Source: Albugo candida
Lineage: Eukaryota; Oomycota; Peronosporomycetes; Albuginales; Albuginaceae
NCBI GenBank assembly: GCA_905220665.1
Contig: CAJNAR010000158.1
Coordinates: 248,001 to 312,000 of the forward strand
Length of the DNA stretch: 64,000 nucleotides
Direction of reading: 5' to 3'
Part shown: positions 1 to 64,000 of the stretch, piece by piece
How positions within the stretch are numbered: the stretch's first letter is position 1
How the letters are laid out: each line of letters begins with the position of its first letter
Program-made: the position numbers and the translations under genes
The notes under the pieces: model-generated
Seen by the model: the letters and a program-made list of their open reading frames with translations, nothing else
Databases searched by the model: none
Told to the model about the DNA's origin: nothing

Positions 1-502
1 AATCACAAACTAGTCGAGATTTAGAAGGGTCTTCTTGCTTGGCACCTAGGGCGAGCCCATCTTTGTCGCAAGATGACGATGGAGTTGACGACCTTGAAAA
101 TGAATTGCTGGACGGCTTGGATGAGAAGTCAGCTGCTGGAGGTAGAATGCTGTCGTGTAGTGTTCATTTTATCCGAGCTTACTGCTCAATCATTGCAAGT
201 AGATGCATCGTATCAACAGAATCCAAATTATCTCGAATTGGTTGCGACACGAGAACGACTCCAGAAGTGTCTTCAGGATTCTAATAGAAATATTTTCGAG
301 CTTGCGGCCAAAGTGGACGCCAACTCTAACATAGTCGTCAAGGTATATCACTTTCGTACTTTCATTGTCGGCTGCTCAAGTCAAATCGTATTTCCAGAAT
401 CGATTCAAGCAGATGCTTGAAACAACACAAGCACAAAAAGCGAAGATCGCTCAAGAACTCGTAGAAACCGTAGAAAGAATCAAACAGATGGAAACTGTCT
501 AA
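1..502 (+). CDS. 3' end of a small coiled-coil protein gene (partial)
   Basis: The end of a spliced gene that enters from the left edge. An acidic exon (DDDGVDDLENELLDGLDEK) is read to about 139. A GT...AG intron ends near 199, and an exon with helical sequence (NYLELVATRERLQKCLQDS) runs to about 341. A second intron (about 342-380) is followed by a last exon ending in KIAQELVETVERIKQMETV and a TAA at 500-502. The two introns are inferred from splice signals and frame continuity. The protein is charged and largely helical; I do not recognise the family. Its 3' end faces the IF1-like gene 86 bp away. Confidence 0.55.
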
Positions 503-588
503 GCTTCCTTGAAAATCAGCAAAAGCGTCATTATTGAAATTAGCCACTAAAAGGGTCGTCTGTGTCTTCCTTCAACTCAACTGCGCAA

Positions 589-1016
589 TCAGTGCTCGTG
601 TTTCCACTTGATTAATGCTTTCGCCAAATCATCAGTTAAGTCAAGACCGGGTATCTTCTTCAAACCCGCGATGTCATGTTCAAGATGGTCTTTTGAGCCT
701 TTTTTGTCGTGCTGCGACACAAATCAATGAGATGAATGACACTTTCTAGTATATGTGTAGCTTTACCACATCGGTTTGGGATTTCAGTTTGTGTAGTAAT
801 TTACGCAAAGCTTTTTCGTCCTCCTTGCTGGATCAGAATTAGTCAATGGGATAGAATAGAAGATACAAACACATACTTGAAGTAAGATTTCTCCGCCGCA
901 CGTTCTTTTTGATCAAACCGATCGCTGAAAGATGCGATGAGGAATGGTGTTTGACTCGGTAAACATACATGCGGTAATCGGACGGATCCGCGCTGAAGAA
1001 TTCGACACAATGCCAT
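589..1016 (-). CDS. Mitochondrial ATPase inhibitor IF1-like protein (3 short exons)
   Basis: Exons 877-1016, 767-827 and 589-711 join in frame to 107 codons plus TGA; all introns have GT/AG ends. The N-terminus (MALCRILQRGSVRLPHV...) is basic and lacks acids, as expected of a mitochondrial presequence. Residues about 28-65 (FSDRFDQKERAAEKSYF then EDEKALRKLLHKL) follow the IATP/IF1 inhibitory helix pattern: F..R...E.A.E..Y, then a charged helix. A second helix after a HDKKGSKDHLEHDI stretch resembles the coiled-coil half. IF1 proteins bind the F1 catalytic interface and block ATP hydrolysis when the membrane potential collapses. The C-terminal tail (LTDDLAKALIKWKHEH) is not typical of animal IF1. 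Recognition is by motif pattern only. It converges with the gene ending at 502. Confidence 0.6.
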
Positions 1017-1104
1017 TTACAAATCTTTTTTTAAATGCTAGTTTTTGTGTAATGTACATCAACTATCAATTCGCTCTCTATTTTGCCTACGTTATCATGT
1101 AATT

Positions 1105-2935
1105 CTAGGATTTTTTCAAAGTCTGCGAAGGAATTCTCAATCCTACTGACTTGCTACCTATTCCTTTTTCCATATTCGTGCTTTTCTGTAAAAACACATG
1201 ATAGGGATGCGCTGCAGATAGATATCGATATTACGCTTACCATTTTGCGAGCGGGTTTTCGCAAAAGTTTGGTTTCGTTCTCCTGATTCAAGAGTCGATT
1301 TTCAGATTGGTCGCCATATTGATCGTTGACCTGCCCACACTCACTATGGAAAGTCTCGTCCGATTTATTCGTCCGTTTAATTTGCTCTGGTCCATGTTCA
1401 CCGATTCTCATCTACAGAAATAGTGTATCAGCTCCACATAAGCACATCGAATCTTAGACAACCTCCAAATGATGGAGCCTTTCCTCCAACGCAAGCGCCT
1501 GTTTCTTGATCCTACATTCGTTGTTCGTATCACTCTGCAATATAGAAGTCACTATTTGATGGTTGCAACTCACTTGCAAATAATATCATGGTAATTGCCA
1601 GCTTGAGAACGGTTACGCTTCTCTTCCGATGTTATTAGCAATCGTCTCTCGCTGAGTCTTTTCTGCGGAGTTGATATTGCCGAGGTAACTTGTTGTCGCT
1701 AAACACCGCACGAATTTAACGAAGAGAATGATAGTTTCTGTGTGGATGTGAGGTACCAACTGCTTGACGCTTGAACAAGTTACTTTTGATAGCCTCTCAA
1801 TGTGATTTTCGGATTTTGTTAGTTGATTGACCAAATCTTGCATGAGCTTTCCAACTTCTAGCTCAGATCTCCTAAGATCCGCTTCAACTTGCTCACGGAA
1901 AGATTCCATGGACTTTCGTATCATTTTATCACCACAATTGCTACTAGCCGGTTTTGATTCGAGTCGTGAATCCATCTCGATTTGCAGGGAAACGATACTT
2001 TTACCGAGAAGCTGCTGTGCGTCCAGCGTTTTACGTACCATGTCTCGTAATTGCGTCGTCTCCGCTCGAGAACCATCGAGCTCATCCTCTATTTTTTGAA
2101 CAATGATGTCGTATCTGGATGCCTGAGTCTCATCCATCCGCTCCAGCTTTGCGTACATATCTCTCATTTTTTCTCCTTTCCATAAAGAGAACTGCTGGTG
2201 CTGAACATGGTGAAATCGATCATGTTGTTTTCTTCAAATCTGTCATCAACTACTTACCAGATCTTCATTCAGATGTTCCAGTCTTGCGTGTTTTTCTTGC
2301 ATGGTACTTTGTACGATATCGTGTTCGCTTCGAAAAGAGTTCCTTATGGTTTCTATATGACCAAATAATTTTTCTTGAGTGTCTTTCAAATCCTGCATCC
2401 TTTTCTCGGCTGCACACAATGTCAACCGGCCATTCTCGGCTTCCTTAGCTAAGAAACTCCGTAATTGTGCGACTTCTTGACCCATTTGCATAGTGAGTTG
2501 ATCCGTATTGGATTCCAGACTCCGTAAATTACTTTCCATCGAAGCAATTCGGTGATTGTGGTCATAAAACTGCGACGAACACTGCTCCTTCCATGTATCC
2601 AGAGATTTTGCTATCACCGCTCCATTTTCCGTACACTCTATTCTTATCTGCTCTTGATAATCTTGATTTAATTGAATGATCTTTGAAAAAGAGGCAAGCT
2701 TTTTATCCTGGTCATTTTGCGATGTTTCCAGCTCCAAAAGTCTTTTTTCAAAGGATTGCGTGGCCAAACACGCTGCTGATACTCGCTCTAGCTGCACTTC
2801 CAAGTATGAAAGGTACGCATTTCGATCGGTCATAACTTTCTGTACTGAATTTGCATTATCTCCCGCTTTATGCTTTTGCAACGCATTCGACCGCATATAT
2901 TCTTCAAAGTAGGATCCCGATGCATTGACGCGCAT
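1105..2935 (-). CDS. Long coiled-coil protein, multi-exon
   Basis: Starts at ATG 2935. The first exon (2258-2935, 226 codons) and second exon (1784-2194, 137 codons) join in phase. Further short exons continue near 1680-1565, 1528-1460 and 1410-1239, and a last exon ends with TAG at 1105-1107. Nearly the whole product is heptad-like helix, rich in E, Q, L, K and S (e.g. FEKRLLELETSQNDQDKKL, RRSELEVGKLMQDLVNQL), with no enzymatic motif. It is probably a structural or scaffold protein of about 500 residues. I cannot name the family; a cytoskeletal or basal-body role would be a guess. The two largest exons are firm, the later ones less so. Confidence 0.6.
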
Positions 2936-3162
2936 GCTTCCTGTGTCGACTCAAGTTTCCAATCATTGTGATTGGGTAAAAACAAACCAATGCCGTTTAT
3001 CACAGTCACTTCTATGTCATAAGGCATCCATGCATCGAAGCTTCTGCATCGCAAGGGAATATCGTGTAAATAGTCTAAATAGTCTGTTGCATTAAATGAT
3101 AAACTATCAGTGCACCAGAGAAATATTAGGTTTATGGTTACTAGCAAGTTGTTCCTTTTCAT
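2830..3162 (-). CDS. Possible small secreted protein (110 aa)
   Basis: An ATG-initiated ORF whose first 22 residues (MKRNNLLVTINLIFLWCTDS) look like a signal peptide: two basic residues, a hydrophobic core, then small residues. The rest has four cysteines and no recognised domain. It overlaps the start of the coiled-coil gene by 106 bp in another frame, so at most one of the two frames is likely to be coding there. It may be a chance ORF in the 5' flank of that gene. Confidence 0.25.
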   Translation of the reverse strand: MKRNNLLVTINLIFLWCTDSLSFNATDYLDYLHDIPLRCRSFDAWMPYDIEVTVINGIGLFLPNHNDWKLESTQEACASMHRDPTLKNICGRMRCKSIKREIMQIQYRKL

Positions 3163-3329
3163 GTACTTTTACAAATTTATATAGGATAAGTATGGGATTA
3201 CCATCTGGGTGATAAAGGCGACTTGTATAGTAGAAAAGGGCTTCTAACTACTAGGGTTCCATCATGTAAAATTATAAACTATTCACATCGCGCACGCCTA
3301 CTCTATTCCGTGCATAACACTGAATCTAC

Positions 3330-3346
3330 TCATTCCATTGTCTTTG
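3330..3346 (+). promoter_or_regulatory. Oomycete-type initiator / core promoter
   Basis: TCATTCC followed by ATTGTCTTT matches the oomycete initiator consensus TCAYTYY with a pyrimidine-rich flanking element. It lies about 145 bp before the ATG of the FYVE gene. The first ATG in the long reading frame is 3481; the frame upstream opens only with TTG, which agrees with transcription starting here. Confidence 0.4.
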
Positions 3347-3480
3347 CTGCACGGACTACTTGGTACAGAATCGCGGGCACCTTCCCATCGAGAAGAATTT
3401 GATTGCATTCAACGCTAGAAATCTCGCTGACTTTAAAGCACAGCATCTACAATCAACGATATACACACAGACTTCGTACG

Positions 3481-6174
3481 ATGGATGTTTTCATCGCCCA
3501 ACCGCAGGTCTTTCTATCATCTCCATCCGCACTCATACAATCTCATCGAGCACCACCCTCAGCTCCTCCTCAACGAGCACCGCCCTCAGCTCCTCCTAAA
3601 CGACCACCTCCACCGCCGCCTACTTCATCGTCACAAATTGTGAAGGAAGCTGCATATCAAATTGTCAAGCCCACTCCTGTGTGCTCAAATGCGGCCACTT
3701 CACCCGTCTCTGCATCGTCTTCTTGTACCGCGGAATCAAGTCCATTGCAATCGTTTACCACCAAACAAGCAGATACTGAAGAAGAAAACCCACAGTTTCA
3801 AAGCTTGTCTCAAGAAAAACGTAATTTATTAACTCGCTTTATCGATGAGTCGGTGCAAGACGCTTATGAGCTTAGTCAAGGCCTGGGAAGAATCCAATGG
3901 TACGCGACCAAAACACGCGAAGGCGTTTCTATATGTCACGCAAAAGCCGATGCAAATTTGTCGATTGATGCGGCAGTACGGAGTAAATGTAACTTGATGG
4001 CATCTGTTGAAGAAATTTTAGATTTACTGACCACAGAAAGCACTGAAGAATTTTCAGGACTCGAAATGATCATGACTCCTCAAGAATTCCTCGACGGCCA
4101 GGTGTTATACACACTGCATCCAAGGGATCGTAGTCATCAAAATAATGTCCGCTTCGCATGTGTAAAATGGCATTGCTTAAAGACACTAGCTCCAGCAGTA
4201 ACCACCCACCGCGATTATCTGTACGTTGAGCTGGTTGACCAGTTTATCGATCCGACCACAGGAGCCCTGGTTGGATTCCGGCTATCAAAATCTATCGAGT
4301 TGAATGAAATTCCTGTCGATGATACTGCCCATCTATTTGTACGTGCACGGACATTGATGCTGACAACAGCCACCGCCAAAATCATTGCTCCAGTCAAAGG
4401 CGAAGAACATACACTCAGCTCCTCTGTAGAGCTTTCATCAATGATCATCAATGATCTAGGTGAGCGTTTACCAACATGGCTGGTGAATAAAATGGTCGAC
4501 TCAGCCGCATTGCGATCAGCCCGCCTGCGCGACCATATAAACCAGAAGAAAATGGATGTATTTGTCTTTGTTCGATCCAGCGAAATGGTGCCATTTTGTA
4601 AGCGTGTATGTTGTATCATTTGTACCAAAAGTTTTTCATTCATACGGAAAAAGTACAATTGCGTCGCTTGTGGTGATGTCATTTGTACTCAGTGCAGTAT
4701 TCATCAATTGATTGTTCCCCAACAATACGCAGAACACATTGGCAAACGAAAAGCTAGGATCTGTATTCAGTGCAGTAGCAGAATTGGGAAGAAGAAAAAA
4801 GATTCAGAAACCAGCACTTGTCCCAGTTCGGTAATTTCCTTCGATGAAGGTGGTAAAACAGATTTTTCTAGAAATCGTGACTCTTGCGAATCGTACGTGT
4901 CTAGAAATTCAAGTGCCGGCGCACGAAATAGTAATGGTAGACTCGATGGAAGCTCTTGTCATTTCCGGACGGGAGGGGATGATGATATTCGACCAAGTTG
5001 GCTTTCAGTTGGAACGAATACAACACTTTCTATGGACTCAAATGCTTCTATGGAAGACTCAATCTCCAGATTTTGTACCACTCGTGACTCAATCACTGCT
5101 CCTCTGAGCCTTACCAGTAGCATGGATGAAGTCGGAAAATCGGAACCATTGCAAAGACCCACGGAGGCTCGGAAACACGTCTCAAACGTAGAAATTGATC
5201 TTGGAATTGGACGATACAAGACAAAATTAACGCGAACACAGTCAGACCTGATACCACCATCCCAAGACTTTGCACGTTCAAACAAGATGGAAAGACATTC
5301 CGAACGATGCGTTCGGAATCCCTCCTTGCCTTCACGTCAATATCTTTCTGAAACTGGAAGAGGAGATAATCCAACAATTGAATTAGAAGAAACAATTCCA
5401 GAAATAGTGATGAAAAAGACTACGCGCGTCAATTTGCGAAACTCCATTTCCGCAGAAGTGATTGCAGAAATTGGTGACGCAGAGGTGAAGCTCCCACATC
5501 GAACGTCCATACGACCGCAGCGTAGTCATGTACCAGAGGCACAGTTGCAGCGGCCCAAAAGAGATCCACCTGCCCGCCCTTCAGCTCCTCCGCCCAGGAA
5601 GCCGCAGCTACAATCGCTCCCTCTTCCTCCCGAGACCCCTCGATCATCCTGTGTGGATTTTGAGAACGATACAGCTGCCATGGCGAGCCTTCAAGTGCAT
5701 TTAAATCGAATGACTGAGATTTCGCAATCCTTACGCGAATTGAATGTTTTTGACAAAAGGCATTTGCAGACACGAGCCAGCACAGTGAATGCTTTTGCCA
5801 GTTTGTCCAAGATGGAGGGAATTCCAGACGCAGTGGATCCACCTTCTATCACTATTTCGACGAGTCCGTTGCCAGCACTCGCTTTACATGAAGTTGATAG
5901 TGCTACCCTGGCAACTATACAACAAAGTGAAACTAGTCCAACGAATGCCTCATACTTTGTGGATGGGGACAAGACGTTCCCTGGTTTTCTACCCGACTCG
6001 GCGTTTGTCGAATCGCTCGAAGAAGGAGAACTTGCAGATGGATGGAAAGCTGTTCATTCCAAGACAACCGGCAAGATGTACTTTTACAATGAATCTCATG
6101 GAACAACTTCCTGGACTGTGCCGGACGCAGAACCTCAAACAGAAGACATAGATGCCGCCTATTTGATTCTATAA
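3481..6174 (+). CDS. START-like / FYVE / WW domain protein, 897 aa
   Basis: A single-exon gene. Residues about 20-50 are proline-rich (PPSAPPKRPPPPPP). Residues about 115-345 resemble the START-like lipid-binding region that precedes FYVE in many oomycete proteins. Residues about 368-435 form an eight-cysteine FYVE-type zinc finger (CCIIC...CVACGDVICTQCS...CIQCS). A long, serine-rich low-complexity middle part follows, with a second proline run near 700 (PPARPSAPPPRKP). A WW domain lies at about 852-885 (DGWKAVHSKTTGKMYFYN...TSWTVP). FYVE domains read PI3P on endosomes, and WW domains bind proline-rich ligands. The usual R(R/K)HHCR ligand motif is replaced by RKKYNCVACG, so PI3P binding may be weakened or changed. 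The start is the first ATG after the putative initiator. Confidence 0.85.
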   Translation: MDVFIAQPQVFLSSPSALIQSHRAPPSAPPQRAPPSAPPKRPPPPPPTSSSQIVKEAAYQIVKPTPVCSNAATSPVSASSSCTAESSPLQSFTTKQADTEEENPQFQSLSQEKRNLLTRFIDESVQDAYELSQGLGRIQWYATKTREGVSICHAKADANLSIDAAVRSKCNLMASVEEILDLLTTESTEEFSGLEMIMTPQEFLDGQVLYTLHPRDRSHQNNVRFACVKWHCLKTLAPAVTTHRDYLYVELVDQFIDPTTGALVGFRLSKSIELNEIPVDDTAHLFVRARTLMLTTATAKIIAPVKGEEHTLSSSVELSSMIINDLGERLPTWLVNKMVDSAALRSARLRDHINQKKMDVFVFVRSSEMVPFCKRVCCIICTKSFSFIRKKYNCVACGDVICTQCSIHQLIVPQQYAEHIGKRKARICIQCSSRIGKKKKDSETSTCPSSVISFDEGGKTDFSRNRDSCESYVSRNSSAGARNSNGRLDGSSCHFRTGGDDDIRPSWLSVGTNTTLSMDSNASMEDSISRFCTTRDSITAPLSLTSSMDEVGKSEPLQRPTEARKHVSNVEIDLGIGRYKTKLTRTQSDLIPPSQDFARSNKMERHSERCVRNPSLPSRQYLSETGRGDNPTIELEETIPEIVMKKTTRVNLRNSISAEVIAEIGDAEVKLPHRTSIRPQRSHVPEAQLQRPKRDPPARPSAPPPRKPQLQSLPLPPETPRSSCVDFENDTAAMASLQVHLNRMTEISQSLRELNVFDKRHLQTRASTVNAFASLSKMEGIPDAVDPPSITISTSPLPALALHEVDSATLATIQQSETSPTNASYFVDGDKTFPGFLPDSAFVESLEEGELADGWKAVHSKTTGKMYFYNESHGTTSWTVPDAEPQTEDIDAAYLIL

Positions 6175-6214
6175 GACACACAGAATATATTGTTTCGTGA
6201 CGTTCATTTTATCT

Positions 6215-7619
6215 TCATTTGTATGGACATAATTCAGAAGTATGGGCAGATGCGGGAACACCACAATAGGCGCACTCGTTTTCATTCTGAGAGACGGATG
6301 CTACTTTTGTCTCACATCCAGATTCATTTTTGTCGGTAACCTCAGCCTGGATGTCCGTCCGATGGTGGTCGAACCCGTCTTGATTCGATGCGATTGGCAA
6401 TGGACTCGTGCTTGGATGCGATGGAAGAGTTTCGGGCGTTTCTGCAACTGCCGCTTTTGAGTTCACTGGTCTGAATGTCGCAAATCGTATCACTTTTTCT
6501 TTTCGCCCAAGCTTTCCCAGCAATCGAGTCACCTAGCCAGAAACGCTGCAAACTCAGGTTTACAGCTGCGAGGATTCGATAAAGAACATACTTGTTGCAA
6601 CGACATGAGAGAAGCGTTGACTTCATTGATACCGATTATATACATTCCCGGATACACACTACCGTGGGTTTCAATAGGTCCTCTTCCTCCTCCTGGAATA
6701 TCGCCAAATCCATGTATCACTGCACAGTCTTGGATTCCACTATTTAAAAGCACGCCGAGCGGGCCTGGAGGAACACGAATTTCAATCACATCTTTGATTT
6801 CATTTTCTTCTTCGCTGTCACTGTCATTATCGAAAAATGCCTGTCCTTGCAATAGAGCATCATATATTTCCTCTTCCTGTTGTTCTACCTGCTTCTTTTG
6901 CAAATCTTGCGGCGTGATTGCATGGATCGCTTCTGCGTACGTAAAATCAAGTTTTCGAAGCTCTTCATAGTGTGGATTCAATCCAATGATACGATAATCG
7001 ATGCCTGACCAGAGATTCACCAATAAGCATTGCCGAGTGTCTTCATAGTAAAGCGCTCGGAGACTTCGATTTTGCATGGACACTATAGGCTGATAATCCA
7101 CTACTGTTGCTCGATGCCCAAGGTGAAGTATAACATAACCGTTCAGGCTTTCGGGTTCTTTAATTGGCGCAACGCATCCCTGTGAACGCAAAAGTTCGAT
7201 AACCTGCAAATGGCCCTTCCAAATTGCAAGATCCAAGGCGCTGTAGCCGTCCTACCTCCGCATAAAAACAGAATTACTGATATAGACATAAGCAAATACG
7301 ACAATTCGACATAGACTTAAGAAAAACAATATTTACATCTGTGAGCGCCATCAAATCTGCACCTAATTGTAATAGCATCAAGACGATTTGCGTGTTACCC
7401 ATCAAAGACGCACAATGTAGCATACTGAATCCTCCGCTCTGTGGGCTGAGAGTCTTACTCGTGCGCACAATCCGATGCATCAGGAGAATTTACCTCTGTT
7501 ATCGCTGATACATCGGCCTTGCCTAATTTCAGAGTAAGATACCTCCGCGCCTTATCTATATTTTCCTCCAAAATTGCATCGCGTAGAAACTGATTGCTTT
7601 TTTGCTGCAGTAAATTCAT
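6215..7619 (-). CDS. Ankyrin-repeat / PDZ-like protein, 4 exons, 406 aa
   Basis: Exons 7494-7619, 7337-7453, 6592-7251 and 6215-6532 are all phase 0 and total 407 codons. Residues about 43-105 hold two ankyrin repeats (GFSMLHCASLMGNTQIVLML and GYSALDLAIWKGHLQVIELL). A glutamine/glutamate linker follows. A PDZ-like region comes next (VPPGPLGVLLN, the carboxylate-binding-loop type sequence, to about VIRFATFRP); the last intron cuts through it. The C-terminus ends in a short cysteine/histidine cluster (CAYCGVPASAHTSELC) that could bind zinc. It is likely a scaffold or adaptor protein; its partners are unknown. Its 3' end faces the FYVE gene 40 bp away, and its 5' end diverges from the helicase gene. 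Confidence 0.75.
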
Positions 7620-7849
7620 AGCGAGATAAACGGTTGATGAAAGTCAATGTCGGGTTTAATGTGGTTCACATCAAACGTATTGTATGTCTGATTGGCTGCA
7701 CCAATAGATTGCTCGCGCAAAACGAATGGCAAACATGCTGAAGAGCTCCGGGGACGATCTCATCCGAACGATCGCATCCGATGATGAGGTATAAGTATCG
7801 CTTGATGGAATATATGATATGGCTAGACGAATGTTTCTTGTAGCTTTCG

Positions 7850-10330
7850 ATGCATGGCGCGTCAAGTGATGACGAAAGCAGCATTCACCCATATCTCCTG
7901 ACCGCTCAAGAAAAAAAGTCGGATGAAAGTGTTCCTGGAAATGTCAAAGATGGCCTTGCAGAAGATTTTCAATTTGATGAAGATGAATGTGTGTTTCTTG
8001 CAGACAAAATGACAAACAGTCACAACTCTAGCATAAAATCGCGTTCTTCTCGGACAACTTTCCTGCAGCAAAGGATCGATGAAAGAAGAAAGAATAAAAG
8101 CATTGATCGCGCAGTACAGGATGAAGCTAAAGAAGAAAAACAACAAAGCCCTTCCAGTATTACAGAGAATTCTGATAATGAAGATCAAAAAGAGGAGAAT
8201 ACCGATGCAACAAGTCATAGTACTTCAGACGAGGAGCCAGATAAAGTGACAAAGCAGCCAGGTGTAGTCGAAGAAGAAGCTAGACTTCAAGAGGCGTTGA
8301 AAAATGAGAAATTACGTGCAAAAAGTAAGGTAGAACCAGAGCAAGATGATGAAGAACGCGTCAAAGCATTAGCATTCTTTGAAAATAATCCGTTTGTGAG
8401 TTCGGGTAAAAACAAGCAAGTCAGCACTATAAAGGTAGACACATTTGCGGACTTCAAATTATCACGACCAATTCTTCGAGCACTGAACCAAATGGAACTC
8501 ACAAAGCCAACATTGATCCAAGAATATGCGATCCCCATGGCTTTACTTGGCAAGGATATCTGTGCGAGTGCGCAAACAGGCTCGGGTAAAACCGCGGCTT
8601 TCTTGTTACCCATCTTGGAGCGCTTACAGCTTCGGTCTCGTCGTATTGCCGCAACTCGTGTCCTCATCATTTGTCCTGTCCGTGAGCTAGCAACTCAGTG
8701 TCAATCAGTGCTTATCAAACTTGCTCGATTCACCGATATCACAAGCGCATTAGTCGTTGGAGGACTGCCTCTTAAGGCTCAAGAGCTGGAGCTCCGAACT
8801 TGTCCGGATATCATTGTCTGCACACCCGGTCGAATGATTGACCATTTGCGAAATTCTCCGAGTGTGCACTTGGACTCCCTTGAGATTCTTGTGCTGGACG
8901 AAGCAGATCGTTTGCTTGAGCTCGGATTTACCGAGGAAATACAAGAATTAGTTCGAATGTGCCCAAGAGCACGGCAAACAATGCTTTTTTCGGCCACAAT
9001 GACATCAAAAATTGACCAGCTGATTGCCTTATCTATGAAGCGCCCAGTACGAATATGCGCAGATCCTTTGTTCGATATGTCCAAGCATTTGGTTCAGGAG
9101 TTTGTACGCATTCGACCCAACCGGGAAGCAGATCGTGATGCTATTTTGCTTGCACTTTGCACTCGGACATTCACACAGAAGACAATTGTTTTCATGGAGA
9201 CCAAGATTCATGCACATCGGATGATGATTCTATTTGGATTGTCGGGAATCAAAGCTGCTGAACTGCATGGAAACCTTTCTCAGCAGGAGCGACTTGATGC
9301 ACTGGAGCAATTTCGGCAAGGAGCTGTTGATATTTTACTATGTACGGATGTAGCCGCACGTGGAATCGACGTGAAGGGAGTCCATGCTGTCATCAATTAT
9401 GAAATGCCAAAGGATATCACTACCTACGTTCATCGTGTTGGGCGAACAGCAAGAGCTGGCCAAGTCGGACGTGCAGTGACACTCACAAGCGAGTCTCGTC
9501 GTCTTATCATGAAACAAGTGACTCGTCATTGTCATGGGTTCGCTAAAGCACGGGCTGTTCCCGATACTGTCATAACGCAGTGGAAAGCCAAAATACAGAG
9601 TCTGCAGCAGGATATCGCACATATTTTGATGGAAGAGAAAGTTGAGAAACGCATGCACAATGTTGAAAAAGAAGCTCGCCGCGCTCAAAATCTGATTTCG
9701 TACCAGGACGAGATTACTTCACGACCAGCTCGAACCTGGTTTGTATCGGAGAAAGAGAAAAAAAAGATTCAGGAGAACGCCGCGTTACAGCGCCTTGAGA
9801 ATCAATCTGCAGCCGCTGAACAAGGTACAAGCAAAAAACGTAAAGCTGATGGTGACGCAGGCGTCAGTGAGACCAAAACGAAGCATTTGAATCATCGAAA
9901 ACGGCGCCTCCATGAGATCCGTCAACATGAAGAACAGCTTGTCAGCGCTCATAAACAGCATGATGAAGAGGGACAAAACACTAAACATGCAAAGAAACCG
10001 TTTACGGAGAAGTCAGTCGTTGGAGCCGCAAAACGAGCTAAACGTTCCAATCTTCAGGCCACTAGACATAGAGAACAAGAATCTATAGCTGATTTATCGA
10101 ATCGAAAACGTCAAAAGCGTCAGGCTACGGGTAAAGGCAAACGTCAAATGGGATCTGAGGCTTTCAGTAGTGATGGTGGTGGCGCAAGGAATGCAAAAAA
10201 GCAAAGCCGGTCGTCTGATAAAATACGTAAGCCTGCTTTTGAGTTCAAGGAGAAACTCACAGATCGTAAGCATCACACGAAGAAAAGCAAGCAAGCCTTC
10301 AAGTCCAAATCAAAATTCAAACGTAGGTAG
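7850..10330 (+). CDS. DRS1: DEAD-box RNA helicase, DDX27/Drs1 type, 826 aa
   Basis: An intronless gene starting at ATG 7850. An acidic, serine-rich N-terminus precedes the helicase core. The Q motif is near residue 200 (LTKPTLIQEYAIP), motif I AQTGSGKT near 239, PVRELA (Ia), TPGRMIDHL (Ib), DEAD near 350, SAT near 380, and the C-terminal motifs TDVAARGID and HRVGRTARAG near 527. The tail from about 600 is very rich in K, R, Q and H (RKRRLHEIRQHEEQ, SKSKFKRR), as in nucleolar helicases. Drs1/DDX27 acts in 60S ribosomal subunit assembly (27S pre-rRNA processing). All catalytic motifs are intact. The assignment within the DEAD family rests on the core plus the acidic head and basic tail. Confidence 0.88.
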   Translation: MHGASSDDESSIHPYLLTAQEKKSDESVPGNVKDGLAEDFQFDEDECVFLADKMTNSHNSSIKSRSSRTTFLQQRIDERRKNKSIDRAVQDEAKEEKQQSPSSITENSDNEDQKEENTDATSHSTSDEEPDKVTKQPGVVEEEARLQEALKNEKLRAKSKVEPEQDDEERVKALAFFENNPFVSSGKNKQVSTIKVDTFADFKLSRPILRALNQMELTKPTLIQEYAIPMALLGKDICASAQTGSGKTAAFLLPILERLQLRSRRIAATRVLIICPVRELATQCQSVLIKLARFTDITSALVVGGLPLKAQELELRTCPDIIVCTPGRMIDHLRNSPSVHLDSLEILVLDEADRLLELGFTEEIQELVRMCPRARQTMLFSATMTSKIDQLIALSMKRPVRICADPLFDMSKHLVQEFVRIRPNREADRDAILLALCTRTFTQKTIVFMETKIHAHRMMILFGLSGIKAAELHGNLSQQERLDALEQFRQGAVDILLCTDVAARGIDVKGVHAVINYEMPKDITTYVHRVGRTARAGQVGRAVTLTSESRRLIMKQVTRHCHGFAKARAVPDTVITQWKAKIQSLQQDIAHILMEEKVEKRMHNVEKEARRAQNLISYQDEITSRPARTWFVSEKEKKKIQENAALQRLENQSAAAEQGTSKKRKADGDAGVSETKTKHLNHRKRRLHEIRQHEEQLVSAHKQHDEEGQNTKHAKKPFTEKSVVGAAKRAKRSNLQATRHREQESIADLSNRKRQKRQATGKGKRQMGSEAFSSDGGGARNAKKQSRSSDKIRKPAFEFKEKLTDRKHHTKKSKQAFKSKSKFKRR

Positions 10331-10360
10331 ATACACTTCCAAGCCACGATGTCTATCAAG

Positions 10361-11988
10361 TTACGAAAAATGGCCGGGGTTGTACCACATTTGGATATCT
10401 TTACAAAGCTGAAGATCTGAATCCTGTATGACGTCTAGGACAGGATAAGTGACTCTACCATCTTTCAATTTATCACGTACACCCGGATCCAATTCTTTAT
10501 ACTCGTGGCTGTTTTCTGCTTGTAAACGATCTTCCCACTCGGTGATTTTTTGTCTCGGATCGTAGTCTGGAAATGAATCTGCTGAGTATTTCGCTTCATT
10601 ACACCTCATCCCTGTGTCGCTATGTTGGGAATGGACTGTATTGGTACCCAGTGTCCTTGTACTTGATTTGTGTTGCTGTCCATTCACCTGAAGCGTGATG
10701 CCTTGACGTACTTCCTCTGAGTCGTCAAGAGGTGGTGGCATATTGCTGTCGTTGGCGTCACGAACCTCTAGTGGCTCCATATCGGAAGAACATGCTGATG
10801 TGTATTCCTGAACATAAGTGCTCTTTGGCCATACAGTCGCTGTACAATGCTTACACCGTTTTTCTCGCGTTACGTCTTCACGGTCATTTGGCAATAAACT
10901 CCCTGCCTTTCCAGAATCAGGTCGAGGCTTTTCCGACTCCAACAATGCTTCTTCCATTTTCAATCTCCATTCTTCCATGATACCTTTGACTTTATCCGGT
11001 AAATGTGCTGAATTATTCAAAAAATAACTCACGTCGAGAGTACTTTTTGAAGCTTGCGGACTCGAGGAAGATGAAGCACCCGGCTTCGAAATGTCAAGCT
11101 TTTGCTCACTGCGGTTAAGCTGTTCTTCAAGACGACATTGTCGCTCGTGATGCAGCTCTTCCCGCGTTTTTTGTACCTCTAGCTGCAATTTTTCCAACAT
11201 TGCTTCGTGCTTCTGCTTTTCTATTCGTTCCCTTTGTTGAAAACCTTGCTCTTGTTTTATGAACAAAGCGCGTATTTTGTCCATTTCAGACTATCAATAA
11301 CCAAGTCACACGAGTTACTCTCATCTTCATGCAGCATACCCTAAGCTCATCTATAGTTTCTTCCATTTGAAATCGACGTTTGGTTTCCCTTTCATTGGCT
11401 TTTTCCAAAACTTTGATGCGCTCACGATAAAATTGACTTTCAACAGCTTGATTGTTAATCTTTTTCTGATAGTGCATCTTCTGCTGACGTGCCTCCTGCT
11501 CTTTCGATTTGAATGTACGGATTTCTGTAAGTAATTCGCTCTTTTCATCGTTCCAGCGAAATTCTTGCTCCTTGTGCAACTTTTCTAACTACCACAAATA
11601 TTATCGGATCAGTTGTGCTCAAGTTTCTACTCTGCGTGGAACAGCAAACCTGAAGCAATCGTTGTGAGACACTGAGAACGTTTTCACGTTCTTTTTTAAG
11701 TTCTAAAGATTCTTCCGTCCAGGTTGATCTCGCCTGAGTAGCGCCTCGAGCCGTAGTACTCATTTCTCCATTCTTTTGGTACGCATGGCGAGATTCTATC
11801 TGGCTTACATGTTTATTTCGGCCATTCTGTTGCCGTATGCTCTCTTTTGGTGAAACATTATATTCTCTCTTATTCTTGTTAGATATCTTCCGTTTCTCAT
11901 CGACACTGTTCTGCATTCCGACCACTTTATGGCGCAAATTTTCTGTGTAAATCGCTGGTCGACGGCATGTACGGCTCCAGTCTTGCAT
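10361..11988 (-). CDS. Coiled-coil protein, 3 exons, about 505 aa
   Basis: Exons 11650-11988, 11340-11588 and 10361-11290 join in phase 0 to 506 codons. The N-terminus is polar and basic. Exon 2 and the start of exon 3 form a long helix (FRWNDEKSELLTEIRTFKSK, EMDKIRALFIKQEQGFQQ). The C-terminal third is disordered and has a lone CKHC pair near the middle of exon 3. I do not recognise the family. The start at 11988 is the first ATG; an additional 5' exon cannot be excluded. Its stop lies 30 bp from the helicase stop, so the two genes converge almost end to end. Confidence 0.65.
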
Positions 11989-12301
11989 CTGTTGTGATGG
12001 ATACCATAGTACCTATATTATCCAGTAAATGTCCCTCGACTATCATTTCCACCAATCATGATTACTTTTTGCATCTGATGAATCTTCAGAAGACGTGCGA
12101 AACAATCATCAGCTCAACCGCGATCAAAACTGTGATTATACTTGCCTGTACAAAGCACTTCATCGCTTGCAATCCATTCTGATCTATAGATCATCAAAAC
12201 ACATCTCACAACAGGCCATGATCGGGCAATCACGCTTTTTTATCTAATCTTGTTCGCTTCTTTACATCGACAAAGACTAAAATGAGAAATCATGAAAAAT
12301 T
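11989..12301. other. Intergenic stretch, nothing supported
   Basis: 313 bp between two minus-strand genes. It should hold the promoter of the coiled-coil gene to its left and the terminator of the gene to its right. I see no RNA gene, repeat or convincing exon. Confidence 0.4.
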
Positions 12302-13663
12302 TCAGGGAGGAGGTTCCCACCTCTTCCTCGAACGATGTGGGTGATCAAAGCTTGTCCTTTCTCTTTCTAAATTGATCGGAGGGATAGGAGTCTGTCCGGA
12401 CGCATTATCCGAGGTTGAATTTGAGAACAATGGCAATCGATCTCTCTCTTTATTGCCGCGTAATGCAGCCTTCATCTTGTACAGACTCATTGGAAAGCCT
12501 TTATGAGACCAAAATGATTCTTTACTACTTTCCTGGAATTAGAATAAAAAATTGTCAATGAATGTAGCTTAGAGAACTCCAACCCTCATCCATAGCGTTT
12601 TGCAAAAAATACTACTTACAGGCTCGATAGAAATCTTCACCCCAGGTGATAAAGACATTTGTAAAAAGGGATTCGACAGTTCTGCTGTTTCTAGCTCTTG
12701 GTACTTTCTGAAACTCTGTCGAGATCGATTAGTATCCTGCATGTTATTAAGATCGCTCTTTGACAATGAGGCGACAGGATCCTGATCAAGGTCATTACGC
12801 AGAGGCTTTTCGTCGAGTTTGCGAGCGGAAACTTTCTTAATGCGACCATCACGACGTTGTACAGCTTTTTCGCATTTTGTTTGAATACTATATTGAAGCT
12901 GAATCGATTGAGATCCACTTGCTCGGACATCACCAGCGCTCGACGCATCAGAACCGGGAGAAATTGCATGCCAGACGGTCGGTACAGAAGTAGAATTGCA
13001 CACCGAGTATTTTGTCCGTCTTCTTTGGATAGGAGAGTGAGAGCGTAAAGACTTTGAAGTCGCCGCTAATGCTACAACTTTCCGATCGCAAAGTACCAGA
13101 GTTTTAAGATTGACTGGCTTGGTAGAAGCAGTATCTACACTAAAAACTTGACCAGGTTTCCGTCCATTTGAGATGTCCGATGGGATCGAATCGCTTTCAG
13201 TGTCAGACTTGGCAGGGATACCAGAACTTTTTGAAGCTCGAGCTCGTAGCTGCGGCAGTCTCATGCGAATGGGAGAGGCTTGATGTTTGAACAAACGTAA
13301 TAGATTGTGAGCTCGATTCGTACTTAGCTCCGCAATGCGAGCCCTAGCTAACGCTGCATCGATCACAACGTCAGGCGGTTGTTCCATAAGCTTGTTCATT
13401 GTATCGGTGCTTTCAGTCTCTTGGAACGAATGAACAAATGCAAAAATTTCAAGTGTGTTTATCAATGAGCTAACGGCGTTTTTTGACGTTTGTTTGAACA
13501 TCTCAGCAACGCGAGAATGCTCACCCACAATGCCGACACAGCGAGATATGAGATCACTCAATAGTTCAAGGACCAGTAACTGAGCCTGAGATTCATCCTC
13601 AATGTCATCCGGTATCATATCAGCCTGACGGCCGGAGGAATTGTCGTGGTCTCCTACATCCAT
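12302..13663 (-). CDS. Low-complexity protein of unknown function, 2 exons, 424 aa
   Basis: Exons 12620-13663 and 12302-12532 join in phase 0 with GT/AG ends. The start is ATG 13663; the frame upstream opens only at TTG. Residues about 20-120 are predicted helical (LLVLELLSDLISRCVGIVGE, VIDAALARARIAELS), followed by a serine-, arginine- and lysine-rich disordered region. The C-terminus is a basic tail ending RSRKRWEPPP. No known motif is visible. Confidence 0.6.
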
Positions 13664-14273
13664 CTGTATCAAGCCAATCTATTCGGCGGGAGAATCGCAA
13701 AACAGACAAATATACACGCATTCTATTTATGTATTATGTTGTATGAAATTTCAGAAAAACTGTGGCAGATATTGGAGACAAACTAGCGACATGCGCCAGA
13801 GCGTACTATGGTACTGCTTGTTTGTATCGGCTTCTTTATCGAGGAATGTGATAGTGCGACTGAGAACCAGCCACATATACCACATCGTCTTAAATACTGA
13901 ATATCTAGGCCTCTTGTAAGTCGAAGCCAAATAACAACAAATGCATCAGAGAGAAGATATTGGGGTTATGTCAGCGTAGCCTTGAAGGTTACTCCGCAAT
14001 TATGCATTACACCACTGAAGAATCAGCGGTGTGGAACGATCAATTGCTTTGCTCTCATCACGCGCGTGTGCTGCCCAACTCTACAACTTTTCCATTCTAC
14101 CAATAGTCAAGAGGACTCCGCTGTGGCCAGTCATCCGTATAAATGGGTATGATAGGATGAAAAACAAGTAATCACCTACCCCAGACACGATTGTATTGTG
14201 AAGGATGTGTATATTCAGGTCTGATTGGACTAAATAAAGAGTCTGCTTTCAATTGAATACAAGCGCTTTTGCA
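13664..14273. other. Divergent intergenic region with a small hairpin
   Basis: About 610 bp between two divergent genes, so probably their shared promoter region. The only structure I see is an inverted repeat at 14009-14032: a 10 bp stem with one mismatch and an AGAA loop. No tRNA or coding exon was recognised. Confidence 0.4.
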
Positions 14274-17070
14274 ATGCTTCATCGACTTTGTGTGAGAATC
14301 GATATCCGCAAGACCGCTAACATGGCGCGTAATTGGCGACGTCGAAGCGATTTTCTATGCAAACGATCAAAAACGGGTCTTGGATTATTTCAAATACCTG
14401 ATTTATACTCTGCAAATGACTTTCCACGGCTGACTGCACAGGTCAAAGTGCGGTGCCAAGAGTATTGTCAACGTGTAGGAGACCTGCAGTCATCAACCAT
14501 CTAGAACCATCACATCGCTTTCTTTACTGTAGATCGAGAATAATGCTCCGAGCCTGCAGACTGTGCAATTGATATCCACATTTAGACCCTAGTTCTCTAC
14601 ATCTGCCGAGTTTTGATCGATTCCTTAAGTATATGTGCTGTTGTTGCAGCGTTTATTGTGCACTTGGATAACATTTCCAATACGATTTGCTGTTTGATTG
14701 ATGCGGCGGAACTTTGTCGAAATGTCCATCCGCAGGAGTACGCTGTTGCATTGCTCATTTCCATGACGGCTGATTTGAAATACCTGATAGAGAATTCCGC
14801 AAAGCTTCCAGTCAATGTGTGACAACCTTATCTACTTTCATCCAAGAACTCAATACAAACGTTTTCTTGTATAAACGGCTCGCCCAAGTAACCGCCAATT
14901 CCTCATTGATGCAATCCTTCACTGAAGAACAGCGACGAATGGCCATCTTATTGCAAAAAGAATACGAAAGGGATGGAATTCATCTGGAAAGATCTAAACG
15001 TGATCGAGTCATCACTATTCGGGATGAGATCATGCTCCTGGGAATGGATTTTCAAAGAAATATTCAATCGGCAAGAGCTTATGTTGAGATACCCGAAAGA
15101 CTCATGAGACCTTTACCCTATCATATAAAATCACACTGTGATAAAAGTGTATATCGACCGGATATATTGCATGTACCCACGGACGGTCATGTAGCGGATG
15201 CTGTATTGAAGTGGATCAAGGATCCACAAGTGCGAAAAACAATGTACATGGCTTCTACTTCTTGTGCCCTGGCTAACGATGAGGTGCTGGTGGCGGTTTG
15301 TTAAGAGCAATTCACTAAAAGTATGCTTCAGGTTCTCTATCGCCTGAAAAAGAAGCGTCATGAGCTGGCAACGTTACTTAATTTCAAGTCGTATGCGCAC
15401 TTTGCCATGAGGTATGGGGTCTGATGATGTAGCAGCATGAGCTAACGGCGACTCAACGTAGTGACCGCACAATTCAATCGCCCAACGCAGTCAGATCTTT
15501 TGTGTCAATGCTATCCAAGCGGCTCATGCCCAAGGTTACTACATAAAACATATAATAGTCAAGGCTTATGTGGAAATGGCACAGGCAATAGAAGAGAAAA
15601 GGCTTTTACTACGGGCGAAACAGCGACATGAGAGCGCGTCAGCTTGCGATTTGCATCTATGGGAGGTCCCTTACTACATGGGTATGCTTAAAGCACAAGC
15701 TTTTCAAATCGACTCTCGCATCATATCATCATATTTCTCGCTGGAGCAATGCTTGAAAGGACTTCACCTACTATGTCTTCAATTATTTGGTCTTGAATTG
15801 CGCTCGTCACCGATGGATCCTCACGAAGGTTGGCATCCGGATGTTCAGAAGCTGATGCTTGTACAGTCAGGATCAAGTCGATCGGAAGATCGCATTCTCG
15901 GTTACATCTATTTTGACTTGTACCCGCGAGCAAACAAATATCACCATGCCGCTCATTTCACGATACGATGCGGTAAGCGACTCTCGAAATTTGAGTATCA
16001 AAAGCCTATCGTTGCATTGGTTTGTAATTTCACCGTACCTGCTCCCGGTGCACCAACATTATTGACGTAAGCTCTCACGATGACGATTCATACTCAGCTG
16101 TTATCTTTTGTTTCGTAGCCATTCTGAAGTTGAGACTTTATTTCACGAGTTTGGTCATGCGATGCATTCTCTCTTATCTCGTACGGAGTTCCAACATCTT
16201 TCAGGCACGCGAGCACAATTAGATTTTGTGGAGACTCCAGCGCATTTATTCGAGTACTTTGTATGGGATCCCCGATTCGTTGAACAATTTGCACTTCATT
16301 TTTCCACAAATAAACCAATTCCACAAAATATGATCTGGAATCTTCGAGCTTCTAAAAACATGTTTGCCGCTATGGATGCGCAGGTACAAAGTTTTACTGT
16401 CGCCTACTTGGAATAATTCTTGTTTCTTTGGTAGACGCAATGCTTGTACTCCTTGCTTGACTTGGTGATTTTTGGAGAACAACCGCTACCCAACACTGTG
16501 ACTGAGATCGCTCGAGGGCTTCAAAATCAGGTCACTGTTCTCTCTCCGGTCAATTCGGTGGAATATAAAGGTTCTTGGCATCTTCGAATTGGTCATTTGG
16601 TCGGCTACGGTGCGGGATATTATAGCTATTTATATGCCAAAATGTTTGCTTCTAGCATCTGGCAGAGTGTGTTCGCTCACAATTCTTTATCAAGAGATGC
16701 AGGAGAGCTGATCATAAATAAGATGATGGTCCATGGTGGAGCAAAAGATCCGATGATCATGCTTCATGAGATTATCGGAGAAGACCCAATGACAGAACGG
16801 TATTATCTACAGGAGCTTGGGATGCCTAGGTAAGATGATCATAAATGGGGACCAAGCGACAATTACACTCGACGAACCCTTGCACTTATCAACTACTGGC
16901 AGCATCGAACTACAATCAGACAGGAGTTTTTCGGTACGTTAAATCGATTAGGACGTTTCCTGGATCATCGATATCTTAGTAGTCAAGTTGGCGTAGAGTA
17001 TGAAATTTATAAACTGGATAGACATTGGATCGATTTACTAGACATGAATAACAAACCGCGGAACGATTAA
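14274..17070 (+). CDS. Mitochondrial intermediate peptidase-like M3 metallopeptidase, multi-exon
   Basis: The N-terminal exon begins at ATG 14274 with a basic, arginine-rich presequence (MLHRLCVRIDIRK). Further exons lie at about 14640-14816, 14847-15283, 15332-15411, about 15462-15535, 15564-16067, 16119-16383 and 16435-16829. The zinc site HEFGHAMH with the downstream E of DFVETPAHLFEYF is diagnostic of family M3, and its surroundings resemble MIP/Oct1, which trims octapeptides from imported matrix proteins. The M3 core ends at ELGMPR at 16829, followed directly by an in-frame TAA. A GTAAGA donor at 16830 and an AG at 16919 instead give an in-frame last exon to TAA 17070, which I favour. 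I could not resolve the splices between 14480 and 14850 cleanly. Confidence 0.75.
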
Positions 17071-17709
17071 ACTTGAGCACAAATACTAAGCTGTTTGTTC
17101 TGATTGTCAAAATGTAGTTTTGTATATGGCCTTCCTGAATCCCGTACGTATTTCTAGGGACGTTGGTTCAGCCGTAGCTGAACGATTTAGTGACGTTTGT
17201 GCTGGTGTTGTAAATCCGCACTCACAAAGGCAGCCTCGCCGCTCTTCTTCACACGGCTCCGGTGTAGTGTATTACTTAATGTCTTTTTATTAGGTAAAAA
17301 CAATCTACCTATCCCGCGTCCACTCCGTGTTGTTCCGTAAACCCGCGAAGTACTCAGACTCGGATCCGATCCGGACCCAACAGCTGCAAATATAATGCGA
17401 GCCTCTGTGTTAGCACGTCGTTACCTTTAAGTTCGGTCAAAGCGCCAAATCATCATTCATCAGTACTTCTTACCGATGCTTTCACTACCAATTTTGCGTG
17501 TTTCGGATTTGAATTATATTTCATGGCTGGCCTCACACATGGTCGTTGCTACATGACTCTCATCACCTTCATTTCTAGAGCTGCATGCTTATCTAGCATG
17601 AAACTGAAGGTATTCTAGCGCCCGGCTTCCCTTTGATGGTGATTGCTTTTTATACACTGGGTATGCTCCAACTCGTGGATTCAAAACATGTACTTCATTT
17701 CCATCGCTG
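17071..17709. other. Gene-free spacer before the retrotransposon island
   Basis: About 640 bp after the peptidase gene. I find no coherent ORF, tRNA or recognisable repeat. The first recognisable mobile sequence is LINE-A, starting near 17710. Confidence 0.4.
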
Positions 17710-19176
17710 TTTTTTTTTGCTTGCAAAGCTGTTCAAGTCTGTAGAAACACTTGTCGCGTGCCGATCGAAAATGTCATCAAAAATGTGGCATGACATCAAA
17801 CCCGAGGAAAACTATCGACAAATCAAGGATCATTGGGGTGGTTTCATGAGTTCACTTTATAGCTCCGAGACCAAGTCAGATAATACATGAAAAAGAATCA
17901 CAAAAAGCTACTGGTTTCGATTCAAGTTTTCCTCGAGTCAGAAGAGCAAGACGGTCTCACAACTCGCTTAAGATGGCGGAAGTGATCAAGCACATGCGAA
18001 GTAATTCCTCTCAGGTATGGATGGATTAACAGCTGCATTCAATTATCGTGATCTGGAAACGTTTGGCGAGTGTCTGATAATCGCGTTCGAATATCAGCTG
18101 GAAAGATTTATCTTACTTCGATCACTACGTCACTCTGCAATCATTTTTATAAAACACCGAAGCACGAGGGGATCCTGCAACTATCGACAGATCACACTAC
18201 GTTGTGTCGATGTGAAAGTAACTTCAAAAGTATCGGTGCATCGATTGCAACCATTTTTGCCGAAATCAATCCATCAAGATCAAAAAGCATTTGTGCGAGA
18301 AAGATTGGTGCATTATCAAATTCGACATCTCACCCACATACAAGATCTGGTCACTCGTCGTGTGGAGGAAGTACATGCGGCTTTTTCTCGACTTTGAGAA
18401 ATCTTATGATCGAGTGAATTGGACGAAAGAATGGGCATTGGGAAAATTATCGATTGGGTTCGTCTTTGACAGCAACACGGAGGCTCAGTTGATGATCAAT
18501 GAAAATATCACACCTTCCCATACACCATAGCGTAGAGTTAAACGAGGCGATCCTCCCTCTCTAAGCATTACTTTTTCTGATGACGATCAAATCTTTGAGA
18601 AATTTACTTCGTCAACACGAAGAACATGGTATTTGGATCAATGGCACGACTGTCGCCACTGAATTTATTTTTTCGGACGATTCGACATTGCTTTTTGAAA
18701 CAACAAATGGTATTTTGACGCAGCTCGTACTCGTTCAGGTCTGATGCGAGGAAACAATTTGAGCAAACCATTCTTGCTCTTGTTGGATTGGACCTTGCTG
18801 TATCCACTTATACCCAATTTGACCATAATGGGTCCGGAGAATTCGGTCAAGTATTTGGGCATTCCGTTCGGATAGACACCAACTCATTCGATGCTTATTT
18901 TAACTCTAGACAAGCATCTATATGGTGTATGGTTCAGCGTGCACGAACTGTCCGTGGTCGACTACTGGTTGCGCAGATGATGAGTTTGTAACGTCTTTGG
19001 CATTACACTATTCACGTAGACATACTAGCAGAGACTACTCAACAGTGGCATTCGATGCTAAATCGATTTGTGCTTGGTCGGGAACACTGTAAGGGATTCG
19101 AAGTCCGTTCACCTATATCCTCGCCGAGAAGAGGGTGGATCATACTTTCCTTTTTTGGTAGGACGACTGAAGCTAC
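17710..19176 (+). mobile_element. LINE-A, left part (old, degenerate, 5'-truncated)
   Basis: This matches LINE-N from about 37740 to 39260 along its whole length, with many substitutions, indels and stops. Recognisable pieces are the APE-RT linker (CRVPIEN-like, then DHWGG), RT text near 18010-18410 (GMDGLTAAFNYRDLETFGEC; DQKAFVRERL) and the later RT/thumb text up to the VGRL region. It stops at GCTAC (19172-19176), where the Copia LTR begins. The rest of the same element is found inverted at 29434-30484. It belongs to the same subfamily as LINE-N, not to the stacked copies. No function is expected. Confidence 0.75.
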
Positions 19177-19407
19177 TCTTGGAAAGTAACGACTACACAT
19201 TGCGATCCGTCGGACGTTTTGGTAAAACGATCCAAGGATCTAAAAAATGGTCTTGTATACCTTCCGCTATGGACTGTCCCGACGCGGTGGTATCGTGACC
19301 AACAAAGACTGTAGGAAGAAAAACTTACAGTCATGGATAATATACTTACTTCTATTTTTGCCTCCCTTCAGTAAAGCGACTTCCTATTCCCTGCGGTGTT
19401 TACGACA
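19177..19407 (+). repeat. 5' LTR of the Copia element (231 bp)
   Basis: Begins T(C/G)TTGGAAAG and ends TTTACGACA. It aligns over its full length with the inverted copy at 30485-30716 (232 bp), with roughly 25 differences by eye, so the pair is old. The next bases (GGTTATGAGCCC) look like a Copia-type primer binding site. GCTAC precedes the LTR and is the 5 bp target duplication. Confidence 0.8.
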
Positions 19408-22400
19408 GGTTATGAGCCCAACGTCTATGGAACAAGTTGCTCGAGATCAAGCACAAGCTCCAGTCGCAACTCACACCGACAACGTTGGAGCCAGTACGGT
19501 TTCAAGTGCGGATGAGAACATGGAAAGGATGCTAGATATGGTCGCTGAACTGAAAGTTGACATTGAAGCTTGCCTCACCAGGCTTGGAGCTCGAAGATTC
19601 GAGGATGACCAAGCTTCTGTCGTGTCCACCGGCAGCAGCACTTTTCGCGCTTATGCGGAGACGCACGCGGGACTTAGCCGGAATAGGACGATATCCTCTC
19701 TTGAAGACGAGTTGATAAGGAGTCCAGCGCGACATCACTATGCAAGACAGGGGCATCACCGATTGCGTGAGGAAGGTCGCAGACAAGGAGCACCCATACA
19801 GCCGCCAACGGGTCCATCATACAGGCCAGTGCCAGCACCGTCGTACTTTGAATCGCAAATATCCCTGCAGATAAGGGACCTGAAGCTCGCCATCGAAAAT
19901 GTCGACGGCAATGAGGTGTACCCAGGCCTCGAGTCAGGTTTTGGACCGTGGGGGAATCGGTTTCTGAGGCAGGTCCAGATCGCTGAAGACCTCAGTGGGT
20001 GCATGTGGACTGAAGAAATATAGCTGGATATTCTCGGTCGACATCTGTCCGGTAAAGCTGGACAGCACTTTCACAGCCAGGTGGGCATCTGGTACGAGGA
20101 GAAAACCCAAGTTTGGTACTCAATGGACCGACTGGACACCAAGTTCGGTCCTTGAATTTCGAAGTCACAAGCGTTCAAGCTCTTCGCATCGAAGAAAAAG
20201 GAGACTATATCGTTGAATGATCACATGCTGTACCTGATGGCTTTGAGTGATGCTGTCGGTGGTGCTCACGACCAAGTTCTCGAAAAGATTGCAAGTTCGC
20301 CAGCTCTTCGAGTGACTTTCAGGGCGTGCTATTGGCACGACTAAATTCTCAGCGTGAAGATTACTTACGACATGCAGAGGAACTGGTCCATCTTGCGCAG
20401 CTAAATGATCCAAGAATTCGCCTGGGAAGGAAGACGACGAGGGCCGCTGTTTAAAAGCACTAATGTTGGACGACTTAGAAAAGGTGAAGAGTGCCAAAGG
20501 AGATAACCAGGTGCCTGATTCAAGTGTGGAAAAGAAGATCATTACAAACGTGACTGCAAGCAAGAAGTCAAGAAAGATTTTGCACTGGTAGTTGCAGACA
20601 ATGTCGACACCACATGCCAATGGATTTTGGATAGTGGATCGAGTCGTCACCTGATGATGACAACATCACAACTTTACAATACAAAATAATGTGATGAAGA
20701 ATACCTGCTACAAAATGGAATAAGCCTGAAAATGCACTCCAAAGGAAACGCCGATTCTGTAGTACGCGTCGAGGGAGATCTTCTTCGCATAAACTAAGCG
20801 ACGTCTACTACTGGGCAGATATTTCGTGGAATATGCTTTCGTTTGAAAGAATCGAAGAAAGAAGTTATGACCTTCGTTATGATGGACGCACGCACTCGAT
20901 GGTCCGACGCAGCGACGGTTTCAAGATCTTCGACGTTGACAAAGACAACAATAACGTATTGATGGTACGTGTTCTGACCGAGGATGTAGTTGGACTTGGT
21001 GCCAGGAAAGCTGAAGACTGCATATTAGCAGCTCTCGCTGAATCCGTCAATACAACAATCCCCGATTCACAAGCGGGAAGTCAACTGGATTGTCACTTGC
21101 GATTTGCACATCTGGCTTATGAAACCATTAAGAGGATGGCAAACGACCCAGAGAGCGGCATAATTCTTACGAATAAAGAAAGGCCAGCGTTCATAACATG
21201 CGCGCAGGGCAAGCAGACTCGCAATAAACAGTCGATTAAAGACACTGGAATGAATGCTCCTATCGACCGAGTAGGTGGCATTATCTGTAGCGATATCAAG
21301 GGTCCAATCAATCCAATCGACAGATGGGTAAACAGTAACTTATTGATTTCGTGATCACAAAAGCAACTACTGCCGTGTGTTTTCTGGCAAAAACGAAGGA
21401 CAAGGCGACCAAGTCATTCGAGAACTTTCTCGTATACTTTGAGAAGCGCTTTAGCTGTAGGATTCACTGCCTACGCACCGATGATAGAGGCGAGTACAGG
21501 GTCGTCGACCCGTTATGTGAAAAATCCGGTGTGCGACGTCAGGTATCGGAAGCGGGGAATCAAGCTTCAAACGGGAAGGCGGAGCGTCTACATGAAACAG
21601 TAATGAACATGTTGCACTCCATGATTTTTGAATCGGGGCTGCCATTTATTTTTTTGGGGAACGCTGCAGAAAATGCGTCCTACATTCTCAACCGCAGCCC
21701 GACGCGGGAAAATGAGAATCGTGCTCCGCCGATCAAAGTTCTGACGGGTTCCATCCCAAAGCTGACGGATATTGTTTTTTTTTGCTCCCCGTTCACCGCA
21801 ATCCGGAACCCGAAACACCAGACCCTAGATCGACGTGGAGAGAAAGGATTGCAAGAGCAACGAAATGAAAAGGTACAAGTTGAAGTTTACCAAGGATCTC
21901 GTGGTGCGAACAACGCAACATGTCAGAGATATAAAAACCCTCAGCGAGGATGCAAGCGCGCAACTTGTTCGTCAAATAAATGAAAACAACGTGGAATGAG
22001 CTAACAACATAAAGACCTCTGATTCCATTGACATGATTGTCGAATAAGCATATGAGGTGGACGCTCTATGTGACATACGGACAGAAACAACCAGCCATCT
22101 TGCATAACGGGAGGAGCTGCGAGTGGTAACGAGAAACTTCAAGAAGCGCGGCAAGTGTGGCAGAAGAAGAAGAAGTAATCTGAACAAGATACAGTCAATC
22201 AGCCAGAATGAACATGAGGACGAGATATAATGGAACAAAGATCCCGCCAGGTGAGATTATAGGTGCTGTTCATCATGCGGATCCGAAGAGTTGGAGAGAA
22301 GCCATGAACAGTGACAAGTTTGTGGAGTGGGAAGGCACTGCTGAGTCGGAGAAAGATTCTCTAATGGCCAATGACACGTGGGAGATGATATTGCGCACGG

Positions 22401-22825
22401 ATGAAATTCTTCCTCTTCACGCAAACTGGGTGTTCAAGACAAAAATAGATGCTAGTGGAAACGTCGAGCGCTACAAAGCACACATGTGGCGTGCGGGAAT
22501 GAACAGTTCTTTGGTAAAAACTATACACTAACATTCGCCGCCGTTATGGACATGACGACTGGGAAGGTTATCCTTGCACTATACGAGATGTGAGGTGTAC
22601 CGGTGCGTCATGGGAACGTGCCTAATGCGTATGTCAAGGCCTCCACTGAACCGGATCTGGACAGTTACCTATACGTTCCACAAGGAATGAAAGTGAGTGA
22701 GAAGGAGCTACAGCGTATGGCGCTCAGCACACGAAACAAGTGGTGCTTCGAATACAGCGCAGCCTATATGGATTAAAACAACCTGGAAGACTCTGGGCGC
22801 AGCTTCTACATGAATAACTATTTTC
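19408..22825 (+). mobile_element. Copia retrotransposon, 5' internal part (gag, protease, integrase, start of RT), broken
   Basis: Domains in order: a gag region (19411 to about 20500); a CCHC-type knuckle near 20530 (KCGKEDHYKRDC, with its first cysteine lost to a stop); a protease motif near 20620 (WILDSGSSRHLM); a GAG-pre-integrase/zinc region near 21080; integrase D...D...E (SDIKGPINP near 21290, TDDRGEYR near 21475, NGKAERLHE near 21570); and the start of RT (SWREAMNSDK near 22280, LKQPGRLWAQLLHE near 22780). The integrase-before-RT order is the Ty1/Copia arrangement. There are numerous frameshifts and stops. The sequence stops at 22825 in the middle of RT. The missing part (YVDD box, RNase H, 3' LTR) lies inverted at 30485-31832. 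Confidence 0.85.
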
Positions 22826-25800
22826 TGACTCTGCACAAGCTCTTAACTCTGTCTACGTACCCGACCGATATTTGGTTGTTCGTATATTCTTGGAATATTA
22901 CGGTGAATGGCGCCATTTTTCGATCAACTTCCAACGGGACCTTTTGAACACAGCGCGACGCACATCGTTTGTGGCGATTTGAACACAGCCTTGTGTCCCA
23001 GTTTGGATTGCTCCAGTGGTGTACATAGGCACAAGACAAGTCGCCTCTCATGTTTGGAATGGCTTTCCAACTTGGTTGTGCTGGATGCTTGGCGTCAACA
23101 TCATCCTGAAGCACGCATCTTTACTGGTCCCCAACCCAGAAAAAACCGGCTGGATTACATCCTTTTGTCGGAACATCTTTTCCAGTCAGTTTACAAGGAG
23201 TCCAGTTACGTTTCACTCCCGCACACGGGTGATCATCTGGCTCATGTTGTAAAGTTCGCAAATCCATCTCAACTCCAAGGTCGTGGTTATTGGAAATGTC
23301 CATCTTTACATTCCAAGGTCGTGGTTAATTAAAGAAGCGATCGAGGAGGAGGCGGATCGTATCGTGTTGCGTTGGACGAAGCTGCAGCAGCTTTTCGACA
23401 ATCAAATCAAGAACAAGAAAAAAAGATGTACGCGGAAGCTCTCCGCTCTTATCATGCACGGGTCAAGAGTTCGTCCAAGTACAATCAAGATTCCATGTTC
23501 GATTAACACATGAAGAATATGGAGAAATCATCTCGACATTTCTTTCGACCAGTGGACTCAACATATTATCGTGTACCCTTGGAGGAAGTCTCCTGCCTAC
23601 GGCCAAGTGTCTACGACTCCTATTGATATCACCCTCCAGTTCACGGATCACTGGTATGGTATCCTGAGAGATCAAAAAAGTTCAGCTGGACTTCCTTTGC
23701 GCCCATGTGCGACCCAACAACAGAAATTACTTCAATCCATCTCAAAAACATTATCCAGATTGGATGAATCCTTTTTGTCCTCTCCTCTAACAACACGGGA
23801 GATGGAAGAAGCAATCAATCACATGCGTGGACATTCATCACCAGGAATGGACGGATTGCCCGCAGCATTCTACCAACTCGCTCCAAGTGTTTTTGGTGAA
23901 TGTCTAAAAATTGTTTTCGAACACCAACTTCGTCGAGGCTCTTTGCTGCGTTCTCAACGTAGTTCAGCAATCACGTTGCTATACAAAAAAGGATCCCGTG
24001 CTGATCCTGGCAACTATCGTCCTATTGCCCTGATATGCGTGGATGTGAAAGTGCTGCCGAAGATATTTTTTTTAAAAAAAAAAATGTCATGCAATAGATA
24101 TAGGTGCTATGACACCTTATTTTTGGGGATGCGTTCTCAACGTAGTTCAGCAATCACGTTGCTATACAAAAAAGGATCCCGTGCTGATCCTGGCAACTAT
24201 CGTCCTATTGCCCTGATATGCGTGGATGTGAAAGTGCTGTCGAAGGTACTCGCGTACCGACTTCAGCAGGTGCTTCCGAAATTGATCCACGAGGATCAAA
24301 AAGCATTTCTGCGAGGACGTTCCATCCATCATCACATTCGGTATATGAGTGATCTACAGGATCTAGTCACTCATCGTGATGGAGAAGCATACGCAACATT
24401 TCTCGATTTTGAGAAAGTGTACGATCGAGTGGATTGGTCGTACATGTTTGCGGTTTTATCGAAAATGAATTGTGGAAACTTTTTCATCCAGTGGACAAAG
24501 CTTCTGTACACCAACACGACTGTATCGTTGTTGTTAAATGGAACGCTCTCGCCAAAAATTACTCCGTCGAGAGGTGTTAAACAGGGTGATCCACTGTCCG
24601 CTTTGCTCTTTCTCATGACGATTGAGCCGCTGGGAAATTTGTTGCGGAGGAATGAAGGACCTGGAATATGCATCTCTCTAACGAATACAGCAACATGTTT
24701 TTTTTTGCGGACGACTCGACCTTATTATCGTCTTCGCTCGGGGGAGTAGAGGCGCAGCTCACAATCGTTCAGCAGTACTGCGAGGGCTCAGGAGCAAAGC
24801 TTAACTTGTTCAAGTCCAATTTGATCTTCCTGAATCGACACCAAGTATGTCCACCGTTTGCACACGTGACAGTACTCTCACCGAGGGAGTCGGTGAAATA
24901 TTTGGGAGTTCCATTCAGTCAATCACCCGTTGGTGATTTGATGATCGAATTCTTAGAAGATCGTTTTTATGGTGGATTCCGTCAGTGGTTTCGTCGGGCC
25001 AGAACAGTTCGTGGAAGATTACTGGTGGCACAAACTATGGTTTATCACGTTTATGGCACTTTACAACTCATTTGAACATTCCGCAATATATACTTCGCCG
25101 GTGGCAGTCGACGCTTAATCGATTTGTTTTGAGGCGGAAGTATAAGCGAGAACTGAAGAAACAACGCTTTCGGTTTTTACAACAATTTCTATTGAATTCC
25201 AGAACAGCTTTACCCAGCAACTGGACACTTACTGGATTGGGGATCACTCGATGCATCTAGCCCGATTTTGGGCCATATCGATCACTCGATATGCTCTCGA
25301 TATCACCACGTCGGCATAGCACTATGGTGCATTGGAATATAGCGTCATCATGGTGGCAGACATGTATTTGGTTTCACCAAAGTCGGTGAGATCTTACCAG
25401 CAACGACCTATCACAGCAATAGAGATTTTCCACGCTGTTGGATGCCCCCCTATGGTTTCATATCGACCCTCGGCTTCACTTTGAGAAGAGGCAACGGTCA
25501 ACAAGTGTCTCTGCTCATCGACGATGTTTGGGAATAGTACCCGAACCAGCGAGCAGCCTTCGGATGCGCTTCGCTCAAGTATTTCACAACCGGTCCCTAC
25601 GCGACTTGTTTGGTGGAAGAACGGACTGTTTCGCCTCTGATCTCGAATTCATTTTGCGTTATAGTACAACGGAGGTTGGGAAGCCGTCCGATCAGTCTCA
25701 ATCGAAGTTTTTACGCCGGTTGTACTTCGAAGCAACGAAAATTCTTCGAAGAGCTCAACCAGTTGGAGTATTATACTGTCCCGAAAGGGAAATAACACGG

Positions 25801-26750
25801 GCATTTCCGGCTCACTTTGGCATTCAACTTTCGGACAGAAAGTTTTTCTTTCCGCTGATTCCTCGGAACCAACTGTATCGCGTCGTGGGGAAGGCACCGC
25901 CACCGGATAAATCACACCCACTGTTGCTTCACGTATCAGAACGTGATCGAAGTGGGACGTCAACATGGGTGAAAGATTTTTACAAGTTATTCAAACGTCT
26001 TCGCAGACGTTTGCTACCGATCTATTCAGATGTCCAGTTCCGACTATCTTTCTGTATCCTACCAGTTCGAGCACGATTTTGATTTTTACAACAATCACAT
26101 CCAGAAATCATCCTTGCACTCAGAAGCAGTGTGGTGATGTCGAAAGTTACCAGAATTGTTTTCTCGATTGCAGCAGGACAAGTCCAATTTGAGAGGGGCT
26201 CTTTCCGTCGTGAAATTTTTTCTTCTCTGTTCGATCACGATGGTCACACATCGCGTGTGCACGGATTCCTTCACTTCGTGATGCGTGGAAACCTTTTAGA
26301 GTGGTGCTGGAGGATCTCTGGTTTACATTAGTCGCGGTCGCGATTCATTTTATTTCGCACGGATCGGAATCGCAGACTTTTGCTCACGGCACTTCAACAC
26401 CTACTGCACCTGCTGTTTCGGTGATTTATAGCACCCTGAGTGACCATATTCAATATTTTCAACGGCAGTGCTATGCTACGGAGCATCTAAAGCACTTGAC
26501 AAAAGGGTTAGTCATATCAACATACTGCTTCAGCACGGAAATATTTCTCTGCACGGCCCGATCTTCTTCACCTTCGGCGACGCTAAGAATTTTCAGTCGC
26601 TCATGAGAAGCGTTTCTCTTCAACACACCTTATTTCCACTCCGCTGAAGTTCGGTTTGGATTTAAACTTGCATTTAATTTTGTTTATTATTGTAGTTAGG
26701 CATTAGATCAATCATTTACGTCTACTTCCAGTAATATAGACAACTTCAAC
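22826..26750 (+). mobile_element. LINE-III, 3' part (inverted): APE remainder, RT, C-terminal zinc knuckle, 3' UTR
   Basis: It begins inside the endonuclease region of ORF2 and continues where the 31833-33990 segment stops. Landmarks are GDLNT near 22975, RKNRLDYILLS near 23135, RT from about 23820, FLDFEKVYDRVDW near 24405, GVKQGDPLSALLFLM near 24570 and FADD near 24707. Lesions include a deletion of about 140 bp near 23360, a premature stop near 23506, a tandem duplication at 23950-24245, a frameshift at a poly-T run near 24700, and many beyond 25070. The last 60 nt match the 3' tail of the other copies and end CTTCAAC at 26750, followed by the tRNA-derived 14-mer. Confidence 0.85.
23950..24245 (+). 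repeat. Internal tandem duplication inside the RT of LINE-III
   Basis: About 114 bp starting GCGTTCTCAACGTAG occur at about 23949-24062 and again at about 24131-24244, almost identical. A spacer of about 68 bp holds a T8-A11 run and an inverted repeat (TGTCAT...ATGACA). The reading frame stays open across the insert. The other copies (II, I, N) have one unit. Confidence 0.8.
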
Positions 26751-26764
26751 TAGGCCACAAGGAC
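26751..26764 (+). repeat. tRNA-derived target duplication between LINE-III and LINE-IV
   Basis: TAGGCCACAAGGAC is the reverse complement of the first 14 nt of the tRNA-Arg gene at 55564. It sits exactly between the 3' end of LINE-III (CTTCAAC) and the 5' end of LINE-IV (AGACTTCTC...). Confidence 0.9.
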
Positions 26765-29433
26765 AGACTTCTCAATTTGCCGAGTAGTACGTACCTCTCA
26801 AAAAACAGCAACACCGCCTTTCTGGTTAACCACTGAACTTTCAACCCTTTCCTGTCGAAGACAAATCGTTTTCATCGACATTTCCAGCTTACCGATCGTG
26901 ACATCGCCAGATGTTGATAACAGGTCTCCGCGCAACTTGTCCGCTAGTGACTCGAGGGTCTGCCCTCCCCTCGCCTATACCGTCAGACCCTTCCCCGTTT
27001 GAAGTGGTTATTGGCCAATCAGAGGCCGATATGGATGACGCCTTACCGTCAGCACCTTGGGAACCGGTTGAGCAAACAAAGAAAACCGGAAATCGGCCAA
27101 GTCTCGCCGATATCTTGAAAGGGCACGAAGAGCTTCGAAAGGATTGGGTTCGAACGTAGGCCCAATTTAAGGTCGAAATACTGAAACCGTTGGCAGCGGA
27201 TCTTCTTGCTATCGAACAACTATTTAAGGGCGGACGGCCGAGTTGGGAGGTTTTGTCTGCTAGCCTGGAAGCAGCGAACCGTTCTCAATATCCGTATCCA
27301 AGTATGCAATCTTCTTTGAAATGGGTCAAGATCTGATTCGGACACCACCGGCCCGAATGCTACGTTCCTTTGCTCAGGATCAAGCCAATGCAGTTCTCAT
27401 AAGACTCTTTGAACAAAAGAAATTCGGCCATTTGGCAAAGTTACCTAGGGTAATTTGCGGTCTTTGGTCACAAGTGAAGAAGTGTGACAGAAGCTGGCAC
27501 AAAAAAAGGTCACAATACCGGGCAACTAGTATTTACTTCGAGCATATGATATGTTCGGGTCCAATTCTTTCCTGGAAATCTTCTCATTAAACCGGAAATT
27601 TGTCCATCGAGCATCGCATAGGCATTGTATTCGTTAGGATGCAACATACTCTATGCTCATTATCGTGAAGAAGTGGCTTCACAGAGCATAGAAGTGTCGA
27701 CGTGGTGAGTGTATATCCACTCTACAGTCCCGCTGGTCGTGTGAGGAAAAGTCTTCGAGAAAATATCGAGGGGAGTTACAATCTTGCTCGTAGAAAAGGA
27801 GCTCAACTCTCTTATGAACGATTACGTATGGAGCAGCGCAGTCCGTATTGCTTACAGCTGTCCGTGACAACTTTGGATTCGCCCAAAGCGATAAAAGCCA
27901 AAGCGGTGAGTAAACAGCCGCCGCAAGCAAAAGCTAAGAAGAAATTAGCACCAATACACCTTTGAAACGTTCTGAAGATGTCTTTATGGAAGACAAAGAC
28001 ATTTCTACTCCGTGGAAAACATTTCCGGTGAAAACGGGCTTTCTATACTTCTCCACTGACTCATCCCTCCTTTTTGACGAAACAAAAGAAGTAGACGTCC
28101 CTGGAACACCGGAACAACATGAACCGCAAAAGAAGGCTACTTATCACCCAAATCCCTGTTTTTGGAAGCTTTTTCTCCCACGTAACAAACGTAATCGTTC
28201 GCTCGATATTTTACAAAAGCGTGGATAGGAAGGCTCCACGTCAAAAGCTGGAAGGCCTTGCTACGAGTTATTATTTTGACGTCCTTCAAACTATCGACAT
28301 GGAGTACGCCAAAAGCTATGTAACAAACCACTCGGAGCATGGAAGACGATTTCAAATCGTCCCTCCACTGTAGTGGCGAGCAAAGCAGTCGCAAGTCCAA
28401 GCAGGCTACTCATTTTTCTTCACCGAAAATGTGTCGACGGCAGTGGCTTCCATCAAATCAGACATGCTCCTACGGGAGGATTTGCACGTCTCCAAAGCAG
28501 AAAAACACCTGGATTTTACCCCCAATGATGATAATATTCTTAAATTTGCTTCCAAACACCCGATTGCGCTGTACTGACTGCTTAATCGGAGTGTGAGGGC
28601 CAATGATCCCAAGTTGGCCGAACTAGTGTAGGTAAGCAGAATCAATCTCGTTCTTGCAGCTTCGGATCCATGTTCAGAGACACCATTTATCATCAATTGG
28701 TCCAAGAAAATGGGGGGGAGGGAATTCCTACAAATCGGGAAGATATGTTCGATTCAGTCGCGCAATGGTGGAAAGATTCCTCCAAAATCGACGACGTGCT
28801 CCGAGTGCGCAACTCTCGCTATCTTTGAGCTAATGCTCCTATGCACAGCTCCAACGATGTTCAAGAATGACCATTGGATTCAACACAGTGATAGTTAGGC
28901 CGTCATTCGGATTTTTGTGCATCACTGCAGATTGCTTGACGCGGATAATTTGCTTCGGGTCTTGCGCTCTCCATTGGGAACGCTCTGCCTAAGCGAATGG
29001 TTTTACGCACAATGAGAAATCCCACTTTTTGGCGACATGGAAGTTCTTCAATTATCGAAGCTCTACTTCTTTTAGGATGCATCTATTTTGCAACTGAGAG
29101 AAGTGGAGGGAACAACAGCTAGTCGCTGGTGCTCTTTTAGTTCAGTATTAGGGGAAGCTCATAGGAGACCATCTCGTGGAAGAACAAGACCATTCTTTCC
29201 GTTTATATGAATGGAATTATAAAGAATTGCCACCTTTTGATACAGCACATGCTATCGAACTACGCCATTTGTTGCGTACAAGAAACTCAATTTCGCGACC
29301 GTCAACACCTAGAGACTTTTCAGTTTCACTTGGCTTCCAAATTCAAACATCATCTTTTTCTCAGTCATTCGAATAGTCTTCACTCTCAACCCCATTCGGG
29401 AAAGAGTAAACGGAGTATTGAGAATTATTCGCT
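26765..29433 (+). mobile_element. LINE-IV, 5' part (ORF1 and start of ORF2), highly degenerate
   Basis: It starts with the family 5' end ACTTCTCAATTTGCC at 26767. ORF1 pieces are recognisable: SLADILKGHEELRKD near 27100, RTPPARMLRSFAQD near 27345, HLAKLPR near 27430, NHWIQHS-type text near 28870. The start codon is lost and frameshifts occur every few hundred bases. ORF2 begins near 29160 (WKNKTILSVYMNGIIKN; CCVQETQFRDRQHLETFQF) and ends abruptly at about 29433, where LINE-A sequence in the opposite orientation takes over. It is the most decayed of the four stacked copies and the furthest from the tRNA in the pre-inversion order. Confidence 0.75.
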
Positions 29434-30484
29434 CCCCAGTGATAGCACAATTGAACATGAAAGATGCTCCCAACGTGGTCGGGATGAGAAGAATGGATCC
29501 CAAGTGCAGAGTTACTCTATCCATGATTGTGCCATGTGATCGCACTCGAGAAAAAGATCTTGATCGGATTCACTGCGCCACACAAAGGCTGTGTGAACAA
29601 TATAATGTAGTTCTAAATATCCGTGAGGCCAGACGAGACTACAGTTCTTCGAAAGTGGTATGACACATTCCGAAGATGCCGTTGTGTAGCCATAAATGTT
29701 CGAACTGGGTATGTATCTGTTGCGTCCGTTCTCTCCCATGATGACCTATGTGTTGACAATGGTTGGTCCGGGAGGCTTACATACGATACATGAGAGTTGA
29801 GAGCGTGGAATAGATGGGAACATGCTTACTCTACTGCTTCGTACTCCCACATAAAACGATCTGCCACGTTCATTTCGTTCAATCCAAGTGATGAGACAAA
29901 TCGTCTAGTGGATACGCTGTAGTATCTGAGTGACTTCAGTGCAAGGGCGACTCAGTGACTTTCTTTCAGCCATATCCGATGTACACAGATCTTTGTCGAT
30001 GTAATATATGTCGACGAAAGCTTCTTCCGTTGGCCATGTGTCGTAGTCTCGAAAAATGTCTTGAAGGCTTCAAAGCTCGAAAGCTGTAGCGGAAAAATCT
30101 CCAAATAAAAATTATGCGATATGGTTCGTTCATCATGACAAGATTGTACCAAAACATGTGCGTTCTCTGTTTACAAGTAGAAGCTTCATAATGTAATTCT
30201 TGGTTGCAGTGGAGCCACATCGGTTATTTATGTAGTAGTTACGGCGTCGTAGAATATTCAAATCTGTGATTGTTATGCTCCAATCCATCTAATGCCACAT
30301 TATGAATGCGTGTTTCCACCAAAAAGATTTGCTCTACCATTGTACCATTTTGCCATATCGACGGGGTGCGCTGCTGAATATATTCATCGGCTTGTGTGGC
30401 TTAACGGAAGGTTGATAAGTCAATGCGCAGGAAAAATCGTCGTCGCATCGGATGCGAACTGCTGGAGAAATTGGATGTTGTAGC
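29434..30484 (-). mobile_element. LINE-A, right part (inverted): RT thumb to C-terminal zinc knuckle
   Basis: Read on the minus strand from 30484 it continues LINE-A exactly where the left part stops: GCTAC then AACAT..., matching LINE-N at 39256 onward. It runs to the FLECDHMAQSWIE knuckle region near 29520 and a little beyond (equivalent to about 40385 in LINE-N). The GCTAC at 30480-30484 is the second copy of the Copia target duplication. Many stops and indels. Confidence 0.8.
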
Positions 30485-30716
30485 TGTCGTAAACACCGCA
30501 GGGAATAGGAAGTGCCTTTACTGAAGGGAGGAAAAAATAGAAGCAAGAATATTATTCATGACTGTTAATTTCTCTTCCTACGGCCTTTATTGGTTACGAA
30601 ACCACCGCATCGGGACAGTACATAGCGAAAGATATACGAGACCACTATTTAGATCCTGGGATCGTTTTCACAAAACGTCCGACGGATCGCAAGTGTGAAG
30701 TCGTTACTTTCCAACA
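30485..30716 (-). repeat. 3' LTR of the Copia element (232 bp, inverted)
   Basis: Full-length partner of the LTR at 19177-19407, in opposite orientation. On the minus strand it starts TGTTGGAAAG and ends TTTACGACA. It is preceded by a purine-rich tract (GAGGAAGGAG at about 30717-30726) that can serve as the plus-strand primer. Confidence 0.85.
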
Positions 30717-31832
30717 CTCCTTCCTCACGGCGCCGTGTTTTTGTTACCTCAATTCATGTCCTGATTCTTGCTAGTTTCGCGTATCAGCAACATAGTCCCA
30801 TCAATTGTTGTAGTCGAATAGCGCTAAATGACTTCGTGACCAAGTCAGCTACCATCTCTTCGGTGGGCACATAACATGGCTTTACGATGCCTTTTTTAGC
30901 ACAATCTTTGATGAACTTGAACTTAATGTCGATGTGCTTGGATCGCGTCGAGCTTTCTTCGTTTTCCATCTGTCGGATAACTGCTTGGCTGACTATCTCC
31001 ATCTGCATAGGTCATTGCACGTTTATCCCCAGTTCAACAATTAGCTCGCGTAATCCTAGGAGCTCTTGATCGGCATGTGAAGCCGAGTTCACTCGGCTTC
31101 CATAGTCGATAGCGATACTGATACTTGCTTCCGGCATGTCCAGCCTACTATCATGATACCCACACGAAAGATCGCTCCGCTTACCGACTTGCGGCTAATC
31201 TTGTCCCCTGCAAAGTCCGCATCGCATACGCTTGAAAGTTGCACAGTAGTGATTTGCTAAGCCTGTTTCTGTCCAAGCTGAAACTTGACGTTCTTGGTTC
31301 CTTTGAAAACCTGGCAATTATTTTGCTCGTGTTTCATTCGCTTACCGTAGGAGCATGGGCCCGACGCGTAGCTCGCTGCACCGCATACGCAATGTCCGGT
31401 CGTGTGCATCGAGCCAACCATAAAAGTGATCCCACGATTGACTGAAGTTGTTTTAGTGATGCTGATCCGACTGGCCCATCCACGGGCAGGATCGGGTCGG
31501 CTTCCCACATGTCAGTATCATGATCGAGCCCTATGGGTGTCATCACGTGTTGTGCATCTTGTAGGCCGAACTTCGAATTGTAGCTCATCTATCATTTTGT
31601 TCTTGGTCAATTCTATAACCAAATTCCGGGGAATGAGTCGGTCGCATTCCTAGAAACTTGCTTACGACGCCCAAGGCCTTGATCTGGAGCGCTACCAATT
31701 GTTTAAACACATAATCCACTCATGTCCCGGTCACCAGAAAATCGTCAACATATACTCCGACGACAGCCTTTCCATCGTGATCTCTTTTATAGTAGAGGCA
31801 CGAGTCTGCGACACATTGTACGAATCCGATAC
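30717..31832 (-). mobile_element. Copia retrotransposon, 3' internal part (RT YVDD, RNase H), inverted
   Basis: Read on the minus strand: SCLYYKRDHDGKAVVGVYVDD (RT active site, near 31770), DHDTDMWEADPILPVDGPVG and LWLARCTRPDIAYAVQ near 31400-31550, and the RNase H end SKHIDIKFKFIKDCAKKG and PTEEMVADLVTK near 30820-30940. Stops interrupt the frame. Together with 19177-22825 and the LTR this gives a complete Copia of about 5.0 kb. Confidence 0.85.
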
Positions 31833-33990
31833 GAACCAGGAAAATCTTGACGAATAATTGTCATAACCCCGTTTACTCGTTCCCTAACGGGATGAGAGGG
31901 AAGACTATTCGAGTCACTGACAAAAAGATGATGTCGGAATTTGGAAGCCAAGTGAAACTGAAAAGTCTCCAGGTGGTGACGGTCGCGAAAATGAGTTTCT
32001 TGTACGCAACAAATAGCGTATTTCGATGTGTGTGTTGTATCAATAGATGACCATTCTTATTGAATCCAATTGTATTTACGGAAAGAATGGTTTCATTTGT
32101 CCACGAAAGAATGTCCGTTGAGCTGCCCTTAGTATTGAACTGAAAGGGGTCCAACGACGAGTTTTTTAACTCCGTCTTCCTCCTTCAGCTGTAGTATGGA
32201 AGCTTCGTCGGTAAGAAGAAGGGTCGACGACTGTAACTGCACCAAGTCATCGAAAATTGGACTCTCCCACTTTGCGTCAAACCACTCGCTGTGACAAAGT
32301 GTTCCCAGCGGTGAGCGCAAAATGTGCAACAAAACATTCGTGTGAAGCAGACGACAGTGGTGAGTTGGAATCCACAACACCGGCTGACCACTAACGTACT
32401 GGATCCAGTGGTCGCTATGATATATTGTTGGTGCCGCGCACATAACGAGAGGGAGTATGTTGCTCGTGTCAATGCTTCCACTTCTACTGATGTAGTCCAC
32501 CAGTTGTCCACCGTTTCGAGCATATTTTTCCGAACGGCCGAAACGGAACCATCGACTTGCTTTGACCATTTTTTGTTGAACGTGGTATCCGAGTTCGTCT
32601 CGGATGCTGCAGGGATATGGTTTATGGTGTATTCGAATCACTTGCTCCAAGCATGGGTCATTCGAACTCATGCTACGATTTAGCACTCCATGCAGTGCAA
32701 TCGGATGGTCCATGGCAAAGTGAAGAATGCTGTCTCCGTTGGATTTAATCCCACATGTTTGCTTGCTTTGGCCACATGAACATCCTCTTTCAGTAAAGTA
32801 TCCGGTCTAGGGGGAGTTTGAGCTGTTTTCAAATCTTGGATCAGGAAGTCCACCACCTCTGCCACTCGAGTAGGACGACCGTCCTTTTCGATCCGGGTGC
32901 GGTTCTTCTTCATGAAATGAGACGCTTCTTTGGAATTAGCCAGATCATTTTTAACCACGAGCTTGGATGGTACAATCTAGTACCTCTTTCCAAAGCCGGC
33001 TTTCGTTGTTACGTCAATTTTCGCAAAATCCACTTCGACCGAGCCAAGCACATTAAAGTAATTGCTTGTAGCAAAACCGTCCAACGATTTTGGACGGGCA
33101 TTGCTTAGTAAACTCTGAAAGCGATCGAGCGAGCGATTGCGCTTTTTGCGTGGTCGAACTGGAGTCCACGTATCTTCAGTAGACTGTGACGATGCTTTTT
33201 CTGCAAGTTTTTGTTCATTGTCGTTGACATCCGGAACAGCAGAAGGCATATCTTGTTGGGATGGATACGAGTTGGGTAGTTTGGAAACGTTTCCATCAGC
33301 GACGTTTCGAACAGAAGAGACTTGACGAGCTGGAAGTTTGTTTGTGGGACTTCGTTTAGAAACTTGAGGCACGTTTACGGTGATGCTGTCTGGTTTTTGT
33401 GTCGGTTGTGACTTCACGGGCTGACTTTCAGCCGCTGAAGCCGATTTGGTTTTTTGTTGCCGATTCGGTTGAGGAGTGTTCACCGGCAGCAGTAAGCAGT
33501 GCGGACTGCGCTGACCCATCCTCAGCCGATCAACCGGGAGTAAAGAAGCTTTTCCTCGAGCCAAGTAGTATATCTCCTCGATACATATTTGCTCACACAC
33601 TTTGCCGCCAACATTGAGCTGCTCAGGACAGCTTGTGCCGCAAAAGTACACTCTCCAAGTCGACATGGAAAGTCTTCTGGAAGCCACTGCTTCGCGAAAA
33701 TTCTCATACAGAACATCGCAACCAAGACGATGCAATACCGACGCAAGTTTTAGAGTGGACATTTCCGGTCCAATTCCGAAAATATCCAAAAAAAATCGGG
33801 AACCGAGAATATCAAATTCTCGGAAGGAGTAGCTGTTACCGAGAATCCTTACTTTTTCATTGGCCAATCTCTGGCAGACTTCCTCTTCGGTAAAAAGTAG
33901 TCTCAAATTACCACCAGGTAATTTTGCCAATTGGCCAATTTTTCCAGTTTCAAAAAGCTCGTCGACTATCACATTACCATGATCTCGAAC
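31833..33990 (-). mobile_element. LINE-III, middle part: most of ORF1 and the start of ORF2
   Basis: On the minus strand, ORF1 resumes at VVRDHGNVIVDELF just after the 11 bp duplication left by LINE-N. It runs through GKIGQLAKLPGGNLRLLF, the STWRVYF...CPEQLNVGGKVCEQI region, RKRNRSLDRFQ and the IWIPTHHC-type C-terminus to the TAA at 32129. ORF2 starts in the overlapping frame (KGSSTDILSWTNETILSVNT) and is cut at 31833 by the inversion breakpoint. ORF1 is read in two long frames here, with one break near 32970. Confidence 0.85.
33980..33990 (+). repeat. Left target duplication of LINE-N
   Basis: TGATCTCGAAC here and at 41030-41040 flank LINE-N precisely. The word belongs to ORF1 of LINE-III (codons of VRDH on the minus strand). 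On that strand it reads GTTCGAGATCA, which resembles a tRNA B box. Confidence 0.85.
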
Positions 33991-34081
33991 AACTTCTCAA
34001 TTTGCCGGCTACTAAGTAACCCGCCAATTTAGTAAAACAACTCGAAAAACAACCTTTATCAACTCCTTCTTCTCGAAAACA

Positions 34082-36559
34082 ATGGTTCAAGTCGACATAT
34101 CGACACAACCAAGGGTGCTAGCGTCCACTTGTAGTGACGTGGCAACCCTCATGAGTCACCCTGTTTTGGGTGATTGTATGATTGTTGATCAGTCATCACC
34201 CCTGTGTGATGACGTGGAAAGTACCCCCACCCCCAGTGTGACGGTACTGGTCAATACCGGTACTACAGGTGTCGGATGTGGTACCGGTGGTACATGCGGT
34301 ACTGTCGTTGCCTCGTCACAGGATGACCCAAAGGCAACTGCAAGTGTGGACGACACTAAAAGTCCCACTTTGGCTGACCTGATCAGGTCACAGGAGTCCT
34401 TGCGTAAGGACCAGGCTAGAGCTCGGGCGAAATTTCGCGTGGAGCTCCCAAAGCCGAAAGCCTCGGACATCGAGTCTATTATGCGATTGTATGCTGATGG
34501 ACAACATCCCGAGTGGTCGGTGTTGGCAGAAAAATTGGAGGCAGCGAAGCCTTTTAAGGTCTTTAAGGCCACCTTACCCATGATACTGGAAACAGGTCAA
34601 GCGTTGGTGCGTACACCAAATGGGAAAATCCTGTCTTCCCTTATAAAGGATCATGGGAATCCAGTATTCGAGAGTCTATTGGAGAGCAGAGCCATTGCTC
34701 AAGTATCAAAGATGCCTGGTGGCAATCTTCGAGTGATGGTTTCCACCGAGGATGCTTGTCAACAGCTGGAGTGCCAGCCGATAACCATCCTCGGGTCTCA
34801 ATACTTTTTTCGGGAGTACGATTCTCTCGAATCCAAATACTATCTGGATATATTTGGAGTGGGCGTGGAGGAAGAACGGATTCCGATTTTACGTTCCCTT
34901 CACAGTCTAGGATGTCCAGTAGTCTTTGCTACTTTCCGCGAAACTGTTCCGTGCAAGGGTGTCGTGATGTCGACGTGGAGAGTGTACTTTAGTACTCCTA
35001 CGTGCCCTCCACAGCTGGTCCGCATCGGTAAAGTATGCGAACAAATTGCATACGAAAAGATGCTTTACCCTGTGCGAGGGAAACACGCTCCTATCCCATC
35101 GGAACGACCACGTTTTGGTCAATGTGGTCCTTATTGCTTGGATTTGTGCGCTATATCAACCACGGGAGCACGGCAACAACAATCGAACAAGCAAAAGAAA
35201 AAGCAAAACCACATTCAAAATCAACCGCAACAAAAACCACAACAGCAACCAAAACAAACAAACGCGCCAACGGAGCTCGTGGTGGCACCACAAAAGGTAG
35301 TGAAGCCAGTTCTCAGTCAAGAATTGGAAGCGAGGAAACCTGAACGGAAGCTATCCTATCAAATCTCGTTGGAGCTTAATACTTCCCCAACTATCACACC
35401 ACCAGGGGAATCAGCCTTATTGCAGCCGTCTCCTCCCATCCTCCAACTGACCAGTCAGTCATACTCACAACCACGGGTAGAGCGGGATGGGGATGTATCC
35501 ATGAAGTTGGCATGGACGAGTGGAAAACGTAACCGGGTGGAGCCGTTCGAACAAATGGTCTCCAAAGCACCACCTCTTGCGCTTCCGAAACTAGCGACGA
35601 GTAATTATTTTTCTGTGCTCGCGACCATGGGAGTGGAGATCGAAGAAGTAAAAGCGGTTGCCAATCCGGAGAATGGAAATCGCGTTCAAATCATCCCCGT
35701 GAAAGCACGGATGCCACAAGAGGTGGCCACCTCGAAAGAGGCGGCACACTTTTATCAAAAATGTCATACAACGATCGAGAAATCGGAGCGACCAACCCGA
35801 GTTGGTGAAATAGAGGCGCTAATGGAAATCGATTCCAAAAATGCCCTTCACTCGCTCCGACCGGACAAGCTGGTTCAAGCAGATGCTTGCATCCCTCATG
35901 TGCGAAAGCTAATCCAGTTCTGCACAAATCCGGACAAAATCATCCGAGCGGCACTTGATCATCCGATCACGATGAATGGTGTGCTACTCGCGTGTATGGT
36001 GTCGAATGATAAAGCTTTGGATGAAGTGGCGCATCTACTCATGATAAATCGCGTTTTAGCAACACACAATCTCGGCGAAGATGTTACGTTTGCGACGCGA
36101 TGGAGTCGCCACGTTGGTGGAAAAGTTCCCTCGAAGCGATCTGTTTTGTTCGAGAAAGTAATGTCGTGGTGGACGTCAGTGCCGGACATCGTTATCGGTT
36201 TGACTCGAGCAACGAAAGCTCTCGCGTTGTTGGAACTTTTATTCATGTGTACTGCTCCGACATTCTACACAAACGATCACTGGATCCAATATCTCACCGA
36301 TGGACCAGTGATCTGGATTCCGGGTCATCATTGTCGTTTACTTCCAACCAATGTGATCATATCCTTCTTCCGCTCCGACGTTGGCATAAAGTATTGGTCT
36401 CAATGGTTTAGAGGTAGATGGCGTGGACTTCTCCATGGTGACATCGCTGAGCTTTCCGTCAATCTCAGCTTTTTTCCAGAGGAACACACAACACTTCACC
36501 TCTCACAACAAGATGGTGAAATGAGGTTGATTACTGGTCCACTTCAGCGTGAATGCTAA
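34082..36559 (+). CDS. LINE-N ORF1 protein, 825 aa, intact
   Basis: The only uninterrupted ORF1 in the window, so it defines the family protein. The head (1-90) is rich in S, T, V and D. Near 95-125 comes a conserved helix (SPTLADLIRSQESLRKDQAR). Residues about 160-360 form the best conserved globular part (FFREYDSLESKYYLDIFGVG; STWRVYF...CP...GKVCEQI; RPRFGQCGPYCLD). Residues 360-395 are Q-, N- and K-rich and probably disordered. The C-terminal part (about 560-825) has a conserved HWIQY...VIWIPGHHCRL segment near 735. No CCHC knuckle or classical RRM signature is seen. By analogy with other LINEs it should bind element RNA; that is inference. The ORF ends with TAA overlapping the ORF2 frame. 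Confidence 0.85.
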   Translation: MVQVDISTQPRVLASTCSDVATLMSHPVLGDCMIVDQSSPLCDDVESTPTPSVTVLVNTGTTGVGCGTGGTCGTVVASSQDDPKATASVDDTKSPTLADLIRSQESLRKDQARARAKFRVELPKPKASDIESIMRLYADGQHPEWSVLAEKLEAAKPFKVFKATLPMILETGQALVRTPNGKILSSLIKDHGNPVFESLLESRAIAQVSKMPGGNLRVMVSTEDACQQLECQPITILGSQYFFREYDSLESKYYLDIFGVGVEEERIPILRSLHSLGCPVVFATFRETVPCKGVVMSTWRVYFSTPTCPPQLVRIGKVCEQIAYEKMLYPVRGKHAPIPSERPRFGQCGPYCLDLCAISTTGARQQQSNKQKKKQNHIQNQPQQKPQQQPKQTNAPTELVVAPQKVVKPVLSQELEARKPERKLSYQISLELNTSPTITPPGESALLQPSPPILQLTSQSYSQPRVERDGDVSMKLAWTSGKRNRVEPFEQMVSKAPPLALPKLATSNYFSVLATMGVEIEEVKAVANPENGNRVQIIPVKARMPQEVATSKEAAHFYQKCHTTIEKSERPTRVGEIEALMEIDSKNALHSLRPDKLVQADACIPHVRKLIQFCTNPDKIIRAALDHPITMNGVLLACMVSNDKALDEVAHLLMINRVLATHNLGEDVTFATRWSRHVGGKVPSKRSVLFEKVMSWWTSVPDIVIGLTRATKALALLELLFMCTAPTFYTNDHWIQYLTDGPVIWIPGHHCRLLPTNVIISFFRSDVGIKYWSQWFRGRWRGLLHGDIAELSVNLSFFPEEHTTLHLSQQDGEMRLITGPLQREC

Positions 36560-39500
36560 GGGCTCCTCGATTATTTCGACGTGGAACAATGTCTCAGCAC
36601 TCACGGTGAATGTTAATGGAATTCATAAAAATGAGCATCTTTTTATCGACCACATCTCATCACAACACTCCATTTGTTGTGTTCAAGAAACCAAGTTTCA
36701 CGATCACAACCAACTGGAATCATTTCAATTTTTATTATCCTCAAAAATGCAGCACAAAATGTTTGTCAATGATCACAACAGTGCTTTTCTCCATCCGACT
36801 CAAAACCGCAGTGGCGGCGTCATGACAATCCTTCGTTCGGACTTTCCCGGTTACTCAACAGCTGAAGAACTCACCGATCGAAGCATTCGAAATCGTTATT
36901 TGGTTCTGCGTCTTCTCATTCACGATGCACCGGTGTATATTCACAATGTATATGCACCGGTCAAGGCCGAGGAACGAGTGGGTTTTATGAGTCATTGCTT
37001 TCCAACACTTTCGAATCGACCGCAACACATATAGTATTTGGTGATTTCAACACACCACTCGATCCAGCTATCGATGCTTCGAGTGGAACAATTAGGCACG
37101 AACCAAGTCGATTAGCGTGTTTGGAATGGCTTTCACAGCTGGGTGTGGTAGACGCTTGGCGAATCCAACATCCGACTGAAAAAGTATTTACAGGACCATT
37201 ACCGCGCAAGAATCGACTTGATTACATCTGCATGTCGGAAGAGCTATTCAATATGGTATACAAAACCTCTGAGTATTTTCGTCCACGACATGCGGGAGAT
37301 CATTTGGCACAAAAAGTAGCTTTTGCAAATCCAACTCAATCACCCGGTCGAGGATATTGGAAATGTTCATTACGACTATTTGAATATCACAAAGTTGTCG
37401 AAGCAATCAAATTGGAAGCGATTTTGGTGCTCGAACAGTTACGTACAACTTCGAATCCCGGTAAAATGTGGGAAAGTTGGAAGACTAAAATCAAGAAACA
37501 GCTTCAAAGCATTGAAAAAAAGGTTGCAAAAGATAGCCGACGTGATGTTGAGTCTAGCCAGCGTGTTTTGGAAGTCGCAGCAGCTCGATATCGTATTCAA
37601 GACAACAATGAGTCACGGTATTTTTACGAATCGAGTCTCCAACATTTAAAATCTCAGTCGAAAACAACGCGAAATACAACCAAAATGAAAGCTTCGACCA
37701 TCACGTGAAGCATATGGAGAACTCTTCAAATCATTTTTTTCGCCCTCCGGATAGTTCTTGTCGTCGCGTGCCGATCGAAAATGTTACAAAAAAATGTGGT
37801 ACCGTGACATCGAACCCGAGGGAGATTATTGACGAATTCAGAGATCATTGGGGTGGCGTCATGGGCTCTGTTTATAGCTCTGAGACCGACTAAAATGTTC
37901 CAAGTGACAGAAAGCAAAAAAAGTTACTCGATGCGATTCAAGTTTCACTTGCCTCAGCAGAGCAAGACCGTCTCTCCACTCGGTTAAGTACGACCGAGAT
38001 GGCGGAAGCGATCAAGCACATGCGGAGTAGTTCTTCTCCAGGTATGGATGGACTACCAGCTGCATTTTATCAGCTTGATCCGGAAACGTTTGGCGAGTGT
38101 CTGAAGATCGTGTTCGAATATCAGCTGGAAAGAGGAATTTTACTTCGATCACAACGTCACTCAGCAATCACACTTTTATACAAAAAAGGATCACGAGGTG
38201 ATCCTGGCAACTATCGACCGATCGCACTGCTTTGCGTTGATGTGAAAGTACTTTCAAAAGTGTTGGCGTATCGATTGCAACGTTTTTTGCCAAAATTGAT
38301 CCATCAAGATCAAAAAGCATTCGTGCGAGGAAGGTCAATGCATCACCATATTCGACATCTGACCGACATACAAGACTTGGTCACTCATCGTGGGGAGGAA
38401 GCTTATGCGACTTTTCTCGACTTTGAGAAAGCTTATGATCGAGTCAATTGGACGTACATGTTTCGCGTTTTGGAAAAAATGGGCGTTGGAAAAAGTTTCA
38501 TCGACTGGGTTCGTCTTTTGTACAATAACACAAAAGCGCAGTTGATGATTAATGGAAATATCACACCGTCCATTACACCACAACGTGGAGTGAAACAAGG
38601 TGATCCTCTCTCAGCATTACTTTTTCTGATGACGATCGAACCTTTGGGAAATTTACTTCGTCAACATGAAGAACATGGCATTTGGATTAATGGCACGACT
38701 GTTGCAACTGCATTATTTTTTGCGGACGATTCGACATTGCTTTCAGAGACACCAAATGGTGTTTTGACGCAACTCGAACTCGTCCAAGTCTATTGCGATG
38801 GATCGGGTGCGAAACTCAACTTGACTAAATCATCTTTGCTCTCGTTGAATCGGACCAAGCCATGTCCACGTATTCCCAATTTGACCATAATGGGTCCGGA
38901 GGATTCGGTCAAGTATTTGGGTATTCCGTTCGGCCAGAAACCAACTCACTCGATGGTTATTTCAACTCTCGACAAGCGTTTTTACGATGGGTTTGGTGTA
39001 TGGTTTCGACGAGCAAGAACTGTTCGTGGTCGACTACTGGTTGCGCAGACGATGATTTTATCACGTTTGTGGCATTACACGATGCATGTAGACATACCAG
39101 CAGCGACAAATCGACAGTGGCAATCGATGTTCAATCGATTTGTGCTTGGTCGGAATCACAAAAAAGATTCAAAACATGTTCACCTGCTCAGCAAAGAGTT
39201 TTTATATCTTTGCCGACAAGATGGTGGACTACAAGTTCCTTTTTTGGTGGGACGACTATAGCTACAACGTATTCAATTCCTTCAGCAGTTCGCATCCGAT
39301 GCGACAACAATTATTCCTGCGAATTGGACAACTGCTTCGACGGTATTATTACAACTTATCCAACCTTCCTTTGGACCACACAAGCCGATGGATATATTCA
39401 CCATCGCACCAAATCGACATGGGAAAATGGTTCAATGGGAGAGCATATCGTCATGGTGGAAACAAGCATTTAGAATGTGGCATCAGATGGATTGGAGCAT

Positions 39501-40813
39501 TTCAATATCAGTTTTAAATGTTTCACAACGCCGTCAGTACTACATGGAGCAGCCGATGTGGTTTCACTGCGACCAAAAATTACATTACGAAGCTGCTACT
39601 CGTCATCCGAGTACGCAGAACGTTTGGTACAATCTTGGCATGGTGGATGAACCACATCGAACATTTCGAAAAACGTTTGCTACACTTTTCGACGTTCGAA
39701 GTTTGCAAGACTTTTTTCGTGAAAGCGACACATGGCCAACGAAGGAAGATTTCGTCGCCAACTATTACAACGACGAAGAGCTGAACACGTCGGATATGTC
39801 TGAAGAAAAGTTGCTGAGTCGACTTTACAATGAAGTCACTCAGTTTCTCCAGCGTATCCACTCGACGATTGGTCTCATCACTTGGATTATACCAACCACA
39901 AGTGGCAGATCATTTTATGTGGGAGTAAAAAGCAAAGAACGGAAACATTATATTCCATCAATTCCACGCTCACAACTCTCACGAATTGTCTGGAAACCTC
40001 CCGAACCAACCAAGAGTCATCCGATGTCGACACATTGGTCACCACGGGAGAGATCGGACGCACTGGATTCAGAACGAGTTCGAACTTTTATGGCTACATC
40101 ACGGCATCTTCGAAAACGTGTATTACCAATTTTCGAGGATTTACAGTTTCGTCTCGCCTTTCGGATGTTGCCAGTTCGATCTCGTTTCTGGTTCTTAAAG
40201 GATATTCAGCCCGACATTATATTGTGCACGCAGACTTCGTGTGGGGCAGTGGAATCCCATCAACATCTCTTTCTAGAGTGCGACCACACGGCACAGTTAT
40301 GGAGGGAGTTTACTTCCTAGTTGGGATCAGTTTTTCTCCTCTCGACCACGTTGGACGCATATTGCATGTGCAATCGTACCAACACTACGGTCGGATTGGA
40401 AAGAATATTTAGCAATTATATCGGATTTGTGGCTTGCATTGCAAGCGGTGACACTGCACTTCGTCTGGACAGATCGGAATCGTCGTTTGTTCTATCATCG
40501 ATCAGCAACTCCGACAGTTCCAGCACTTTCCGTGATCTACACCACGTTTAGTGCGCACGTTCGGTACTTTCGAAGACAGTGTTACGACCACGAGGAACGC
40601 ATTCGGCTTGCAAAGGTACTGGATCAACTCGCAACGCAAGGATCATTTGGTGGATTTTTTAAAGTCGAAGATCATTGCTGCGGGTACGGCACAGGCGAGT
40701 GGAACGGCAAGTACAACTCAGATCCTAGTCCTAGTTGGCTGGTTATGCTCACCGTAGTGTGGCGCACACCAATTTGCAAACCACGGTACTTTTGGACCAT
40801 TTTTACAACTTAA
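36549..40813 (+). pseudogene. LINE-N ORF2: APE endonuclease, reverse transcriptase, C-terminal zinc knuckle (broken)
   Basis: The frame opens inside the ORF1 stop region, +1 relative to ORF1, without a conserved ATG. N-terminal APE domain: VNVNGIHKN, QETKFH, VYIHNVYAPV, FGDFNTPLD, RKNRLDYICMS. RT domain: SSSPGMDGLPAAFYQL near 38030, KGSRGDPGNYRPIALLCVDV, FLDFEKAYDRVNW, GVKQGDPLSALLFLM, FADDSTLL near 38720. C-terminal CTQTSCGAVESHQHLFLEC knuckle near 40230. Lesions: frameshifts near 36990 and 37695, in-frame stops at 37891-37893 and 39259-39261, and a stop plus frameshift near 40318. It is therefore not functional as read, though the damage is modest. Confidence 0.85.
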
Positions 40814-41029
40814 CAACCTTTTCAACTTTACAGCCTTTACAAGCTGGACACAGTCTCGTATTAAGGGTGCTGAGGCTACTACGATACGAGATTATCAACG
40901 AGACGACATTTTATCATCTCTCACAGGTATTTCACGAAACGTTTTTTATATGTATATATGTTATTTAAGATAGCCTAGGCAACTAGAGAAGTCAGTTAGT
41001 CTAATTCTAGTAATATAGACACCTTCAAC

Positions 41030-41040
41030 TGATCTCGAAC
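41030..41040 (+). repeat. Right target duplication of LINE-N
   Basis: TGATCTCGAAC, identical to 33980-33990. On its right the ORF1 of LINE-III continues. Confidence 0.85.
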
Positions 41041-41740
41041 AAAAGATTGCAAAATGTGCGCTGGTGGGGTTCGAACCAGCGCTTGTCCAGTCTCCAAAAC
41101 AACCGAGAATTTGGCGCTCGGTAATACGAAAGGTTTGGCTACAGTTAAGTGAGCAGACAAAACCTCCCAACTTGGACGGCCCTCTTCGAACAGCTTTTCA
41201 ATTGTGCGTAGATCCGACGCTAAAAGCTTGGGCATTTCAACCTTCCAGGTTGCTTTTTGAGCCGCTTTATCCTTGCGGATTTCCTCATGACCCTTCAGAA
41301 TATCAGCGAGACTTGGCCGATTACCGGTTTTCTTTCCTTGCTCAACCGGGCTCCGAGGTGCTGACGGCAACGCGTCATCCACCTCTATTGCGACCGGCTG
41401 ATTGGCAGGAATCGGATTGGGAGAGAGAGGTGTCTCAATCTCCATATCGGCCTCTGATTGGCCAATTACCACATCAGCCGGTAAAGGGTTGGACGGGATA
41501 GGTGAGGACGTGGGCGCATCCTTTACAGGTAACGGGTCAATAACGGACGAGTTACGAAGAGACAAGTTACCCACATCCGGTGATGTAACGGACAAGTTGT
41601 TTGGATACGGGTGGTCAGCATCCGGTGAGGTGACGGTAGGAAGGCTTGAGATGTCGATAGAAACCATTACCTTCGACAGGGTAGAAAGTTTGCTGTATTC
41701 TATTTGGCAGGTACGTAAAAGCTGGCAAATAGAGAATTGT
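41041..41740 (-). mobile_element. LINE-III, 5' part: 5' UTR and start of ORF1
   Basis: The 5' end is at 41740, next to the tRNA-derived 14-mer. ORF1 starts at ATG 41667 (MVSIDISSLPTVTSPD) and is open through SLADILKGHEEIRKDKAAQK, FEEGRPSWEVLSAHL and RTPPAHILQSFVRD, where LINE-N interrupts it. The codons join directly to those at 33990 on the minus strand when LINE-N and one copy of the duplication are taken out. Confidence 0.9.
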
Positions 41741-41754
41741 GTCCTTGTGGCCTA
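41741..41754 (+). repeat. tRNA-derived target duplication between LINE-II and LINE-III
   Basis: GTCCTTGTGGCCTA, identical to the first 14 nt of the tRNA-Arg gene at 55564. It lies between the 3' end of LINE-II (41755) and the 5' end of LINE-III (41740). Confidence 0.92.
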
Positions 41755-42094
41755 GTTGAAGCTGTCCAGATTACTAGAATTAGACGTAAATGACTTCTCT
41801 AATGCCTAAACTACAATAAATAAACAAAATGAATGCAATGTTGGTCTAGAAAGCCGCAGCTAGGTTCAGCGACTGGAATAAGATAGTACTGTGTTAAAAA
41901 CGCCACGCATCACCGACTTAGAATCGTTGACGGTGTCGAACTTGAAGCAGGCTGGGCCGAGTAGAGAAATACCTCCTGGCTGAACCAGTATGTTGATAAG
42001 ACGCTAGTACTTGTTTCAACTGCTCGAGCTGCTCGAGCTGCTCCGTATCATAGCACTGCCGTTGAAAGTATTGGATATGGGCACTCAGTATGCT

Positions 42095-45000
42095 TTAAAT
42101 CACCGAAACAGCTGGGGCAGTTGGCGTCGAAGTGCCGTGGGCGAAAAGTCTGCGATTCCGATCCGTCCAAATAAAATGAATCGCGACCGCGGCTAATGTA
42201 AACCAAAGATCCTCCAGCACCATTCGAAAAGGCTTCCACGCATCACGAAGTGCAGGAATCCGTGAACACGCGATGTGTGACCATCGCGGGCGAACAGAAA
42301 AAAGGATTGTCCACGACGGAAAGAGCTCTTCCCAAATTGGACGTGTCCTGTTGCAGTCGAAAAACAAATGCTGGTAGCTTTCGACCGCACCACAATGCTT
42401 CTGAGTGCACAGGATGATTTCTGGATGTGATTGCTGTAAAAACCAAAATCGTGCTCGAACTGGTAGGATACAGAAGGATAGTCGGAACTGGACATCCGAA
42501 TAGATCGGTAGCAAACGTCTTCGAAGACGTTTGAATAACTTGTAAAAATCTTTCATCCATGTTGACGTCCCACTTCGATCACGTTCTGATACGTGAAGCA
42601 ACATTGGGTTTGGTTTATCCGGTGGCAATCCCTTCCCAACGACTCGATAAAGTTTATTCCGAGGTATCATCGGAAAGAAAACTTTCTTGTCCGAGAGTTG
42701 AATGCCAAGTTGAACCGGATAAGCGTGTGCCATTTCCCTTACGGAACAGCGTAATACGCTAGCAGGTTGAGCTCGTCGCAGAATTTGCGTTGCTTCGTCG
42801 TACAACCGGCGTAAAGACTTCGATTGAGACTGATCGGACGGCTTCCCAACCTCCGTTGTACTAAAACGCAAAATGAATTCGAGATCAGAGACGAATCCGT
42901 CCGTTCTCCCATCAAATAAGTCACGTAGAGACCGTATTTGAAAGGCTTGAGCGAAGCGCATCCGAAAACCACGCGCTGGTTCGGGCACCATTCCCAGACA
43001 TCGACGATGAGCAGAGACACTCGTTGACCGTCGTCTCTTCTCAAAATGCAGATGAGGGTCTATATGAAACCAGATATGACCATCCAACATTGTGAGAAAT
43101 CGCTCCTGTTGTGATAGTTCTTTGTTGGTAAGATACCAATGACTTTGGTGGAACCAAATACATGTCTGCTTCCACCATGGTGACGCTATATTCCAGTGCA
43201 CCATGGTCCTATGCCGACGTGGTGATATCGTTAGGATATCGAGTGATCGATATCCCAAAATTGGGCAAAATGCAGCGTGTGATCTCCATTCCAGGAAGTG
43301 TCCAGTTGCTGGGTAAAGCTGTACTGGAATGAAGTAGAAATTGTTGTAAAAACTGAAAGCGTTGTTTTTTCAGTTTTGTTGAGATAATCGGAACCTGAAA
43401 GCCACCCTCTGAATGAGGTAGGTACAAGAAGTCCGACTTGATCAGTTGAAAGTGCGTTGAATCGCGCTCATACTTCCGACTCAAAACGAATCGATTGAGC
43501 ATCGATTGCCAGCGTCGAACGAAATGTTGCGGGATGGTGAAATGAGTTGTAAAGTGCCATAAACGTGATAACACCATAGTTTGTGCCACCAGTAATCTTC
43601 CACGAACTGTTCTGGCCCGACGAAACCACTGACGGAATCCACCATAAAAACGATCTTCTAAGAATTCGATCATCAAATCACCAACGGGTGATTGACTGAA
43701 TGGAACTCCCAAATATTTCACCGACTCCCTCGGTGAGAGTACTGTCACGTGTGCAAACGGTGGACATACTTGGTGTCGATTCAGGAAGATCAAATTGGAC
43801 TTGAACAAGTTAAGCTTTGCTCCTGAGCCCTCGCAGTACTGCTGAACGATTGTGAGCTGCGCCTCTACTCCCCCGAGCGAAGACGATAATAAGGTCGAGT
43901 CGTCCGCAAAAAAAAACATGTTGCTGTATTCGTTAGAGAGATGCATATTCCAGGTCCTTCATTCCTCCGCAACAAATTTCCCAGCGGCTCAATCGTCATG
44001 AGAAAGAGCAAAGCGGACAGTGGATCACCCTGTTTAACACCTCTCGACGGAGTAATTTTTGGCGAGAGCGTTCCATTTAACAACAACGATACAGTCGTGT
44101 TGGTGTACAGAAGCTTTGTCCACTGGATGAAAAAGTTTCCACAATTCATTTTCGATAAAACCGCAAACATGTACGACCAATCCACTCGATCGTACACTTT
44201 CTCAAAATCGAGAAATGTTGCGTATGCTTCTCCATCACGATGAGTGACTAGATCCTGTAGATCACTCATATACCGAATGTGATGATGGATGGAACGTCCT
44301 CGCAGAAATGCTTTTTGATCCTCGTGGATCAATTTCGGAAGCACCTGCTGAAGTCGGTACGCGAGTACCTTCGACAGCACTTTCACATCCACGCATATCA
44401 GGGCAATAGGACGATAGTTGCCAGGATCAGCACGGGATCCTTTTTTGTATAGCAACGTGATTGCTGAACTACGTTGAGAACGCAGCAAAGAGCCTCGACG
44501 AAGTTGGTGTTCGAAAACAATTTTTAGACATTCACCAAAAACACTTGGAGCGAGTTGGTAGAATGCTGCGGGCAATCCGTCCATTCCTGGTGATGAATGT
44601 CCACGCATGTGATTGATTGCTTCTTCCATCTCCCGTGTTGTTAGAGGAGAGGAAAAAAAGGATTCATCCAATCTGGATAATGTTTTTGAGATGGATTGAA
44701 GTAATTTCTGTTGTTGGGTCGCACATGGGCGCAAAGGAAGTCCAGCTGAACTTTTTTGATCTCTCAGGATACCATACCAGTGATCCGTGAACTGGAGGGT
44801 GATATCAATAGGAGTCGTAGACACTTGGCCGTAGGCAGGAGACTTCCTCCAAGGGTACACGATAATATGTTGAGTCCACTGGTCGAAAGAAATGTCGAGA
44901 TGATTTCTCCATATTCTTCATGTGTTAATCGAACATGGAATCTTGATTGTACTTGGACGAACTCTTGACCCGTGCATGATAAGAGCGGAGAGCTTCCGCG

Positions 45001-46081
45001 TACATCTTTTTTTCTTGTTCTTGATTTGATTGTCGAAAAGCTGCTGCAGCTTCGTCCAACGCAACACGAGCGTCTGTGACGTCAAACTCTTCTTGGCGAC
45101 GTATCTTCTTCTGAATTTGCTGTAGCAGTTTTTTTGTCTGCTTCTTCCAATTCTCCCAGTCTGTTCCAGGATGAGAAGAAACACGAAGTTTTGTTAAGAT
45201 ACGATCCGCCTCCTCCTCGATCGCTTCTTTAATTACTGGATAGTCGAATAATGATAAAGGACATTTCCAATAACCACGACCTTGGAGTTGAGATGGATTT
45301 GCGAACTTTACAACATGAGCCAGATGATCACCCGTGTGCGGGAGTGAAACGTAACTGGACTCCTTGTAAACTGACTGGAAAAGATGTTCCGACAAAAGGA
45401 TGTAATCCAGCCGGTTTTTTCTGGGTTGGGGACCAGTAAAGATGCGTGCTTCAGGATGATGTTGACGCCAAGCATCCAGCACAACCAAGTTGGAAAGCCA
45501 TTCCAAACATGAGAGGCGACTTGTCTCGTGCCTACATACACCACTGGAGCAATCCAAACTGGGACACAAGGTTGTGTTCAAATCGCCACAAACGATGTGC
45601 GTTGCGTTGTGGTCAAAAGAACCCGTTCGAAGTTGGTCGAAAAATACTTTCCGTTCAGCTGGATTCACCGGAGCATAAACGTTATGTATGTATACTGGAA
45701 CTCCCAGTATCACCAAACGCACAACCAAATATCGTCGGGTACGGAGACAGTGGTAAGAGCTTGTGCAGATTCAGATCCGGGGAAATCGTGACGAATAATT
45801 GTCATAACCCCATTGACTCGTTCCCGAACGGGATGAGAGTGAGGACTATTCGAATCACTGACAAAAAGATGATTTGTGAATGTTGAATCCAAGTGAAACC
45901 CAAAAGTCTCCAGGTGTTGACTGTCGCGGAAGTGAGTTTCTTGAACACAACAAATAGCGTGTTTCGAAAGGATGTGTTCTGTTAAACGGTGAACATTTCG
46001 TTTGATGCCGTTCATGTTGACAGAAAGAATGCTCTTATTGTTCCATGAACACTGATCGGACGAGCTGCCCTTAATAATCAA
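42095..46081 (-). pseudogene. LINE-II ORF2: APE endonuclease, reverse transcriptase, zinc knuckle (broken)
   Basis: Starts in the frame overlapping the ORF1 stop (IIKGSSSDQCSWNNKSILSV). It is read in five long pieces: 46081-45710, 45728-44925, 44860-43865, 43946-43209 and 43258-42095. APE motifs: CCVQETHFRD, VYIHNVYAP, CGDLNTTLC, RKNRLDYILLS. RT motifs: SPGMDGLPAAFYQL, FLDFEKVYDRVDW, GVKQGDPLSALLFLM, FADDSTLL. Knuckle: CTQKHCGAVESYQHLFFDC. A run of nine T before the GCGGACGAC codons of FADD throws the frame; LINE-III has the same run. Confidence 0.85.
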
Positions 46082-48496
46082 ACGCTAGTGCTCCAGGTAT
46101 AATAGTCGGTGAGCCATCTACTTGCTGCAGCTGTAGAATAGCTGCATCTTCGGGATAATAGTTGGTCGACAATTGGAGAACTTCCAAGTCGTCCAATAAT
46201 GGACTGTCCCATTGCGCGTCGAACCAGTCACTGAGGCAAAGGGAGCCAAGTGGAGACCGCAGAAGCTGTAACAACACGTTTGTGTGAAGTAAGCGACAGT
46301 GGTGGGTTGGGATCCAGATCACAGGCTGACCAGTGATGTACTGAATCCATTGATCACTGTGGTAGATCGCCGGTGCTGCGCACATCAGCATCAGCTCAAA
46401 AATTGCAAGCGATTTTGTCGCTCGACTTAATCCCTCAACTACTGGTGAGGCTTTCCACCAGTGTGCCACCGATGCAAACAAATCTTGGCGCTTCACTGCA
46501 ACTCTTCCGCCTAGATGTTTGAACCATTTCTTGACGAACGTAGTGTCTGAAGTGGGTTCTGAGGCCGCAAGAACACGATTAATAGTGTGAACGTGCACCA
46601 ATTCGGACAATTGATGATCGTTCTCCCGCATTCGTCGGTTCAGCACTCCATGAAGTGCTATCGGATGGGTCAGGGAGAATTGAAGTAATCCATCGCCGTT
46701 GCAGGTGAAGCTAACATGCTTCTCAGCCTTCGGTACGTGAAAATCCTCCTGGACGAGTTTGTCCACTTTAGAAAGGACCATTGACGTTTCAACATCGTCA
46801 ATAAGAGTATCCACCACTTCACCGACACGCGCTGGACGATCACCTTTCTCGATGCGTGTGTGGTTTTTCTTGGACTTTACTACTAGCGACATCTTTGCTA
46901 GCCACGACTTTCGAAGGAACGATATGATAGCGTCTACCAAAATCCGAATTTGTCGTAACATCGATTTTTGAGTACTCGATGTCGACCGAACCGAAGACGT
47001 CAAAGTAGTTACTGGTACTAGTGGTTTTGGGCGAGCTTTACTGACGAGACTGGTAAAGCTGTCAAGCGAGCGATTACGCTTATTGCTAGGACGGGGTAAC
47101 GTCTAGGTATAGGTAGGAACTTTCGATACCGGAACGGAATCGGTGGCTTTATAGTGTCCGCGTTCGGAGAAGATTCCGCCTTCTTTGCAGGAGGTGATTC
47201 GTGCTCCGTGAACGCCTTTGCTGGATGCTTAGTATCTTCAGCAACGCTTTTTGAACGAGAAGAATCTTTTTTATCCCGCGACGAAGCTCGTTTGTCGCCT
47301 AGAGCAGACTTGACGGGAGTTGGAACAGTGCTTCCCGGGCGTTACGTGTGACTTCCAGTTGATGAAACTGGTTTAGTTTTTGGTGGATGAGGCGGTTTAG
47401 GAGTGGTTCACCGGCAGCACTAAGCAGTGTGGACTGCGCTGACCCATCCGTAATCGCTCAACAGAAAGTGGGGCTCCTTTTCCAAGAGCAAGATAGTATT
47501 TCCCTTCGATACTAATCTGATCGCAAGCTTTGCCCGATACGATCAGCGGTACTGGGCATGATGTAGAGTGAAAATACACTCTCCAGGTGGACATCGCTAT
47601 GCTCTGTGAAGCCACTGCTTCGCGATAATGAACATGGATTATGTCGCATCTATCGAATACAACGCTGATGCGATGCTCGATGGACAAATTTCGGGTCCGA
47701 TGCCGAAAATGTCCAGGAAATAACGCGACCCGAGAATATCGTATTCTCGGAATGAGTATTGGTTGCCCAGAATTGTAACCTTTTCGTGTGCCAGCTGCTG
47801 ACACACTTCTTCACTTGTGACCAAAAGCCGAAAATTACCCCCCGGTAACTTTGCCAAATGGCCAATTTTCTTTTCTTCAGAGTTTTTTTCAAGATCGCAT
47901 TGCCATGATCCTGAGCAAAGGAACGTAGCATTTAAGCCGGTGGTGTCCGCGCCAGAGCTTGACCCGTTTCAAGGACTATTGCATACTTGGACACGGGTAT
48001 TGAGAAGGGCTTCGCTGCTTCCAGTCTAGCAGACAAAACCTCCCAACTCGGTCGTCCACCCTCAAAGAGTTGTTCGATAGCACGATGATCCGCCGCCAAC
48101 GGTTTCGGCATTTCGACCTCAAATTGGGCCGTTTTTCGAGCTGTATTTTTTCGGAGCTCTTCTTGACCTTTCAAGATATCGGCGAGACATGGCCGAGGTT
48201 TTCGTTACGGGCTCAACCGGGTTCAAAGGTGCTGACGGCAACGCGTCATCCACCTCCATTGGTACCGGTTCATTGGTGGAAATTGAAGTGGGAGAGGGAG
48301 GCGTCTCAATCTCCATAGCGTTCCCTGATTGGCCAATTACCTCAGCAGACGTCGTGACAGAGGCCAACGGTAGAGTTGTGCCAGTGGATGTACTTTCCGC
48401 CGGCAACGTGCCCGTGACGGACAAGCTACATGTAGACGTACTAGCCACATCAGGCGATGTAACAATTGGGAAGCTGGAGATGTCGACAATAACCAT
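46071..48496 (-). pseudogene. LINE-II ORF1 (broken)
   Basis: Starts at ATG 48496 (MVIVDISSFPIVTSPDVA) and ends with TAA at 46071-46073. Conserved blocks: QEELRKNTARKTAQFEVEMPK, LAKLPGGNFRLLVTSEEV, STWRVYFHSTSCPVPL, LRMGQRSPHCLVLPVN, IWIPTHHCRLLHTNVLLQLL. Several frameshifts lie between 48170 and 47000. The C-terminal 310 codons (47003-46071) are open. Confidence 0.8.
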
Positions 48497-48609
48497 CGTC
48501 TTCGACAAGAAAAGGGAAGCTTGCGTGTTATTCTGAACAGGCGGTTTGGCTGTATTCGTTAATGCAGCGTACGTGTCTGGGATGCGCTGTAGCCGGCTGA
48601 GTAAGAAGT

Positions 48610-48624
48610 GTCCTTGTGGCCTAA
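48610..48624 (+). repeat. tRNA-derived target duplication between LINE-I and LINE-II
   Basis: GTCCTTGTGGCCTAA, identical to the first 15 nt of the tRNA-Arg gene. It separates the 3' end of LINE-I (48625) from the 5' end of LINE-II (48609). Confidence 0.93.
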
Positions 48625-48787
48625 GTTGAAGGTGTCTATATTACTAGAATTAGACGTAAATGACTTCTCTAAATGCCTAAACTACAATAAATAACATATA
48701 ATACATGCAGATGTGGCTTGAAAAGTCACAAATAGTGAACTTGGTGCGGTTGAAGACAGTTGAGTAGACTAGCCACTCAGCTCAGAC

Positions 48788-51700
48788 TTATGAGCGCTGA
48801 CGCCTTCGTATCTTGAGAAGATCTGATCTCCCGGAGAAATATCTTCTTGCTGAACCTGATTGCAATAAACCGAGAAAAACCGTCTGAAGCTGATCAAGCT
48901 GTGCGATATCATAGCACTGACGTTGATAAAACCGAATATGGGCGCTGAATGTGCTGTAGATCACCGAAACAGCTGGTCCTGTTGGTGTTGTAGATACTTG
49001 GTCGAAAAGTCGTCTATTCCGATCCGTCCAGATGAAGTGGATCGAAATGGCAACCAATGCAAACCAAAGATCTTCCAACACCATCCTGAATGGCTTCCAC
49101 CTGTCTCGGAGGAGAGGAAGTCGTAGGCACGCAATGTGAGTCCACTTAGGTCGACCTGAAAAGAAAGCTGTCCAAGAAGGAAATAGCTCCTCCCAAATAG
49201 GGCATGTCCTACTACATCCGAAAAACAGATGCTGGTAACTTTCCACTTCACCACAATGCTCCTGCGTACACAGGATGATTTCCGGATGAGCTTGCTTCAG
49301 AAACCAGAACCGGGATCGCACTGGTAAAATTGAATATGTAAGTCGGAGCTGAATGTCCGAGTATATTGGTAATAAACGTCCTCGAAGACGTTTAAAACCC
49401 GTTGAGAAATCCTTTACCCAAGTCGAAGCACTTGGCCGGTCTCTCTCTGGTATGTGCAGCAGCAGCGGGTGAGGCTTATCCGGTGGTTCTGCTTTCCCAA
49501 CAACTCGAAAGAGTTGATTCCGAGGAATAGTCGGAAAGAAAACCTTCGTATCCGAAATTTGAATGCCAAACTGAACCTGATACGCCTTTGCAATGGAACG
49601 CTCTGGACACAACAAAACGCCCTCCGGTTGAATTCGACGTAAAATTTGAGTAGCTTCGACGTACAAGCGTCGTAAAAGCTTTGTCTGGGCTACTTTCGCT
49701 GAATTTCCAACTTTGTGCGTACTAAAACGCAAGACAAAATCGGAAGACGAATCGAACCAAGTTGATCTTCCACCGAACAAATCACGTAGAGAACGGATAC
49801 GGAACGCTTGAGCGAACTGCATCCTAAAAGTACGCGCAAGTTCCGGGACCATTCCCATACATCGACGATGAGCAACCGCACTAGTAGAGCGTTGCCGTTG
49901 CTCAAACTGAAGATGAGAATACACCTGCAGCCAGACAGGAGCATTTAACATAACGATGTATTGCTCCTGTGAAGACAAGGTCTGGGGTGTGAGTTCCCAC
50001 TTACTCTGACTCCACCAAACGCACGTCTGCTTCCACCGCGATGACGCTACATTCCAACGAACCATGGTAGCATGCCGACGTGGTGATATCCTTAAGATAT
50101 CAAGCGGCTTGAACGGTCCAAAGTTGGGTAAGATGTTCTTCACAATTTCCATACCAGTCAATGTCCAGTTGCTTGGAATAGGTGTACTGGAATGTAGTGC
50201 AAATTGTTGTAGAAATTGGAGTCGTTGTTTCATTAATTGCTTCTCGATCATCGGAACCTGTAAACCACCTTGTGAATAAGGCAGATATAAAAGTTCCGAT
50301 CGAATGAGCTGCACATGTGTTGAATCCCGCTCATACTTTCGACTTAACACAAATCGGTTTAACATCGATTGCCATCGTCGCAGTAAATGTTTCGGGATAT
50401 TAAAATGTGTCGTAAAATGCCATAATCGTGACAAAACCATGGTCTGTGCCACCAATAAACGACCACGCACCGTTCTTGCTCGACGAAACCACTGACGAAA
50501 ACCACCATAGAAACGATCTTCTAGGAATTCAATCATCAAATCACTCACTGGTGATTGACTGAAAGGAATTCCCAAATACTTGACCGACTCGCACCGGGAT
50601 AGAACTTTCACTAAAGCGAACGTCTGACAGACTTGATGACGGTTAAGAGGAAGTAAAGTCGACTTTGAAAGATTTAATTTTGCTCCTGAACCATCACAAT
50701 AATGTTGAACGACATCAAGCTGAGCCTCCACCCCACCGAGCGAAGACGATAACAAAGTCGAGTCGTCCGCAAAGAATAAACTGGTTGATGTATCCATTGG
50801 AGTGATACAAATACCAGGTCCTTCATGTCTCCGCAACAAATTTCCCAACAGCTCAGTAGTCATAAGAAAGAGCAATGCGGAGAGTGGATCACCTTGTTTG
50901 ACTCCGCGAGAAGGAGTGATCTTTGGTGAAAGCGTTCCATTCAACAACAGCGAAACATTCGTGTTGGTGTATAGAAGCTTTGTTCACTTGATAAACGAAT
51001 TTTCGCAGTTCATTTTCGAAAGCACAGCAAACATGTACGACCAATCCACTCGATCGTACGCTTTCTCAAAATCGAGAAAGGTTGCATATGCTTCCTCGCC
51101 ACGATGAGTGATCAAATCTTGTAGATCACTCATGTATCGAATGTGGTGGTGGATGGATCTGCCTCCCAGAAATGCGTTTTGGTCTTCGTAAATCAATTTC
51201 GGAAGCATTTTCTGGATTCGATAGGCAAGTACCTTTGACAGCACTTTCACATCCACGCATATTAATGCAAGAGGACGATAGTTGCCAGGATCTGCTCGAG
51301 ATCCTTTTTTGTAAAGCAACGTGATTGCCGAACTACGCTGAGAGCGCAGCAGAGAGCCTCGACGAAGTTGATCGTCAAAGACAATTTGCAAACATTCACC
51401 AAAGACACTCGGAGCAAGTTGGTAGAATGCTGCCGGCAATCCATCCATTCCAGGTGATGTGTCCGCGCATACTTTTGATGGCTCCTTCCATTTCCGATTT
51501 AGTTAATGGACCAGAAAGAAACGACTCATCAGAGCTGTTTAATGTTTTGGTAATTGAGTCGATAAGCGTTTGTTGTTTTTGAATGCAAGGACGGAGTGGG
51601 ACTCCAGCTGAACTTTCCTTATCACCCATAATTCCACCCCAATGGTCGGTGAACTGAAGGGTGATTTCAAGTGGATTCTTTGATACTTTGCCATTCAGAA

Positions 51701-52984
51701 GGAGGACTTCTTCCAATGGCACCCGATGACAAGTTGAATCCAGCGGACGAAAAAAGTAGCTCGATGATTTCTCCACATTTCGCATCTGGAGGTCGAACGC
51801 GGAGTCTTGATTGTACTTTAACGAGCTCTTCACTCGTTCGTGATAAGAATGAAGAGCGTCCTTGTAAATCTTCTTTTCTTTTCTCTGATCTGACATTCGA
51901 TAGGCGGATGCAGCATGTTCCAACTCCGATTGAGCTCGAACGAGCTCATCTTCCTCTTGACGTCGAATCATCTTTTGAATTTGCTGAAGTAAACGCTTCA
52001 TATACTTCTTCCAACGCTCCCAATCCTTTCCGGGACTGGAAGAAGCACGAAGCTTTGCCAAAATGCGTTCCGCGTCCACTTCAATCGCCTCGATGATTAC
52101 TGGGTACTCGAATAATGAGAGAGGACATTTCCAGTAACCACGGCCCTGAAGTTGGATCGGATTTGCAAACTTGAGTACATGTGCCAAATGATCCCCCGTG
52201 TGAGGAAGGGTGGCATAATTTGAACCCTTATAAATTGTACGGAAGAGATGGTCCGACAAAAGGATGTAATCCAGTCGATTACGTCATGGCTGAGGGCCAG
52301 TAAAGATACGCTCTTCGGGATGCTGGTGACGCCGAGCATCGAGAACACCCAAGTTTGAAAGCCATTCCAAACACGAGAGGCGACTTGGTTCATGGCGATA
52401 TGCACCACTAGAACAATCCAGACTTGGACAGAGAGTTGTGTTGAGATCTCCACAGACGATATGTGATGCGTTTGCTTCGAATGATCCAATTGGAAGCTGA
52501 TCGAAAAAAGGTTTTCGTTCCGTTGAATCCACCGGAGCATAAACGTTGTGGACGTATACTGGTGCTCCATGAACCACCAAACGAACTACCAGATAACGAT
52601 CTTGAACTGTGACATTGTGCACGGCTTCAGCAGTTTGAAATCCAGGAAATCGTTCCGGATAATGGTCATAACACCGTTTACTCGTTCACGAGAGGGGTGA
52701 GAGTGAAGACTATTCGTATCACTGATAAACGATTTTTCTCAAGTTCGATGTCAGATGAAAAAGCGAAACGTCTCCAGGTGCTGACGATTACGAAAACGTG
52801 TATCCTGCACACAACAAAGTGCGTATTTTGAAAATGTATGTTGGATTGCAAGGTGACCATTCTTTTTGATTCCGTTTGTATTGACTGAAAGAATGGTTTT
52901 ATTGGTCCAAGAATTGTAATCCGATAAGCTTCCCTTAATACTGAACAGAGAGAGCACCCACAACGAGTGTTTGTACTCCATCAA
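48788..52984 (-). pseudogene. LINE-I ORF2: APE endonuclease, reverse transcriptase, zinc knuckle (broken, 719-codon RT/C-terminal piece open)
   Basis: The piece 50947-48788 is open for 719 codons. It starts before GVKQGDPLSALLFLM and contains LFFADDSTLLSSSLGGVEAQ, the thumb and the C-terminal knuckle CTQEHCGEVESYQHLFFGC. Upstream pieces are 51448-50984 (GMDGLPAAFYQL to DFEKAYDRVDW), 52259-51396 (APE end and linker), 52622-52284 (VYVHNVYAPV, CGDLNTTLC) and 52984-52751. Small indels near 50975, 51450, 52270 and 52660 break the frame. Unlike LINE-II and LINE-III it lacks the poly-T frameshift at FADD. Confidence 0.85.
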
Positions 52985-55452
52985 CTTCGCTCAGTTGCAA
53001 AATAGACACTTCATCGGGTAGAAAATTTGTCGAAAGCTGAATGGCTTCCAAATTGTCGTAAAGGGGACTATCCCACTGCGCATCAAACCACTCACTAAGG
53101 CAAAGTGTGCCTAGTGGGGAGCGCAGTATCATAATCAGTGCATTGGTGTGTAGTAAGCGACAATGGTGTGTCGGTATCCACAGCACCGGTCGACCAGTGA
53201 TGTGTTGAATCCAGTGGTCATTATGAAAAACTGCCGGAGCAGTGCACATCAGCATGATCTCGAAGAAGGCGAGCGATTTGGTGGCTCGAGTGAGCTCTTC
53301 CACTTCAGGTGACTCCGTCCACCAACTATTGGTTGCGTCAAACATAGCTTGACGTTTTGTTGGAACTTTTCCCCCAATCTTTTTCGATTATTTTGTAATG
53401 AAAGTGGTGTCCAAATTCGGGTCGGATGCAGCAAGTATACGATTGATCGTGTGGACTTGCACCACTTCAGCTAAACACGGATCATTGAGTCGCACACCAT
53501 TATTGAGCACTCCATGTAATGCAAATCGGTTGATTAAATGCGAACTGGAGAAGGCTATCTCCATTGGACGTGAATCCAAGATGCTTCTCCGCCTTGGACA
53601 CGTGAATGTCCGCTTGGAGAAGCCGATCGGGCTTCGTTGGAATCTGTGCCGTCAGTAGATCTTCTGCCAACAAGTTCACCACTTCACCCACGCGAGTAGG
53701 ACGAGAGTCCTTCACGATTTTGGTGTGCTTCTTTGTGAAAAAATGCGCCGCTTCTTTCGACGTAGCTACATCTTTAGGTACCACAACATTGGTCGGAACG
53801 ATATGACAGCACTTTCCGAACGCTGGATTGGTCGTTACATCTATCTTTGTATATTCCACATCGATAGTGCTAAGCACATCGAAAAAATTGCTGGTGGCTA
53901 GCCCTTCCAATTTTTTTGGAGGAGCTTTACTGAGCAGGCTTTTGAAGCTGTCTAACGAGCGGTTTCTTTTGTTGTTTGAGCGAACAACTGTCCAAGAATC
54001 CGGTTGTGATTCTTCAGCTTGTTTTGATTCCTCAGCAGGTTGGGAATCACTGCTTCCATGCGTCTCGTCCGGTGCTGAAACAGGAGACGAAGTGGCTCCT
54101 GGTGACGGTCCGATGTAGTAACTTGGGGAGTTGTCGGAGAGAATATTTCATCAGTTTTGAATAGACTTTTAGCCGTACCTAAGGTAGATTTTTTTTCTTT
54201 ATCATTTATGTTGTGCTTCTCTTGAGCTGATTTGGTTGTTTTTCCGGTGCGCTTGCTTGGCACCGATTTAGATTCAGTTGTTGGAGTCGGAGGTTTCGTC
54301 GCTCGCTGAGTCGATTTCGGAGTGTTCACTGGCAGCAATAAGCAGTGTGGACTGCGCTGACCCATCCTCAATCGCTCAACAGGTAAGAAAAAACCCTTTT
54401 CCGCGAGCCAAATAGTATCTCCCTTCGATACAAATTTGTTTGCAAACTTTTCCAGCCACGACCAGAGGTTCAGGACATGACGTGAAGCGAAAATACACTC
54501 TCCACGTAGACATGGATAGCCGTTTAGAAGCTACAGCTTCACGGAAGTTTTCATACAAAACATCGCAGCCAAGACGATGCAGTGCTGATGCAACTGTTAT
54601 TGTGGACATTTCCGGTCCAATTCCGAAAACATCCATGAAGTATCGTGACCCGAGCACATCGAACTCTCGGAAGGAGTACTGGTTCCCCATGAGCGTAACC
54701 GTCTCATGAGCCAACTTCTGGTAAACTTCCTCACTCGTGACGAGAAGGCGTAAATTACCTCCAGGCAATTTAGCCAGTTGGCCAATTTTCCCCGCATCAA
54801 ATAAATCGTCAAGGATCTTGTTCCCATGATCTCTAACGAACAATTGTAGGATTTGGGCGGGTGGTGTGCGTACGAAAGTTTGTCCCGTCTCCAGGACAAT
54901 CGAAAACTTTGCACTTGGTAGTATAAACGGCTTTGCTGCCGCCAAGTGTACAGCCAAAACATCCCAGGACGGACTTCCGTCTTGAAAGAGTTGTTCGATA
55001 GCACGCAAATCTTATGCTAAAGGTTTTGGCATTTCAACCTTCCACTTCGCTTTTTTTACAGCTTTGTCCTTGCGTGCTTCTTCTTGACCTTTCAAGATTT
55101 CGGCTAAACTTGGACGATGGTCGGTTTCACTCGCCGTTTCAACCGGTTTCGAAGCTGATGACGCGATATTGTCATCAACCTCCATTGGCACCGGCTGATT
55201 GGCAGAAATTGGAGTGGGAAAGAGAGGCGTCTCTATCTCCATCTCGGTCTCGGATTGGCCAATAACCCCAGCGGACGCGGTAGAGTCCGACGGTAGAGGT
55301 GTGCGGGTAGCTGTACTTTCCGCCGGTATAGGTGTGCGGGTTGCTGGACTTTCCGCCGGTAACGTGTCAGTAACGGACACATTACATGTAGAAGTACTAC
55401 CCACATCAGGCGATGTAACGATAGGTAAGCTGGATATGTCGATAGTAACCAT
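52935..55452 (-). pseudogene. LINE-I ORF1 (broken by about five lesions)
   Basis: Starts at ATG 55452 (MVTIDISSLPIVTSPDVGST). The head contains a near-perfect repeat of an R-T-P/L-x-A/S-E/D-S-T-A-T type unit (55290-55370). An in-frame stop at 55012 follows EMPKPLA. The frame resumes at RAIEQLFQDGSPSWDVL to about 54376, then in pieces 54371-53952, 53910-53500 and 53345-52935. Conserved ORF1 blocks: KIGQLAKLPGGNLRLLVTS, STWRVYFRFTSCPEPL, LRMGQRSPHCLLLPVN, LWIPTHHCRLLHTNALIMIL. The end TATTAAGGG overlaps the ORF2 frame. Confidence 0.8.
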
Positions 55453-55563
55453 TGTCTTCGACAGGAAAGGGTGGAAAAGTGCGTGTTTTGCTGAAAAGGC
55501 GCTTTGTTGTATTCGTTTTGCATTTTGTTTTGGATATATGTAGTAGCCGGCGAATTGAGAAGT

Positions 55564-55636
55564 GTCCTTGTGGCCTAATGGATAAGGCATCGCCCTCCGA
55601 AGGCGGAGATTGAGGGTTCGAGTCCCTTCAAGGACT
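55564..55636 (+). tRNA. tRNA-Arg(CCG)
   Basis: A complete cloverleaf with no intron: acceptor GTCCTTG/CAAGGAC fully paired; D stem GCCT/AGGC with an 8 nt loop; anticodon stem TCGCC/GGCGG with loop CTCCGAA, anticodon CCG (reads CGG); 5 nt variable loop; T stem GAGGG/CCCTT with loop TTCGAGT; discriminator T. The A box (TGGCCTAATGG) and B box (GGTTCGAGTCC) are intact. No run of four or more T occurs before 55806, so the pol III terminator is weak or distant. Its first 14-15 nt are the target duplication word of three stacked LINE junctions. Confidence 0.95.
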
Positions 55637-55809
55637 ATTGATAGCAATAACTGGAGTGTTTAATACATCTGCAACTTAATTGTACAAAGTACCTGCATCC
55701 ACTACTGGCCTAACGCCACACAAGGAATCCGATCTAGAGGCATTATCTTGCCTCCATCACCATTTCATTCGTAAGGTACTTGTATCTGACCTAACCAAAT
55801 TGTAATTTT

Positions 55810-58455
55810 TCACGTTCGCTTGGCATTCGCAACTGTAACGACATGGAAGCGTGTGCCGTACGAAAGCCTGTATGGATTAAAATCCTAAAGAGGCATTTAG
55901 AAAAACTCACGCAAATGTGTGGAACTTGTACCTCTGTAGCTTGAAACGTGTCAATGAAAATGATTTCCCCACAGATATACGCCGGGAATTGATTATTTTC
56001 TTCCTTCTTTTCATTCATGCGAGCTGCTTGTATAGCTTCACTCGACAGAAAGTAGTTTGGCATGCCTTCATTGAATGCAACATACGGAAGCTTTCCCCCC
56101 TTGAGAAAAAATAAAGCCAAATGATTGATCTGAAACTTTCTGAACGAAATGCGTTGATGCTGATTGAATGTAATTGAAACTGATGAAAGAGAAGGTTGGG
56201 ACGACGTGGTGGATGCATCGGATGCTTGGTCGTGCCGTGGACATAGAGGGCTACTAGTAGCTGTGGGAGTTGATAAACCAGCTAGTTTCTGAGACAAAGG
56301 AAGTGCTTCCGTCACGCCATCGCCATTTTGCGCGTTGCTCATGTCAAACCAAGAGGAAGATAAAGGCGCTACAGTCACTACGTGGTATTTCATTCCTTCT
56401 CGAAGACAATAGGGCTTTGACTCCTATCACAAAAATGTATCAGAGCCGGTAAATGGACTAATGATCACGTACCTTTGTTGTGACATAGTCTTCAACATAG
56501 ACAATACAACCGAGTACGTATGGTGGATTTCTAGTACAACGAGTAAGAAAAGTGGTAAGGGAATGAAAATCTACGTTGTACTTTTCATCACGTTTGAAAG
56601 CTTCGATGGACTCGTCGGACAAGTAATAATGTGGGCAGCCTTCATGAAATGCAATGTAATCGCCAAACGGTGTCGGGACGAACAATGCTACGCTCCCACA
56701 TGCAAATGAACGATACGAGATACCTAAAAATTCTTCGATTTCACGTTCTTCTAAATTCCGCTCCCGTTTTCCTTCGGACAATAAAGCTTCTGCAAGCTGT
56801 TGCGTCGTCAAAATTGTAGTTCGAGGGGATGACAAAGTGGAACTCTGGGGCATAGATGTGGATATTTGATCGGCATAATTTTTTCTTGGTCGATCGCTGA
56901 TGGTTTTATCCAGTTCTGTGGCGCTATTTTCAACGCTTATATTTTCAGGAAGATCCAACGTATTTGGCAACTTGTTAGGTGTGTCATGAAATTCCATCGA
57001 GAGTTTATCCTCTCCCTTTATGGTATCAGTTGCCAAGGTTGTCGTGGATCCAACCGGTAATTGCTCTATCATATCAACGCTTAGATCTTTCGTGTCTAAT
57101 ACTTTCCGGCCAACATCCTCATATTCTTTTTCCACAATCACATACTCTTCACTGAATGTGGCCCAATCTTCTGCTAAAGACAGTCAGTTATTGACGCATG
57201 AGGTATACCTGGGCACATACCGTAATGTATTTGTTCTTCGGCAATTAGAGCATGTTTGTTTGCGAGGTTAGCACTACCGGATTCTAGCTCCTTTGCAATC
57301 TCTTCTGTTGGGAGAGGTGGAAGTAAAAAATCGGCTCGAAAGAAATCTTCAAACGAAATTCGCTCTTGCGGATCAACTCGTAACAAATCCGCAACAAGCC
57401 TTGCACACTCGACAGAGACCATTACTTTTGCGGGAAAGCGAACGTGATCATTGTGTCGAAAATATCGATGGATATTTCGCCTTAATGCCAAATGATTTGT
57501 CGCCTGGCAGTTGTCCACGAGCAAAAACGGATGGTCGTTCGCAAGCATCTCATACAAAATGATTCCCACAGACCATAAGTCAGCTTTTGCGTCATAACTC
57601 TTATACTCCAGTAGTTCGGGAGCCATATAAAGAGGAGACCCCACAACACTTTCAGCAAGCATTTCTTGTTGTAATTCCCGAGCAAAGCCAAAGTCGGCTG
57701 TGTTGATTTATTACATCCGAATCTACTTCCAATCGTTTAAAGCGACACGTACCGATTTTCAATTTCGCCGTACTTATGTTCTTAGAAGACAGCAAAAGAT
57801 TTGCTGGTTTTAAGTCTCTATGAACGACATTTTGTGAGCGTAAAAATTGGAGTCCAGCCGCTACAATTAACATCCATCAGATGACACCAATCAATTATGG
57901 TGATAAGTTACCAAGCTGTGCCATAAAACTTCTGGCCTCGTCCTCAGATAATCCTTGCTGAGCTTTGATTATTTGTGCAATATCTCCTCCGGCGCAGTAT
58001 TCCTACAGAAGTACCCACTGAGTTTTTATATAAAGATAATTCGGAACATACGTACCAAAACAATAAAAATGTGGTGCTGTGATTCTTTGGTGCAAAGAAG
58101 GCGAACAATATGCGGATGCCCGTTTTCGTATTGCTCCACAGCTACTCGCATGGTTTCTATTTCTTTTTCTATGCTTTGCCGCTCATGAGGCCGTCGCAAT
58201 TTATCTTTAGCGATCAATTTGATTGCGACAGCGGCTCCTGTTGACAAATTGGTAGCTTTATGGACCTAGATAGCGATATGAGATTTTGGAGGTCAATGAC
58301 ATCCACCTATGTACACTACCGTTCCGTATGATCCTCTTCCGATTGTCTCGACCAAACTGTAGCTTGTATGAGCATAGTCTTTTTATATGAGTATTGAAAG
58401 CGTACCGAAAGATGTTGCCGCAAACTGCGATCGACTGTCCATTAGTTGTGCTCAT
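55810..58455 (-). CDS. Atg1/ULK-type kinase with two C-terminal Atg11/FIP200 claw-like domains, multi-exon
   Basis: Starts at ATG 58455, with about nine exons split by introns of 40-90 nt. Kinase motifs in order: IGRGSYGTV (near 58340), AVAIKLIAKDK with the catalytic lysine (near 58220), HRDLKPANLLL (near 57815), DFGFAREL (near 57695), GSPLYMAPELLEYKSYDAKADLWSVG split as GSPLYMAPELL and YDAKADLWSVG (about 57640-57570). These match Atg1/ULK. After a polar linker come two similar domains: ISYRSFACGSVALFVPT...AFHEGCPHYYLS...YHVVTVA (about 56735-56370) and ISFRKFQINHLALFFLK...AFNEGMPNYFLS...FHVVTVA (about 56150-55820). This pattern is that of the C-terminal claw of Atg11/FIP200, which binds autophagy receptors. 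The last exon joins ATTTGC to GATTTTAAT in phase and ends at TGA 55810. Kinase and scaffold functions are thus joined in one chain. Kinase identity is firm; the claw call is by pattern. Confidence 0.8.
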
Positions 58456-61142
58456 GATCGATAGTCAACAGTTTGGCTTTGAGCAATATAGAATTGAGTT
58501 CTTTTTTCCGCTTGCTCTATCCTTACATGATCATCTGTAGCAGGTTACGCATTCATGGCGTATATCAGCTCTTAGAGTCGAAAGGACCTGCCGGAGGTAA
58601 GATTCTCAGTTAGAAGGAAATAATGTAAGGTGACTGACAATTTCTGATTCTAATGTGCTCTTCGTTGCTGTCCCGTATCCATTTCTGTCATCTTTCTCTA
58701 CCTCACTTACAACGCAAGAAAAACCTCTCCGATTACATATATATAATGCAGCATCTTATCACACTTTCAGGATTCTCTTGATCCATTATCCATAGTAAGT
58801 CAACAGAGAAAGTCATTTCTGTGCAGCGCGAATTGTGAGCAATCAGTATGGTAGCAAGGTAATTCTGCTTGATCACATGCAATCGTATGACTCATTTTAC
58901 GGCTCTTTTGAAACTAAGCGATAAACGGTGCCATTGAATTTAGTAATCATTCAAATTAACGTTTTCACTAAATCCCTCTGACCAGATTTTTAAATCTAAT
59001 CTATGACGCCAAGTGTCATGAGTATTTGTGACAGAGACAGATAGGAAGCTCCAATCAAATGTAATCGGTGATGTCAATTTTATTCTCTGTGCCCATGATA
59101 ATGCGGTATACAATTCTTAAAATTATTTCCATCAGAAAGCTCGAAAATCCGAGCGCTCCGTATCAGATTTCAGAATCTCTTTTAGATAGCGCTATTGTAT
59201 GTCTCGTTCTGCCCACGATCATTGCTCGTAATGTGATCAAGGTTGCAGAGCAAACATGACCGGGAAGACGGCAGTAAATTGTATAAAACCGCAACATTAC
59301 CCATTAAGTCATAAATAGCTGCACACTTCACTCGAGAACGACGAGAGCCGCGGTAATTGGTGGCTTTTTTTTACCATAAATTGGTACTTAGCCTCTTACA
59401 ACCAAGATGCATTGACTTAGAAACCAAACCGCTAGTTATCTTATCCAAAGCGAACCTCAACAAGACATGGATGCATTACCGAACGCAGTTATGTCTACAC
59501 CGCTTTCTTGCTTCTACATGTCAACCAGCTAATGAGGCTTTCATGATAAATGGTGATCGGATCACGACCACAAATGGCGCGTTCGCCTTGATTTCAATCT
59601 TTCTATCCTCACTTTTGTGTTCCGGATATACTTGTTCAACAGCATGCTTCAGAGCATGAAAGGCCATGTTTGTACTTGCATGGTATCATGATATGTATAA
59701 GCTACTCTTGTACATTGGGATGCTTGATGATTGTTGATACTACTTCTATCGATCCAAATTATGCAGAGACATGCGATCAAGAAGGTGAACTCGTGGCCAA
59801 TATGGATTACTTATCCAGTCAATTGCGAAGACTTACCCTTCTCAGCTAGTAATTGATCTGATGGAAGTACGAGGATTGGAGCTGAGCTTGCCGGATTTCT
59901 TGATAAGGGTGCATCTCAAGATATTCATGTGGGGATGAGAACGATGACATTTGGAACCCAATTAAGAGCGCAATGTGAGGAACCAAAGTAACTGGCCCTC
60001 AACTGTGTTTTTAAACCGCACGAGAATATTGACAACCTAAAGGGGTTAGTTGTCCTGTTCTTCACGCGTATGTTGGAATAAGCAACCTTTTCTTCTCCGT
60101 AGACACTTTTAGCGCGTCATGCCTTGATCTTGAATCCACACCATGCCTTGACACACTCCAGATCCTTTCAGGTAACTACCCGTTGACGTCATATTTTTCT
60201 ATTCATATATAGGGCGGGCGTCAGGACGCGACATTAGCAAGCATCAAATTGTACGACCAAAGCACCCCGTCAAAACGTTCAAATATATATAATGATAAGA
60301 GAACTATCAATCTCTACAAGGGAGCTAGGGATTCGTGTTTTAATCAATAGCAAAATAGCTCTCGTTTACATATGACTGTAGAACTTTGTGATCACTCCAC
60401 GGAAGAATATTGAAAGAGAAAAACTGATTGATCAATGATCTCTGCATTTAAATAAGGAATCCTGATGATGAAACCGTGAGGATAGGGTCGGAGGTAATGA
60501 CGCAATGTTGTGGCAGACTTCCGAATGAGAATCTCATACCACTCAGCACCAAAAATACTCCGTGCATGAACCTTTACAAGGGTAAGTAGCGAGATAGGTT
60601 TGCCTAAGCACACGTACAATTACTAGAAAATTGTAGAAATACGTCTTGTTGCTTGAAGAAGGAACTGAATCATCATAAGGGGCTTGCCTTCAATTTTCAT
60701 CATTGAGTTTGTAACATCAACAAGCAATTCAATATGAAGCATCTCAACTATTGTGATCGAGTATATTAGTCTTCAAATCCAGATCATTATCTTGAAGCAT
60801 CGAAATGTCTACTCTATGATGGCATTAACTAATTCTGCAGCTCAGAATCCTATAAAATACTAAGCTGTTTCTAGATCGGTGTAATTTGGATCATAAGCGA
60901 TCATAAGTATATAATCTATCACGTTGACATCTACCAATAATGAATCACTCAAGAGCTTGGGAAACGTGAATAACTAGAATAACTAGAAAAACTTCACTGT
61001 TTAGGATGACGAAACTAACCACCTGATCACCAACTCGGATGTATGAAGGGATTCATCTTGCTAGAATAATGAGATGAAGAATCCAAACTATATATATCGT
61101 CAAAGCTGCAACGGTTGCGCCATCTCGTGTCCACCTTACGTG
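58456..61142. other. 2.7 kb intergenic region, no supported gene
   Basis: Lies between the divergent kinase and CFAP57 genes. It is AT-rich, with scattered TATATA tracts (58738, 60288, 61088). Short ORFs of up to 100 codons are present, but their codon use and content look random and none shows a motif. I see no LINE, LTR or tRNA. Proximal promoter elements of both flanking genes should lie at its ends. Confidence 0.4.
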
Positions 61143-64000
61143 ATGGCGACTGTCACTTTGACCCATCGATATCTTTTTGGGCTGAAAGCAGACGTGAATA
61201 AAAGTGTATTATATCTCGATGATCAAAATATTGCTTATGTAGCAGGTCACGTTATTGTCATCTACTCCCTCGATGAGAAACGACAGAGATTTTTGCCGGG
61301 TACAGAAGGAACGCTCGGAATCACTGCGATTGCTGCAAGTTCTGGAGGTCGAAACTTGGCGGTAGCTGAGAGAAATGATCGAGCTGTCATCAGTATCTTT
61401 GATATCAAAGCACTCAAGCGACGTAAAGTATTAAGTAACGCAGAAGCCCAGACTCGAATATACGTTGCAGTTGAGTTCAGCTCTGACAACCAGCTTTTAT
61501 TGGCACAAGGAGGTGACCCAGACTGGGTATTGTATTGCTGGGATTTGTCCAAAGGTAAACTGATGGCGAGTATCACGAGTCCTTTGTCACTTGGCAATAT
61601 TATCAACGCACCTCAACCATCACCACTTGTAGCCAACAGCACATCACATCTGTCTCCTAGCTTGCAATACAGGTCAAGAGGCTCCAGTGTATCGTTTGGT
61701 ATAGATCCATCAAGCAGTGGATCAGGTAGCCTTATCTCAACGGCTATCGTTACAGCATGTACTTTCAATCCAACAGACCCTGGTCTCATTTGTGTCACGG
61801 GAGCAAACTTGATAAGATTTTTTCGACTTACAGAAAGCACGTTTCGTCCTTTGCCAGGTATCGGGACTGAAACAAACAATTATACGTGCCACACTTGGGT
61901 CAAACAAGTCGAGCATTTCGTTGTAGCTGGTACAAGCTCTGGTGATCTCATACTTTTTACGAGTGGCGTCTTTAGCTGCAGTTTGAATGCATCGCCAAAG
62001 ACACTGATGAAAACTGAACCCGACGAGCCTCATATAGGAGTTTCTTCCCTCGTATCTGTACATAAAGGCATTCTATGCGGGCTCGATAATGGAACAGTGT
62101 TTATGTACAAAATCAAAGATGGAGAAGATATAACGAGCAAACAAGAGCTTGAGAAAGGTGATCTCCTGATCCCTCAGCGTCGCCTTCGAGTCGAGTCAAA
62201 CCTCTGTCAGATCCGGACGATAGCTGTGCCACCTGTGGAAGATACTATCCTTGTGTCAACTTCGAGCGGCCAGCTATATACTTTTCCATATCGTATAAAA
62301 ATTGACCCTTTCTTAGTGAAAACACGATCCCAAAGGAGAAAAGTCACGTTCGGCATCAAGACCGAGCTGATACCAGTCAATGCGAGCTCGCTTTTTGAAG
62401 ACAATTTGGTGCAACCGGGGGATTATGAATCAGAAGTAACGGACGATGAAGTCGATTATTTGATCACACCTTTCCATAGTGCCCACGATTCAATGAATGC
62501 GTCTGGGTCGATCACGGGGCTGGATGTCTGTGTCCGAAAGTCGATAATAGTGACTTGCGGCTATGATCGGACGGTGCGTTTATGGAATTATATTGATAAA
62601 TCGTGTGAGATAGTTAAGAAATTTGGTGAAGAAGCATATAGTGTTGCTCTGCATCCTTCTGGTCTCCATCTTGTCGTCGGATTTGCCGATAAATTACGTC
62701 TGATGACAATTCTTATGGACGACATTCGACCGTTTAGAGAGTTTGCTATCAAAGCCTGTCGCGAATGCCAGTTCGCGAACGGTGGACATTTGTTCGCAGC
62801 TGTGAATGGAAACACTATACAAGTATACAATTTCTTTTCCTGCGAGGTCGTGGCCAATCTTCGCGGTCATAATGGAAAAGTCCGATGTCTCTACTGGACT
62901 TTTGATGACGCGTACTTGATCTCTGCTGGAATGGACGGAGCAGTGTATCAATGGGACTTTGAGGAATCCAAACGAGAAGCTGAATTTATACAGAAGGGAG
63001 TCCCGTATGTATCCGTTATTTGCAACCGTGAAAGAAGTGCTATTTACGCTGCTGGAAGTGATAAAATGCTCAAAGAAATCGAATTTCCATCGTCTCAGCT
63101 GCAACGGGAGTTTGGGTGTGGGAATACCTTGGGTCAAATCGTGGTCTCCAATTCCCAGCGAATGTTTTTCGCATCCACCGCAGATAGCGATAGGCCTGGA
63201 GCTGTTCGCGTGTACGAATTCCCTCTAACAGGTGATTACTATGAGCTTCAATGCTCGAGTTTTCCCATTACGCGTCTACGCATCAGCTTCGACGATACTT
63301 TCTTATTTACAGCAAGCGAAGATGGAATTGTTGGTATTTTTGAAATTCGCGACAAAGAAGGCCGATCTCGCTCACGAGAAGCACAACAGTCCATGCAACT
63401 GGGTCTTAACAACTGGACAACGAGTCAGTCTTCTGATGAGATTCTGGTCACAAGAAGCGATTTAGAAGATAAGACCTCTACAATAACTGAATTAAAGCAT
63501 AAAGTCGACGAATTGATACTTCAAAACGAGTATCAGTTGCGATTAAAGGACATGACATTTCACGAGCAATTAAAAGAATTAAATGAACGCTTTGCACAGG
63601 AAATTACCACCGAAAAAAACACGTTTGAACATTTCAGAGTCGAAAAGAACAATATGGAAATCGACTATGAAGAAAAAATCAAACAATTGGACGAACGACA
63701 TTTTGAAGAGATACAGGAAACTGAAGCTACTTACCAGCAAGAAATTATGAAAAAAGTGGAACAATATCAACATGTATTACAGGAGAAAGAGTATCAGCAC
63801 CAACGGTGGAAGCAGGAACAGATGGGTCTGATCACTACACATCAAAATTATGTGAAACAAGTGACAGAAGATTTGGAAGAGCGGCTCAGTGAAGATCGAT
63901 TGCTTCGAGCGCATATGGAGGATGAGAATAAGGCGATTGATCGTGAGTATCATGAATCGATGCAGCAGATGGAGTCGGATGTCGATGAGGAGATTGAGCA
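61143..64000 (+). CDS. CFAP57: CFAP57/WDR65-like WD-repeat and coiled-coil flagellar protein (5' part, runs off the edge)
   Basis: Starts at ATG 61143 (MATVTLTHRYLFGLKADV) and stays open, apparently without introns, to the window end (over 950 codons). The first part is a WD40-type beta-propeller array: VAGHVIVIYSLDEKRQRF, DWVLYCWDLSKGKL, TCGYDRTVRLWNY near 62560, RGHNGKVRCLYWTFDDAYL near 62860, ISAGMDGAVYQWDFEESKRE near 62925, TASEDGIVGIFEIRDKEG near 63310. From about residue 775 it becomes a continuous coiled coil (TITELKHKVDELILQNEYQL...). WD repeats followed by a long coiled coil, and the N-terminal text, fit CFAP57, an inner-dynein-arm-associated axonemal protein. This implies that flagellate cells (zoospores) have been kept in the lineage. 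Confidence 0.85.
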   Translation, partial: MATVTLTHRYLFGLKADVNKSVLYLDDQNIAYVAGHVIVIYSLDEKRQRFLPGTEGTLGITAIAASSGGRNLAVAERNDRAVISIFDIKALKRRKVLSNAEAQTRIYVAVEFSSDNQLLLAQGGDPDWVLYCWDLSKGKLMASITSPLSLGNIINAPQPSPLVANSTSHLSPSLQYRSRGSSVSFGIDPSSSGSGSLISTAIVTACTFNPTDPGLICVTGANLIRFFRLTESTFRPLPGIGTETNNYTCHTWVKQVEHFVVAGTSSGDLILFTSGVFSCSLNASPKTLMKTEPDEPHIGVSSLVSVHKGILCGLDNGTVFMYKIKDGEDITSKQELEKGDLLIPQRRLRVESNLCQIRTIAVPPVEDTILVSTSSGQLYTFPYRIKIDPFLVKTRSQRRKVTFGIKTELIPVNASSLFEDNLVQPGDYESEVTDDEVDYLITPFHSAHDSMNASGSITGLDVCVRKSIIVTCGYDRTVRLWNYIDKSCEIVKKFGEEAYSVALHPSGLHLVVGFADKLRLMTILMDDIRPFREFAIKACRECQFANGGHLFAAVNGNTIQVYNFFSCEVVANLRGHNGKVRCLYWTFDDAYLISAGMDGAVYQWDFEESKREAEFIQKGVPYVSVICNRERSAIYAAGSDKMLKEIEFPSSQLQREFGCGNTLGQIVVSNSQRMFFASTADSDRPGAVRVYEFPLTGDYYELQCSSFPITRLRISFDDTFLFTASEDGIVGIFEIRDKEGRSRSREAQQSMQLGLNNWTTSQSSDEILVTRSDLEDKTSTITELKHKVDELILQNEYQLRLKDMTFHEQLKELNERFAQEITTEKNTFEHFRVEKNNMEIDYEEKIKQLDERHFEEIQETEATYQQEIMKKVEQYQHVLQEKEYQHQRWKQEQMGLITTHQNYVKQVTEDLEERLSEDRLLRAHMEDENKAIDREYHESMQQMESDVDEEIE

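Follow-up and report, generated by a model that had tools for sequence, protein, structure and literature searches.

Antisense copies of a LINE stand at nucleotide 1 of many tRNA genes in the genome of Albugo candida, and the most probable account (probability of about 0.8) is that the element nicks the A box after nucleotide 14 and that the insertion restores a complete tRNA gene. In the window, i.e. the whole stretch of 64,000 nt that was analyzed, the landing site is an intact tRNA-Arg(CCG) gene (55564..55636, plus strand, identified by ARAGORN), next to which LINE copies are stacked. This agrees with the claims of an earlier note on this DNA that the element inserts antisense at the 5' boundary of the tRNA, uses its first 14-15 nt as the target duplication and leaves the gene whole, and that the same gene has been hit repeatedly.

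The stack is marked by three words that match the start of the tRNA-Arg gene exactly, each located between a LINE 3' end and a LINE 5' end, as had been claimed. The word at 48610..48624 (plus strand) comprises tRNA nt 1-15 and separates the 3' end of copy I from the 5' end of copy II; the one at 41741..41754 (plus strand) comprises nt 1-14 and lies between the 3' end of copy II and the 5' end of copy III; the one at 26751..26764, again nt 1-14, lies between the 3' end of copy IV and the 5' end of copy III'. The last word is on the minus strand, hence the four copies do not share a single orientation, contrary to the earlier description; the 26751 place is inverted and may have been rearranged. 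On one side of each word there is the element 3' end, GTTGAAG when read on the tRNA-sense strand, and on the other side the 5' end of the neighbour, GAGAAGT or its decayed form, with 0-2 extra nucleotides. The 14-mer of tRNA-Arg nt 1-14 has four matches in the 38.93-Mb assembly (three forward, one reverse), while the reversed pattern, used as a control, has none. As all four matches are inside the window, the words cannot be due to chance and must stem from the tRNA-Arg(CCG) gene. A search of the assembly with the 964 nt downstream of this gene matched only the locus itself, so that no empty allele was found there.

Copy I (48625..55563, minus strand; 6939 nt), a member of subfamily A, has its 5' end at nt 1 of the tRNA and, over 3823 nt, shows 97.1% identity to a copy whose ORF2 is open. 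Copy II (41755..48609, minus strand) is 72% identical to its neighbour I (a difference of about 27%). Its ORF2, which has 74% nucleotide identity with that of an open copy, is broken by two stops and three frame changes in 1219 codons, so decay explains the smaller part of its divergence. Copy III is split into a 5' part (41030..41740, minus strand) and a continuation (31836..33990, minus strand) by copy V (33992..41029, plus strand), which belongs to subfamily B by its 3' end, has the orientation opposite to that of its host and is inserted at a non-tRNA site, flanked by a 12-bp duplication (33980..33991 and 41030..41041, plus strand). The inverted segment contains the 5' part of copy III' (26765..29431, plus strand), adjoined by the 3' half of copy IV (22913..26750, plus strand). 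Copy IV shares tracts of 98.3% and 99.6% identity with copy II, including ungapped tracts of 100%, and therefore need not be an independent insertion. Given the comparisons involving II and IV, the strict gradient of decay with distance from the tRNA (I<II<III<IV) that the earlier note had read from the stack is weak and is not accepted here.

The same register recurs at many other tRNA genes, so the targets extend beyond this tRNA-Arg. A genome-wide search with the element ends, as the earlier note had proposed, yielded 419 element 3' ends and 177 5' ends in the assembly. The flanks of 90 of the 3' ends were read (a non-random sample, chosen for differing from the search pattern by at most one mismatch), and 26 of these 90 junctions carry a tRNA start, versus none of 1260 shifted control windows; together with the assembly-wide 14-mer count this rules out a chance origin of the words. 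The element 5' end is joined to a B box in 15 places (control, 0), and 12 tRNA kinds have it 0-3 nt from nt 1. An A-box/B-box pattern was found in 28 places, from which eight SINE-like ones were set aside by eye, together with four on contigs that are rich in tRNAs and resemble organelle DNA (C134, C196); the 16 kept as canonical nuclear tRNA genes comprise 12 with a LINE 5' end, two with a SINE and two empty. Two of these 16 places (on C74 and C160) look like haplotypes of one locus. A less biased set is formed by 13 nuclear tRNA genes with loci from an Rfam search, where a LINE 5' end is present at six, a truncated copy with a duplication at one, a SINE at one, and neither at five; this census is partial (63 of 1851 first-look candidates scored, giving 30 rows with loci, the flanks of 12 further nuclear rows being left out). 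The SINE, of about 319 nt, occupies the same place at tRNA starts as the LINE. Besides tRNA genes of at least 12 kinds, the targets thus include tRNA-like SINE repeats, and those of subfamily B are mostly YTCA sites outside tRNAs.

According to the proposed mechanism, the endonuclease would nick the tRNA-sense strand after (Y)TCA, in the A box after nt 14 (predicted sites TRGCTCA/GTTGG and, in tRNA-Arg, GGCCTA/A, the slash marking the nick), and the freed 3' end would prime reverse transcription of the element 3' end, ...CTTCAAC. The opposite strand would be cut 12-16 bp upstream, and by this second cut the tRNA gene would be rebuilt whole. The arrangement observed in many cases is a word of 14-16 nt, followed by the antisense element and then by the intact tRNA. 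The right side keeps the full A box, and the left side, the word plus GTTGAAG, resembles TAGCTCA-GTTGG; both A-box-like sides would be available for a new insertion, which would produce head-to-tail stacks. Moreover, a second cue would add to the short motif, either Pol III factors bound to the gene or a more extended match in sequence, and raise tRNA insertions above the motif frequency.

Duplications at non-tRNA sites are 12-16 bp long, and truncated copies of 940, 347 and 156 nt each have one. Since the duplication length is similar on and off tRNAs, the nt 1 register follows from the position of the A box, and likely reflects a constant stagger from the A-box cut. Recognition of the tRNA 5' end is unnecessary, and of the two cuts postulated in the earlier note, the one in the A box is retained as a predicted step, while the one at nt 1 can be dispensed with as a separate event.

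Judged from its protein domains and closest relatives, the element is an APE-type LINE of the L1 group. The reverse transcriptase domain PF00078 is found in ORFs of the window and in the open copy L145. The APE endonuclease domain PF03372 is barely over the cut-off in the window ORF of copy II (24.6 vs 24.5 bits) and scores 38.4 bits in the 92%-identical P0001; the Pfam listing contains no nuclease besides APE, and no restriction-like endonuclease in particular. Among solved structures, a sequence search gives L1 ORF2p as the closest relative (1.1e-44), ahead of R2 (1.2e-18). Variable 5' truncation and target duplication, typical of LINEs, are both observed, the latter in 7 of 13 full-length pairs. 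Relatives are present in Globisporangium and Peronospora; none were found in viral contigs.

Among known systems, Dewa of zebrafish is of the Tx1/APE type. This sequence-specific non-LTR element, linked to tRNA genes, targets the spacer of tRNA-Leu, in contrast to the tRNA gene targeted by the Albugo LINE (PMC3706591). NeSL-1_TV (tRNA-Pro), LIN15_SM (tRNA-Arg) and LIN25_SM (tRNA-Glu) are tRNA-gene-specific non-LTR elements, but they are NeSL-related, from a group with a restriction-like endonuclease, and each uses one tRNA kind, whereas the Albugo LINE has an APE, belongs to the L1 group and uses at least 12 (PMC4640811). Dictyostelium TRE5 and TRE3 insert at many tRNA genes, form tandems at one tRNA and spare the gene; Pol III factors guide TRE5-A to a position about 47 bp upstream and TRE3 to one about 100 bp downstream (PMC5391098). 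Unlike them, the Albugo LINE would cut inside the gene, with the tRNA start as the duplication; its 5' end is 0-3 nt from nt 1, not at a fixed distance outside the gene. Five lineages of Dada DNA transposons also enter tRNA genes in the A box (nt 8-13), but they encode a DDE transposase, make 6-7 bp duplications and disrupt the gene, while the Albugo LINE encodes an RT/APE protein and makes duplications of 12-16 bp (PMC8869645, PMC3706591). Utopia of oomycetes is a non-LTR element in U2 snRNA genes that also forms arrays, with a restriction-like endonuclease and the U2 genes left disrupted, as opposed to APE and an intact tRNA here (PMC4640811). The novelty suggested in the earlier note is therefore narrowed: tRNA-gene-specific LINEs have been published, but neither an APE LINE that cuts the A box nor a case of tRNA targeting in Albugo was found in the accessible parts of the literature searched, which lay outside Repbase and most subscription journals (e.g. 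PMC4640811, PMC8869645, PMC5391098, PMC3706591, PMC9584435, PMC3130010).

These observations bear on how an RNA gene can tolerate being a target. In the common account of RNA-gene targeting, the target is multicopy and the loss of one copy is harmless. Here, a tRNA gene with an assembly-unique start has received at least two insertions and is still whole; harmlessness would then stem from the cut geometry rather than from redundancy. We lean, by a modest degree, towards a wider reading, namely that the LINE breaks the A box in many tRNA kinds and returns the gene intact, so that the landing site persists after every insertion, even where the tRNA start is unique in the genome, and that a SINE and a sister LINE with a loosened aim use the same place. 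The gene would be handed back intact because the 12-16 bp stagger matches the spacing between nt 1 and the A box, and the element 3' end (GTTG) mimics the sequence downstream of the A box.

The sister subfamilies A and B have the same sequences at both ends. Subfamily A is tRNA-biased, while B is mostly at other YTCA sites: copies at tRNA starts make up 17/32 in A and 7/53 in B (Fisher p = 1.3e-4), and 'other' sites make up 9/32 and 39/53, respectively. Thus the concern that most copies might have unrelated flanks is justified for B, but not for A, and neither subfamily has nearly all its copies in one target, as would be expected under strict specificity. One could suppose that the endonuclease reads only the short YTCA motif, which tRNA genes happen to carry, without any tRNA targeting. 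The sites of B point this way, being mostly elsewhere and, outside tRNAs, showing YTCA alone (in 40 B sites with neither a tRNA word nor a SINE word, the last three motif positions are A in 40, C/T in 39 and T in 32), as does the equal length of off-tRNA duplications. We consider this unlikely, since GCTCA-type sites are at tRNA starts in 14/17 cases for A and 7/29 for B, far above the tRNA share of such sites and above chance even if 1000 tRNA genes are assumed (the GCTCA count being extrapolated), and since A and B differ, although selective loss elsewhere could also raise the tRNA share. Because the two subfamilies coexist in one genome, have open reading frames and identical ends, and yet differ in aim, they make the choice of tRNA genes by a LINE directly testable.

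It is still less probable that a single unit of element plus word, recombined or amplified, gave rise to most of the stacks in place of repeated insertion at tRNAs. Some loci do bear such traces: the inverted 98.3-99.6% tracts common to copies II and IV, mixed tRNA words along the arrays on C64 and C72, and, on C91 and C74, elements that recur regularly every 7.1 kb or so. Of 13 end pairs sampled at distances of 6.7-8.1 kb on the same strand, seven share a duplication and six do not. The latter also speak against the main account, as do the five empty tRNA genes of the Rfam set and the location of most B copies away from tRNAs. One of the six pairs has a non-tRNA left flank and a tRNA-Ala right flank, and an element on C72 is flanked by a Tyr word at one end and a Phe word at the other; such cases are read as putative exchange between near-identical copies or as assembly switches. 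Another pair without a duplication has similar SINE-like words at both ends. Amplification of one unit does not, however, account for the difference of about 27% between neighbours I and II, nor for the unequal word lengths (15 nt at 48610, but 14 nt at 41741). The same applies to one tRNA-Asn, where a LINE and a SINE follow in turn with the Asn word at both, and to tRNA-Met on C150, where a fragment 95.8% similar to copy V lies ahead of an A copy. Finally, that the word belongs to the element or is acquired from its template, as its repetition within one stack might suggest, is scarcely credible, since it varies with the tRNA and with non-tRNA sites, and the Arg word is confined to this window in the assembly.

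The first 14 nt of the tRNA-Arg(CCG) gene (55564-55636, ARAGORN) are repeated at 41741 (+), 48610 (+; 15 nt there) and 26751 (-), which bears out the earlier note, where these words had been equated with tRNA nucleotides 1-14/15. Across all 196 contigs of the assembly (38.93 Mb) this 14-mer is present only four times, in the gene and the three words, all of them in the window; hence the words derive from this gene. Since the tRNA-Arg start is unique in the assembly, the tolerance of insertions is not due to redundancy of that gene. Each word sits between the 3' end of one LINE and the 5' end of the next. Element I (48625-55563, minus strand) is nearest to the tRNA, element II (41755-48609, minus strand) lies beyond it with one word between them, and element III (minus strand, from 41740 leftward) follows beyond a further word. 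Elements I and II, with duplications of 15 and 14 nt, are each bordered by a tRNA-Arg word on both sides. Element V (33992-41029, plus strand) lies inside element III; its 3' end belongs to a second subfamily, and 12 bp of III sequence, not of a tRNA start, are duplicated around it.

The element contains reverse transcriptase and APE-type endonuclease domains (Pfam). Among proteins of solved structure, L1 ORF2 proteins match it best in sequence (1.1e-44), with R2 behind at 1.2e-18, and the named relatives among the 120 matches listed are mainly from oomycetes (Globisporangium, Plasmopara, Peronospora, Phytophthora, Aphanomyces, Lagenidium). Several copies keep stop-free frames of 1398-1401 aa (62 of 1567 candidates scored), thus the family has probably been active recently. 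Two sister subfamilies, A and B, have about 28 terminal 3' nucleotides in common, and the exact 5' terminus is present beside both. Type A 3' ends (...TAGACG) accompany ORF2 matches 95-97% like copy I (e.g. C150:338954, C37, C64:29417, C72:4618; C-numbers denote contigs), type B 3' ends (...GACWAACTGACTTC) those of 50-51% (e.g. C7:409084, C8:127387, C19:169106, C32:103734, C26:159839).

Genome-wide, the 3'-end pattern (up to three mismatches) occurs in 419 places, the reversed control in none. The 90 ends inspected (30 loci and 60 pieces) all have 0-1 mismatch to the pattern, and are hence not a random sample; in 26 of them a nuclear tRNA start directly precedes the element end (at most one mismatch in 13 nt, tRNAs of the same genome), compared with none of 1260 control windows 40-160 nt off. 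Removal of three rows with previously seen flanks left 87 ends, namely 32 A, 53 B and two unclassed. Of the A ends 17 of 32 are at tRNA starts, versus 7 of 53 for B (Fisher p = 1.3e-4), and 9 of A and 39 of B are at other sites. A majority of copies with unrelated flanks, which the earlier note named as a refutation, is thus seen in B and not in A. Further, one A and one B share a tRNA-like word, and SINE-like sequence is in or next to the word in five A and six B. The word is directly preceded by the 5' end of another element in 19 of the 85 classed ends, a count that overlooks diverged 5' ends such as those in the window itself; tRNA starts make up 15 of these 19 words.

The exact 5' end joined to a B box is found in 15 places (control 0), and among the nuclear tRNA genes examined the element's 5' end lies 0-3 nt from nucleotide 1 of Arg(CCG, ACG, CCT), Met, Phe, Lys(TTT, CTT), Asn, Ile, Tyr, Thr and Ala(CGC) genes. 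A pattern of the A box GCTCAGTNGG plus B box matches 28 places; after removal of four organelle-like and eight SINE-like ones, 12 of the remaining 16 tRNA genes (including that of C59) have a LINE 5' end at nucleotide 1, two have a SINE 5' end and two are empty. Bias is lower in the 13 nuclear tRNA genes found at 30 loci of an Rfam search: six of them have the LINE 5' end, one a truncated LINE with its duplication, one a SINE and five none. Among 40 of the 177 exact 5' ends, five are followed by a tRNA gene, six by a tRNA start and another element, four by the SINE-like word CCCAGCTCA and 25 by other sequence. Contigs C134 and C196, tRNA-gene-dense with mirrored positions and organelle-like, were left out of nuclear counts.

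When sampled ends on the same contig and strand, 6.7-8.1 kb apart, were paired, 13 pairs resulted. Seven have 13-16 bp in common. Four of these are at non-tRNA sites, with 13, 14, 15 and 16 bp (one mismatch in the 16 bp), and the other three are at the SINE-like word. Truncated copies are flanked by duplications too: one of 940 nt (at tRNA-Met, locus L083), one of 347 nt (L028) and one of 156 nt (L038, with one mismatch). Among the 40 B sites that lie in neither tRNA nor SINE words, the last three positions hold A (40 sites), C or T (39) and T (32), with little information beyond them. The register at tRNA nucleotide 1 would thus follow if the cut is made behind YTCA, at nucleotide 14 of the A box in tRNAs, with a stagger of about 12-16 bp. 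Many tRNAs of this genome read GTTG at nucleotides 15-18, and on the tRNA-sense strand the element starts with the same letters, which makes the left junction A-box-like as well. The strand order of the nicks, the priming and the factors involved are parts of the model that we infer.

GCTCA is present 124 times among 128,000 window positions, which extrapolates to about 75,000 genome-wide. GCTCA-type insertions lie at tRNA starts in 7 of 29 cases for B and 14 of 17 for A, far beyond chance even assuming 1000 tRNA genes. This excess would be accounted for by sequence matching over a longer stretch or by bound Pol III factors; alternatively, selective loss of copies from other sites could produce it.

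Some observations do not fit this model. In this coordinate-based pairing of sampled ends, six of the 13 pairs have no shared duplication; in one (L130/L180) the right flank is tRNA-Ala and the left one non-tRNA, and in another (L114/L170) the words are alike, not identical. By eye, a stretch ending in (Y)TCA or ACA can still be seen 13-16 nt into the right flank of every such pair. In C72 the two words bordering one element differ, one being Tyr and the other Phe, and the words of the array (3' ends 6909, 13770, 22283) name different tRNAs (Phe, Tyr); they also change along the C64 array (Tyr, Ile, Tyr; 3' ends 1016, 14991, 29251). Our guess is that near-identical copies exchanged sequence or that the assembly switches between them.

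Stacking recurs in C150, where tRNA-Met words at about 315.8, 322.7, 331.9 and 338.8 kb lead to an intact tRNA-Met at 345.7 kb. In an ORF2 comparison omitting the copy between 322.7 and 331.9 kb, the farthest listed ORF2 is 81% identical to that of I, with four stops, and the nearest two are 97% identical, with none. This fits the newest copy being next to the tRNA, but only two stacks are concerned, and II shows that divergence does not equal decay.

An approximately 319-nt SINE also occupies tRNA sites (tRNA-Asn of C29, L073; tRNA-Ile of C32, L190; L021 1999-2075), with its 5' end at tRNA nucleotide 1, a separate 3' tail that reads GTTAAGGGTGTTCGCCC on the tRNA-sense strand, and a head that is tRNA-Arg by ARAGORN. 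At the tRNA-Asn it has a 16-nt duplication and a LINE 5' end beyond it, the Asn word being at both.

Contigs C74 (24484; L045) and C160 (65668; L050) look like haplotypes of one tRNA-Tyr locus: the tRNA and downstream region has no substitutions in 1574 aligned columns, whereas the LINE copies next to it differ by 20 over 1520 columns. This contrast is as expected if one haplotype took a newer insertion, conversion being the alternative.

The nearest known systems are TRE elements, Dewa, Dada and the tRNA-specific LINEs with a restriction-like endonuclease (RLE); literature searches found no APE LINE that cuts in the A box of many tRNAs and has their starts as its target duplication.

The left segment of the window has the opposite orientation and consists of IV (22913-26750), the minus-strand word and a 5' part, III' (26765-29431). 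Thus, of the four copies in one orientation claimed earlier, the words at LINE/LINE joints stand, but the word at 26751 is on the minus strand. Tracts of II and IV are 98.3% (1023 nt) and 99.6% (704 nt) identical, beside tracts of 84-94%, so the segment likely arose by inversion or inverted duplication with conversion. Judging from the arrangement, this tRNA-Arg was hit at least twice (by I and II), probably three times, rather than four times independently. The near-identical inverted tracts (23362-25041 and 43573-45069) inside otherwise diverged copies may reflect recent conversion, duplication or an assembly effect. Another diverged LINE fragment (18134-18425) is 68.7% identical to part of I. 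The host was placed near Albugo by a DEAD-box RNA helicase gene (DDX27-like) at 7850-10330, which shares 84% identity with Albugo laibachii and at most 66% with the other named oomycete entries covering more than half of it.
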